In this document: piece by piece, positions 1 through 64,000 of the stretch
Numbering within the stretch: the first letter of the stretch is position 1
How the letters are laid out: each line of letters begins with the position of its first letter
Notes under the pieces: generated by a model
The model's database searches: none
The model's input: only the letters and a program-made list of their open reading frames with translations
What the model was told of the DNA's origin: nothing
Source: Utricularia gibba
Lineage: Eukaryota; Streptophyta; Magnoliopsida; Lamiales; Lentibulariaceae
DNA length: 64,000 bases
Direction: 5' to 3'
NCBI GenBank assembly: GCA_002189035.1
Contig: NEEC01000025.1
Location: forward strand, 62,001 to 126,000
Position numbers and translations under genes: made by a program

Positions 1-1314
1 TGGCTGCATCCCTTCATGAATATGCGACCCACCATTCGCAGAGGTAGACGGTAACTCATGGCTGTGAGCATCTGCAGTCATCTCCTGGACCGGTGGTGGG
101 TTCACGACGGTCATCGCAAACGTGCTGTCATCGGCAAGCCGAGCCTTCATCTCCCGGTGCTCCTGGCACAACGCGCACCAGTGCAAGCAGCAGTGTACCA
201 TACAAGGATCACATGGCGAGTTCTGCATGGTCATAGGCAAGGGGAGAATTGGAAACCTCCACAAAAGTTCTCTGTCATGAGGAAGGAGTTGATGCGAATT
301 CCTTAAGGCAGTACCTTGAGGTGATACTTCTTCTGCAGTGTCTGCCGAGCAAGGCCTGTGTAAATCCCACACATCCACCAACTGAAAAGGAGTCCTTCAA
401 GGATGAGGAATGTTGTCCTTGGTTCGATCACACCATGTACAGCAGCAGCAGTTGCAGCCAGTGCCAGTCCACCTTCAACAAAGATGGCATGACAGATACA
501 TGGACCAGTCCATGGAGTGTCCTCTTTCATCTGCTCAAAATTGCGTCCGAAGAGAACGCATGGGCAGAGCAACCCGGTCCTGCCTATTCCATGACAGCAA
601 GAGAGCAGCTGGTTACTGGATAGGAAGGCAACATGACATCATGCTGCCGATGCAGCATCATTTTAAGATAATGCATAAAATACAACTGAAATGCCTCTCA
701 GAGGTTGAAAAGCATGAACACTGGCTTTATGATGATGTCATTAAAGAACTTACAGCTCTCATTGTCCTGTGCACAATCGAAAATTCCAGATGTCCAAGGC
801 TCATCTGCTGGAGCTTGATAGCTCTCTGGTAAAGGCTGTCCACACTCACTGCATTTCCTAGTATGCAACTGCAAAGAATAATTGGATCTACTTTAAAATG
901 TAGTTGACATTCTCATTGAAAATCGAACGAGCCTTGATAAACATAATGAAAAGGAAACGTGAGGATCAACAAAAAAAACCAGGGGTGAGACTGAATACAT
1001 TGCAGAGTCAAAATGAAAGAGAACATATAAATTTTTGTTAGCAAATGGGACCATCATGACCGATCGATCACCAGATCAAGAGTCCCTAAGCAAGGTAGCA
1101 CTTTTATTACACATTTCCCTCCTCAGATTCAGTCCAAAGTAAACTTTACAATAAACAGGTAATCATGTACGAATGCCGAAGCGCTAAGGGAAATGAAACA
1201 AGACCTGAGGTACATCGATGGGCATATTAAGTTCGCCGGGTTTAATATCCTCCAATGGCGCCTGCTCCTTCGTCAATTTCACATAACTCGTCGGTGATTC
1301 ATCTCTTCTGCCAT
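1..1314 (-). CDS. PLAC8-family cell number regulator 6-like protein, partial and frameshifted
   Basis: Four exons are visible on the minus strand: 1314-1205, 868-754, 583-315 and 222-1, and the gene runs off the window's left edge. The protein has the plant CNR6 layout: an N-terminal [19 protein letters not shown] segment, then [11 protein letters not shown], the CPCVLFGRN motif, a hydrophobic stretch, and [20 protein letters not shown]8 proteins are small cysteine-rich membrane proteins linked to organ size or metal transport; the role here is inferred from family only. Two oddities. The only plausible ATG (1314-1312) is out of frame with the conserved segment: one C seems missing at 1296-1297, because ATG..CAC CCG ACG would restore it. 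The exon 2/3 junction reads C-R-T-G where I recall family members having C-W-T-G. The upstream open frame has no ATG. It may be a sequencing error or an early pseudogene. Confidence 0.85.
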
Positions 1315-2356
1315 TTTCACAGATCTGACCAGAATCCAGGGACCCAAATTCAAGATCCGCAAAAAGCAACTCGTAACACAAGTCAACGAAAATCAAATCA
1401 CCTGACACCCAGCACAAACGCAAAATGCTACTGAATATAGTTTGTATGCTAACAAAAAAATCACCCTAACTGCCAAAGAAACGACTAACCAATCCTCGGA
1501 GAAAACAACCCAAGTCGCCTTGGTACCCAGATGAAGTGAACTTAGACTTCCGGTCTACGGGTTTTACCGTTTTTCAGTCCCCTCTCCACTGTCAACGCGG
1601 CGTGCAGTTGAGTGTTATTAAAACATACGGCCCATCAACAAGGCTCACAGTTCATTGAGCTACTTCGTCATGGCCCAATATCACCCCAAGAGCCCATTAT
1701 CAGGCCCAATATCGCATCTAAATAAATTTCATTCCTAGATCAGTATTAGTTTGCTTTAGTGTTACATTTCAATAACTAATCATTCATAAATTCATAATCT
1801 AATGTACAAATACGATGATACCGATCGAATGGTTTGAACGCTATGCTTCATCTACTTTAGATCATATTAATCCCAAAATAACCATAAGTTTTGTTTGAAA
1901 CATATTCTATTTTTATACAAATATATAAGTTTTGTAATAAAATATGATTGATTTTAACTTCAAAAATTTAGACGTATTTTTCTTATTTTTTTTTAAAATA
2001 CAGAATATTAACTTATGATTTCAGGTTTATCATAAATATGTTATAAAAAATAATTTTCAAAAAGTTATATAAAAAGGAGGATTAGTTGTGGCTAATTTTA
2101 ATAATCACTTTATGACAATAAGTATTTTGGTAGTGAAGGTGTGGTACGCCATAAACGGAAACAAAGGTGGATATTTTGTTGTCGTACAGCTAAAGGTGGT
2201 ATGGAATTAAATTGTGGCAAATGGGGGATAAAAAGTGGTAAATGTGATATTTAGTAATTCCATTGAATAACAGTCGACGAGAACCGGTACGGTGGTTGGG
2301 TTAGATATTTAGATTATGGACGGCATTCACTTTTAATGCGTGAAAGAAAGGAGAAG
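1315..2356. other. Intergenic region with promoter-like 5' part
   Basis: No gene is supported. Between about 1629 and 1715 there are four GGCCCA/AGCCCA (reverse of TGGGCY, Site II) copies, placed as expected for the promoter of the minus-strand CNR6-like gene. The rest (about 1730-2300) is very AT-rich with no recognisable repeat or RNA gene. Confidence 0.5.
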
Positions 2357-2800
2357 TTACCGCCGGAAAGCAGCGGCGGAGGCGACCCAGGCGGCGTCGC
2401 GGGGCACGATTTGCCCCTGCGCCGCCACGATCGCCTTGTAGATCTCAACAATCGTCCGCTCATCGTACTCCTTAACCGGCCGAGATCCGAACCCTGCCAG
2501 TCCGTCGGCGCGGTAACCGGCCCCGATCGCCGGCGAATTCGCGAGCCTCACCATCGCATTGACATAAGCGTCCCGCAGTCCGATGAGAAACTTCTTCGGA
2601 GAGAAGCGGAACCTGAGTCTCAGCCGAGGCGAGAGCTTAAACTTCCAGAAACGACGTCGTCTCCGAGACGGCTCCGTCGAAGGCAATTCCAAAATCCGAC
2701 ACGCCTTGCTCCGGCCCGCGGCTGTACGGAGACGAATGTAGCCTCTTCTCCGCCAGTAGCTTCGGAATCCCCTGAATGCCGTTGCAGAAATCCCTTCCAT
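2357..2800 (-). CDS. Small plant-specific basic protein, UCP031279-like
   Basis: A single-exon gene of 147 residues with ATG at 2800 and stop TAA at 2357. The N-terminal half is strongly basic (RRRRRFWKFKLSPRLRLRF, about residues 47-66). It is followed by SPKKFLIGLRDAYVNAMVRLANS and then RPVKEYDERTIVEIYKAI near residues 108-125. I recognise this as the plant family annotated as uncharacterised conserved protein UCP031279, in which the PKKFL-LRDAYVNMM-LANS and KEYDE-IVEIYK blocks are conserved. No biochemical function is known to me. There is no obvious signal peptide. A plus-strand frame over the same bases is a shadow: it lacks family similarity. Confidence 0.75.
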   Translation of the reverse strand: MEGISATAFRGFRSYWRRRGYIRLRTAAGRSKACRILELPSTEPSRRRRRFWKFKLSPRLRLRFRFSPKKFLIGLRDAYVNAMVRLANSPAIGAGYRADGLAGFGSRPVKEYDERTIVEIYKAIVAAQGQIVPRDAAWVASAAAFRR

Positions 2801-3757
2801 AACCGTCCGCGTTCCAATTTTTTCGAGAAAACTCCTGCAAAATTAGACGAAGCGAGACGATCTCCTGTTTCAGGTAGAAAAATGGAGCGGTAGGGAGTAG
2901 ATTAGCCGATGTTTGGAGGAGACGGAGGCGCAGAGGTGGAGGCATTTATGCTGCCTGTCGCTGTAAACCGTATATTAGGTTAGGAGTGGCGGACACTAAA
3001 TGCTGGGTGCGCCATTCGTCCGGCAATTAAGCATTTCTTATTTTTTTATTTATTATTCTATTTCTAAAATCAATTAAATTAATATTTTCAATTAAAAAAT
3101 ATCCAACATTAAATTCTAAACTTAGTATAAGTTTATGAGCAAAATGCACCCAATGTTATTACATTATATCTCATCTAATCCTTACTATGGGGCGAATTCG
3201 ATCCAACTTTTCGAAATGGAATTGGAATTGATCACCACAATGTGGTTCGAAATGGAACCTAAATCTAGAATTATAAGATCTGATCGTGAATTATCGATCT
3301 ATTATCAAAATGTAATAGAAAAAACAAAAATTATAAAAAATTGTATGAAATAAGCACTAAATAGGGTTGGTAGCTAGTGCTGCCCAAGGCAGAAATGCAT
3401 CCATCCACCTAATTGGGGAGGTTCAATCACATACTAAATGCAGACCAAATACGCGAATTGTGTAGAATTTAGGGGCTAAACAATCAAAGAATAGGAGTTA
3501 ATGGAACTTTGGGGTCAGATTGGAGATTATTTTTACATAGAATAGTGAAGAGCGAAGACGATCAGCCAATGCCTATACTTTAACTACTTGGTTACCTTGT
3601 AAAAGAAGAGCAACGCTACAATAAGTTTGGATATTTGCGATTTTGTCCCCTTTTTTTACCGATTTTTCGGTTTCCGCCCCAATTTTCCCCACGTCAAAAC
3701 CCCTAATTCCTAGAAATTCAAGTACAACCTCTACAGCACGATGTACTACACTGCAAG
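2801..3757. other. Intergenic region, nothing recognised
   Basis: AT-rich spacer. A 72-codon plus-strand frame at 3135-3353 has no family similarity and looks like chance. No repeats or RNA genes were seen. The start of this stretch would hold the promoter of the UCP031279-like gene, and its end the 3'UTR of the GATA gene. Confidence 0.4.
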
Positions 3758-4317
3758 CTAACCACACACGGCAGCCCTGCAGCAACTAAGCGACATCAAA
3801 AGCAGCGCCGCCCGCTCCTCCTCCCTCAGCTTCCCCAACAACTTACCGTATCTCTGCAAAACGACGTCGCTTCCAAAACCACTGAACCGCATTTTCAAAA
3901 TCTCGCTCACCTCCTCGCTGCGGTTCGAGGTAGGTCGCTTCTTTTTCCGGCTGCCTCTCGCTGTCTCTAGACCGAGAAGCTGCCGCCGCTTCTTGTTGTA
4001 CTTGATCCCGCAGGCATTGCACAATGACTATCGAAAAATAAGAGAACAAAAAATCTTCACGATTTTGTTTTCAAAATAGGCTCCTCTTAGTCCACTCAAT
4101 CGTACCTTAGGTCCGGCAGGCCCGCCGCGCCAGAGAGGAGTTCGCGTTGTGTGGCAATCGCTGCAGCTTTTCAAAATGTGCTTAGCCTTGCCATCGGTCT
4201 CCGCTTTCTGTAAAAGAAACTGCATAAAATCAGGCGACTACGCTCGAAAGAACATCAGGTGCCTCTATTCCTCACCATTTCGTCTTTCCGATCCAAATCA
4301 TCGGCCTCCGATTCCAT
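3758..4317 (-). CDS. B-class GATA zinc-finger transcription factor with LLM-like C-terminus
   Basis: Three exons (4317-4276, 4207-4106, 4027-3758) give a 137-residue protein starting MESEADDLDRKDEM. The GATA finger spans exons 2 and 3: C-S-D-C-H-T-T-R-T-P-L-W-R-G-G-P-A-G-P-K, then LCNACGIKYNKKRR, i.e. CX2C-X18-CX2C of class IV plant fingers, with the intron at the usual place inside the finger. The tail (ALLLMSLSC) resembles the leucine-leucine-methionine domain of LLM B-GATAs, which act in greening, stomatal and hormone-controlled development. The size matches the short GATA15/16/17 group. The start was chosen because the first exon ends at a strong GTGAGG donor and joins in phase. A TATA-like box lies about 140 bases upstream. 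Confidence 0.88.
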
Positions 4318-4455
4318 ACCGCAAAGCAGACCCAACGCAGTCAACTACGACGGAAGGGACGAGAATGTGACGACTGAAGAGAGCCGGGAGGGAGAAGCCG
4401 ATATTTCAGGCCAAGTGAAAAAGGATCAGCCGCCAGTGCGTGTAGTGTGTGTTCC

Positions 4456-4468
4456 CTTTTTATATATA
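4456..4468 (-). promoter_or_regulatory. Putative TATA box of the GATA gene
   Basis: Read on the minus strand the bases are TATATATAAAAAG, about 140 bases upstream of the GATA ATG. That spacing would leave a 5'UTR of roughly 110 bases. Inference from motif and position only. Confidence 0.45.
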
Positions 4469-5280
4469 CGGCTGTCTGTTAATTGTGGAGGGCGGGCCGC
4501 ATCACGGAACCCTAGCTGACTCTAGATTCCCATGGTATTGACGATTATACCCCTCCTGATTTTCAAATTTCAAGTTGTCCCCTTGCCCTCTCCCTCATCC
4601 CTTGAAAAAACAAATACCATTTCCCTATTTTCAAAACATTTCTCATGATACTATACACCAGGCTGCAAGGTATTCACAATGCTGATGACACACATTCCCT
4701 ATAACACATTCAACTTGAGAGTTCTGAAGGGGAAAACTCCCTGCAAGACTAATGGCATTGTTCAACTAAAATCCTTCCCAAATCCCATGTTACTGCAAAT
4801 CTAGTTGTGTTGATTGAGTAGGAAACTGCAGGCAGGCGCAACAGGAGATGTTTTTGTGGTATCATGTACCTGGATAACTACCTCTGTAGTCCTGGTTGCC
4901 ATCTCTGGAGCTCCATTGAGTGCAGCCTCTGAGGTCGTCTTCCTGGAGCAGGGGAAGCTAGAAATGCAGAAGAGACTGCTTCACAAACAGCAGCTTGTTT
5001 ATTTCACTCGGCAAGCTTTGAGGGTGAAACATGAATTGTTTTACAGGCAGCCCCCTTGACCAGCCACAGCACAAACTCTACACAATTTAGGAACAAGGGC
5101 GTCTTTACAGGAGGGAGAGGCCGAGAGACGGCCATACTCTGGCCTCCAAGCAAAAAAGGGCATACAACATGAGTCTGCAGACTCAAAACAACCGTCAGGA
5201 CTAGACATTTGCTTTTATTTACTCGATGGACCGACATGGAAAACGGTATCTGTGTTGCCAACCTCCAAGACCCCGACAAG

Positions 5281-5304
5281 ACAGACAGACAGACAGACAG
5301 ACAG
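5281..5304. repeat. (ACAG)6 microsatellite
   Basis: Six perfect ACAG units, probably within the importin-alpha 3'UTR. Useful only as a length-variable marker. Confidence 0.9.
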
Positions 5305-5778
5305 AAGGAGGGGAGAAGGAAACGGGGGCTCATTTTCAAGCATTCGACTGAGGATACCGTAACCATAGCAGATGCTAATGAAAGAAACTTTTCCTTGCCT
5401 TGCCTTCATCTGTATCTGGCATATGGTTACTTGACGTAAGACTCACGACCCGACACGCGAACACGAGCCAACTAAAGTTCAGTCATCCGCAACAACCATG
5501 CACCTGTACATTGCGAATATCACCATAAGATTAACAAAAAGGGGGCCAAAAAAATCTTGGGAAACATCATATCTGGTGCGGGGACAGAAAGGCAATGCAA
5601 AAATTGGCTCCATTTTCCCATAACATAAAAGATGCTGCATTGTTTCCGAGGTGGCCATGTTTTTTTTCGTTACAGCATAATTTAATCTCAAATATAATAT
5701 GGCCCGCACACAAAAGGACATTGGAGAAAAACTACTCGATGAGACCCCACCTAAGAAAACTAAGTAGAGAAGATTACC

Positions 5779-8300
5779 TCACGAAAATTTGAAGCCTCCC
5801 GATGGAAGAGTGTTTTCAGCACTCCCAAAGTGGAAACCAGATTGTTGAGCATCACCAGAAACCAGTTGCTCATCTTCTGCTTCCAACCAATACGTTTCAA
5901 GAATCTTCACTGCCTTCTCGTAAATTTCATTGTTGTCGTGATTCTGAAGGTTCTCAATTTTCTCTAGACCTTCTGCCTCGTCGATCAACTGAGCAAAAAC
6001 GTTCACATCTCCAGTGTTACCTTGGTTTTTTTCGGCCTCCCCAACCTTGAGGATATTTTCTAGGCCCTCCAAGCAAACTGTCACAATTCTTGGGTCGGGG
6101 CAAATTAGAAGGTCACAGAGTGGCTTGATACACCCCTTGCTGACCAAAAACCTACGAAAGCAGTGGGTTAATATTTGGGGGATGTAGATGAATTTCAGCG
6201 ATGAAAAACACGGTAATAAACAAATTATACTTGATTTGATCATGTGTTCCTCCAGAAGTGGCATTGGAAATGGCCCAGGCAGCCTCTTTCTTTATCTCGA
6301 ATTCAGCATTTTGAAGCAGGTGGACAAGGGGAGATATGATACCTGATTCAATCACAGCCTGCACAATCAAGCCGACTTTCACATACCAGAACATTAAAAA
6401 AATAACAGTGCAAAAATACCCATTAATAAAACCCAAAAATCACGAGACCTCTAAGCAAGATTACCTGGATCTGACCCCTATTTCCAGCGGTAATATTTGA
6501 TATAGTCCAGCAAGCTTCTTTTTTTATGCTTTTCTTGTAATTTTGCGTCAACAAGTTAAGCAAGCATGGAAGAGCCCGGTTATCAATAATCACCTGTGAA
6601 AATTTTTAAAATTATAGCGAGTTTGTGATTCAACCATGAAAGAGAGTGCTGGTTCGTACCAATGAATAATAATATGATATCAGAGAAAAAGAAAGGAATT
6701 GTTGAGAAATAAATCAAACATCAAAGGTCAAAATTTATGGCTTAGACTAAATATTATTAGGGAGTACATCTATACCTGAGTCTGGAAGTCATCACCAGTT
6801 ACAATATTGCCAACAGTACGCAGTGCAGGAATCAAAACAGATGGTGAAGGGTGCCTGAGATAATGCAGTAAGTAATTAAGATTTCATGCAATAAATATAC
6901 AACTAATATCAAAGTCATTACTTACAGAAGAAGCTCAACCAGACGAAGGCATACACCAGCCTCAATCACAGCTTGTATTTTATCATTGACACCATCCGAT
7001 AAATAGGAAAGCGCCCAACATGCATCTGTCAGGACTTCTTCATCACTCGTATGTAATAGACGAGCAAGAGTTGGTAGCGCCGCTCTAACCTGATCATTTA
7101 ATACTCGGAGAAATTATTATGATTGCTAAACTAGCAGTAAACAGAAAAACACATATGGAAGACAGGTTTAACATCAAACCTGATCAAACTGGGGTTGTGG
7201 CTTTCCACGACAGAAGTTAGACAACGTCCATGTTGCATTTCTCAGCATGGAAAGCTTGGCTTGATCACTGAATTGAGCCAGTAAAGGAATCAACGCCCCA
7301 CATCCAAGAACAAGGTCACGGCATTTTGGTGAGTCACCAGCAACGTTTCCTAAAGCCCAGACAGCCTAAATGGTCCATTAGTCAAAATCGGACAATAAAA
7401 AGGACAGAAAAAGGAAAAAGAGTTACTGCATAGGTATAAGCCAACAATAAATCCATATGCCAGTTGGTTTGAATGCATAATGAAGTATGCACCTGCTCGC
7501 GTACATCATCACTTGGAGATGTAAGAAGCCCTACAAAAATTGGAACAGCACCATGATCGATCACAACCTTGGTGTTGTCAGAGGTTCCAGAAGCAATGTT
7601 CGTGAGAGCCCAAGCAGCCTCAAACTAAAATACCAAAGTAACCGTACAAGTCAAAACAAAGGAAGTTCTAAATTGATATAAACAGACGAGATATACGAAG
7701 GACTACTTGAAGCTGGGGATAATCGTCTCTGGATAGAAACTCAACAAACCGTGGCACCACGCCGGACTGTATTACTTCCTCGATTGGGGGGTTACGCTCT
7801 GTAAAGCATAAAAGCAAGACACATAAGAATCCCACAACAAAAACGAAAAGTTAAAGAAAAGCCAGCATCCTACCTATCGAGAGAAGTTTGCGGAATTGTG
7901 TTGTCGCCTCAAGCAGCAGTCCAGGATCATTTGACCACACGCCAGCCACCATAGCTGCGAGGCTTTCTAACTGAAGAGCAAGAAAAGCAAGCTCAGAATG
8001 CAAAGAATTAAGAAATCAGGCAAACTGTCCACACCGATCAGATCCAAACGATCTGTATCAAGTTAAACCATATCCCTAGAACCCAATTACCTTCTTATCC
8101 AGCAGCGGAGCGGTGACTGCAGTCGGAAACTGCTGAACCTGGAAGCCCTCGCGACGTTTCTTCAGCAAATTCTCCTCCCTTTTACTCTTCCTGATCTCAA
8201 CCATATTGTCCTCCCTCCGCCGCCGCCCCTCATCCGCGTCCACCGCCACCTTGTACCGGCTCCGCCGGACCTCCGTCTTCGCGCTAGGTCTCAACGACAT
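5779..8300 (-). CDS. IMPA: Importin subunit alpha (nuclear import receptor)
   Basis: Ten exons close in frame to 529 residues: 8300-8091, 7970-7874, 7798-7707, 7624-7493, 7365-7180, 7089-6926, 6854-6776, 6593-6465, 6358-6231, 6151-5779. Residues 1-70 form the importin-beta-binding domain ([17 protein letters not shown]..., [18 protein letters not shown]). The middle is a run of armadillo repeats with the hallmark cargo-groove W..N pattern ([72 protein letters not shown]). The C-terminus [18 protein letters not shown] is typical of plant isoforms. The family binds classical nuclear localisation signals in the cytosol and carries cargo with importin-beta through the nuclear pore. It is divergent from the aminotransferase gene, with 429 bases between start codons. 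Confidence 0.97.
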
Positions 8301-8616
8301 GGTATCAGAAACCGCGATAATTAATAATACAATCAAATCACGGGACGCAACAATTGCTCGCCCACTGCTCCGATTGAACTGGATATCGGAAATTCAACTC
8401 CGGTAAACCGGATGGATTCCGGGAGTAAATGCAACGCACAGGATGAAAAGGGGCGACGTTCATGGAAATCTCCAGCAATTAATACGGATTTCTCTGTCAC
8501 CACCGTCCGTGTCCCAATCCACGCTCCATTTCTCCACCTTATTTACGATTTTGCCACTAGTTTTTAATCATTCAATTTGCCACCTGTATTTTTTTTAAAA
8601 AAATTGATTTCGAGTC

Positions 8617-8687
8617 GGCCCATTGGGCGTCTGAAAAGTGTTTCGGTCAGGCCCATTATAATTTTTGGGCTTTTGCTACGGAGCCCA
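8617..8687. promoter_or_regulatory. Cluster of four Site II (TGGGCY) elements in a bidirectional promoter
   Basis: GGCCCA at 8617-8622 and 8650-8655, TGGGCT at 8666-8671, and AGCCCA at 8682-8687, all in the 429-base spacer between importin-alpha (-) and the aminotransferase (+). In plants TGGGCY elements are bound by TCP-type factors and are common before housekeeping and growth-linked genes. The motifs are visible; their function here is inferred. Confidence 0.5.
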
Positions 8688-8729
8688 TGCATGATAAGAA
8701 CGACCGTGGAGGACTGAGGGCAAGATAAG

Positions 8730-10536
8730 ATGAAAATGGAGCGGAAACTCTCTCGTGTGGGGAGAAGGATTCCGGCCTCACCAATCCAACGGTTATCCCG
8801 TCTGGCGCAGAAATGCAACGCCGTGGATCTCTCCGAAGGGTTTCCAGATTTTCCGGCTCCCGAAGAATTCAAACAAGCCGCCGTTGCCGCTATCAACTCC
8901 GACTTCAATCAGTACAGGTTTTGCTTTCCTTTTTTCGTTTTTCATTTCATTTTCATGCTGTCCACTTCAACAAGTTCTCTTCTTGCAAGTCTCAGACACG
9001 TACAAGGCGTTTGTGATCTTGTGGCGGCGAGGATGCTGCCAGTGGAAGTTGACCCTTCAACGGATGTGGTCATCTGCTGTGGCCAATCGGGGGCCTTTAC
9101 CGCCGCCATGTTTGCAGGTATGAATGAAGCAGTAACCAACGTGCGCAATTTGTGTTTGAAAATATGAGTTTAACGGTATTTTGCAATGCTTTTGTGTTCA
9201 GTGATCGATCCTGGGGACGAGGTAATCCTGTTTGATCCATCCTATGAGACATACGAGACTTGCATCAGGCTTGCTGGAGGAGTCCCAGTAAGAGATGTCT
9301 AATGTAATTTCTATAGAGTAACAGTTTGAAATGTAATGGAACTGCTAAATTGTCTGAACAATAACTCTTATCAAATCATCCAATCTCCAGGTATATGTGG
9401 ATCTGGAACCTCCTCACTGGACGCTGAATCGAGATCAGTTGGAAAAGTCATTCACCGAAAAGACCAAGGCCTTGGTCTTGAACAGGTAGAGGGAGCAAGA
9501 ATCTTTAGTTGGGGACGAAGCACTGGCCTGATGCTCATTTATGTGACTGTATCAGTCCTCACAACCCAACTGGGAAAGTTTTCACCAAGGATGAGCTTGA
9601 GATCATCGCCGGAGCTTGCAGAAGTCGAGATGTGTTTGCTGTTACAGATGAAGTATGTCTTTCCTAGTTGAGATTGCTGTCTTTTCGAACTAACTTTCCC
9701 TTCTGCTGGTTCTGTCACAGGTGTACGGGCATTTAACTTACGATGGTGTGCCACATATATCTATTGCTTCACTTCCTGAAATGCAAAGGCAGACCATAAT
9801 CACATCTTCGTTGTCAAAAACTTTCAGTCTGACCGGTAAATAATTATGCAGAATCTCTTACGTTTATCGTACTGTTATGATCAAGTTGGGGTGTTCACAA
9901 ATGCAGGGTGGAGAGTTGGATGGGCGGTTGCACCTCGAAGCATCGCCTCTGTGATACGAAACATCCACGTAAAACTCAATGATTCTGCTCCAGCACCTTT
10001 TCAGGAAGCTGCCTTGGTAGCTCTAGCAAGCCCACCTGCATACTTCGATGCATTGCAAAGAGTAAGAGCTGGATTTAGATGCTCATCAGGTCGCTACCTG
10101 CTAGATTGATTATTCTTTCCCCAGGAGTACACATCAAGAAGGGACTCCCTTTTCAAAACTCTCACCGACATTGGGTTCAGCATAGAGTTCAAGCCTCAGG
10201 GTTCAACTTTTATATTTGCACAGCTCCCTGCAAGGTGCCCTCTATCAGACGTGAGATCCCTTTACAACTCACCAGCCTTGACATCCTGTTTGAATTATCC
10301 ACTCATGAATATCATTGTAACTGCAGGTCGAATTCATTGAGGAACTGATTAAGCAAGCAAGGGTGGTAGCAGTACCTGGATGTGGCTTCTTCCATCGTGA
10401 AAATGCTTCTTCAGATCATTTTTCCAGGAGGTATATAAGATTTGCGTTCTGCAAGAAGGATGAAACTCTGGCTGCTGCGGCAGTGAAACTGATGAAGCTA
10501 GTTGACAATGAAACTGGACATTTCAAGCTATTTTGA
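8730..10536 (+). CDS. Class I/II PLP-dependent aminotransferase, kynurenine/glutamine aminotransferase-like
   Basis: Nine exons (8730-8917, 8996-9117, 9202-9287, 9391-9485, 9556-9652, 9721-9835, 9907-10061, 10125-10250, 10327-10536) close in frame to 397 residues. An alternative ATG two codons later is equally possible. Fold-type I marks are clear: NAVDLSEGFPDFPAPEEF near residues 28-45, SPHNPTGK (cofactor and substrate contact), VTDEVYGHLTYDG, and SLSKTFSLTGWRVGW with the PLP-binding lysine at about residue 229. Near the end, YIRFAFCKKDETLAAA holds the substrate-carboxylate arginine. The layout matches KAT/CCBL enzymes and bacterial methionine aminotransferase YbdL, which transfer amino groups between aromatic, sulfur or glutamine donors and 2-oxo acids. 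The exact substrate cannot be told from sequence. No clear plastid transit peptide precedes the domain. Confidence 0.92.
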
Positions 10537-11508
10537 CGAGTATAAGAGGTTTCTGGTGAGCATTCGTTTTCCATCAGCATGGATTCACTTTCCAAGAATA
10601 CTATATTAAATCAAGCATCTATGTAGAGTCAATATTTTCTATTCATCAACATTGTGAAGTATTCAATGATATTCAAGAAAGTCCTATAGAAACTGTTCTA
10701 ATATCAGCTCAATTCGAGAGATAAACGTGCAAACAGTTTCTGCTTGTAGAGCTTCGGCCACCTTCATTGCCAGAACCGGGTGCCACACTCCAAGTACTCT
10801 ACTTGAGATTCCATACAGTCTTGAAGCATGATTCTGACGCAGTAAAGAGTACATGAATCAGATCAAAGAGAGGCAAAGTCAAAACAACAGACGATGAGTG
10901 ACTGACCTTGCATTTTGATGGTAACATGCAACTTGATCAGTGATTTGCAGGAATTTTAAGCATCATCAACCAACATTGTTTTAATATCATAAATAAGTTC
11001 ATCTGACAATAATGTGACAAACTCCCATTTAAACAGGGAATCAGCAACTACTACACTCTATGCGGGTAGCATCTACCGAAATCCTATCTTAGCAAAACGC
11101 ATACATCATAAACACAAGCACGTTATCGGCATGAAGACAGCATCAAGTCCTTCGGTCTCACAATAAACATCAATGATATCGAGCACTCAACACGAAAAAT
11201 TAGTTTCACTCTTTATAGTAGTGAACAATTCACGATATCAGGCATAAGATGATATATATCCCATAAAATGACATGTTTTCCTGCAAGAAGAGTATGGGCG
11301 GTTATATAATGCAGCAAAAGAGGAAAAAAAAAATCTCCAAAGAAAACAAGTGAATCTAGACCTTCATAACTAAGTACCGCATACATTCCTACAAGGATCC
11401 ATTTTGATGCTTGCTGAAATATTTATGCAATCGTCCAAGTGCTGCCAAAATAAAACCTACAAAGGGATTCAGGAAAAATTTCTTGTATAAATAGTTTTTC
11501 CATTGTAA
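10537..11508. other. Convergent 3' flanks of aminotransferase and CTP synthase
   Basis: No coding exon is supported. The region holds the 3'UTRs of the two converging genes. I saw no repeats or RNA genes. Confidence 0.4.
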
Positions 11509-14500
11509 TCACAGACTCCTCAATGCTTTTGCAACATCCCATTTACCTAAGAATACAGGAGAGGGTTTCCCAGGGCGAGACTTGTACTCAGGATGAAATT
11601 GAACCCCCACATAAAACGGATGGTCATCTAACTCCAAAATCTGCATATGCTTTAAAGAGTCAACAATGAACTTTTTTAAAATAAAAATAAGGATTAAATT
11701 AGATAGAATGAATGGCAGCCAGAAGCACAAGAAATGGACCTCCATCCGATCACCACTTTCATCCTTGCCAACAAACTTCAATCCACATTCTTCCAAAGAT
11801 TCTACAATCTCTGGATTCACCTACATTTGAAATACATTCAATGCTTCAAGGCATGCTGACACAATCCTTCAAAAAAAAAGTGTAAATGCAGACCTCATAT
11901 CTGTGCCGATGTCGCTCATCAACATGCTTAACCTTATGGTACCTGGATGTAAGTAAAAAGTTACACATGAAAGCCAAATATTTCTTGCCAACGTTAAGAT
12001 AATCAGTGACATAATTTTGAATTGTCACATCAGAAAGAATGGCTCGACTCATACAGCTTTGCTGTTACACAATTTGGTGTTTGAAACAACGTCCTGCGGC
12101 TTCCAAGTCTCATCGTGCCACCTTTGTAAGCCACTGAACCCTGCAGATGAATTAAAGTTCAAGGTATATATGGAGTGAAGATTTCCAAAATGGACAGTGC
12201 TGTATACTAGATACCTCTGGCATGAAAACCACAACAGGATGTGGGGTCTGATCATCGAATTCTGTGCTGTTTGCTTGTTCCCAGTGTAACACCTGTTGAG
12301 TGAGATACGCAGACAGTTAAATAATTGAAAGGTCCGCTACTGTTTAAATTTACACAGAATCCAATTACATTTCTGGCAATCTCAATGACAGAAATCTGCA
12401 TTCCTAAGCATATCCCAAGGTATGGGACTTTATTCTCTCTGGCATATTTTGCAGCCAATATCATTCCATTCACACCTCGATCACCAAACCCACCAGGAAC
12501 TAAGACACAATCTGCGCTCTGCAAAATATCATTCCATTCTCTCTAAGAAACCATTGAAAATGTGAATGAAGTGTATTTAAACTACCACCATAGCAGTATT
12601 ATTACAAAAAAATAATAATAAGAATGGAGCCAGCGTAAAGAACATTGACAATAAGGTGAGTGCAAGGGCACGTCCAATTCCAAATTCAAACAGGGACAGC
12701 ATACTGAAGGAGTTGAAAAGAGTCAGGGGCCAGTACCCTTAAGGTCTGCCAAGCTGTCTCATGGGTATCGGGTGCCTGAAGACAACAAAATACATGCACC
12801 TGATATAAATGCGTTTGTAAAATGGAGATGTTATCATCTAAGACTCTTCCTTTAAAAACATTAACATTACACTATCGCCTTCAAGATCTGATGCTGCCAC
12901 CCATTCAATTTGTGGCTTAACTGAACATGAAATACAAGCATGCAAAAGAGCCTGAAACCAAAAAAAAAAACGAACTATAAATGCTCAGGGAAGCTAAACA
13001 ACCAACACATTTTGAGCAGCACACAAAATAAGGAACTATTTTTCACCTTCACCACAGATAAATAAGAATCTTGCATGCCAACATACTTTCCCACCAACGC
13101 AATTCTCACCTGCAATATCGATCAAAAACATATCTTTTTTCAGTGCTATGAAAAAAGGAAAGGAAGAAAGACGAATGAACAGTTTGCATCTAACAGGATT
13201 GGTAAGATTGTCAAAAATCTCAGCCCTTTTAGCCCACTCTCCCATATCAGGTAGAATAGCCACGCTGCCAAAAAAAAAAAAAAAAAGAAACAAGAAGGCA
13301 AATTATATAAAGAGATATGATGATTAGCGTTTGCAAAAAAGAAACAAGTAAGCAATTGAATATCAGCTCAAACTCATATTCTCGTCATGCAGAAATAATT
13401 AGCTCGTAAAAAACCTGAACCCAGCGAGTGATTACCTTTGTAAATTCAGGTGTTTTAAGATGGATTTATGAGCTCCTTGATTCTATTCAGATGAAAAATA
13501 TCGTAAATCAAACTCTAGAGAAGCAAAGTAAGGAGCACATCTATTGACAAATGAATCACCTCAAGAAGAAGAGGAACGTGCCAAATGTTTGAAACATTAT
13601 GTACATCAATAATATTGCCAACCTGGCAGACAAAATAGATCAGCATAACCAACAACCTCATGGTTTATGAAGACAGAACTTCCCATGCTTACAGGAACAT
13701 GGCAAAACTGAGCCAATTTTTGCCTTGTACTTTCCAGTAAAGGCTGCCAAATCAAGAAAATAAATAAGTCATGGCAGTCTAAAACAGATGAAACAAAATA
13801 AAACGCATTGTTAGAAAAAATGACGAAACCCAAAGCCTTCATTTTCATGAATCCAATCCCCCGAAAAAATACATTATTAAAATATGGAATACCTGTTCAC
13901 AACGGCAAGCCAAAAAATGAGGAGTCAAACCTAGAGCCCTCAACTCCCTCACGCTATGCTGAGTAGGTTTAGTTTTCTGAAGAGAAATTACACATAGTAC
14001 AATGACTTCTATCGGCAATTCATTAAAACGTCAAACGAAAACTTGCTGTATTTGAAACAATAGCAAAAGAGTCTCACCTGCTCGCCATCCCCGAGAACAG
14101 TTACCAGGCTCACATGAATCACAGAGAAATTATCTTCCCCTGCATCCAGAAGGAAGTGAAACAAGAGAGAAAATGAAAAACAAAATTGAAAGAAAAAATG
14201 ATGGGCTGCGTGGACTGAGAGGTCAAGATCTAAAATACATAAAATGAAGCAACTTTACCAGCAGAGAAGGACAATTGTCCCAAAGCTTCCAGAAAAGCCT
14301 TAGACTCAATGTCACCTAGAAGAAAAAAAGTGGGATGTTTTTATTATTTATCAAAACCAACTAGAAAAAAGAAAGGTACCAGAACTCACGCAAGCAATCT
14401 ACCACCCACAAATTTACCTACGGTTCCCCCAATTCTATAACACAAACATCTGGTGCACCCTCCTTTCCATCCACAGGAACAACGGACACTGACTGAATCC

Positions 14501-15318
14501 AATTCTTAATCTCATCAGTCACATGAGGGATGACCTGGTAAGAATGAGCGTATTCCGCAGTGTTCGTTTCCAGTGAACCAAACAAAAAATCCGACAGCAA
14601 ATAACCTGTACAGTCCTTCCAAGATAATCACCTCTCCTCTCCCTTTCAATCACAGACTGAACAGGAAAACCCATGTAAGGGAAATCGCAAGCATTCATCT
14701 TTAAAAGCAATGGAGACAAAAACACTGACTTGGTATATCTTTCCTGAAGTGATGTTGTGCTCTTTAGTTAATTTAACATCCAAAAAACGTTCATAATTGC
14801 CCAAATCAAGATCCACCTGTTACGCAAGCAAATATAATGTTAAAAATACTTCCCAAAGACATTTCTTTTTTACATTAAATAGCAGTAGCACCAAAAAAGA
14901 AACTTCAACAAAGACACTGAACCTCTCCACCATCGTCAAGAACAAAAACCTCCCCGTGCTCAAATGGAGACATGGTTCCGGCATCCGTATTCAAGTAAGG
15001 ATCTGAAAAAAATCAAGAATTCGAAGAGGTGTCATCATCTTCCCAGATACTGTACAATAGAATCCACGCGACAGTGACAACTCCTTCTCTACCCACGTGC
15101 CTCCCACACCAAAGTCTCATCGAAATCAAAGACAACCAATCCATACAGCACAAACATAGAAATAACGCAAAGAAAGTGAAAAGAAAAAAACGAAACAAAC
15201 CGATTTTGATGGAGGTGACGCGAAGACCACAGGCCTTGAGAACGACCCCGACGCTGCTGGCGGTGACTCCTTTTCCAAGTCCACTGACGACTCCCCCGGT
15301 GACCAACACATACTTCAT
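11509..15318 (-). CDS. CTP synthase, one-base frameshift in exon 5
   Basis: Twenty-one exons can be traced: 15318-15201, 15002-14923, 14816-14730, 14656-14606, 14534-14418, 14315-14259, 14139-14078, 13976-13893, 13743-13693, 13622-13560, 13482-13436, 13264-13195, 13109-13047, 12951-12871, 12775-12737, 12518-12369, 12292-12215, 12140-12055, 11942-11894, 11820-11740, 11640-11509. With one added base the protein is 548 residues, as expected. CTP synthase makes CTP from UTP, ATP and glutamine. The N-terminal synthetase domain starts [17 protein letters not shown] and has [19 protein letters not shown]. The glutamine amidotransferase domain has [17 protein letters not shown] (nucleophile Cys), and [16 protein letters not shown] with the catalytic His and Glu. 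Exon 5 reads ELGEP-stop where family members read ELGGTVGD: five Gs stand where six are needed (14426-14430). All other exon phases agree, so I treat this as a sequence error. Confidence 0.95.
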
Positions 15319-16733
15319 TTTTCGGATTGAAAAATGGCCGAAAGCGGGAGCAGGAAGTGGAGCAATCTTTTGTCGACTGTCCACGGAACGTGTCTCCCGA
15401 TAGAATCAACAAAGACTACCGAACTCCACTCCCCTCTCTCTCTCCTTTGACGGCCCTCAGCTTTCAACGAATCACTCCTATTTATAGGGACACACACCAA
15501 TAGTGCAAAGCCCTAAACAACCCTTCTATTACATTTTTCATTTGACTATTTTTAATAAAACAAAATAAAAATACTATTATATTGGAAAAATAAATTCCCA
15601 AAAAGAAAAATCCCATAAACACGTGTATTTTGTCATATTTTCCCTAAAAATCAGTATCATAATTTGTTCATTTTTAACTTACAACGTAGCCGAAAGATAT
15701 TTCCAAGATTGAATTTACTATTTTTTACCATACCTTTTTCGAATTTAATTTAATAAAATATTAAAAAAATTATAGTAATAATATCCAAAATGTCCAAAAC
15801 AATACCATTTTTTCATCACACATACTTTATGTAGATTTAGGGTTTAGTATATTACGGTTTTTAACTTTAGGGTTTAGGGTTTTTACAACTGAATAAAACA
15901 TCCACAAATTTTAAAAGACGGTGTTAAATAAACAGAATTACAAATGATAAAATTAAAATTTGTAAATTAAACGTGTTATAAAATAATACGATGTTAACAT
16001 AAGTATAAAATTATAGCACTATTAAATTGTAAATTTGGAAGGGGGCGAGGGCATATCGGTAAATATAAAAAAGCATCATTAAATAAAATAGCTGCAACAT
16101 ATTTGTCAAAAATACGTGGATATGATATGGCAAGGTTATCGTCTGAGGCCCAATCAGGAATCAGTTATATGCAAATATTAAATGTTTTTTCATATTTATT
16201 ATACTGTACTAACTCGCAGACGTCATAAATTTTCTTTTTTTTTTCTCAGAAATTTTTTTTTTTACCAAAATATTAATTACTAAAAATAAAGTAATATCTT
16301 TGAAAATGTTCGAGTGACTGGGAAAGAGATTATGTTAATTCGAATATTTCATTTTTAAAAATATTTATTCAAAAAAAAGGAAATAAATGGACCGAAAGGT
16401 GACCGGATTAGTTGAAACTTGAAAAATGGAGCAATAAAGACAAGGAAAATAGAACGTGCCGTGATGGCTGGTCGGTCCTGATCTGAAATGTCACGCGCGT
16501 GATCCCTGTCAAATTTTAATTTTAAATAAAAATAAATAAAATTGGGAAATAAATTAATAAAAATGGAAACTTGGTCGGTTGACATCCGAAGGCAGTGTGT
16601 GGAGGCCGAGTCATGAATGCTAATTATTTCAGTCGGGAAACGAACATGCCTACGGCTATAAATAGTAATTCTATTGTGCCTAAGGAACATAATGGGCTTT
16701 TAGATATTGGGTCTGATGGTTGGGTCTCGGGAA
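15319..16733. other. AT-rich intergenic region
   Basis: The spacer starts with the CTP synthase promoter. Around 15830-15890 are several TTTAGGG-type units (telo-box sequence), too few to be an interstitial telomere array. No gene is supported; the frame at 16355-16690 (-) has no family similarity. Confidence 0.4.
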
Positions 16734-16860
16734 AATGGGCTTAGACTACGTGGCGTACGGAGAGGAATAGAGTGGGTCCAATGGGCCTGATGCTTAGGTA
16801 CTATATAATGGGCTTATACGACGTGGCGTACGGGGAATAGTGTGGGTCCAATGGGCCTGA
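16734..16860. repeat. Imperfect tandem duplication (period about 70) with paired ACGTGGCGTACGG motifs
   Basis: The stretch from AATGGGCTT through ACGTGGCGTACGG, GAATAG, GTGGGTCCAATGGGCCTGA occurs at 16734-16790 and again at 16807-16860, with small indels between copies. Each copy holds an ACGTGGC core (ABRE/G-box class) and flanking GGGCTT and GGGCC motifs. It lies 170-300 bases upstream of the DUF1645 start codon, so it may be a duplicated cis-regulatory module. Confidence 0.8.
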
Positions 16861-16904
16861 GTTGGGGGGCGAGGAGAATCGGATTGAAAAGGGAAACGGA
16901 AGAC

Positions 16905-16921
16905 GGGGGGGGGGGGGGGGG
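16905..16921. repeat. G17 homopolymer
   Basis: Seventeen consecutive Gs about 110 bases upstream of the DUF1645 start. The true length is uncertain, given the homopolymer losses seen elsewhere in this window. Confidence 0.85.
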
Positions 16922-17029
16922 CAGAAACCTCTGCCCCAGCGTACAATAATAGCGTGCCTAACAAGATAACTCTGTCACTCATCGGACCTCACCGGTCACA
17001 GTTTGTGGTCAGACCGCTACAGTGTTCCG

Positions 17030-18058
17030 ATGCTTCTCTCTCCACCAGCCGGGGAGTTGGCCGCAGTGGCGGTCGCGGAGTCAATGTGCTTCGCGGACGA
17101 GGTGGAGAGTGCGTGCTCCACTCCGTTTGTGAGTGCTCCTTCGAGCCCTGGACATGGCCCCGTCTCTGGGTACTTCTTCAGTGCGCCGGCGAGCCCGATG
17201 CATTTTCTGCTTTCTGCGGAGAAATCTAAGTCGCCGATGGAGGATTGTGAGCCGGCGTTTCTGTCTTCTGATTCTGAGTTCGAGTTTTCTTCGCTTATTT
17301 CTCCCAACGGAACCAGAGGAATGGCGTATATGACCTCTGCAGATGAGCTCTTTTTAAACGGCCAGATCCGTCCGATGAAACTCTCGTCGCATCTGCGGAG
17401 GCCGCAGGAGGGTATGGATCTGTGCAGGGACGATTCTGCGGTGGTCACCGGTACAATCTTCAGACCGCATTACGCGAAATTCTCTCACCGAAAAACCAGA
17501 TCCATGATGCCGCTGCGCGTGGCACCGCCGGACGAATGGCGAGCATTGCAACTGATTGAAGCGGCAGATCAAGAGAGCGGAGCTAAGGAAGCTGAGTCGA
17601 GCGGAACGACGCCGTCCTGCTCTGCTTCGTCCTCCAGATCTTCTTCCTCTGGAAGAAACTCGAAGAAATGGATGTTCCTCAAGGACCTCCTTCACAGAAG
17701 CAAGAGCGAAGTAAGAGCCAACTCCAAAGACCGGTTCTGGTCAGCAATTTCGTTCTCTACAACCAAAGAGAAAAAAATCCCTCCTGCATCCCCAGCCTTG
17801 TCGCCGTCATCTTCCCGTGACGACAAGAGATCCCCTGCCACCGCCGGGAAACCATTGAACGGCATCTGGCGACGCCGCATTCCCCTATCCGCCCACGGAC
17901 TACATTACGCCGCGAACAGAGCTCAAGCCGAGGAGATGAAGAAGAAGACGTTTCTGCCTTACCGGCCGGGCCTTCTGGGTTGCTTAGGATTCAGCTCCAA
18001 GAGCTACGGCGCCTTCAATGGCTTCACCAGATCTCTGAATCCCATTTCTTCCAGGTGA
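17030..18058 (+). CDS. DUF1645 family protein
   Basis: Single exon, 342 residues from the ATG at 17030 (MLLSPPAGELAAV...). The open frame extends a little upstream but without an ATG. Family marks: ACSTPFVSAPSSPG and GYFFSAPASPMHF in the first 70 residues, a FEFSS block, a GQIRPMKL block, a long Ser-rich low-complexity stretch, KKWMFLKDLLHRSKSE near the middle, and a C-terminal basic region. DUF1645 proteins are plant-specific, mostly nuclear or cytosolic, and often stress-responsive; no enzymatic role is known. It is the first of five consecutive plus-strand genes. The tandem ACGTGGC module upstream would fit abscisic acid or stress control. Confidence 0.88.
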   Translation: MLLSPPAGELAAVAVAESMCFADEVESACSTPFVSAPSSPGHGPVSGYFFSAPASPMHFLLSAEKSKSPMEDCEPAFLSSDSEFEFSSLISPNGTRGMAYMTSADELFLNGQIRPMKLSSHLRRPQEGMDLCRDDSAVVTGTIFRPHYAKFSHRKTRSMMPLRVAPPDEWRALQLIEAADQESGAKEAESSGTTPSCSASSSRSSSSGRNSKKWMFLKDLLHRSKSEVRANSKDRFWSAISFSTTKEKKIPPASPALSPSSSRDDKRSPATAGKPLNGIWRRRIPLSAHGLHYAANRAQAEEMKKKTFLPYRPGLLGCLGFSSKSYGAFNGFTRSLNPISSR

Positions 18059-20317
18059 GAATCACCTCCCGATTTCTGGGCTTGTGTTTATAGCCTATTG
18101 CTGCTGTTCATCAAGCATCTATCCATCTATCTATCCCTGATTTCCTTGTACTCTTAAGCGATCCAATCGTTGCACAATGTCTATCATTATCTCCAAAATC
18201 GGCCGCCGGAGCTGAACCAGATGAACGGATAATCCTCTCCATAGCCAATTCTGCAAATTCCCAGAACAGATCGCCTTCCATAGCACCAGATTTGTTCCTG
18301 GATCCATCTGGGAAGGAGGAGATCCTTTTTCTTATAACCTTCTTAATAACTACATGCCTTATTCTCTTTGTTATCAAAACTAAATTCAGGAAGCTTAACA
18401 CATTCTTAAAAAGAGGTACTCTAACTACTCATTGGTTGACCAAATTATGATGAATTTAAGGTTATTCTCAGGCCATAAATCATGAATATTAAGGTAGAAA
18501 AATAGAGTTGAAGAATTTTTTTTATTTCCCAATATAGTTTTGAAGTCATTTTTAATATTGATGTAATTTTATATTTGTTTACTTTTTAATATTTTTAATT
18601 ATTAAATTTGATACCAACTCAATATCAAATAAAAATTATGAAGATATTATCTAAATATCAATGATAAATTATCTCATATATCCTATTTTGAATTATTTGA
18701 ATCAAAAAAATAAATTATGAATTATTGGATAATATGAAAAAAAAAACATATTTTCCTATTTTAATTTCAAAATTATTCCTACTTGATTTTATAGTCTGGA
18801 TTAATTTGATTCCAACATGCAAAAAGGAAAAAAAAGGACATAAATATAATATTTCATTAAATCATTATAATTGAATGCAGTCATTACACAAGTAGACCCT
18901 AGTTGCCCCCACCCTCGTCCTTCCAAGTGGACCCACTGAAATTAACGTGTCCCCCGCCCCTACAATTAAATTATTATTTTAAGTACGGGGGTAAAAAGTT
19001 ACTCTTTTAAAATTCACAAATTGACACCAAACCTTTTAATAATCCCAAACCCCACCCGGGTCCATCCAACACGTGACATGGAGTTCCTAGTGTTGGGGTA
19101 TGCACAAGCTCCATATCCTATCCGGGTTATAGAAATCTGAATATTCAATTTTAATATGCAACTGGAGTTTTAAATAATGTGGTGGTTGGAATAGAAAATG
19201 AAATCATGTACGGGCACGTTCTTCTTTAAATAATAAAGGAAAATTAGGGGAATAATTGTCATGATTTATCTAAATGATATAATTGATCTTTATAATCAGT
19301 ATTTTAATCTTCACTATTTAAAACTATTTATAATTGATTCGAAACACCTATATGTTGGTCGAAAAAATGGAGATCAGTTTTATTAAATTGTAAAACAATG
19401 GGAACCAAATATATCAAATTTTTAAATAGTGATGATCAATTATCACTAATATTTCAATAATTAGAACAAAATATTTTGATATATCAAATTTTGAGAAATA
19501 AATATATCAATGGTGACTAACCATGCTATTTTTATTATATATCAAGAACTAATTGTGATAATTTTAAAAACAATAAGGATGTGTATAGAGGATGCAAATT
19601 GCACTCCATAAGCTATATATAGAGGATGCAAATCCAGTTTTATATTTAGGGTTCCCAATTTTTAACATATATATCATCATGTGACCAGATTTCTAAATAT
19701 TACGATGTCGTTTTGGTTGGTCTTTTTCTTTTTTTCTTTTTCCCTTGGAAAGAAGAATGTTGTGGCGTGGCATGAAGGGAGAGTGATGAGTAACCTATGG
19801 AGGAGGTGTGTGACCACTCAGTCACTGGGGCGCACCAAGGTGGTCTCTGTGCGCGTACCCGTACCCGCACCCGTACCCGCACCCGTACCCGCACCCGTAC
19901 CCATAAACACGTACCCAGCAGCCCCAAGGGCCCCATGCCCAAGCCAAGGTACGACGTAGCCCAAAATGGGGGCATCTAAACCCCAAAAACATTCAATATA
20001 ACACATCTTTGGAAGGTGTTGTTCCATCATGAGCGGTTTATCAAAAACCGATTGAATTAAATTCGAATCGTTTTAAAATAGGAGCAAAATGGATTATGAT
20101 CCAAGTATCTAATTTTTGTTCTCACTATTCATTGGTTCAAGGCCCATTTACTGTGTTGAACGTGGGCGGGGTTCTTATGGCCCAGTAGACTTCAGCCCGG
20201 ATGTTGAAAGGCCCATGCCTTTAATGATATTGTTCAATTCAATAGTGTGTGATTTGTGGGTGGTTTTAAAAGGAGCTCGAATACTCGTTTAAGAGGCGGT
20301 GACTCGACTTGGAAACA
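18059..20317. other. Long AT-rich spacer with short repeats
   Basis: No gene is supported. A 16-base direct repeat (TATAGAGGATGCAAAT) occurs at 19584-19599 and 19618-19633, and a hexamer minisatellite lies at 19855-19902. Open frames at 19681-19979 exist only because the minisatellite is open in all frames. The last 200 bases hold GGCCCA motifs and belong to the ERdj3B promoter. Confidence 0.45.
19855..19902. repeat. GC-rich hexamer minisatellite (GTACCC/GCACCC)8
   Basis: Eight hexamers, mainly alternating GTACCC and GCACCC, form a 12-base higher-order unit inside otherwise AT-rich DNA. A further GTACCC follows at 19911. The array would read as Pro-Val/Pro-Ala or Arg-Thr repeats, but no gene supports translation. 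Confidence 0.9.
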
Positions 20318-20336
20318 CGTGTCGAGATATAATTGG
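20318..20336 (-). promoter_or_regulatory. ER stress response element (CCAAT-N10-CACG) before ERdj3B
   Basis: On the plus strand the bases read CGTG, ten bases, ATTGG, which is CCAAT-N10-CACG on the minus strand, the plant ERSE-I consensus. It sits about 250 bases upstream of the ERdj3B start codon and overlaps an ACACGTGT G-box (20315-20322). A second ATTGG..CCACG pair (20363-20385) has a 13-base spacer and does not match the consensus. ERSE elements are bound by bZIP28/bZIP60 with NF-Y during the unfolded protein response, which suits this gene. Confidence 0.65.
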
Positions 20337-20587
20337 TGTAAGCGAATCAAAGGTGCTCGCTTATTGGTCGCCGCTCACCGCCACGTAGGAAAACTGCATC
20401 ACTTGCGCAATTCATAGGTTGCGCTTTTCTGTGCACCGCCTTTGCGTTTCCCAGTTTTGCGTGTTACACGCATTTCTTCAGTCAATTGCAGGGCTTCGCT
20501 GATCGTTAATGCTATTCTTTACGGCGGCGGTTGGATCCAGATCAGAACCCTAGCTATTTCGGTTTGAATTTTTGTTGCCCGATTTAC

Positions 20588-23105
20588 ATGGCGCACCGGA
20601 GATCTGAATATTTTGTTCTCCTTTGCGTTTTGTTGCACTGCGTAGTTGCATTTTCGGCGTAAGTCTGAATGTTTAAACGTGTTTGATATCAATGAGCATT
20701 GGAGTTCGCTGACTCTTTTTCTTTTGGTAACAGGAAGAGTTATTATGACATTCTCCAGGTGTCGAAAGGTGCATCCGATGAGCAGATAAAACGTGCGTAT
20801 CGGAAGCTTGCTCTGCAGTATCATCCTGATAAAAATCAAGGAAATGAAGAGGCGAACAAGAAATTTGCGGAAATTAACAATGGTGTGCTTTTAAACTAAG
20901 GCTTTTTCGAGCTTTTTCGCACTGAAATTAATTTTCCGAATGCTTATATCGCTGTAGCTTATGAGGTATTGTCTGATAGCGAGAAGAGATCAATATATGA
21001 TAGATATGGAGAAGAAGGTCTTAAACAGCATGCTGCGGGAGGAGGTAGAGGTGGAGGCGGTATGAATATTCAAGATATTTTTAGCTCGTGAGTCCCCATC
21101 TTAATCTTATGCTAGGTTTTATTTACATGATTTGTACTTTCTTTTTTCAATATATGGCTCTGCTTCTAATTTGCAACAATGCCGTAAAATGCCTGATTAA
21201 TTGTGTGCCTCTTTAAGATAAAAACCATTTCCTTCATGGGTTTATGAAGAAAATATCACAGAGGGTTCCTTGCGCTGAACCTGAATGAATGATGAAGCAA
21301 CATATGTTGCAATGGATGAATCTTTTTCTTAAATCTTTGTTTTTTGTGGAATTTTATTTTATGTTCGTTAAATGTGGATATTGAATGAATCGGCTGCTTG
21401 ACAGTGCATATCTTTTGTAGATTTTTTGGAGGTGGTGGTACTATGGAAGAGGAAGAGAAGGTTGTCAAGGGTGACGATGTAATTGTTGACTTGGATGCAA
21501 CACTTGAAGATCTGTATATGGGAGGCACATTGAAGGTACTCAATAAAACTATGTTACATGACATTCTACAACATCCCTTTGACTTGGATGCAACTATCTT
21601 CATTACAACCTCACCGTTAAGGATCATTTATAGTATCGCTATAGTTCTGGATAGCCTACACAATTGGGTTATTTATAGTACTAGTGTTTTTTTATTAGGC
21701 AAGGTTCCTGCAGTGAAGATAGTTCTTTGAGTAAGGGGAAACTTATTGTTTCATGTGTGTAATAGAAAAATCAAGAAAAACATCATAAAACGATAGCAGT
21801 GAACTTTACATTTAGAAACCGAATTCAAACTTTTCTAAAGCATGCTCTTTATGACAAAGGATATATGGGGAAAAATTCTCATGTGCTTTGATTTGCTACC
21901 ATGAATAACGTTTACAATTCTGATTTTTTCAATGTGGATTTCATCAGGTGTGGAGAGTAAAGAATGTAATCAAACCAGCTCCAGGAAAGAGAAAATGCAA
22001 CTGTAGGAACGAGGTTTATCACAGGCAAATTGGCCCTGGCATGTTCCAACAGATGACCGAGGAGGTATGCATTTTTCCTTGCCACATGCATGATGGAAAA
22101 AGTACTTTGCATATTCTCTAACTATTTGATTTACTGTGTTTTTTACCCTCTAGGTCTGTGAACAATGCCCAAACGTCAAATATGAAAGAGAGGGAGAGTT
22201 CATCTCCGTGGATATTGAGAAGGGAATGCAGGATGGGGAGGTAAGTTTGTTTTTCCTTCTCACAGTTCACTCCTTTGTCTTGTGCGTCGGCCTGTCAGAT
22301 TTTCTTAGTTTTTTAAACTGTGAATTGTTTTCACTTCCACTTTGCAGGAAGTTCTGTTTTTTGAAGATGGTGAGCCAAAAATTGATGGTGAAGCTGGGGA
22401 TCTTAAGGTTTTTTTTTTGTCTAACTCATTTGTCATTAAGCTGATTTACCCCTACACTTGCTTTGATTCTCTTCTCATATTAATGTAGTTTCGCATACGA
22501 ACTGCACCCCATGACCATTTCCAAAGGGACCGGAATGATCTCAAGACAACAGTTCCTATCACCTTGGTAATTTTCTTGCCGTCACACATCATGGGGCAAC
22601 TGATCTGAAAACGACAGTTACTAGTTTCTTGGATCATATGTTTACCCTTGAGATTATCTTTGACACACTGTTTGTCATTTAGGTTCAAGCCCTTGTGGGT
22701 TTCGAGAAGACCCTTCCACATCTCGATGGCCATCTGGTGGACATTAGCTCAAAGGTGAGTAGCAACAACATATTTAAATTGCAATGGGAATCATCCCAAC
22801 AGTTTTGGGCACTCAGACTCTCAGCGAGTGTCGGTCACAAGTGCCTCAAACCTCTGTTGCGTGTTGCCGGGGGAAAAAAAACACACAGCCGAAGCTGTTG
22901 GATATTTGGGATTGGTTACTGAGACTTTTTCTTTCTCCCATTTCAGGTCATAACCCGGCCCAAGGAGACGAGGAAGTTCAAAGGGGAGGGGATGCCCCTA
23001 CACCACAGTAACAAAAAAGGCGATTTGTACGTGACTTTTGAGGTCCTCTTCCCCTCGTCTCTTACAGACGACCAAAAGCAAAAGATCCACGCAATTTTAG
23101 GTTAA
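20588..23105 (+). CDS. ERDJ3B: ER-lumenal J-domain co-chaperone ERdj3B
   Basis: Ten exons (20588-20658, 20734-20882, 20958-21087, 21421-21535, 21948-22064, 22154-22240, 22348-22407, 22489-22566, 22683-22754, 22947-23105) close in frame to 345 residues, almost exactly the length I recall for Arabidopsis ERdj3B. Residues 1-24 are a hydrophobic signal peptide ([19 protein letters not shown]). The J domain follows at once ([25 protein letters not shown]) with the HPD motif in QYHPDKN. Then come a Gly-rich linker, FFGGGG, and the C-terminal substrate-binding domain with the CNCRNE..CEQC cysteine cluster. It delivers clients to BiP in the ER, in an SDF2-ERdj3B-BiP complex important for receptor-kinase folding. 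No KDEL-type tail is seen, as I recall for its orthologue. Confidence 0.96.
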
Positions 23106-24230
23106 CAGTCGGTGTAGCAGGTTTGCTCTATTGTTATTATCATTCACTCTTATGATAAAACTATACCTGTTCCCATGCATTATTCGGATAGTCGTAACAT
23201 GGCAACCCACAGGCAGTTTTGTAGATTATTGCTCTTTGACCGGTTGGTGTCTATCCTCCAAATCCCCGCCGGTCTATTCACCCGGTTGGATCAGGTTATT
23301 TTCTTTTTTCTTTTTTTCAAGTAGCAATAAAAAATATAAAAATATTTATTTAGAAGGAGGAAAAATGAAAGAAAATTGTGGAAAAAAAAAGTAGCTAAAC
23401 CCATGCGTGTGCCGTGGCCTCCGGACACGCGCCGGTGACGTGTCTCTAGAACATCAGTTTGTCATGTTCCGGAGATCGCTTGGCGTATGAAGGAACAGCC
23501 GGAATGGACTGACCGTCCTCGACGTTGATTGGAAAAAATGAATTACGAGAGAGCTGACGTTCTCGAAGTTTCGTCGGCAAAATTAAATCAATATTTTATG
23601 CATACCGAATAAACTGTCTTTGTGGAAATAGGAGTAAATATAGAAGTTGGGACACGCCACGCAAGTGACGCTGGGTCCATTGAGTTTCCGATACGCATGG
23701 GAAATCATCCCGAGTCGGGCGCGAGAGCCCAACTGAAACCCAAATCACGACGCGTCTAGTGAATGAAATTTTGAATATTATTATTTCATTGGTCCTCATC
23801 ACGTCATTGCTCCCGAGAGTAGGGGCTTAACGGCGTCGTTTTGATTTCGATAATTTTGAGGGGAAAAAAAAATCTATACGCAAATTTTTTTTTTTGTTTT
23901 GTTTCTGGTAACACGTTTCTTGAACTGTTTTGTTGCGTTCTGATAGTTTAGAAAATCGACGTGCAAGGGAGGCGGCGTGAGGAGTCTGGTCACCTGTTTT
24001 TTCTTTCCTGGGACACTGTGGATTTACAGGCCTTGAAGCGGCCGAAGGAGTATGGAATAGAAGCTGGGAGATTGGGAGCATTGTAGGGAGCTTGGTGTCG
24101 AGCAATCTCCGTCGGCGTCGCTTCTGATGGAGGTTGTGGGTTAATGCGTGAAGTCATCGTGATTTCCTAGGCGGGAAAACTTGTGATATTCTTCGTATTT
24201 TTTTTCTTTATTTTGTTTGTGGGGTGAGAA
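23106..24230. other. Intergenic region, ERdj3B 3' flank and lipase promoter
   Basis: No coding exon is supported. The frame at 23827-24105 (-) overlaps what should be the lipase 5'UTR or promoter and has no family similarity. No RNA gene or repeat was recognised. Confidence 0.4.
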
Positions 24231-26723
24231 ATGGAAGTTCTCTGTTTCAATGCTCCGATCCCCGGAATGATGACGCAGTCATTGGCGGCTGCCGGAAATG
24301 GGGACCACCGGCTGAGTGAGAAGCCTTCGGTTTCGGCGTTGCAGCAGAGGAGTTTGCCGCTGGGGTTCAGTTTTCGTCAGCCGTTACGATCTTTGTGGCC
24401 GGTGGGAAAAAGCCCCTGTGAACCGGCGATCGCGGTGGATGACACTGTGTCGGTTAATAAAAGAGAGGATTCGGGAGGTCCGGAAGAGGACAAAAGGAAT
24501 GATACTTGGGTTTTAAAGATTTTGCGCGTCAACTCAATCTGGACAGGGGAAGGAAAAACCGGCGATCCGGTTGAAAGACAGGCGGTGGGTTCGGATGAAG
24601 ACGATCGGAATTGTGGATCGGGGAATGGGGCATGCGAGGGATGCGCCGTTGATGACGATGACGAAAAATTTGTTTTTGATCGAGATTCGTTCTCGAAGCT
24701 CCTGAATAAAGTGCCCTTTGACGAAGCTGTATTATACGCTAAAATGGCGTATTTGGGAAATCTGGCTTATTCAATCTCCGATATCAAGGTCTGTATTCGT
24801 TTTCCTTTGATGAAATTTCAGATCTCGCTTGATCATGGTGATGAACTCACGTTTCGTTTTCTTTTGCTCTAACTTTGAATCAGCCCAAGAATCTACAGAA
24901 GTATCATGGACTCCGATTTGTCACTTCGTCTTTCGAGAAGACAGAACAGGTCTTGAAGGCTGAAAAAGAGAAATCACCCCCTGAAGAACCTCAAAAAGAT
25001 GCAAAGGAAGCAGCTGAATCTCTTGATGATTCACACAAACAGATTGCTAACCGGATCAGCGCTTCATTTGCTTACCAAATTGCTGCTTCGGCTGCGTCAT
25101 ATATGCATTCACATACAAAAACCATTCTTCGTTCCAAATCGATGAAGTCGATGCCGAAAGGAGATTTAGCTGGAGGGAGCAATGAAATGAAGGATACTAT
25201 CGATCTGCTTAATCGGGATATGGCGTCGTTAATGGCGACAGATTCAGTCACTGCAGTCGTTGCTGCCAAGGAGGAGGTAAAACAAGCTGTTGCAGATGAT
25301 CTGAACTCAACTCGAACCTCACCTTGTGATTGGTTTATCTGTGATGATTCTCGAGCCGCCACGAGATTCTTTGTGATACAGGTTGAACTCGTGGCAAAAT
25401 AATCGATTTCTGCAATTCCTCACTGTATGATTTTTGTTGTTCCATTTTCATCAAGTTGGATTGATGTTTCCTGTTCAGGGTTCTGAGTCTTTGGCTTCAT
25501 GGCAAGCAAATCTACTCTTTGAGCCTATCAAGTTTGAGGTGCAGAGACGCTCACTTTCCCTTCAATGCCTTCTGTTGTCAGCTTCCTGTGTTCACAATGC
25601 TCATTCCTTTGTTTTCAGTATGTGTTGGTTTAGAAAAACAGAGAGCTGATCACCATTTTTGTTACAGGGACTTGATGTTCTGGTTCATAGAGGTATATAT
25701 GAGGCTGCAAAGGGGATCTACGAGCAGATGCTGCCTGAAGTTGAAGCGCACCTCAAGGCGCATGGGAAGCATGCCAAATTCCGGTTCACCGGCCACTCTC
25801 TTGGTGGAAGTTTATCGCTGGTCATAAATCTCATGCTGCTGATAAGAGGTGTAGTACCGCATTCTTCTCTGCTTCCTGTGATAACCTTTGGCTCCCCATC
25901 GATCATGTGTGGGGGAGATCACCTTCTCCGCAGTCTCGGGTTGCCTCGAGATCACGTCCGGTCGATCGTGATGCACCGGGACATTGTTCCACGGGCTTTC
26001 TCTTGCCACTATCCCAGACATGTTGCAGAGTTTCTCAAGGCTGTGAATGGGAACTTCCGCAGCCTCCCATGTCTCAATAACCAGGTCTTCTTCTTCATCC
26101 TCTCTTGTTGCTCTGTGTCTGTACTCACTTTTGCCTTGAAACTCATTGGAATGTTTGACTGGCAGAAGCTTCTATACGCCCCAATCGGCCAACTCCTGAT
26201 TCTTCAGCCGGATAACAGAGTTTCCCCGAACCACGAGCTCCTCCCTTCAGGCAGAGGCTTGTATCTCTTGAGCTCCGATCATTTGGATGCTCCCAAGGCG
26301 GAGAAGATGGTCCGCGCCGCTGAGTCTGTATTCCTGAACTCTCCCCACCCTCTGGAGATACTCAGCGATCGTTCTGCGTACGGCTCCGGGGGAACCATCC
26401 ACAGAGATCACGATATAAAATCGTACCTGAAGACGGTCCGAAACGAGCTCAAGGGAAGACGAAAATCCAGGAAAGAGCGTCGTGGGAAGCTATGGTGGCC
26501 GGTGGTCACCATCCGTAACGGCATCACGATGGGCAGCAGATCGGCGATGATGGCGGCGAGCATGATGAGCCGCAGCCAGGTGAACTTGTGGATCATCATA
26601 AGAAGCGGCGGGGAGACGTTGAGAAGGTTCGTCGCCTCACAGCGCCTGCATTTGCTTTTGGTGTTCTTCTTCCCTGCCAGAGTGCTCGTTGTTAGTGTGC
26701 AGCAGTTGGTCAACGTCCTCTGA
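24231..26723 (+). CDS. Class 3 lipase of the plastid PLIP group
   Basis: Five exons (24231-24788, 24884-25381, 25479-25538, 25668-26084, 26166-26723) give 696 residues. The N-terminus ([14 protein letters not shown]...) is long, poorly ordered and consistent with a transit peptide. A conserved segment [29 protein letters not shown] precedes the alpha/beta hydrolase domain. The nucleophile elbow GHSLGGS puts Ser at about 416; HRDIVPRAF supplies Asp at about 477; [10 protein letters not shown] supplies His at about 534. PLIP1-3 are plastid phospholipases A1 that release polyunsaturated acyl groups from thylakoid lipids for oil or jasmonate synthesis. The adjacency to ERdj3B matches the Arabidopsis order I recall (At3g62600, At3g62590 = PLIP3), which favours PLIP3 orthology. 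Confidence 0.92.
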
Positions 26724-27275
26724 GAAAAAAACCACAGTACAGTGCTCACAGTTCTTGCGCCGGGACACTTGTTCGCCGTGTCGGATGGTTCCTCGTGGAC
26801 ACGGCGATATCATGCCCTATAATTAATTTTATTATAAAACATAAATAAATTTTTTATTTCAAAAATTTAGAATTATTTAAAGAAAAAGAGAAGTAATTTC
26901 TATTTTTTTTAGAAATATTTTTCAAAAATTACATGAAGGAATTCAAAATAAATAACACAAAAAACAGTTGGTAGTTGAGAATTTATTGATGTAGGAGAGG
27001 GTGAATTAGGGTTAAAAAGGACAAAGACGACGAGGATGAACAACGGCCGTTGGATCACTAGTGCGACGTGGGCCATTTTCATGACATTGGGTTTATTATA
27101 TGAGCCTTTTAGTTGGGCCGACCAGCTGTCGTATGACAAAAGATGCAAGCGTGTGAGGGACAGGCTGAAGGAGGAAGGGAGTCGCGGTCGGGAGAAAGAT
27201 CCCGCAGAACGGCATTCCTAGGGAAAGTATTTCAGTTCAGATCGAGCGGAGTCTTACTTAGGATTCCATCGAAAG
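26724..27275. other. Intergenic region, lipase 3' flank and SAR1 promoter/5'UTR
   Basis: AT-rich first half, then a GC-richer part with GACGTGGGCC near 27062 and a probable SAR1 5'UTR. The small frames here have no family similarity. Confidence 0.4.
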
Positions 27276-28440
27276 ATGTTTCTGGTAGATTGGTTTTACG
27301 GCGTGTTAGCGTCTCTTGGATTGTGGCAGAAAGAGGCGAAGATCTTGTTCCTCGGCCTCGATAATGCGGGAAAGACCACGCTGTTGCATATGCTCAAGGA
27401 CGAGGTTGATATTCTTTGATTTCTTTTATGGTCAGGTGTGGATCTTGTCGAGTTTATTGGATCGGGGGGTTTTTTTTTTTGGTGCAGAGATTGGTGCAGC
27501 ATCAGCCGACGCAGTACCCGACCTCGGAAGAATTGAGTATCGGAAAGATTAAGTTCAAGGCGTTTGATTTGGGAGGCCATCAAATCGCTCGCAGGGTTTG
27601 GAAGGATTACTACGCTAAGGTTGATTTATTTTGTTTTTATAACTCTGGTTTTCATTTGTGTATTATCTTTCATGCTTTGATCAATGAAAAGCTGCACGTA
27701 TGATCCATTTCTCTTTGTAGTTAGGCTTTTCAGAGATTGTGAATGCCCACTTTTTTCTTCGGACTGAAAATCCAGAGAAATCTTTAGTTCTCACAATGGA
27801 CATGTAAATGTACTAAATTTGGGACGGATATGCATCTATGTTGATATGTAAAAACGCACATGTTTTTAGGATTGAAGGACTTGTGAGTTTTGTGAAGATA
27901 ACCGGCTGCTCATGAAGCATGTGCATCTGTGAACTTCATGGCTGCAATGGCTGTTTACTTCATCTTGTTTTGAACTGACGTACCCCATTATGAATGCAGA
28001 AGTTCTTAGATACAAAATTTGGATTGTAGCCTTGGGGTGGTCATTCACGGTTTTTATTTTCCGCGTTTCGTGTGACTTCTTCTTGTTATTTCTTAACACA
28101 TATGGAATCTCGGATGCAGGTTGATGCTGTAGTTTACCTTGTGGATGCAAATGACAGGGAGCGATTCGCAGAATCAAAGAAGGAATTAGATGCACTACTC
28201 TCCGATGAGGCCCTCAACAGCGTCCCTTTTCTCATCCTAGGAAACAAGATCGATATACCATATGCTGCCTCTGAAGATGAGCTGCGGTTTCACCTTGGCC
28301 TGACCGATGTAACCACCGGGAAGAGGAAGGTGAACCTCACGGATTCTAATGTGCGTCCTATTGAGGTTTTCATGTGCAGTATCGTGCGCAAAATGGGCTA
28401 TGGGGATGGTTTTAAATGGATGTCCCAATACATCAAGTAG
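27276..28440 (+). CDS. SAR1: SAR1 small GTPase (COPII coat assembly)
   Basis: Three exons (27276-27404, 27488-27619, 28120-28440) close in frame to 193 residues, the normal SAR1 length. The N-terminal amphipathic segment [21 protein letters not shown], used for membrane insertion, is intact. GTP-binding motifs: P-loop GLDNAGKTT, switch [10 protein letters not shown], switch [18 protein letters not shown], and a C-terminal [24 protein letters not shown]1 is activated by SEC12 on the ER and recruits SEC23/24 to form COPII vesicles for ER-to-Golgi transport. Intron 2 is 500 bases long and contains no other gene. Confidence 0.98.
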
Positions 28441-28974
28441 TCCTCATCGCACAGATTGGCTCTCAGGTACAATCATCTCTCCGAACAACTAGACAAGAAG
28501 ATAAAGTAGTGAAACAGATCCATTGGTTTTTGGCTCCATAGCTTTTATAAACATGTACCATTCGCCCTTCATTTTGTATCCGGATTGCTTTTTGTGCTAA
28601 ATTTCTCACTTGCAACTTGGCAACTTCATATGATGCGAACCTATTTTCTTTTTTGTGGGTTGGAATCTTTATAGCTATCCGTTTCATTAAGTCGCAGAAC
28701 GGATGGAAGGTATTGAAATCAGGTGCCCACTTTGCCTCTTTTGTTGTTTCAGAAGATGAAGATTGCCAAAGATGAGCTTCTAGTTAGCGTCTCAATGAAG
28801 ATGGAAGGTTAGGATGTTGATACCTCATCTTCTTTAACTAATCTCATTCCCATCTTCTCACCAAGTCGGCAGTACTATTTCTTTGAGCTGGTGAACCAAC
28901 TCTTTCAAACTCCTACTCCCCCTTGATAACTTCCTCCAACCTTCCATCACCCCCTCCCTAGATTCCTCCTTCCG
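28441..28974. other. SAR1 3' flank and DUF4228 promoter
   Basis: Contains the SAR1 3'UTR and the upstream region of the DUF4228 gene. No additional gene, repeat or RNA was recognised. Confidence 0.4.
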
Positions 28975-29529
28975 ATGGGTAACTCTCACCCCTCCGGCAA
29001 GGTGATCCTCTCCGATGGTGGAGTTTTCACCTACGTCGAGCCTATCACGGCGGCAGAGCTGATGCTGGAGTACCCACATCACATGGTGGTGGAATTGGAT
29101 CGCGAGTTCATCTCCAGGGGGCGACGCCCCACCCCCCTGCCGGCTGATCGGAAACTGAACCCAAAGAAACTGTATCTCATGCTTCCGATCAGGAAAGGGA
29201 AGGCGGCAAAGCCAACTCCGGAAGTAGCTCGGAAGCTGCTCGCCGGGATAAGATCCACGTCGAGATCCCACCTCCTTTCTTCCTTCACCGGCATTGTCCC
29301 CTTTTTGGCCAGGATTCGTCCGGCAGCAGCAGGAGGGGCGACGCCCGGCGTCTTGGAGAGCAAGTGCTCGCCGGAATCCAATGACTCGGACGACGACGCA
29401 GACGTGCAGCCGGAGATCTTGAGCCCGCAGCTTTCAGCGAGAGGGTGGAAGCCCAGTTTAGATACCATCATGGAGACGATGACGGCGACGGGGCTGAAGT
29501 CGACAAGTGACCATTGGATCAGATACTGA
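28975..29529 (+). CDS. DUF4228 (PADRE) domain protein
   Basis: Single exon, 184 residues. It starts MGNSHPSGKVILSDGGVFTYVEPITAAELMLEYPHH, the typical PADRE opening. MGNS is a possible N-myristoylation site that would tether the protein to membranes. The domain continues with MVVELDREFISRGRRPTPLPADRKLNPKKLYLMLP, matching the L-x-x-x-x-LxPxxxYxLLP pattern. An acidic DSDDDADV stretch precedes a C-terminal SARGWKPSLDTIMET block that is common in the family. PADRE genes are often induced by pathogens and abiotic stress; molecular function is not known. A minus-strand frame over the same bases is a shadow. Confidence 0.88.
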   Translation: MGNSHPSGKVILSDGGVFTYVEPITAAELMLEYPHHMVVELDREFISRGRRPTPLPADRKLNPKKLYLMLPIRKGKAAKPTPEVARKLLAGIRSTSRSHLLSSFTGIVPFLARIRPAAAGGATPGVLESKCSPESNDSDDDADVQPEILSPQLSARGWKPSLDTIMETMTATGLKSTSDHWIRY

Positions 29530-29820
29530 ATAAGAATGGACACGTCATCATCCATCCGCTGTGCCGCAACCGCGATTACACGCCACGCGCTCAGAATCCG
29601 TGATGGAGTCTCTCAATCCTGTCCGTACAACGCAGCTGTTGAGATATCTGCTTCAATTTGTTGTCTTATGTCGTGTAAGAATACGAGGGCAAGCGCCCAC
29701 ATCCTGTGCATTTAAAAAAGGCAATACGTATTTTAGTTTTGGCAACAAAAAGGCAAAAAACATAGCCACAAAATAGTTAAGTATGCAGCAGCAGGCTAAG
29801 CAGGGCAAGATTGCTGGTTT

Positions 29821-32800
29821 CTAGTGCTGTTTTAAAAGTAATCTGGCTCTGGATTGCAGTTTGTCCAAGAGGCAGTGATGGGGGCCGGTGAACGCCGTGC
29901 TCATCAACTCTTTGATGATGGATGATGCTTCGGTTTCCCAGCTCTGTGCAGATTTCGCAGCTGCTGCCTTTTTGCCATAGCTGGATTCAAACTCATGTGA
30001 CTTGTCTGCAGCTCTACTGAGTACTGCATTGGGAAGTCCTAGAAATTGTTGGAAAGCTTGAGATGCTTAGCGAAGTAGACAGAGTTGAGATTGAATTCCA
30101 AGAAGATGCTGCAGAGCTGATTTGTTGGTTGTGACTCACCGGCTAGGCGAGCGACATTGATACCGTAGCTTTTGGGGCATGATCCTGGCGTCAATTTGTA
30201 GAGGAAGATTACTTCCTCCTGGCCTGCAGCTCCTGCTCCGACATGGCAAGCCATGTGCCAGAGAGAGACCTGTGTGACTAAGGAATCAGCGGCAACAAAG
30301 CTCAATTCAACACCATTAGCCTGTTTCTTTTATCTTATGTTGCGCATTAAGGTGTACAGAGTCCTTGATTTGTCTCCTAAGAGAGACAGAGAGAGCGTTG
30401 TACCTTGGTGTCCTTCTGGAAGTCATCAGCCAGACGGTGATAATGTGTGGAAAACATTCCTAGACATTGTACATTGACCAAGAGATGCTCGAGAACAGCG
30501 GCGCTGGAGAAGAGACAAGGTGTGAACTTGGGAAGAAAAATTTACTTGACATCAAATGACATGTAAAGCAGTGGTTTCCATCAGCTGTGGAATATCTGGT
30601 TATAAGTCCAATGACAAGTAGCACATACGCAATCGCTTGACCATCTGATGTTGATGTTCCTCGGCCCAGCTCATCCAAAGCAACAAGAGAACGGCAGGTT
30701 GCAGCATTCTACAGTATTGAGAGGACACTGATGAGTATGTGGGAAACTAATGCTTGTTATCAGCTTATTTCATTGAGCTGAAACATATCAACAGTTACCA
30801 GCATTGAAGCAGTTTCCAGGAGCTCTGTGAGGAATGTGCTTTGGTTAGACATGATCTGGTCCTTGGCACCCATCCGGACGAATATGCGATCAACAGGGGA
30901 CAATACAAAACTCTCTGCTGGTACATCTGCTCCTATCTGAAAATAAGGAGAGTTGGTCTGCATCGTATAACAAATGTTTATTTGTTGATTTTAAAAAGTC
31001 CCAGGGCTGACCTGAGCCAGAATCACAGCTAAGCAAACTTGGCGCAGAAGAGTAGACTTCCCACCCATATTGGGACCAGTAAGAAGCATGAAGCTTGCAT
31101 TATCAGAACCACCGAGTGTGACATCATTGGTCACAAAGGCACCTTCTCTCAGATGATCACTTCTCAGAATGGGATGTCCCAAGCTTCTGGCGCAGATGCC
31201 TGGAGCACCACCCGGACCCTGTGGAGATATCACAGGACGACAAGTTTTCCCTTCGTAGTATTCACTGGCGACTGATAAGCTGATCAAGACATCTAGTTCT
31301 GAAATCAAGGTTCAAGTGTTAGGGGCAATATCAACAATGTTATCTCAATTAAATGAAGGAAATCACAATCTAGCAAATAAAATGAACACAGTTCTATATG
31401 AATTCATGACAGGCTTTTCACACTTGCATGGACCTTTTTCTCCAAAGAAAAAGTCAGTACCTGCCACGGTGGCTACCAGTTGTCTCCATTTCCTATGATT
31501 CTCACAGAACTTCTCAACCAATCGTTGCAGAATGCTTTTCAATGTTGAGTCTCTGTCAGACTCAGCGCGAGAAAGCTCTCCAACCAACTCTCGAATTTTT
31601 GGAGTCCAGTACCTAAAGAAACCCTGCATAAAAAGGGAAAAAAAACAATTACAGTTGATAAACATATTTCTTCTCATGAGCAATACACACACGCACACCT
31701 GTAAGTTAATGGGTCAGGCAGAATTCTAAATTACCTTCTTGGATGATCGTAACTCATATTCCTTTGGAACTCGTTGTGATAGGATCTCTGGCACTTCCAA
31801 AAGGTAGGTGTCCTTCCCAACCGTTACAAAGGAAATCTAAGGAACATCCATCTTAAAATAGTTAGAAATTACGTATAAGATCGTAAACCAGAACCACTAG
31901 AAAGTGCATACAGTTGAATCCCCAAGTATCTTCCTCTGTTCTTTCAAATGCTTTCCAAGTTCAGACTCAATATCTCTCAGTTGTTGGGATGCAGCATCTG
32001 CTGCCTCTCGCGGTATTATACGTCCTGAATGATTTGCTTCTTCCCAGTCAAAGGCATCCTTGAAGTGCCTTAGAAGTGAGCTAACATCGGGCATACCCGT
32101 ACCTAGAAGCAAGCTTTTCTTGTAAGCTAACAAACTGTAGAAGATGAGGCTTTGAAAACCTCAGCTCAATTATTTGCAAGATCGGGCATACCAGGTGTTA
32201 ACAGATGATACAACAGTCTAGACTCCATTTTATCTGAATTGGTTACAAATGAAGCACATGCATGGGTTATCAACTCGCACCCACGTAGAACTGCGATGAA
32301 TTCTTGAAGTTGCTTTTTTGCTGCATCCTCATACAGAACAACCTTACCAGCGTTTCTGCCATTTCCATCACTGTGCACAAACAAAAGACCAACAGACTTA
32401 GTAAATGGAAAGTTCTCCTTTCTGTAACTCAGACTTTCAATTCACCTGAAAGCAAAAACACGTGCAAGTAGGCGTTCCATATCAGGGAGCTTGGATAATT
32501 CCTTTCTAAATTCCGGAACATGTAGGTTTACCTTATAAGATGAAGAAGCTAGTTAGCACTTCATTGCAGTATGTACAGGAGCCAATCCAGGGTATAAGTT
32601 GGAATACAAACCAACAAGACGCAAAAAAAAAAAAAAAAAAAAAGAACACAGGAGTATCACAACCTTTAATTCTGCTATAGCATCCTGGCGTTCTTTAATT
32701 GAATTCAGGTGATGCAAGGGTCTGGCAAGCCATTTTCTCAATAACCTTTTACCAAAGGCAGTGGTGCAATGGCTCATTTGAGCATATAAAGTACTGCAGG

Positions 32801-35800
32801 ATGGTATTTTTTAATTTCTCGACAATCATAAACTAATATAAGCGCAATAAGTGGAACAATAAAAGTGGTAAAAGTCCTACCCAGAAGTATCGCCATTTCC
32901 ATTTTCAAATATTTCAAGGTTTTCTAATGCTGATGCATCAAGAATCATATGTGGTTTTTCAGCAATCACTCCAAAACCAGAACATGGGAGCAACTCAAAA
33001 CTTGCAAATTTGAGAAGAGTTTCATCTAATAAAGCCTCTCTGAGATAAAAAAGAGCACCACCGAGAGCTGAGAGTGCTTCCATTCCATCATCACCCAAAC
33101 TCAGAAGTTTGGACAAGGCATCAGGGAGGCACTTGGTCATATCATCAGTCACGTCACTAGACTGATAAAATTTTGTAACTTCAGAGATAGTTTTCTCGGC
33201 ATTCCAAAACTCAGTTAAAGGAACCAACTCGTTTATAAGAGGACTTCTTGTATGCCTAGACAAAGCCTTCTCAGTCTCCGAACAAAGCAGTTTTGCAGGC
33301 TTTATAATCTCTACTGGCCTCATTTCAGACAATAAGGAGCATAATGAACTGCAATCTGCATCATCTTGAAACTGTTTTAACCCATAAAGAAATAGAAAAG
33401 TTGAAAAGTATGAAGTGAAATCAACAATTCAACAGAAGAAACTAAACAAAAATATATGTATATAGAGGGATAAACCATGCATTCAACTTCCAACTTTCTC
33501 TGCCATAGGACTAGTACAGACGAATGAAAGCATCCCAAATATCACGTAAAAAAATGAATTAAGTGACCCCTCACAAAGAAACAAGTAATGATTCACGCTT
33601 CAATGCAGCAATATTAGCTGACTCTTACAGATGACACACATCTAGACCATAAAATGGGGAATTTTAAAAAAGCACTAGCAATATAATTCAAGAAAATATT
33701 TGGAAAAAAGCAGAATATCCATAAGATATAAAGCTTTCCTACGCATTAATTGTGATATCAAACCTGTCCCAGAACAATTTTGCTGGTTGAAGCATCAATT
33801 ACACATACACCAAAAGTGTGACACCCTGACTGGTTTGCTGAAATTTGGCATCTTTCACAAATAGCCATCAGATAAGAAGCATCTGGGTTAGAGGACATAA
33901 ATTCTCCATCTGTTATTGTTCCCTTTGTGATCACAGCACAGACCTCACGTTTGACAACCTGGAAGAACAAAATCATTTTTATTTAGCATAAGGACCAGCA
34001 ATAAAGAAAAAACGAGACAGTAAGAAGATAAAAGTCTGTGATAAAGGACCTTATCTTTAGAACCCTTTTCCCGCCGACGCAGCTCAAGCTGTTCAGGAGT
34101 CTCAGTTTGCTCCACAACAAGAATTCTGTAACCCTGTCATTTCAATAACGTCTTTCAAATATAGGATTCAAAGAGACTTACTGAGAATACAGGACAACAC
34201 TTTCAAAAACAGTTAACAATATAACCTTTCTTGCTAGCTTGTCAACATTCATTGAGAAGTTCTTTTCAGGAAAACCACAATGTGGCTGATCTCCCTGTAA
34301 AAAGTTAAAAAGGACCTCAGATTATAAACTAATAGGGAAGCACCAACTAAGATGCACAAACTAAGTAGAACAAGTATAACTAGCTTCCTTCTCTGCGCTG
34401 TACCTTCATGTACTGCAAACCAAGTTCTTTTGCACCAACGTGTGCATCCATTTCAAAAAGCTCATAAAACTTCCCCATCTGTTCCATAAGAAAGTATTAA
34501 ATGATAATCTTTGATAGAAAATAGCAGGAGCTCACAACTGAGCGACACTGTACAAGAGAACTGAAATTACCTTGAAAAAGAGAATTTTGTCCATATGTTT
34601 AGATTTAAAATCCCACCATTGCCTCTGAAAAAAATCTTCCATAAAATAAACTAAATCTTCAAAAAGAGCTAAACAATGCTAAGAAAAGTCAAGTACCTGA
34701 CCGCCTGTTAATTTTTTCACGAAATCCAGGGGCAAATGAAGGGTTCTTGGGTCATAATTTTCATCCCCCGGGCGCCTTCCCTTGGCATCCTTGCGATCTC
34801 TTCATGAAAAAAATATTTCTTAGAAATAAGAAAATATACAAGCTCTCATAACAAAAACAGCCTGGGAAATGTATTTGACAGCCCAATAATAAAATTTTTG
34901 TTAGTATTCTACACGTCAAAGGAAATAGGGACAGCTTACACATTGAGAAATCGGAACTTTTCTCCAGACGCAATAAACCTCTTAGGGTCATCACCAACAA
35001 TAGGGCTATCCAAAACAGATGTTTTACCATCTACGACGAAAAATGTAATCACATTAAATTCAGTACTAAAGCATTATATACTCACACTATAAAGCAATAT
35101 GGGATAAATCACTTACTTTCACTAGTTTTTTCAGTATTTCGAATTGGCCTTTGTGCTGCTGAAGACATTTCCAAGACGTTATGTTTACTCTGTGGAGAAA
35201 GATTCCTTTTCTTATGTGCTTCTGGTGCCACCAGCTTTCCTTCGGTAACCCTTCGTTTCCTGGATTTCTTTTTAATTGTATCACTGTCGTTTTCACTCGC
35301 AGTTTCCTCCTCAAAATCCATACTGTCAGTAATATCCTCATCTTCAACTTCTTCATTCTCATCATTTTCCGCCCAATCTTCATCATCTGAGTCGTCTTCA
35401 AGTTCTTTAGGATCTTCCTCATCATCTTCCAGCGTAGAAATCTTTACAAGCCTCCGTTTCATGGTTGTCTCCTGAATCCACTCTATCTTTTCCAGGGAAA
35501 GATTCAGCTTTTCCTCTTCCTCATCATCATATTTCACCAAATGCTTCCCCAATATCTCATCATACAACTTAATGTGCCCTCCGTACCAACACTTATCCAG
35601 TGGCCAATAAACCCTGATTTTCCGACCAACTACCTCAGCCCCGTATACCTTACATGAGCTTGGTTTTTCAGCAGAAGAAGATCCCAGATTCGAACCAACA
35701 ACTAAAATGGGTTTATCAAGCTTCGGTTGTAAGGGGGACGGAGTTGCTGTTTTGGGGCTCCCGCTACACATGAGGTTTTTCTCCGCCGTCCCACCTGACG

Positions 35801-35915
35801 GCGAAGGGGAAAGAGACGGCGACGAACCCTCTTTCCTCCCAAAAAATGCCGTAATCTGTCGCTGCTGATTGACTAGCGGCGATCGCCCATTGGTCGATTT
35901 CTTCGACGACGCCAT
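29821..35915 (-). CDS. MSH6: DNA mismatch repair protein MSH6
   Basis: Twenty-one exons close in frame to 1254 residues: 35915-35117, 35030-34940, 34799-34697, 34624-34571, 34478-34404, 34294-34226, 34133-34050, 33958-33764, 33371-32881, 32793-32664, 32531-32446, 32370-32192, 32102-31912, 31836-31735, 31623-31461, 31298-31012, 30936-30799, 30708-30629, 30503-30404, 30269-30140, 30038-29821. The N-terminus has a PCNA-binding PIP box (QRQITAFFGRK, about residue 19). A Tudor domain follows (GRKIRVYWPLDKCWYGGHIK), as in plant MSH6, then an acidic linker. MutS domain I carries the mismatch-reading Phe-X-Glu in GKFYELFEMDA (about residue 355). The ATPase has Walker A TGPNMGGKST near 1015 and Walker B LVALDELGRGTSTSDG near 1090. 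With MSH2 it forms MutS-alpha, which recognises base mismatches and small loops. It is divergent from the PPR gene, 322 bases apart. Confidence 0.97.
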
Positions 35916-35998
35916 CGCGGCGTTGTTCTACAGCGGCATTCGAATGAAACCAACAACGTCTTGCAACTTGCAAGAGGTGTAGAAGTGTCACTGTGGCG

Positions 35999-36025
35999 AT
36001 TCCCGGGAAACAACAGGGCGGGAAT
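35999..36025. promoter_or_regulatory. E2F-like sites upstream of MSH6
   Basis: The palindrome TTCCCGGGAA at 36000-36009 and GGGCGGGAAT at 36016-36025 both match the E2F consensus WTTSSCSS, on one or both strands. They lie 85-110 bases upstream of the MSH6 ATG. E2F control in S phase is known for replication and mismatch-repair genes; its use here is inferred. Confidence 0.5.
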
Positions 36026-36055
36026 CCACATGTTCATATGCTTCAGAATGCAAAT

Positions 36056-36145
36056 TGGGCTAGCTCATTCCTTAAAATGGGCCACTTGCCGTAAAGGCCC
36101 ATAATTAATGGCCCATGTAAATCTAAATGGGTCAAAATAAGCCCA
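36056..36145. promoter_or_regulatory. Five TGGGCY (Site II) elements between MSH6 and the PPR gene
   Basis: TGGGCT 36056-36061, TGGGCC 36078-36083, GGCCCA 36096-36101 and 36110-36115, AGCCCA 36140-36145. The spacing is 12-25 bases. Such clusters are typical of promoters of mitochondrial-protein and proliferation genes and could serve both divergent genes. Confidence 0.55.
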
Positions 36146-36226
36146 GTGGCTAGCACTTCACCAGGCGTCTGTCTATAAGCTTGTCTTTTGACTGTTGAGT
36201 TGATGATAGAACATACTGTAGATAGA

Positions 36227-36253
36227 ATGGCGAATCAATGGCGTTGCATTTGA
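36227..36253 (+). other. Short uORF overlapping the PPR start codon
   Basis: An ATG at 36227 opens an 8-codon frame ending TGA at 36251-36253, in a different frame from the PPR ATG at 36238 and overlapping it. If transcripts start upstream, it could reduce main-frame initiation. Its use is unproven. Confidence 0.4.
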
Positions 36254-38040
36254 GATCCTCCAGAAAACTGCCGCTACTTTGCAAGACTAAACAGTGGAGT
36301 ATTTTCTTTTCCAGGAATGGCAGCGATGGAGATGGAGAAGGGACCGTCTTCGGACTACGAGGAGTTCAAGGAAAGCAAGCTTATGGTAGCCGTTTGTCCC
36401 TGCGTTTTCTGTTTTGTTCTTCTGCTCGTAGTAACCTCGGCTGTGCTGACAATCAAGTTCCGTCTCTATTGTCACACTCCTTTTCACTATGCACTATTCG
36501 GGAAGGCCTGCCGTTAATTCGGCCCCCGTTCTGGGCGTCGAAATGCAGGCCATTTTGCAACGATTTGGCTTCGATGAGCTCCGATTCAGAGGATGAAACT
36601 GATGAGCCATGCGTAGTTGATGGTGTCAAATCTGAGATTGATCAGAGGGAAGTGGAGCGTGTTTGTAATGTGATTGATGAAACATTTGCTGTGGATAGGA
36701 ACATGGAAGCTGTTTTGGACGAAATTAGGGTTAATTTGAGCCGTGAGTTGGTAGTAGCGGTTTTGGAGAGATACAAACAGGCTCGAAAACCAGCGTTTCG
36801 GTTCTTTTCCTGGGCATCCTCAAGGCCCGGCTTTGATCACGATGCACTAACTTACAACGCATTGATGAGTATTCTTGGCAAGGCACGGCAATTTGAAACA
36901 ATGCTATCACTTCTAGGAGAAATGGGTGATAAGGGATTGCTCACAATCGAAACTTTTACTATCTGCATTAGAGTTTTTGCTGCAGCAAAGGAAAGGAGAA
37001 AGGCTGTTGGGATGATTGATATTATGAGGAAGTATAATTTCAAAGTTGACGTGGAGATCATCAATTGTTTGCTCGAAGCACTGGGTAGGGCGAAGCTTGC
37101 AAAAGAAGCTCATGTGTTGTTTGAGAAGTTGGAGGAAAAGTTTTCACCCAATTTAAGGACGTATACTGTTTTGCTATCCGCATGGTGTAGAGTAAAGAAC
37201 TTGATGGAAGCTGGAAAGATTTGGAATGAGATGATTGATAGCGGTTTCATGCCTGATATCGTTGCCCACAACGTGATGCTTGAAGGGTTGATTAGGGGCA
37301 AAAAACGATCTGATGCAGTTAAGTTGTTTGAGATCATGAGGTCCAAAGGTCCACATCCTAATGTGAGGAGCTACACAGTCATAGTTTTGGATCTTTGCAA
37401 GCGGCGTCTCATGGATGAAGCTGTAACCTACTTCGATGAAATGGTCAGTTGTGGATTCAAGCCAGATGCTGCCATCTACACATGTTTGATGACAGGGTTT
37501 GGGAATCGAAACCAGATGGATGCAGTGTATAACATACTAGAAGAGATGAAGGTAGGGGGATGCCCACCAGATGGAAAAACATACAACACCTTGATCAAAA
37601 TGATGACGAGTCGAAAGAAACTCGACGATGCCGTTAGGATATACCACAAAATGATAAGAAGTGGCATACATCCTTCCTTGCATACATACCATATGATGAT
37701 GAAAGCATACTTTGTGGCTAAGGACTATGACATGGGGTTTGCTGTTTGGGAGGAGATGAAGAGGAAGGGCTGTTGCCCTGATGAAAACACATACACGATC
37801 ATGATCGGAAGCGTTATAAGGCTGGGCCGGTGGATGGAGGCATGCCAGTATCTGGAGGAGATGACCGACAAAGGAATGAGGGCACCTAGACTTGATTATA
37901 GCAAGTTCAGAGCTGATTTTTCTCGGCTGGGTAAACCAAGCACTCTAGAGCGCTTGATGGAGAAGATGAGATACAATGGAAACCATGAAGTGGCTGATGT
38001 TTTGTCAAGATGGTTGAATCATCGGACCAGGACAAGCTAA
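36238..38040 (+). CDS. P-class pentatricopeptide repeat protein, probably mitochondrial
   Basis: Single intronless frame of 600 residues, as usual for plant PPR genes. The N-terminus is basic and Ser/Arg-rich (MALHLRSSRKLPLLCKTKQW), consistent with a mitochondrial presequence. From about residue 185 it holds a run of 35-residue PPR motifs with the typical TYNALM..LGKA, RTYTVLLSAWC, IVAHNVMLEGL, RSYTVIVLDLC, AIYTCLMTGFG, KTYNTLIKMM, HTYHMMMKAYF and NTYTIMIGSVI helices. There is no E, DYW or SMR tail, so it is P-class; these bind organellar RNA for stabilisation, splicing or translation. The motif order and the FRFFSWASSRPGF segment resemble the Arabidopsis pair At3g62470/At3g62540 as I recall them. 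It shares a bidirectional promoter with MSH6. Confidence 0.93.
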   Translation: MALHLRSSRKLPLLCKTKQWSIFFSRNGSDGDGEGTVFGLRGVQGKQAYGSRLSLRFLFCSSARSNLGCADNQVPSLLSHSFSLCTIREGLPLIRPPFWASKCRPFCNDLASMSSDSEDETDEPCVVDGVKSEIDQREVERVCNVIDETFAVDRNMEAVLDEIRVNLSRELVVAVLERYKQARKPAFRFFSWASSRPGFDHDALTYNALMSILGKARQFETMLSLLGEMGDKGLLTIETFTICIRVFAAAKERRKAVGMIDIMRKYNFKVDVEIINCLLEALGRAKLAKEAHVLFEKLEEKFSPNLRTYTVLLSAWCRVKNLMEAGKIWNEMIDSGFMPDIVAHNVMLEGLIRGKKRSDAVKLFEIMRSKGPHPNVRSYTVIVLDLCKRRLMDEAVTYFDEMVSCGFKPDAAIYTCLMTGFGNRNQMDAVYNILEEMKVGGCPPDGKTYNTLIKMMTSRKKLDDAVRIYHKMIRSGIHPSLHTYHMMMKAYFVAKDYDMGFAVWEEMKRKGCCPDENTYTIMIGSVIRLGRWMEACQYLEEMTDKGMRAPRLDYSKFRADFSRLGKPSTLERLMEKMRYNGNHEVADVLSRWLNHRTRTS

Positions 38041-39499
38041 TCCACTTGCAGGCTGCAGCTGCGCTTTGCAATAACCATTTGTTGTGTACCTGAAGACAAG
38101 CTTTCTCTGTGTGAGTTGGACATACTTTCCAAAAGGAACAGCTCTATACCAAATTGCTCACAGGGATTCCTAAAACTGCCAGGTGCTATACATCCCATCT
38201 TCAAAATTTTATAACCACATCTCAAGGTAATTGATACATCCTCATGATGACACTGGAAAAATCTTTCCATTCATGTTTCAGTCATATTCTCCTCAGTGTC
38301 TTGGTTCTGTAGTACATTTAAATTCAATGTAAATAATTTTTCTTATTTATGTGTTTATTGCTTTATATTGACTAAGTTAAATGTAGTACATGTTTCTTTA
38401 ATCTTCATCAAACGGTTGTTGAAACAGAAGAAAGACTGTAATATGAGGTCTCACCCTCAATGTTTCTCCACTTTCATGGTGTCTCGTCTTTCCCTTTCGT
38501 TCTTACCAGTGCAGTGAAATGATCATATGGTGAATGAATGGAGTTGTTATCCATGGTGCTGATACCTCATGTGCTTGTTCCTTCTTGTTTTTTCTGTGGA
38601 TGAAGATGGCGCAAAAAGCTATCGGCCAGGAACTTTCCATGACAATTCATACAACTATGCAGGTGTATTAGCATCATCTATTAAATGAAGCTGATGTTGA
38701 TCACTTCTCAAAGACTCATTCGGCAAGAATCTGAACATGTATTATCATCGTTTGGAGGAAGCTAAGTTTTTGCGTAACTGCAGGTGACTTCAAGATTATT
38801 TCTCGACATTCGCACACCTGAGACAGACTTGCTCAAATTGCACATTCCCAATGTAGGTGAAGAACAGTAGCTGCACTTGGTATAACCATCCAGTGAACAG
38901 AAAAACAGGAGCCATCTGATGATGTTAACTCTGGTTGGTTTCAAGAATCAATGAGGAGAGGAGATGGATACTGATGGATTGGGGCTGGATGATCCAACCC
39001 ATGGAGAATGGAGAATGGTGTCGTAAACGAAAAGGGAGCTGTTTCTTTAGGATTTTCAGTGAAAAAACCTGGTAAACTTCCCGAGTTTAGTTGTGGTACT
39101 CAACAATGGAAGCACCTGGTTACAAGTGAAGGCAGTGTATTGAGTAGCTATCAAAGTATTGTAACGACCTTTGCTAAAACAACGAAAAATCTTATCACGA
39201 GGTCACCAAACCGCTACCTATCACACACACACACACACACACACAAAAAGCAGTGCAGTTTCCTGCTTAAACGTCCCAAGCCTTGAGCTTTTCTTACTAC
39301 ATTCATAGTCATGCTTCACACCTCTAAATACATCATGGTTTGCATTTCTTAGTGGCGAGAAAAATGAATTATATTGACACAGAAAAATCATATTTACATA
39401 GTTCGAAATTTCTAGGGATTCTAAGTACTTATCGATCTGTCCAATAAAACTGCTCATATAGGCACCCAAGAAGAGAAATAGATGGAAGATAGCAAACCG
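38041..39499. other. Convergent 3' flanks of the PPR and BRWD-like genes
   Basis: No coding exon is supported. Short frames here lack similarity. A dinucleotide repeat lies at 39222-39244. Parts may be 3'UTR of either gene. Confidence 0.4.
39222..39244. repeat. (CA)n microsatellite
   Basis: About eleven and a half CA units, outside coding sequence. Confidence 0.9.
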
Positions 39500-42400
39500 T
39501 TATAGAGATGTGAAGATTTCGCTGAACCAAACTTCCAGGTGCTTAATCTTTCTCAGGACTTCGGGATTTTTTTGAAAATATGATTCAGCATTTGACATCA
39601 TGACCTCAAAATCATGCTTCAGTGCTGTCAGACTTCTGTAATAATCATTTTCTAACCTTGTTTTGATCACATCGGGAGATAAAGGTACAGGGAACCTGCA
39701 ACAGATAAGCATTGAAGAATAAGATTGTACACATGAAATAAAAAATAATTTTCTTACCTGTTCACGAAGTCCATCTTTAGCGAAGCTTCGTTCAATTTTA
39801 TGATACCATAGCTATCCTGTTGAATAAATGAAAATTTAAAGCTTCCAAAGATGTCCCATTTCTCATATAACCATGATGAATTATTACAAGAAAAAAAGGG
39901 AAGAACCTTATTCTTGTGACCCCTTCGATATAATTCATTAAAAGAACTCAGGATAATGCCTTTTGTTTTGAAATCAATGGTAGGCTGCTCCCATTGTCCC
40001 TCTGAACCATGCAACTCCCAGGGGCAGTGAGGATGGATTTCAGCATCAGTCTCATATTGAACAAGATAACGCTCCCATGGACTTCCTGGAATTTTATCAT
40101 CTTTATCTTTGATATTCATAATCTGACCTTCCCACCAAGCACCACCTTGTTCATTATTATCTCGCCACCACACAAGACATTTTTCCCCAACTGACCAATT
40201 TCTCCCCATGGTAGCATCATACCACATCTTTTCCACAATAAAATCAGGGAAGTCATCCAGTTCAGGGAGTGTCAATTGAATTTTTTTTCCATAAGCATTA
40301 CATGTAGGATCAATGAGCTTTAGAGTCATTTGGCAACAGCTCTCTCCAGAACCAGTGTGAGATGCATACTCAAGGTCATCAACCAAACAAACTTCAACAG
40401 CTCTAAGGCTATCTCCATACGACAGCCCACTCTCATGTTGGATTGGTTGACTCCTAATAATAAAATCCTTATGTCCCTGAATACATTTTGAAGGTAAGAT
40501 GAGGTATAACATATACAAAAAAGCATTTAGCAAAATTAAGCTACCTGTTTAAGATACACGACCTCATCACCTAGCTGTGGGATGTAACGATATCCGCCTT
40601 CCTGCCCAGTCAGCAACAGCCAATTTGATTTTTTTGGCATGGTATGCTTGCTTGTTTCAACAAAATAACTGTTTTGGCGGCATTTATGTTCTCCTCTGTT
40701 GGATCCTTCTGAAGGAAAATAGTCATCATCTCTTACAGGCATATTCTCTCTATCAATGCATGTATTGAATTTTAGGGAGTCATCTCGGCTGCCCAATTTA
40801 CTGTTAGCAAAACCAGAATCCTGTCTTGCAACCTCGGTCTTGTACAATGTGGCCCTATCAGCTGAATCATTAGCTGTCTCAAGCCATTCAAAACTTTTTC
40901 TATTCAATGAAACTGCTGGAGACTCCACAGCTGTATGATGATTTTTGAAGCCAACCGCACCACATGAAGAGTCTGAGCCTGAAACTGTCTGGGGCTTAAC
41001 CTGGGAGGTAATATCCCCTGAAAATTTTGTTGATCTTATCTTTATGACATTTCGCTTCTTTTGTACACTGTTTGGCATTTGAGACAAGTGCTTATCTGCA
41101 ATATGTAGCATATTGGTTCGATCAAGATTAGATGGTGAACCTTCTAGCGTATCACAGTTGTGAGTTTTGGTTATGGCAGAACCATCATCCCTCAACTGTT
41201 TCTCTGAAGTTTTAGCCGTAGATTCAACTGGGGCACCAGCTCCTGAGATGGAGCTATTTGGCATACGTATTTTCATCTTTTCCCACCTTACAACGGCAGC
41301 AGAACTTGTAGATGCAATGCACTTCTTTTCATCTAGAAGTGTTCTTTCCTCATCTTCAAACTGCCTCCTACAGTTTGCACGGGGTTCCTTTTCATGCATG
41401 TTAGCAGAAGATGAATCTACATTCCTTGATCCAGAATCAACTTTTTTCTGCACACGGTTATCTTCAAAAAACCTCAAAGATGAAGATGGCTGAGTAGCCT
41501 GATACTTAACTTGGTCCACATGGTTCTCTGAAGACATTGTAGCTGATTTTTGGTTAAGAGAAATTTTGAACACCAATCTCTTTTGATTTCCACCACTGAT
41601 CTGATGACGAGGTTGCGTGGGAGAGTTTTTGAAGTCTTCACCTCCATTGGTTGAATCTGTAACAGTACCAGAATTTTGTTTATCGACCAGGCATTCACTT
41701 TTCTCTTCGCTCTGAAATAATGAATCTTCTGAGAATAGATCGCTATCTGACTCACTCAGCGAGAATTCATCATCTTCTTCATCAAGAGAGGTTTCTGCAC
41801 TATTTGAAAAGCTGCTGACAGCAATTCGTGACGCAGCTCTCCGGGATCTCAATGACTTCACCTTTGAAGGCTGTGTCTCAGAGGAACTCCGATAAAATTT
41901 AGACTTTGTAGATGTTCTAACCCTTGGTGAAGCTCTTTCTTTATCATCCTTATTTCTCAACTCAACCTGAGATAAACCAAAAAAATAAAAAAGTCTCTTA
42001 GCAGATGTGAATCTCGTGAAATGATATATGAAATTTAAGCTTACTTCTCGTGCATATTTCCTTCGCTTTGATCTTCGATTATAGTCTTTTTGGCTTTGGT
42101 TATCATTATCTTCCTCATCACATTCTGAGCCACTCGTGTTGTCACTGCACTTATTTCGTTCTTCACTGAAAATTTCCTCGTTGGCATTGTACTCTGAATC
42201 ATTGTCATCATTAATGCCATCATTTTCCGGTTCCCAGTAAATTGCATCACCATAATCTGGCAGCGGCTCAACTGTGTCTAGATCAGGCAGCGGTAATATT
42301 GGAATATCCTGGCCCATTCCAATAGCAAATTTTATGGAAGATGGGCGCCATTCAATTCCCAATGCACCAAGTCTACGACGCTGATACATACTCTGATAAG

Positions 42401-45400
42401 GTTCAGGGTAAGGAAGCATACCTGCAATTTTAACGGCATAGCACATGATAATTAAACACCAACAATATCACCTTCCAAGAGAACATCATTGCAGGAATGA
42501 GAAACAAGAAAAATGCAGATTAACGGGTACAGATATTGACATACTTGAATCACATAATGTATCCTGGATATTCCTCAAATATGGTGGCAATTGCGTCTCC
42601 TGCTTCAACATAACATATAATACGATTGAAAAAAAGATTCAAGGAAGAGAGCATATAAAATGATCTTTCTTGAATATCAACATCCTGTTTTCCTAACTAA
42701 TTTCACAAGAACGTGAAGATATTTATTAACTAGACTAGGAGATTTATAATCTCTCTTTCTTTACCAGCCAGCTATAATAATTTACACTCATGTTGAGAAG
42801 CAATGATAGCCTCACGGAAAATTACAATAACGTTTGTGCCTGATTAATTATTGGCATACAAGGACAAGGAGCTGTAACAAGAGCAATTAAGTTATGACAT
42901 CATATGCCCTTGACAAAAAGAACGATGAAAATGATGAAACAAGGTGTGGTGTCCTTCTATGTGAGTGACGAAAAAAGGTGAGGAAAGAGTCACCTGATCA
43001 ACAACATTTCCATGAGTATCCTGTGTAAGAGGGCGATAATCCCCAAGGAAAAACTGTTTGATGTATGGAATTAGTTTCTTGATTCTTAAACAATTAAGCC
43101 AACAGAATGCACTCCTGTCTACCTGGTCATATTGCGCATCCTTGTAAGCTTCCCCTTCTCCAGTGTTTATAAGATAGATTTGGCCTAAATCATCTGAAAG
43201 TACAATTGATGTTCCATCCCTGAACAAATGAAGACAGGGTTATGAGGAGAAAAGAGCTTTAAATTTCCCACCAAAAAGCACATGAAATAAGAGCCCATGG
43301 GTACGCGTTTTAGAAGGAAAAATGAGTATGCTTTTACAATATGTAAGAAGTCTGTGTAGAATGACTAACTGAGAGAACTTGCCATCGACCAACTTAAGGC
43401 ATCCACCTAAATCATAGACTTTAACTGGAGTACCCTCCCATATCTACGAACAAATCATAAGGACAACATAAGTATACACTGAAAAAATAAAGAAAAAAAA
43501 AATCAAGATCCCTGGGAATCAAAGGACATCAAAAAACTTACATCCCACAAAATTGTTTTCCCATCATAACCAGCACTCAAGGCTATTCTTGGGTTAAAAG
43601 GATGCACATCCAGAACATATGTCTGTCCATTAAGAAGAAATTATGCGCACGTAATTATGCATATTAACTTCCCCATCAAAATTACAAAACCATATTAAAA
43701 AAAAAAGATGAGCACAAGTAATTATGTATCTTCCATGGTATTAATCATGTAAGTAACCATTTTGTCTCAACTACAGCTTCAGAGGTAACCAAAGTCAGAC
43801 TTTGAAGAACGAATGAAGAAATTCTGCATACTTCTCAAGTTACGCATCCTCAAAGCTAGATAAACTGTGAAGAGAATGGTTAAGAGGCCTGAGAGTTCTT
43901 ACAGAAGCACTATGACCAGCCAAGGAGTGAACTAAACTGCCATCAACAGCATTCCAAACACATATTCTATTATCTGCAAATATATCATAACCACAAACGA
44001 ATCCAGTATAAAAAACCAATTCGAATCAGTCAACACAAGGAGGATTAATTAATTTTTCAAGAAAAAAATGCAGAGCAACGAAAGAATCAACAGAAAGACA
44101 AAACCATCATGAATAATTATATTTTATTTGGCTCAGAGGAAGAACAACTTTCATGGTGAACAAAGAAAGAACACTCCCAACCATAGCAAAGGGGAAAAAA
44201 ATCACAAGTAAAAAGCTAAATTTGCAGCAGGAATATCTGTAGACATGATGTAAGCATCAGGGAACGGTCCTTGTTCACAGCTTACTGGAAGATTTTAGAT
44301 GTGCAATAATCAACACTATCTTCATGCAATCAATAAAAATGAGATGAACCAGAAAAATGAAACTGAGTTTGAACAATGAGTACCCATGATAGCAGCAAGC
44401 ACAAAACGGTTATCCAGGCTCCAAACAATCATATTCACACCACGTGGAGTGGGAAGGAATCTTCGACGAGGACCTCCTTGGGTAGGTCTTGGAGGCATTG
44501 GTGGAGGAGGGACTTTAAGATGATACGATCGAACCCAACGCCCAACCTTTCCCTAAAAGAGAAAAGGCACATACTGACTTTTAAAATTCCTCAAAAGTGG
44601 AAGATTATCTTCAAGGTTTGAGAAGAACTAACATGAGATTTCCGTAGTTTAGGCACCCAAATTATTGCACTTCCATCGCGTGAGCAAGTTACAATACTGT
44701 CATGATTGAACCTGATATTATGATGTTCATAAGGATGCATTCTCTTGCGAAAAAAAAAAAATACTACGCAATATTTTAAACAGGAAGAAGGCAAATCAGA
44801 ATCAATAGCACACCAGGAGTTCTTAAACTTTGGAACACCATCCTCATTATAACAATCTGATGGAAAAGAGCATAAAGCCACTGCACAACCACTGTAAATG
44901 AAAATGGTGGTAAGACAATGAAATGTTGTGGTTTAAAGAGATGGCTTGCATACCTGAATTGGACATAGTTGACATCGTTCTCATGCCCAGCAAGTATATC
45001 CATTTCATGAATCGGTTTATCAGGTTCATGCATGCTTGGTTTACAAGCATTCCAAACCTGGTAACACAAGTGCTTAAGAAGTCTATCTGGATGAGCTTAT
45101 ACTCTTTCTATCATTAAAATGTAATATGGACAAGGAAACAAATTAAACAAGTTAATGCATATTATGTTAACCATAGTGGCGTTTTCATAACTAAAATATA
45201 GATCAGGAAACCCTTTCAGAGGGCACTCACTAGAAATACTGTTGTCACTTGTGAGCAGAAAAGATAATTCATGCATTTAAAAGAAGAATCAAGGAAAATT
45301 GACAAGTCTAGCAAACAAGTTTCATTTTCTGATTTTCATGATATCCCTTTATGCAGGACTTTCAACAAGAAATCATTACTCCATTCACATGTGTATGATA

Positions 45401-48107
45401 CAACACACAGTGGTAAGTCGCATATGCAGAAATGCTGTCATACCCTTGCAAATGTATCAGAACTACCAGTCACAAAGGCAGTCCCATTAGCATTGTATGC
45501 ACAAAAAAGTATTTGATGACTTGGAAGAGTAGCATTAGATGGTGCACTTGCTGACAGGAAACTACTGGCTGTTGGGAAACTACTGGCTGTTGCTGCACCA
45601 ACAATAAGCGTACATAATATGCATAGAGAACACCAATATGCAACAGCAAACCGAAGTGCAATCTAACCAGTAGCAGCACCACTGGGTTTGGGCATGTAAA
45701 CCCGAGGATGTGAGTCAGAGTATCTAGCATCCCATATCCGGCACGTTCCATCATCAGATGACCTTTTAAGGCAAAATAGTATATAATTCGATGAAGTTAA
45801 AAAAATATATAGCCAGCCTTCAATACAGGAAACAGAAATTTCACGCTCATCTAAATGCAAAACAATCTGAAAATTCCTTACAACTGAGGAGTAACTTCCA
45901 TGTATCTTAAGAACTAAACATCACTCCATAGAAATCCCAATGTCTGAAGTGAGTCTAGTTGGGGGACTCACGATAAAAGCTGATAAAAAGAAGTTGGCCT
46001 GGAACTGGGACTGAAAGCAATGGCAGTAACAGCTCCAGCATGCCCACGAAGAACTGAAATTGGGTAACCATCTGGAAGGCGCCACTGAAATGGCATTGCA
46101 TAAATGTTAGGAAGAGTCAAAGAATTGTGCTTGCCAATTTTTATGAAAAAGTTATCTTACAACACGAATAGTGAAGTCATTTGATGCAGAAGCTACCACA
46201 GCATTGTTGGAACTGACAGACAAGTCTGTGATGTCCCCCTTGGCATCAAGGACAGAAAGAATCTCAAAATTAGAATACATACATAATAATTTGTTGTGCA
46301 TTCCATTGCATTTTACTTACTTCATGCCCACGACAGCTAGCTAGGCACAGTGCAGTTTCCATGGACCAAATTTTTACCAGACGATCATCTGAACCAGTAA
46401 TAACATGCTGACCAGTTCGATCGAAGATTGCTACATATTCAAAAATATCATTGTCATCATATAACACTTACACAGACTCAAGAAAACCAACAACAACAAA
46501 CATACAAGACAACCAACACACAACCCTGATGATGGATTCTGGCTTCATGCAGTTAAGACTGTAAAGAACTGGTTCTGAATACCAAATTATTGATAAATAT
46601 TTCGCATGAAAATGATCATTTAAAGTTTTATAGTATACGATAGTATATGACATCTACATCAATATCTAAAGAAAATATATAAAACTATAAACGCATATAA
46701 ACAGTGGACAACTTGTGGAATTCCACAAATTCTGAATAAAAAATAGCAATACCACAATACACAGCATCTCTATGTCCTCTCAACTTCTTCATATTTTGCA
46801 TCTTTAGCACCATGGATGATGGCTTAGCAATTGTATAACAAGGAAGTCGAATGGATGGAGCACGATGATATCTTGGAAAGCCACCTCCAATTTCTCTCAA
46901 GCTAAGCCCTCTAACCTGATCAGCGTGTTTATGAGGCCACTGGAGGTAGCAGTATTCCTTCCTCATCCCTTTATTTCCTTTATTTCTGTCATCTTCCCAG
47001 GTAAAAATAATGTTAGACTGTTATATAATACATCCTTTTCATTATATAAAAAAGAAGGAAAAAAAACGTGGAGAGCTGCACAAAAAGCATACTAATGGCT
47101 TAACAGATAAAGGCCGTGGATTATACTAGGCCCTATCACTGTAGCCCCAAATACTTACGGGTTCCAAACTATAGAAAACAGATAAATTACATATCATGGA
47201 AAATCCCTAGGAAATAGTGATGATCACCGTTTTTTGAACGACCATGTTTTTATCTATTTGCTCTTATAATTTTAAGGAATCATCCCGGATCACATGAGGT
47301 ATAAAACTGCTGGTCAACATGAAAAACACTAGTTTAACATGACATGTTAATGAATGAAAAATTTCAACTTGTGATATTGCCATACATGACAACAATGAAA
47401 AGGACCCTGATCCAAGAAGTGTAGGAACATCAGTAGCGCTTGGTACATTTTTCTCAGTTGAGTGAGTTGACCACTGTGATGGAGGAGACATCAATTCCAT
47501 TAGCTGTTTTAGCAGACAGACCAAGTGATCCCTTCGAATATGAGGATACCTTCAGAATTTAATGTTCTAAATATCAAAATACATAACAGTAGAATAGATG
47601 CAACGCTGTAAAATGAATAACTGAATTCAGATATTAGGAAAAGCAATTTCCTTTTCACATAAATTGTTAGCCATTAACCCCAATCCAGAAATATCCTCAT
47701 ATAACAATTCGAAAAGAAACCAGCAATGCTACAGAACACAAATTCGCTTACCTTCCAACCAAGTCATCATAATTAAGAGGTAAAGAGATCCCATCAGCAT
47801 TTTCTTCCCCGCAGTCAGCACCATTCCTTGAGTACCAAGCATGATATCTTCTAGGCAAAAGCTGATGTTCTTGAAGCTCTGTATACAGTTGTCTGAATGT
47901 TTTTTTGCAAGGTCCAGCAGAGAGAAAATGCATGATCAAGAAATATATTTCACGAAGGTCAAGATTTAAGTCGATGGCAGCATATTTATCTGCAGGTTCC
48001 ACACGGTCATGCAACTGGAGCTTCGTAGGAACCTTAGTTGCATAGTTTGCAGAGCCTATAGTCTCTGATGGTGGATCACCAGCAAATTTATTTTCACCAC
48101 GTCTCAT
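39500..48107 (-). CDS. BRWD/PHIP-like WD40-repeat and bromodomain protein
   Basis: Twenty-three exons close in frame to 1598 residues: 48107-47752, 47549-47386, 46992-46753, 46430-46321, 46238-46161, 46084-45972, 45762-45668, 45592-45444, 45057-44954, 44891-44814, 44711-44633, 44552-44384, 43973-43903, 43622-43542, 43443-43370, 43219-43123, 43053-42994, 42599-42545, 42421-42045, 41966-40545, 40476-39907, 39816-39758, 39695-39500. Residues 30-110 form a helical LisH-like module (LREIYFLIMHFLSAGPC, LLPRRYHAWYSR). Then eight or so WD40 blades (LRGHRDAVYCAIFDRTG, GSDDRLVKIW, GHEGDITDLS, GHENDVNYVQF, GHSAS), a long acidic/Ser-rich region, a cryptic-Tudor-like WWRDNNEQGGAWWEGQI segment, and a short C-terminal bromodomain. 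Animal PHIP/BRWD bind methylated or acetylated histones and act as CRL4 adaptors. Arabidopsis relatives are At2g47410 and At5g49430 as I recall. A 5'UTR intron acceptor lies just before the ATG. Confidence 0.93.
45557..45592. repeat. Perfect 18-base tandem duplication inside a WD40 exon
   Basis: GGAAACTACTGGCTGTTG occurs twice in a row. On the coding strand it duplicates six residues (TASSFP/TASSFL) in exon 8 of the BRWD-like gene, in a loop between blades. The reading frame is kept. Confidence 0.9.
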
Positions 48108-49091
48108 GGTGAACTCGAATCCTACATGTAAAAAATCTCTCAGCAACAATCGGAGGAAATATACTGAAAAACGCAACATCATAAAAGAAGAAAATTAAAT
48201 GGATGGTATAATATGGTTACTGACATTTTGAAAGATAAAAAAATAGCATGGTGAGCTAGCTACGTTAAAAAAACGCCACCAAGATTACCATAAAGCGGCA
48301 AGTAAAACTCCCTTTAGTCTCAAAGCCATAAAATTACATGGTTTTGCCTGCAATGAGCAATACATGATCGACACTAACCACTCATGTGCTATTTATCCCT
48401 ACATGAGCCTAATTCTCAAGCTCAACACATCAACCAACACAGATACATCAAACAATGACCACAGACGCGCAATTTTCGCTTAAACGCTTCACATACAGGA
48501 AAAAACACATGAAAAACTTCAATACCTCTTCAATTCAAGCAGCGCAAATATGTAGAAACATCAACCCCTGCAATTAGCAAGCACGAAGCTGAGGTTTAGT
48601 AGTGGAAGCCCATGAGTGAAAAGTGAGGAAGGCAAATGGTAAATTGGTAATGGTCAGCGAGTGATTTGACGATTTTGTCGATGAAATGGAAACCCGGGCC
48701 AGTAGTCGGGTAAGGGTATACCTGTCCATTTATTGACGTATTAATGTGAGGGGAAACTGAAGATGGACATTGTAGGTACGAAATGACGCATTTACCATGA
48801 AATGAAACCCTGGCATCAATTCTTTCAGGGGTATACATGTCTATTCACTAAGAAAATGCGAGCGCTCTTTCAAGATTGGGCCCAGTAATGTTTGGGCCGA
48901 GAGCTACAACCAGAGATTTTTAAAGCCTCTTTTAACAACAATTCACAGCCCAATAAACAATTTTTTTATTTTAGATTTTGAAGAAACGATATGATTTGTA
49001 CGGAGAATGCAAAACATTTATGTACGGCGGAGAAAACAAGTGCTGATGACAACCGTGGATAAATACGTGACGGAGAAGCGTCGGACGGCGA
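48108..49091. other. BRWD-like 5' region and CP12 3' flank
   Basis: Holds the probable 5'UTR, a 5'UTR intron and the promoter of the BRWD-like gene, plus the CP12 3'UTR. Nothing else was recognised. Confidence 0.4.
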
Positions 49092-49472
49092 TCAGTTATC
49101 GTAAGTGCGGCACTCACCCCTCTCCGGGTTGTCCTTGCAGAAATCCTCCAACGGATCTGATACCTTACTCCTCTGCCTCGCCTGCTCCGCCGCCGCGCTC
49201 AGTTCCTCCACCTCGTCCCACGCCGCCGCGCACTCTCCGCTCACCGGATTCTCCGCGCACGTCTCCTCCGCTTTCTTGATGCTCTCCTCCACTTTACCTG
49301 ACAGCTTATCCGGCGCCGCTCCCGCCACCACTCTCATACGCCCCCTCGCGGCGACGTCCATCCTCCACGGATTGTTCACCCGCCTAAAACCGACTACACG
49401 AGCATCTGAGGAGTTCGCCGCCGTGGCGATGACTCTCAAGGCCGCTGCGCTCACTCCGGTTACTGCCGCCAT
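49092..49472 (-). CDS. CP12: Calvin-cycle regulator CP12
   Basis: Single exon, 126 residues. The first 50 or so residues are an Ala/Arg/Val-rich chloroplast transit peptide (MAAVTGVSAAALRVIATAANSS...). The mature part has both redox cysteine pairs: ETCAENPVSGECAAAWDEVEELSAA and DPLEDFCKDNPERGECRTYDN. The core AWDEVEELSAA and the C-terminal TYDN are diagnostic. CP12 is an intrinsically disordered stromal protein; when its disulfides form in the dark it locks GAPDH and phosphoribulokinase into an inactive complex, and thioredoxin reverses this in light. The upstream region carries an adjoining G-box and I-box, as expected for a light-driven photosynthesis gene. Confidence 0.97.
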   Translation of the reverse strand: MAAVTGVSAAALRVIATAANSSDARVVGFRRVNNPWRMDVAARGRMRVVAGAAPDKLSGKVEESIKKAEETCAENPVSGECAAAWDEVEELSAAAEQARQRSKVSDPLEDFCKDNPERGECRTYDN

Positions 49473-49508
49473 CGTCGAATACCAATCGAGTTATCGTGGA
49501 TGCCAAGG

Positions 49509-49516
49509 ATTTATAT
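49509..49516 (-). promoter_or_regulatory. Putative TATA box of CP12
   Basis: ATATAAAT on the minus strand starts about 44 bases upstream of the CP12 ATG. If used, transcription would start only about 10 bases before the start codon, an unusually short leader. Another start further upstream is possible. Confidence 0.4.
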
Positions 49517-49547
49517 CATCGACGGGACGAAAGGCGATCACAATAAT

Positions 49548-49562
49548 CTTATCCGCCACGTG
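49548..49562 (-). promoter_or_regulatory. Adjacent G-box and I-box light-response module of CP12
   Basis: On the minus strand the bases read CACGTGGCGGATAAG: a CACGTG G-box (49557-49562) followed three bases later by a GATAAG I-box (49548-49553), 75-90 bases upstream of the CP12 ATG. This pairing is the classic light-responsive module of rbcS-type promoters, bound by bZIP/PIF/HY5-type and MYB-like factors. Confidence 0.6.
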
Positions 49563-49639
49563 TAATTTATCAATTCTAAAAAATGATAATTTCTTTGGGA
49601 TAACAAAATAGACAAAATATCTGCTGAATAGCCTTCATG

Positions 49640-51682
49640 CTACACCCCGACGCATTCATGGATTGCCTTGTAGCACTGCAGGCTGCAAATGGGAAGCCTC
49701 GACTTCGAATCCCTGTACTTGTACGGATTCCGGCACGACGGACCGGCGCAGGTCTCGCGGGAGGAGGATACCTGAGACAACAAGAGGCGTAAGCAACGGT
49801 GATGAAGGGTAGAGCTCAAAGATCTTCTGTGCAGAAACGAAGTGCATTCATTCCCCTACTGCGATGGGTTCGGGTCGAAGATCTTCGGAAAACCCATTTC
49901 TCGGGGGAATGTGACGGTTGTTCCCGTCGGTCCCAGGACTGTTCTGATGGTGCATGATGCCAGCAAATGGGCAGTGGCTATCTTCTCCTTCGCCAACTCC
50001 TCCTGTCTTTTCTTTATTTTCTCTTCTCTCTTCTTTCTGCTTGAATCTTGTCCAAGGATTTTCCTAATCGCCTCTTGCTGTAAGTTTCAAATCCAACTTC
50101 CTTGAGCCCATTAACTGAAAGTAGGTATAAACTGTGATGAAACAAAAAGGGAAAGGGAACCTCGGTTTCTCGGGCTGCTTTCTCATTCATCAGTCTTCGT
50201 CTTTGAGCAGCTTCAGCCTTTTTTGCTTGTTGCTCTGTTTCAGACAACTTCTCCTTTCGCTCTGATGATGGCATTGTTAAATAGATGGGGTTATGGAGCA
50301 TAACTCAGACGACAGAAATATCTCACTTACTTCGACTGGGAGCTGGTGGTAAGCCATCTGGGAACTCAATTTGGCATGCACCAGCTACTGAAGAAGGATC
50401 CTCCTTCCGTAGAAGGGCTCGCTGACGAGTTGTCAAAGCCACTTCCCTTTTTTGTTCTGCTGGCACCTCCGATGGATCTTTCCTTGACCTTTTCTTCTTC
50501 CCACTATCGTGCTCAGAATCAGAAAACGAACCTTCTTCCTCATGTGCTACCTCTCCAGGTCTGCACTTCTTAACATCTCTTCCACCTCTGGGATCCTCTG
50601 CACTTTCAAATTTCCTTCCCTTTTGTGCATCCGAGTCCTTGTATCCTGACATCTTCGAACTCTTGAGCTTCTCCAGGTACCGGATCTCATCATCCTCTGA
50701 ATCTTCATCAAAGTCATCTGCTCTCCTTCTACGCCCCCTTTTGCTCTTCCGGACTGCATCTAACTTATTGCCGTTTTCCTCTACAGCATTCTTCGTTGAT
50801 TTCCTCCCCACATCCTCCCTGGATGTGCTGAAATTATTCGTAAAATCCTTCCAGCGAACACCTTGCAAGCTACTCTTCTTATCCATATGTGGAGAATGAT
50901 GTTCAGTAGAATCACCCTGCAACCAAAAAGTGACAAAAATATCAAATTACAGTAATCGGATTCCAATACAAGAGATTTCCTCATGCATAGGACACAAGAA
51001 GGCCATGAAAGATGCACCACCATACCAAAATGCAGCTAAAAAAACTAAAAAATGCTACAAACCTAGGCAAAACAACACAGAGATGCATAATGCATAGTTG
51101 ATACTTTTGTATTCTTGCGATCGGACAACTAAGCAGAATCAATCTCTAGGAAACAGTCAACAAGGATATAACCTTACAATCCAAGCACGCATTGCTTGCA
51201 ATCTATCATACTTCTTCCAGTAGCGCTAACTAAGATTCAGCACTACCGGCTGAACGTGACACATTGTCAATGTGGTATATATGCGAGGAAGAAAAAAACA
51301 AAAAAACCTGATGAATTAGCCTCCGTTTTTGATGAGCATTATCAGATTGCTGATTCCCCTTTACAGGAGCTCGGTTGCTTGATGGCCCATTGGTTGCACC
51401 ACCAACCTTCAATTTCACCTTCTTTTGGACGTTCCCAAGTGCTGCGCCTTCACTTGCATCAGCGCATGGAACTGATTCATCACGGAAAGGCCGTGAAAAA
51501 CACTGATTCATTCTTCCACTAGAGTTACCATCAATAGTCTCATCAATCGAGACATCATTCACGTCATCGAAAACGGGTGGTGATGACAACGATGAATGAT
51601 CAGGAAGTGATTGCACCTCAGGTTTTGGTCGCCGTGAGGTTTGACTTCTCTTTTTCTTTAGAGTACATCTGGAAGACTCCAT
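49640..51682 (-). CDS. INO80 chromatin-remodelling subunit B-like protein (PAPA-1 plus zf-HIT), frameshifted last exon
   Basis: Five exons: 51682-51308, 50916-50331, 50261-50161, 50077-49860, 49771-49640. With one base restored the protein is 470 residues. The N-terminal half is acidic/basic low complexity with a nuclear-localisation-like KSKRGRRRRADDFDED. The PAPA-1 region follows: LTTRQRALLRKE, PSRSKRKEKLSETEQQAKKAEAAQRRR, and EAIRKILGQDSSRKKREEK. Then a zf-HIT finger with CAGPSC, NPYKYRDSKSRLPICSLQCYKAIHEC. In yeast and animals IES2/INO80B stimulates INO80 ATPase and nucleosome sliding. In exon 5 the frame entering from exon 4 (CCT CCT CCC) is one C short at 49759-49761; without it the zinc finger falls out of frame. 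Confidence 0.88.
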
Positions 51683-52591
51683 CTTTACAGAATGCTTCCG
51701 AATCCTGATCCAAAAATCACATCTTTTAAAAATAAACTTCAAGGCAGAAATCATTACAGAACTAACGACACTGATTCCTGTAACCTCTAAAACATAAAAT
51801 CTACAATCACAGAGAGATGTAAGTATCAGCTCAAACCCATGTCTCGGATCGATTCAAGCAACCGGCTTTCCAAACAAAGGAGGAAAAGAGCCAGCATAAA
51901 TCCAACAACACAGCACATATTCAGCGAAAACAATCTACTTGGAGAAAACGGAAAGCCAATACCCCTCACATTGACTCGACGACGCCCAAACCCATCATCA
52001 AACAACAAAAAACACAAGAAACATCGACATAACGCGAAGTCAAACACGAATTACCCGAAACAACGCACGACGCGAAGAGCCCACGATCGAGATCACCAAG
52101 ATCAAGATCGGAGAATCGATCGTTGAATAAATTTCCAAACACGGTTGGTACAGAATTCGCTTCTAGGGTTGTAGTTGTGGAAGATGCGGGAAGGAGGATA
52201 ACAACGATGGAGGTGGGAATTGGTAATGGTATTGCTATACTCAATTTCTCCTCCATGCTGCGTGCGTGTATGAGTGTGTGTGGACTATGTAGGATCTCCC
52301 AACCTATACGGGCCCTCGGGTTGGATTTCTGGATCCTGTCCTCTTGAGTTCAGTGTACTGTTCGCCTTTCCCCTTCTCCATGGTGTTATTCTCCTTCGCT
52401 GCAACTACATGTAACATGGCGCAGGTTTGCTTCACGCGCACGGTTTTTTTTTTAAAAAAAAAAAAAACTATTTTTCTCACTGTTTGATTTTATTATTTTT
52501 CTGTTTTCGTATTATTTTGAAAATAATAATAATAAGGCTCTTGTGAGTGAAGTTCATACAGAAGACAGGAATTTGAGACTAGGGTTTCAAG
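51683..52591. other. Divergent promoter region between PAPA-1-like and RH24 genes
   Basis: Contains a likely 5'UTR intron of the PAPA-1-like gene (acceptor just before 51682) and the RH24 promoter. A T10-A14 homopolymer junction lies near 52445-52470. No gene is supported; frames at 51826-52256 have no similarity. Confidence 0.4.
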
Positions 52592-55561
52592 ATGTCGAAG
52601 AGGAAGTTCGGATTCGAAGGGTTTGGGGTCAATCGGCAAGCAACTTACGACTTCGAGCGGTCGCAGACGCTTCAGCGGCTATATGTTCCTCCGTCAGCTA
52701 GAGGCGGAGGAGGGGGTGACGGCGACGATGACGCGGATCTGGAAAACATAGAATATGCTGAGGAACAGAGGGATGAGCCCAGGGACGCAGGTGATGAGAA
52801 AATTGACGTGAAGAGGAAATTGATCCTCTGGACGCGTTTATGAATGGGCTGCAGGAGGAGATGAAGGCTGCACCGCCACCTAAGGGGAAGAAGTTGGATA
52901 AGTATGAAGATGATGTGGAAGATGATCCTATGGAGAGTTTTCTCAAGTCGAAGAAGGATGTTGGATTGCAATTAGCGGCAGATGCCTTGCACGCGGGGTA
53001 TAATTCGGATGAGGAGGTTTATGCTGCAGCGAAAGCGGTGGATGCTGGCCTGCTAGATTATGATTCTGATGATAATCCTATTGTTACCGATAAGAAAAAG
53101 ATCGAGCCGATTCCTGCTCTTGACCATTCTTCGATTGAATACGAAGCATTCAACAAGGATTTCTACGAGGAGAAGCCTTCAATATCGGGTAACTCTAATT
53201 CCATGGTTTAAAGAATCTTTCCTTTATGGTTTCCAGTGGTTTTGCTATATCTTTGTGTGTGTGCGTGTGTATTTGTTGCTTCTGCTGTCCATGAAGGCAC
53301 TGACCAATCTGGCTTATAGGAATGAGTGATGAGGATGTTGCCGAGTACAGGAAGAGTGTAGCTATCCGAGTTTCAGGTTTTGATGTTCCACGGCCAATTA
53401 AGGCATTTGAAGATTGTGGCTTTTCTATTGAGCTGATGAAGGCCATCGCGAAACAAGCGTATGAAAAGCCCACACCTATACAATGCCAAGCTTTACCCAT
53501 CGTACTTTCTGGGAGAGATGTAATTGGGATTGCAAAAACTGGATCAGGAAAAACTGCATCATTTGTACTTCCCATGATCGTTCATATCATGGATCAACCT
53601 GAGCTTGGTAAAGAAGAAGGTCCCATTGGTGTGATTTGTGCTCCCACCAGGGAACTGGCTCATCAAATATATTTAGAAGCTAAGAAATTCTCCAAAGTTC
53701 ATGGTATTCGAATTGCTGCAGTTTACGGTGGAATGTCTAAGTTGGATCAGTTTAAAGAACTCAAATCAGGATGTGAGATAGTTGTGGCTACTCCAGGAAG
53801 GTTGATTGACATGATCAAAATGAAAGCACTAAACATGCTGAGAGCAACATATCTAGTACTTGATGAAGCTGATAGAATGTTTGACCTTGGATTTGAGCCA
53901 CAGATAAGATCTATAGTAGGTCAGATTAGGCCAGATCGCCAGACATTGCTTTTCTCAGCCACCATGCCTCGTAAAGTTGAAAAGCTTGCTAGGGAAATCC
54001 TATCTGACCCTGTAAGAGTAACAGTGGGAGAAGTGGGTATGGCCAATGAGGATATAACACAAGTTGTTCACGTGGTACCTTCAGATGCTGAAAAGATGCC
54101 ATGGCTAATTGAGAAGCTCCCTGGGATGATTGATGAAGGTGATGTGCTTGTTTTTGCTTCCAAAAAGGCCACTGTGGATCAAGTTGAAGCTCAACTTGTG
54201 CAAAGAAGCTTTAAAGTTGCATCGTTGCATGGTGACAAAGATCAAACTTCTCGTATGGAGATATTGCAGAAATTCAAATCGGGAACATACCATGTCCTGG
54301 TTGCCACTGATGTTGCTGCTAGGGGGCTTGACATCAAATCTATTAAGTCTGTGGTTAACTTTGACATAGCAAAGGACATGGACATGCATGTGCATCGAAT
54401 TGGAAGGACAGGTCGGGCTGGTGACAAAGATGGGGTTGCCTACACACTCATAACTCACAAGGAATCCAGATTTGCTGGTGAATTGGTCAACAGTTTGGTT
54501 GCTGCAGGCCAAAATGTGTCAAAGGAACTCATGGATCTGGCAATGAAGGTGAGCACACGTGCTTCGTTTTTGTTGTGTGAAAACATTCTTGCAAGCAGAG
54601 GCCTCACAATTGCGGGGTTTTGTTTCTACCGTATTTTCTGCATCTCATATTCCTGGGTTTTCTGATTCACAGGATGGAAGGTTCAGGTCCAAACGTGATG
54701 CTCGAAAAGGAGGTAGGGTGATTTTCTTTTTCTAGGCTGTCCAGGTTTTTTTTTTTTTTTTGTAGGTAAAAGGGCGTATACTTTTGCCAGTCATGCACTC
54801 GTTGATATCTTTTGCTTTCATGCTCATTTATCCGAATCCAAGACTGTCTAAGCTCAGGCATTCCATCCGAAGTATGCAAAATTCCAGGCCTTCTGATGAT
54901 AACTTCCCCTGCAGGTGGAAAAAGAGCCAAGGGGAGGGAGGTGGTAGTAGAGGTGTACGAGGGGTTGATTTTGGTCTGGGAATTGGGTACAGCGTAGAAT
55001 CTAATCATCCATCAAATGCACCTTCTGTGCGTTCTGCAGCAGTTAATTCACTGAAGGCAGGAATGATGGCTCAATTCAGGAGTAACTTCGTCCCTGCATC
55101 ATCTAATTCGGAGAACCAATTTCTACAGAACAATACAAATGTGCAAACAAATAGAAGAGTGTTGTCCGGTTTTGTGTCAGGTGGGACAATTGGTGGTGAC
55201 GTTTATGCTGCTAAGATAAACAGTTCTCCTTCAGCGGCTGCACCCTCATCGAGTACTCCTACGACAAGAGAAAATTCCAAACCAGCTCAGCCTGATAGGT
55301 ATCTTTTATGTGCTTAACATTCATTCATTCAGTATTGCGCTGGCGTAGTTAACCTCCTTAATGAGCTAGTCTTGGTGGGTTGGTCGTCTTGTTAAATTAT
55401 CATCAAACTGCCCTTATTCTGGCATCCCCTACGTGTTCTATTTTCATGCCGTAGCTATTTTGACGCCCAGGCACTTCACATCCTTACGCGTTACCACTTT
55501 GTTTCTTGGTTCCAGAGATAAAGCAAGAGAAAGGCGTAGACCATCTGGTTGGGATCGTTAG
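52592..55561 (+). CDS. RH24: DEAD-box RNA helicase RH24 (DDX42-like), two frameshifts
   Basis: Five exons: 52592-53188, 53320-54548, 54673-54712, 54915-55298, 55516-55561. With two bases restored the protein is 765 residues, close to the Arabidopsis RH24 length I recall. The N-terminus MSKRKFGFEGFGVNRQATY is family-specific. Helicase motifs in order: Q motif (FEDCGFS..PTPIQCQALP), AKTGSGKT (Walker A), PTRELAHQ, TPGRLIDMI, DEADRMFD, SATMPR, ATDVAARGLDIKSI, and HRIGRTGRAG. A Gly/Ser-rich tail follows. DDX42-type helicases are nuclear and linked to U2 snRNP/spliceosome assembly. One base is missing at 52811-52812 (AA for AAA, between GACGTG and GAGGAA), and one at 54919-54923 (A5 for A6 after GTGG). 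Splice phases before and after agree only with these repairs. Confidence 0.94.
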
Positions 55562-55765
55562 AGCACCAGTCCACAACAATTTCAACCGCCTTTGCTGTTG
55601 TATCATTTTTTATGTGGGGCGCTTGGTGTAGCTCATGTTTCGTAGAAGGCTCGAAGTTCAGTGATGATGATTTCGCTCGCTATAAGAAAGTTCATGTTTA
55701 AAGGTTGCAGCGCTCTATATTTGAACTCAATGGTGGCTGTGCAACTTCTCCGACAATGGCTTCCT

Positions 55766-57123
55766 CTAAGCACTGGGGCAACTCGACGGCTCACCGCCAC
55801 GGTTAATTCTACGACGATTAGCACTTGGGCAAATGTCGAGGCAACTCTCCCTAAGCGCGCTGTCATCTTCTGGGTTTGGTGGGATCACTCCAAACTTGAA
55901 CTGCCATTGTGGGAAACAAGGGCTCAGTTGAATCAAACGAAAGAGCCAGGGGAAATCTTCCTTCGGAAAAATGCAAAAGCAACACCTGACACGAGTAGTC
56001 TGCGAAGTTGGGCTCCATCAGCAGAGGAACTCCCATGTACTCTTTGAAAAATGCCTGCATGTCATGAAGAACGGTAAGATGACTAAGGTGTCGAGAAAAG
56101 TGTTTGTGAGGATGATTCACCTGCGTGGGAAGCTTGCAGGTGTTGATGCATACTCCCACACATTTGCTCTCTTCCAAGTACTTGCACTTCTCAACCAAAA
56201 CCTACATGAATGAATGAATGAATGCCAAGTTGCAAGGCAAGTATCCAGATGAGGAGGATTCAGGTATGTGAAGCAGAAAGGAAAAGATTACCCCACTAGT
56301 CCACGAGGCACCATCAGCAACATCTACAGAGTTAACTGAACATCTTCCCATGAGCCATTGGCATGAGAATACAGTTACCCTGGCTGATAACAAGCAGGCA
56401 GTTACCTTGATTGCTATCTACCCTCCATGATCAGAACTGCACTTTCGTTAAGTGACAAGGAAAGAAGGCACTTACCTACCATTTCAGCAGCCACTCTACC
56501 TCCGGCAATGGGAGAAATCAGCTTCCTGTAGAGCTCCAGCAACAATGGAGGGAAGAGTGACACCAGTATCCTTACCTACAACAGGGATACCGTAGGAAGA
56601 ATCATTTGCTGCTTCTAATGCATCTTTTGAATTTTGCTAAATCGCAAGGAAATGGAGGGAGGGTACGGCGATTTCAGTCGCTTCGGACTTGGAACGGCCG
56701 ATCAATAGGCGGTGTGCTATATCAATCAATCCATCGTATCCAGGTTTCTTCGAGTCCCAACCACTCTTCTGTGAGCCATCAGTAAATCCTTCCGTAACCT
56801 ATGTAACACACGTAACTGGATCCGAAATACTAACCTCCGCCATTCTTGTGCGAAAAACCTTCAAAAAGACCTCGTCCAGGAACCCTGGCAAATACTCCTC
56901 TGCAATCGGTTTGGCATCAGTTGCCTTGACCTATCGGGAGAGAGCTTATATCAGTCGATTTTTTTTTGTTTTTTGGAGATTTCTCGTGAGCTAGCGAGAA
57001 ACGAAGCTATCTTACCGAATGAGATTGCGTGGAGAAGCGTGAAGCTAGGGAAGACGAATCGTTGATCAGGGGATACAGACGAGGAATGACGGCCGGAAGT
57101 GGCCGGACACTGAGCACCGCCAT
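55766..57123 (-). CDS. DWARF27-like (DUF4033) plastid protein, carotenoid isomerase family
   Basis: Eight exons close in frame to 260 residues: 57123-57016, 56930-56835, 56768-56667, 56575-56476, 56383-56292, 56201-56121, 56054-55986, 55900-55766. The N-terminus (MAVLSVRPLPAVIPRLYPL..SSSLASRF) looks like a plastid transit peptide. DUF4033 marks: KSGWDSKKPGYDGLIDIAHRL, LFPPLLLELYRKLISPIAGGRVAAEMV, SCQWLMGRCSVNSVD, LVEKCKYLEESKCVGVCINTCKLPTQ, FFKEYMGVPLLMEPNFADYSCQ, and a Cys-rich tail. D27 is an iron-containing all-trans/9-cis beta-carotene isomerase that starts strigolactone synthesis; D27-like paralogues act on related carotenoids. The second intron is only 66 bases. The gene converges with RH24 and is divergent from GUN1. 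Confidence 0.9.
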
Positions 57124-57411
57124 AAACGTCCTAGAATCCTGATTATCGGATTATACTGCCAACCAAGGTTGAGGTAACCGCGGTTGGGTTGAGAAATTGA
57201 ACTATGGTTACGAAAATTTGTTGTAATATTCTTAAAAAAAATGACGAAAATCTACTAGGATTTACCCGACCTTTACGGACGGCTGACCTGAGCTGCTTTG
57301 ATATCCATTCGGTCCAAACAGAGGACGAGGAGGAGTGAGAGTAAAAAGGAAGTGAACTTTTTTCTTCTTGTTTTTGTTTTATTTATTATCTTCTACGGTG
57401 GCTCGCAGTCG

Positions 57412-60254
57412 ATGGCTTCCTCGACGCCGCCGCCGCCGCATTGCGCGTTGACAACGGCGAAGCCTTACCCGGGCCACCACTTCCACCACCCGCAGAACCA
57501 TCATCGGCGGGGCTCTACGCAACAGCACCGCAGCTGGGCCCCCAGAAGTTTTCCTTGAACAAGAACGATGCTTCTAAAGCCGCCGCCGCCGCCGCCAGAC
57601 TACCTCCAGCGTCCGCCGCAGCTGGGCCCTGTTTGTCAGTTACTGATTTCTCGAGCCGCCGTTCCACGAGGTTTGTTTCGAAAATGCATTTCGGGCGCCC
57701 CAGATCCGCTGCCTCCACTCGCCATTCGGCTGCCGCAGCGGAGGCGCTTGAGACGATTGTGTGTGGCGGAGAGGGAGTCGGTATGGATACCATTTTGCGT
57801 AGTTATGAATCAAAGCTGTGTGCTTCGGATGATTATAATTATCTGCTTCGTGAGTTGGGGAACAGGGGGGATTGGCTTAGGGCGATGCAATGTTTTGAAT
57901 TCGCCACCAGCCGTGAGAAGCGGAGAAACGAGCTGGGGAAATTGGGTACCTCCATGATCAGTACCCTTGGCAGATTGGGAAAAGTTGAATTGGCTAAGAA
58001 GGTGTTTGATACTGCTGTGAATGAGGGCTATGGGAATACTGTTTATGCATATTCCGCTTTGATTAGTGCTTATGCCAAGAGTGGGTACTGTGATGAGGCG
58101 ATTGGAGTGTTTGAGAGTATGAAAGATTACGGCTTGAAGCCAAATTTAATTACTTACAATGCTTTGATTGATGCTTGTGGTAAAGGGGGTGGTGATTATA
58201 AGAGGGCCATAGAGATTTTTGATGATATGCTGCGTAATGGGATGCAGCCTGATAGAATTACCTACAATTCACTGCTTGCAGTTTGCAGTGGTGCTGGATT
58301 GTGGGAGACTGCTAGAAATCTATTTGATGAGATGGTTTATCGAGGAATAGATCAAGATATTTATACGTACAACATCCTTTTGGATGCTGCTTGTGGTGGT
58401 GGCCATATGGACATTGCTTTTGAGATAATGGCCGAGATGCCGGCAAAGAACATTATGCCCAACGAAGTAACATATAGTACAGTTATCCGTGGTTGTGCCA
58501 AGGCTGGCAGACTAGATAGGGCGCTGAATTTATTCACTGAGATGAAGATGGCTGGTATTAAACTGGACAGGGTATCTTATAATACTCTGGTTGCTATTTA
58601 TGCGAACCTTGGCAGATTTGAAGAGGCTTTTGCAGTGGCAGAGGAAATGGAGAAGTTTGGGATCAAAAAGGATGTGGTTACCTATAATGCTTTATTGGAT
58701 GGTTTCGGTAAACAATGGATGTATGGTAGAGTGAAGGCTTTATTTGCTGAGATGAAAAGGGAAAGGCTTTCTCCTAACTTACTAACATACTCAACATTGA
58801 TCAGTGTGTATTTGAAGGGAGGTTTATCTGAAGATTCATTTGAACTGTACAAAGAATTTAAGCAGCAGGGCCTCAAGGCGGATGTTGTTTTCTACAGTAA
58901 ACTGATTGATGCATTGTGCAAGAAGGGGCTAGTGGAATTATCTGCACGGTTGCTTGAGGAGATGATGAAGCTAGGCATCCATCCTAATGTTGTTACCTAC
59001 AACTCAATAATCAATGCATTTGGGCATTCAGAACTCGATGATCATGGGGTAGTTGCAGTACCGCCATTGTCTTCTCAACATATTGCTGATGACATTGCAG
59101 CACACGATGAAGACAAAATTATAGAAGTCTTCAGACACTTGGCTTCTGGAAAATCAGGCGATGAAGCCCATGAGAGAGGGAAAAAAGACTTCCGATGTGT
59201 TCTGGACATTTTCTCTAGCATGCATGAGATGCAAATAAAGCCTAATGTTGTCACCTTCTCAGCAATTCTTAATGCTTGCAGGTACGCTGATTATCGCTTA
59301 ATATATGAGACTTCAGCAAGTTTGCTTATCACTTGCAGCGCACACCTTACATCAGTGTCTTCAGCTCTTCATAAAGTTTCTACCTTTGCAGCCACTGTAA
59401 CTCATTTGAAGATGCTTCACTGCTGCTAGAGGAATTGCGCCTTTTCGATAACCAAGTTTACGGAGTTGCCTACGGCCTTCTTATGGGTTATGATGAACAT
59501 ACTTGGTCTAGAGCTGTGACACTGTTCGATGAGATGAAGCGCATGGACACATCGACTGCATCTGCATTTTACAATGCTTTAACAGACATGCTCTGGCACT
59601 TTGGCCAAGTAAAACTTCTATTCCAATCTGAGCTCATCTTCTATCCCCTGTTTCTGATGCACACAAATTTTCAGCTCTGTCTTATTCATCTCTGTACCTC
59701 TTTTTCCAGAAGCGGGGTGCCCAACTGGTGGTTCTTGAAGGCAAGCGTCGAGAAGTCTGGGACAACACTTGGTCCGACTCGTGCCTAGATCTGCATTTGA
59801 TGTCCTCCGGCGCTGCTCGGGCGATGGTTCACGCATGGCTCCTGAACATCCGGTCCATTCTTTTCAAAGGCCACGAGCTTCCCAAGCTGCTAAGGTATGA
59901 ACTCGCTCCGTTCTCGCAGTATCTCCATCATCTTCTCCACCGGCATTATTTACAATCCCCTTCCCTCCTGCGCGAACTACTTCCTCCAGCATTCTTACCG
60001 GCTGGGGCAAGCATAGCAAGGTTGTCGGCGATAGCGCCCTCAAGCGTTCAATCGAAGCGCTGCTGACCAGCATCGGCGCGCCATTTCGGATCGCCAAGTG
60101 CAACATGGGCCGGTTCGTTTCGACCGGAGCCGTCGTGGCGACGTGGCTGAGGCAGTCGGGGACTCAGAAAGTTCTCGTTCTTCAGGATGACAGGAGGCGT
60201 TCAGGGTGCATGAAGCTCGATCTCTCCTCTGCTTTACAACCTGCGGCGTCGTAA
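57412..60254 (+). CDS. GUN1: GUN1, plastid PPR-SMR retrograde-signalling protein, frameshift near N-terminus
   Basis: Four exons: 57412-59281, 59392-59608, 59710-59894, 59990-60254. With one base restored the product is 845 residues, somewhat shorter than Arabidopsis GUN1. It opens [20 protein letters not shown] (plastid transit-type), then [15 protein letters not shown], a region diagnostic of GUN1, then a dozen PPR motifs ([54 protein letters not shown], ...). The C-terminal SMR domain has [19 protein letters not shown] and [11 protein letters not shown]1 integrates plastid signals that repress nuclear photosynthesis genes. The ATG frame stops at 57558; the main frame has no ATG. C5 at 57539-57543 needs one more C ([12 protein letters not shown]), which joins both. 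Confidence 0.94.
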
Positions 60255-60891
60255 CATTTCCCTGATGCTGCGTCATGTATGTACAGAGAACAACTCCCAA
60301 ACGCCTCCTTTTGTCTAAATTCATGTGTTCTTATATTACTAATGTTCAACTATGTGATGTTAAAAGGTAAAGTTTTTTAGTATTAAAAATGATAAAATCA
60401 ATTAATCAAAAATAAAAATAAATGATTAAAAAGGGGGAAAAAAAAAAGAAATCGTGATTGTAACTGCTGGTCAAAGGGGGAGTTGAAGAGGGGCTAATTT
60501 CTACCGCCAGACGGACCGCGTGAGAATCCCGCGCTATCTCGCCGTGTGTCCACGTGTCATCCATCCAGGTTCCCATGATCGACGGCCTCACCCTCGCGAT
60601 CTTGTGTGGGTCCGCCAGCTTCAGGGGAGTAACCGGCACGTGGCCACAATCGCGTTGCCAAACCGGCACCTGTCGACAGAAAAGTCGCCGCATCCCCACT
60701 GGTAAACGGTTACCACACGCGACTATATAAAAACCGATTCAAGGCCGACTATCGTGGTTTTCACCACTTTGGATGATCTTGGGGAAATGACGAGAAGTTT
60801 CTTTGATTGACGACTCCGCGGAATCTTGAAGTTCTTCGTGCTTTTGAGAAGGTGACTGTTTTGTATTTTCTGTAGCTTGCGATTGGGGAGG
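60255..60891. other. GUN1 3' flank and PP2C promoter/5'UTR
   Basis: No coding exon is supported. The right part is GC-richer and holds CCACGTGTC (G-box) near 60549 and a TATA box at 60725-60731, followed by a probable 5'UTR. Confidence 0.45.
60725..60731 (+). promoter_or_regulatory. Putative TATA box of the PP2C gene
   Basis: TATATAA within GACTATATAAAAACC, about 165 bases upstream of the PP2C ATG at 60892, leaving a 5'UTR of roughly 135 bases. Confidence 0.55.
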
Positions 60892-62525
60892 ATGGTAGCT
60901 GAAGCCGCGGTGGCTGTAACGGAGACTATAGCGTCGGCGCTTGATTTGCCGGCTGCAGGAGTTGTAAGCTCTTCTTTCGATTCCCTTGTGCGCTATGATT
61001 TCTTCGCGACTGAAACTGCTTGTTCAGGGTGTTCCGACTGAAACTGCTTGTGATTTGAATCGTGTATATTGCGTAGTTCTTTAATTGCGAAAGCGCTTCT
61101 GTATGATCTCTTTCATTTACTTGGTTGTAGCCGTTTGTAGCGCAAGCAGGACGGTGGGTTTAGGAAGGTTATCTTTAAGGGCTGATCTGACTGGGGAACG
61201 CGTGATAATATATTCATTGAATAGATTTGATGACGGCAGAATTTTTTTTTTTTTTTTTTTTTTTTTGATCAGGGGTTTATGAGTTTTGGGGTTGCCGATA
61301 ACAATTTTCTTTAATCTTCTCTCAGGATGTTGAGTATTCTGAAGCTCGTAATTCACAATACCTTCCAAGGATCCGCTCTGGAAGCTTTGTTGATATTGGA
61401 CCACGGAAGTGTATGGAAGATGAGCACATAAGGATAGATGATCTCTGCAATCACTTGGGATCGATCATCAGTTTTCCTGAACCAACATCCTTCTATGGGG
61501 TAAGTGATTTCATGTTCTTACTGCCTTTTCTACTTCAGTTGGAATCTTCATGGGATTGTCACGTTTTATTTCTCTCACTATCTTTTTCTTTATCTTGTAG
61601 GTGTTTGATGGTCATGGAGGACCTGAAGCAGCGGCCTTTGTTCGAAGAAATGCAATCAGATTCTTCTTTGAGGAAACTGATTTCCCTCTATCATCGCATT
61701 GTAGCGATGCATTTCAAATGGAACTTGAGGATTCTCTGAGGAAAGCATTTCTTCAAGCAGACATAGCTTTGTCAAATGACTGCAGCATCAGTACTTCTTC
61801 GGGAACTACTGCACTGACAGCCATTGTTATTGGAAGGTACCCTTCTTTTTCCCCTTTCTGCTGCTTCATAAAGTAAAGTCCTATGCACGCCTTTTTTGTG
61901 TTAGTTTGTAATTCGCATGGGAAACTCATGTTTCTTCTGTAACTTTTCTAAGATCTTATGAATTACATGTTCCAGGCTTCTGGTGGTGGCAAACGCAGGA
62001 GACTGCCGAGCCGTTCTTTGCCGGAACGGCGAGGCAATGGATATGTCTCAAGATCACAGACCAAACTATGTAGCAGAAAGACAGCGTGTTGAGAAAATGG
62101 GTGGTTTCATCGATGAAGGTTATCTCAATGGCATTCTTGCAGTTACTCGAGCTCTTGGTGATTGGGACGTGAAGTTGCCTCGAGGATCATTCTCACCTCT
62201 CATTGCAGAACCAGAGTTTCGACAAACAATCCTCACAGAGGAGGACGAGTTCCTCATACTTGGTTGCGATGGGATCTGGGACGTGATGTCCAGCCAGCAA
62301 GCAGTCACACTGGTTCGCCGTGGACTCAGACGGCACGATGACCCTGAGCAGTGCGCCAGGGACCTCGTCATGGAAGCTCTCCGGCTGAAAACATTCGACA
62401 ACCTCACCGTGATCATTGTTTGTTTCACATCTTTCCAGCCCTACGGAAACCGGGCGAAGATTCGGCGTTGCACCCTTTCTGCCGAGGCTTTGAAGAGTTT
62501 AAAGAGCTTCTTGGAGTCCAGTTGA
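60892..62525 (+). CDS. Protein phosphatase 2C (PPM family)
   Basis: Four exons (60892-60963, 61326-61499, 61601-61836, 61976-62525) close in frame to 343 residues. PPM metal-dependent Ser/Thr phosphatase motifs are all present: [18 protein letters not shown] (metal-binding Glu/Asp), [76 protein letters not shown], and [10 protein letters not shown]. The sequence around RSGSF-DIGP-MEDEH resembles the plant PP2C27/PP2CG group rather than the clade A ABA co-receptor phosphatases, so a role in general stress signalling is likely but not certain. Intron 1 contains a T25 run at 61242-61266. The gene converges with the mTERF gene. Confidence 0.95.
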
Positions 62526-63052
62526 CTGAGCTGATCTTCGTGCTGCGTATGTGCTCCTCCACTTCTGTTTTACTTGCAGGAGGAAGCTCCCATCTTTGGG
62601 CACAGTAACACACAATAAATCGCAGCACTTGTGAAGTAAGAAATTCTTTAGGCATTGAGGCACACCTGCTGTTGCTTACAGCGGTGGATGTACATATGTA
62701 TTGGCTGCTGCTTGGCAGATGCAACAAATGTGCACTGAGTTGGATGATTATATTTATGTCTCCTGTGGCTACACAGTTCTGCTTTGTAATACTGATCAAA
62801 CTTCAGTGTTGTAAAGTTTGACAAGAATACAACACAAATATCCACAATGACCTGCTTTGCCTTCCCTCTGTCTTCTAGAACTACCTGAAAGGGGTGGAGA
62901 TGGGAAATCAGCCTCTGAGATAACATGATCTCAGTTCACAATCTCAATTCAAATGATGGCTTTATTGCTGATTTTCAGCAAACACCATCATTTAGACAAG
63001 AAGATGAGGGAGGCCACTTGGAGTTTCCTTCATCTCAAAATTGTGATGATCA
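62526..63052. other. Convergent 3' flanks of PP2C and mTERF genes
   Basis: No coding exon is supported. Small frames on both strands have no family similarity; this is most likely overlapping 3'UTR sequence. Confidence 0.4.
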
Positions 63053-64000
63053 TCAGAAGGGGAAGCCCTTGGTGATGTTCTTTTTGGAGGAATCAGCTAG
63101 CAGGCGAACACACTTTGCATTCTGGTAAGCCTTCGTCAACTCCTCAGCTACTCCATGGATATGGCACTTGATAAAGGCTGAGATGAAACGGTCATCCGAC
63201 ATCCTAAGTGCTCTCAAAAGAGATGGTCCTTTTATTCGAGGCTCCAGTCCCATGTCGTCAAGCAAGCAACCAATCTGAAATCGGGGTCTCAGTTGGCTCT
63301 CCAGATTTGAGTGCAGCAAAAACGGATGGCTAAGCACTACATGGACCGGTAGCTTCATGGTTCCAATGACGAAAGTCATGTTCCTCTGAACCTTATCAAC
63401 TGAGAGTGTCAGCACAACAGGAGAGCGCCCTATCAGATGAAATATCTCCTCTTCAGAGAGACCAAACTTCTCCAAGTTTGTAATCTTTTCACGGATTGTC
63501 TCCAGACGTGAGACAGCAAACAGGGAAACCACATGTTTGTACATCTTTGAGTCCACTGGAACACCTGTTTTCCGTATAAACTGCAGTTTCTCATCATCAA
63601 TACTGGATCTCGGAATCAGGGTTGGGCGAGTCAGGAGCACCTTGATCATGTCCGGTTTGGTGAACCCCAGAGACTCATACATGGAAATGACATCCTTCAG
63701 TTTTTCATGGAAATCATTAGTGAGGAGAGAAGGATTCCTCACCATGGCCTTGACAAGAACTTCTCTCGAACCAAATGTGTCTTCCAGGTATTGGAGGCGA
63801 TCTTTCAATGACAAATTAAACTTGGAGATAAGGAGACGAGGTCGACAATGAACCATCCTCACCAGCTGAGAAGAGTTGATACCCAAATAAGACAATACTT
63901 CAAGCTTCGACTGTAGCATACTGGTGCAGTATCTCCGAAGTGTAGGGCAGCGCTGGAAAATCTTGGAAATGTCACTATCGCTACATCCCCATTGTTTGAA
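63053..64000 (-). CDS. mTERF domain protein, 5' end outside the window
   Basis: The frame is open from the window's right edge (64000) to the TGA at 63053, about 315 residues; the first in-frame Met seen (63919) is not the start, because the reading continues upstream in the same family style (DISKIFQRCPTLRRYC). mTERF repeats of about 30 residues with the leucine/proline pattern recur: VLSYLGINSSQLVRMVHCRPRLL, FGSREVLVKAMVRNPSLL, LGFTKPDMIKVLLTRPTL, FGLSEEEIFHLIGRSPVVLTLSVDK. mTERFs are organellar nucleic-acid-binding proteins acting in transcription termination, intron splicing or ribosome assembly. The target organelle cannot be told without the N-terminus. No intron is seen in the visible part, as is usual for plant mTERFs. 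Confidence 0.93.
   Translation of the reverse strand, partial: FKQWGCSDSDISKIFQRCPTLRRYCTSMLQSKLEVLSYLGINSSQLVRMVHCRPRLLISKFNLSLKDRLQYLEDTFGSREVLVKAMVRNPSLLTNDFHEKLKDVISMYESLGFTKPDMIKVLLTRPTLIPRSSIDDEKLQFIRKTGVPVDSKMYKHVVSLFAVSRLETIREKITNLEKFGLSEEEIFHLIGRSPVVLTLSVDKVQRNMTFVIGTMKLPVHVVLSHPFLLHSNLESQLRPRFQIGCLLDDMGLEPRIKGPSLLRALRMSDDRFISAFIKCHIHGVAEELTKAYQNAKCVRLLADSSKKNITKGFPF

Follow-up and report, generated by a model that had tools for sequence, protein, structure and literature searches.

Background

Consensus sequences assembled with HGAP are polished with Quiver. Residual errors of such assemblies have been described for two bacterial genomes, both of which had undergone repeated Quiver polishing. 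In the case of Enterococcus (2.9 Mb chromosome), Illumina reads exposed 561 single-base homopolymer deletions (PMC4888979), and in the case of Streptomyces, Illumina data revealed 205 residual indels, nearly all of them in G or C runs (PMC4832174). For Utricularia gibba, a PacBio HGAP assembly of 581 contigs was published, with an N50 of 3.4 Mb and 88x coverage (PMC5793159). The assembly analyzed here consists of 100,091,633 bases in 516 contigs and is presumably the PacBio HGAP/Quiver assembly of U. gibba. In this work, frame breaks were analyzed in one stretch of 64,000 nucleotides, referred to as the window:

C480:62001-126000: analyzed window

The window contains six frame breaks, which are similar to the defects of the bacterial HGAP/Quiver genomes in that single bases are deleted, mainly next to runs of C or G. 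Summing the gene models gives an estimated density of six breaks in about 30 kb of coding sequence, or about one per 5 kb, which is similar to that of Enterococcus (about one per 5-6 kb, chromosome and plasmids together). The two situations differ in that the bacterial errors were shown by Illumina reads, whereas here the genome is a plant nuclear one and the error is inferred from sequence; moreover, several sites of the window touch runs of two or three bases only. The other described system that comes close is that of fractionation pseudogenes after whole-genome duplication, with which the window shares disrupted frames in a genome with duplicated segments. In contrast to the fractionation relics of this assembly, which are short diverged fragments or combine missense changes with gains, the six sites are single-base defects in full-length genes. 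We conclude that the six losses are very likely residual consensus errors of a PacBio-only long-read assembly of the HGAP/Quiver type, and that the five affected genes are most likely intact in the plant.

Six frame breaks in five genes

The genes of the window were read on both strands, and the sites were located in their sequence context. This analysis revealed six −1 frame breaks in five genes, namely CNR6-like, CTP synthase, PAPA-1-like, RH24 (two breaks), and GUN1. At each of them, the family sequence is found in one frame up to the site and in another frame after it, with one base missing. The names CNR6, RH24, and GUN1 come from a sequence-only reading of this DNA and agree with the families as we take them to be; beyond that, the genes are described by domain and PDB matches only. 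The features are as follows (window positions):

1287-1299, minus strand: break in the first coding exon of the CNR6-like gene (PLAC8 family); one base missing at AATCACCGACGAG
11400-15318, minus strand: CTP synthase gene; 22 exons modelled, all introns GT-AG
14422-14435, minus strand: CTP synthase break; GAATTGGGGGAACC in the window versus GAATTGGGAGGAACT in the C507 paralogue, one base missing
49640-51690, minus strand: PAPA-1-like / zf-HIT gene; PF04795 and PF04438
49754-49767, minus strand: PAPA-1-like break; CCTCCTCCCGCGAG, a base is lost after the PAPA-1 part and ahead of the zf-HIT finger
52583-55560, plus strand: RH24 gene (DEAD-box helicase, DDX42 type); DEAD and Helicase_C, best PDB match DDX42
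52805-52822, plus strand: first RH24 break; GACGTGAAGAGGAAATTG, one base missing ahead of the IDPLDAFM stretch
54917-54941, plus strand: second RH24 break; GGAAAAAGAGCCAAGGGGAGGGAGG, which lacks one base of either an A or a G run
57414-60255, plus strand: GUN1 gene; PPR domains (Pfam)
57535-57548, plus strand: GUN1 break in the N-terminal part; TGGGCCCCCAGAAG (C5), one base missing

In the case of the CNR6-like gene, the ATG frame ends at a TGA and the shifted frame carries on, with PLAC8 in the downstream exons (Pfam). The CTP synthase model, whose 22nd and last exon is truncated where the modelled stretch ends, resumes past the break with CTP_synth_N at profile positions 142-265, followed by GATase (Pfam). 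Downstream of the PAPA-1-like break, zf-HIT was found (Pfam). The first RH24 break is a frame switch between the open reading frames at 52583 and 52807; the second is located within an exon, after which the frame continues with RGVRGVDFGLGIGYS through to the end. The ATG frame of GUN1, starting at 57414, ends at a TGA, and the shifted frame runs on into the PPR array. The earlier claim that single bases are lost from the frame of otherwise intact genes at six sites was thus upheld: all six sites could be placed, and the downstream frames are backed by Pfam matches. The same reading had described all six as losses, with neither substitution nor gain, and the MSH6, BRWD, and importin-alpha genes as clean. 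In our analysis, every site of the window is −1, and no visible break was seen in these three genes when they were read by eye. The same reading by eye showed no visible break in the aminotransferase, lipase, SAR1-like, PP2C, D27-like, and PPR genes of the window. The D27-like gene (beta-carotene isomerase, DWARF27-type; window 55700-57150, minus strand) lies between RH24 and GUN1, and its spliced pieces match D27-like_C (Pfam).

Homopolymer context of the losses

It had also been proposed that each loss lies in or beside a homopolymer. This holds for GUN1 (C5) and PAPA-1 (C3); the CNR6-like site touches only CC, and the CTP synthase site and both RH24 sites are ambiguous. Where the window has GGGGG in CTP synthase, the C507 paralogue has GGGAGG, so the lost base may be A and not G. 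At each of the RH24 breaks, several positions and bases are possible for the loss. Run length was taken on the post-loss sequence, alike for the observed sites and for simulated deletions. The window sites by themselves give weak evidence of run enrichment (three of the four placeable sites touch a run of at least 3, P 0.04), and when they are combined with the genome-wide losses described below, 11 of 14 placeable losses touch such a run (3.1 expected, P 1.3e-5) and 6 of 14 touch a run of at least 4 (P 3e-4); since members of a family are related by descent and close inspection of a locus was prompted by a visible frame split, these P values describe context and not frequency. Undercalling is not universal, as open frames run through a G6 at 57865 (in GUN1) and through a C6 at 29132.

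Copy number and coding constraint

A redundant full copy that would permit loss is absent from the assembly for three of the five genes. No second copy of GUN1 was found there (next best genomic match, 30% identity), nor one of PAPA-1, with PF04795 matched nowhere else in the genome; RH24 has no other full copy in the assembly, and C304 carries relic exons only. CTP synthase has one paralogue, on C507, which is the only other CTP synthase gene.

Beyond its break, CTP synthase has 407 stop-free codons. Its differences from the paralogue at the first, second, and third codon positions amount to 10/3/48 before the break and 59/23/146 after it, and the introns differ at 51% of aligned sites. The third-position-biased divergence past the break shows that the gene has long been under coding constraint, although a very recent break is still compatible with these data. 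The marks of a pseudogene, i.e., lost constraint and further disruptions, were not seen in the broken genes, as computed for CTP synthase and judged by eye for the others.

One-base losses in conserved families of the same assembly

As a control, conserved multi-copy families were searched across the assembly independently of the window. In addition to the six of the window, ten one-base losses came to light in genes of the HSP70, HSP90, and NF-YC families. Two of the five canonical cytosolic HSP70 genes (on C451 and C496) have exactly one one-base loss each, which gives a density of one per 4.4 kb (two in about 8.7 kb) for the five genes. The BiP-like HSP70 on C255 has two one-base losses. 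Two of the five cytosolic HSP90 genes are broken, with one loss on C451 and two on C255, and another HSP90 gene, on C414, reads GGG against GGGG in its close copy on C3. Similarly, the NF-YC gene on C413 has CCC where the C4 copy has CCCC, while the C4 copy has its own one-base loss, located outside any run. No clear break was found in the search tables for the histone and tubulin families. Taken together, all 16 breaks in the well-preserved genes surveyed (six in the window and ten elsewhere) are losses, and no gain was observed. Since one-base losses like these, mostly next to short runs, recur assembly-wide in well-preserved genes, the losses of the window are most likely assembly mistakes rather than signs of dead genes.

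The cytosolic HSP90 copy on C255 (C255:3188450-3190100) lacks, in addition to its two losses, nine bases of a conserved stretch, and this copy may be genuinely decaying.

Genuine decay and origin of the losses

Genuine decay was also found in the assembly. Within the locus C304:3180900-3187000, adjoining CP12-like and RH24-like relic exons are located at 498-725 and 1016-1228 of that locus. These relics match the genes of window 49-53 kb and are a fractionated duplicate segment with a lost RH24 duplicate. In the NF-YC copy on C451, a one-base gain is accompanied by missense changes at conserved residues. In a diverged tandem HSP70 on C304, a one-base loss is joined to a substitution and is common to the near-identical C241 copy; this loss looks real. 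None of these marks (relic exons, gain with missense, loss with substitution) was found at the six window breaks. The diverged HSP70 copies at C241:12.8-18.5 kb and C304:2235.5-2238.3 kb are identical over about 2.8 kb and then diverge, and the pair represents a recent duplication or a haplotig. As both copies share the break, the pair gives no direct measure of error.

Fractionation is thus real in this genome, with the RH24 and CP12-like relics side by side on C304, and a copy with a +1 change and conserved-site missense exists in NF-YC; both make it conceivable that the five genes of the window died separately by one-base deletions, e.g., as redundant duplicates in fractionation after polyploidy. 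We nevertheless consider it very unlikely that they are real pseudogenes. Three of the five lack another full copy in the assembly, none of the five showed a nonsense change, a lost exon, or the loss of a splice site (as judged by eye outside CTP synthase), every break in the conserved genes is −1, and CTP synthase is constrained past its break. If the plant, being clonally propagated, were heterozygous for loss-of-function alleles and the haploid consensus showed the broken one, breaks in single-copy genes would be permitted. Nonsense changes and one-base gains would then be expected as well, and the surveyed conserved genes showed neither; the clustering of the losses at runs also speaks against such alleles, which makes this explanation extremely unlikely. 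It is highly improbable that the losses are real in a wider sense, arising by deletion-biased mutation at short runs and being tolerated as heterozygous clonal alleles or circumvented at the level of RNA or translation.

Consensus error, the preferred explanation, has its own counter-evidence in the real-looking loss of the C304 HSP70, the nine bases lacking in the C255 HSP90, the C4 NF-YC loss outside a run, and the unbroken organellar genes described below. In its favor, the marks of consensus indel errors were found together, i.e., one-base indels, their concentration at runs, and their recurrence in unrelated conserved genes. Next to short homopolymers, chiefly those of C or G, the deletion of a single base would survive consensus calling that is performed without short-read polishing, and the true DNA presumably carries the extra base at the sites. 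Systematic homopolymer undercalling, as proposed in the sequence-only reading, gains support from −1 defects of similar density in HSP70, HSP90, and NF-YC, from the run enrichment, from the absence of any other full copy of GUN1, PAPA-1, and RH24, from the constraint on CTP synthase past the break, and from the match to the published spectrum of residual HGAP/Quiver errors. It stands as a general pattern and needs refinement in detail, as some of the losses are not clearly assignable to a homopolymer and two runs of six bases stand in open frames. We regard the finding as an artefact of a known kind.

The result is a practical warning for gene models. Automatic gene models made from this assembly would truncate or split genes about once in every 5 kb of coding sequence. 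Claims of gene loss that rely on it (e.g., that GUN1 or RH24 was lost in a plant whose genome is reduced) would be wrong. Conserved multi-copy families offer a simple internal test of whether the frame breaks of an assembly are real.

Organellar genes

Plastid atpA and atpB and mitochondrial cox1 are unbroken, which higher coverage of the organellar genomes would explain. Plastid psaA was considered as a decisive control and rejected: the C515 copy deviates at conserved positions and is broken several times, beside an intact psaB. Contig C515 is a mitochondrial contig with plastid inserts, so the broken psaA, atpA, and atpB copies located there are probably real pseudogenes, and they were dropped as a control. 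On this contig, cox1 is split by an intron that itself contains an open reading frame, and broken plastid-derived psaA, atpB-atpE, and atpA are present.
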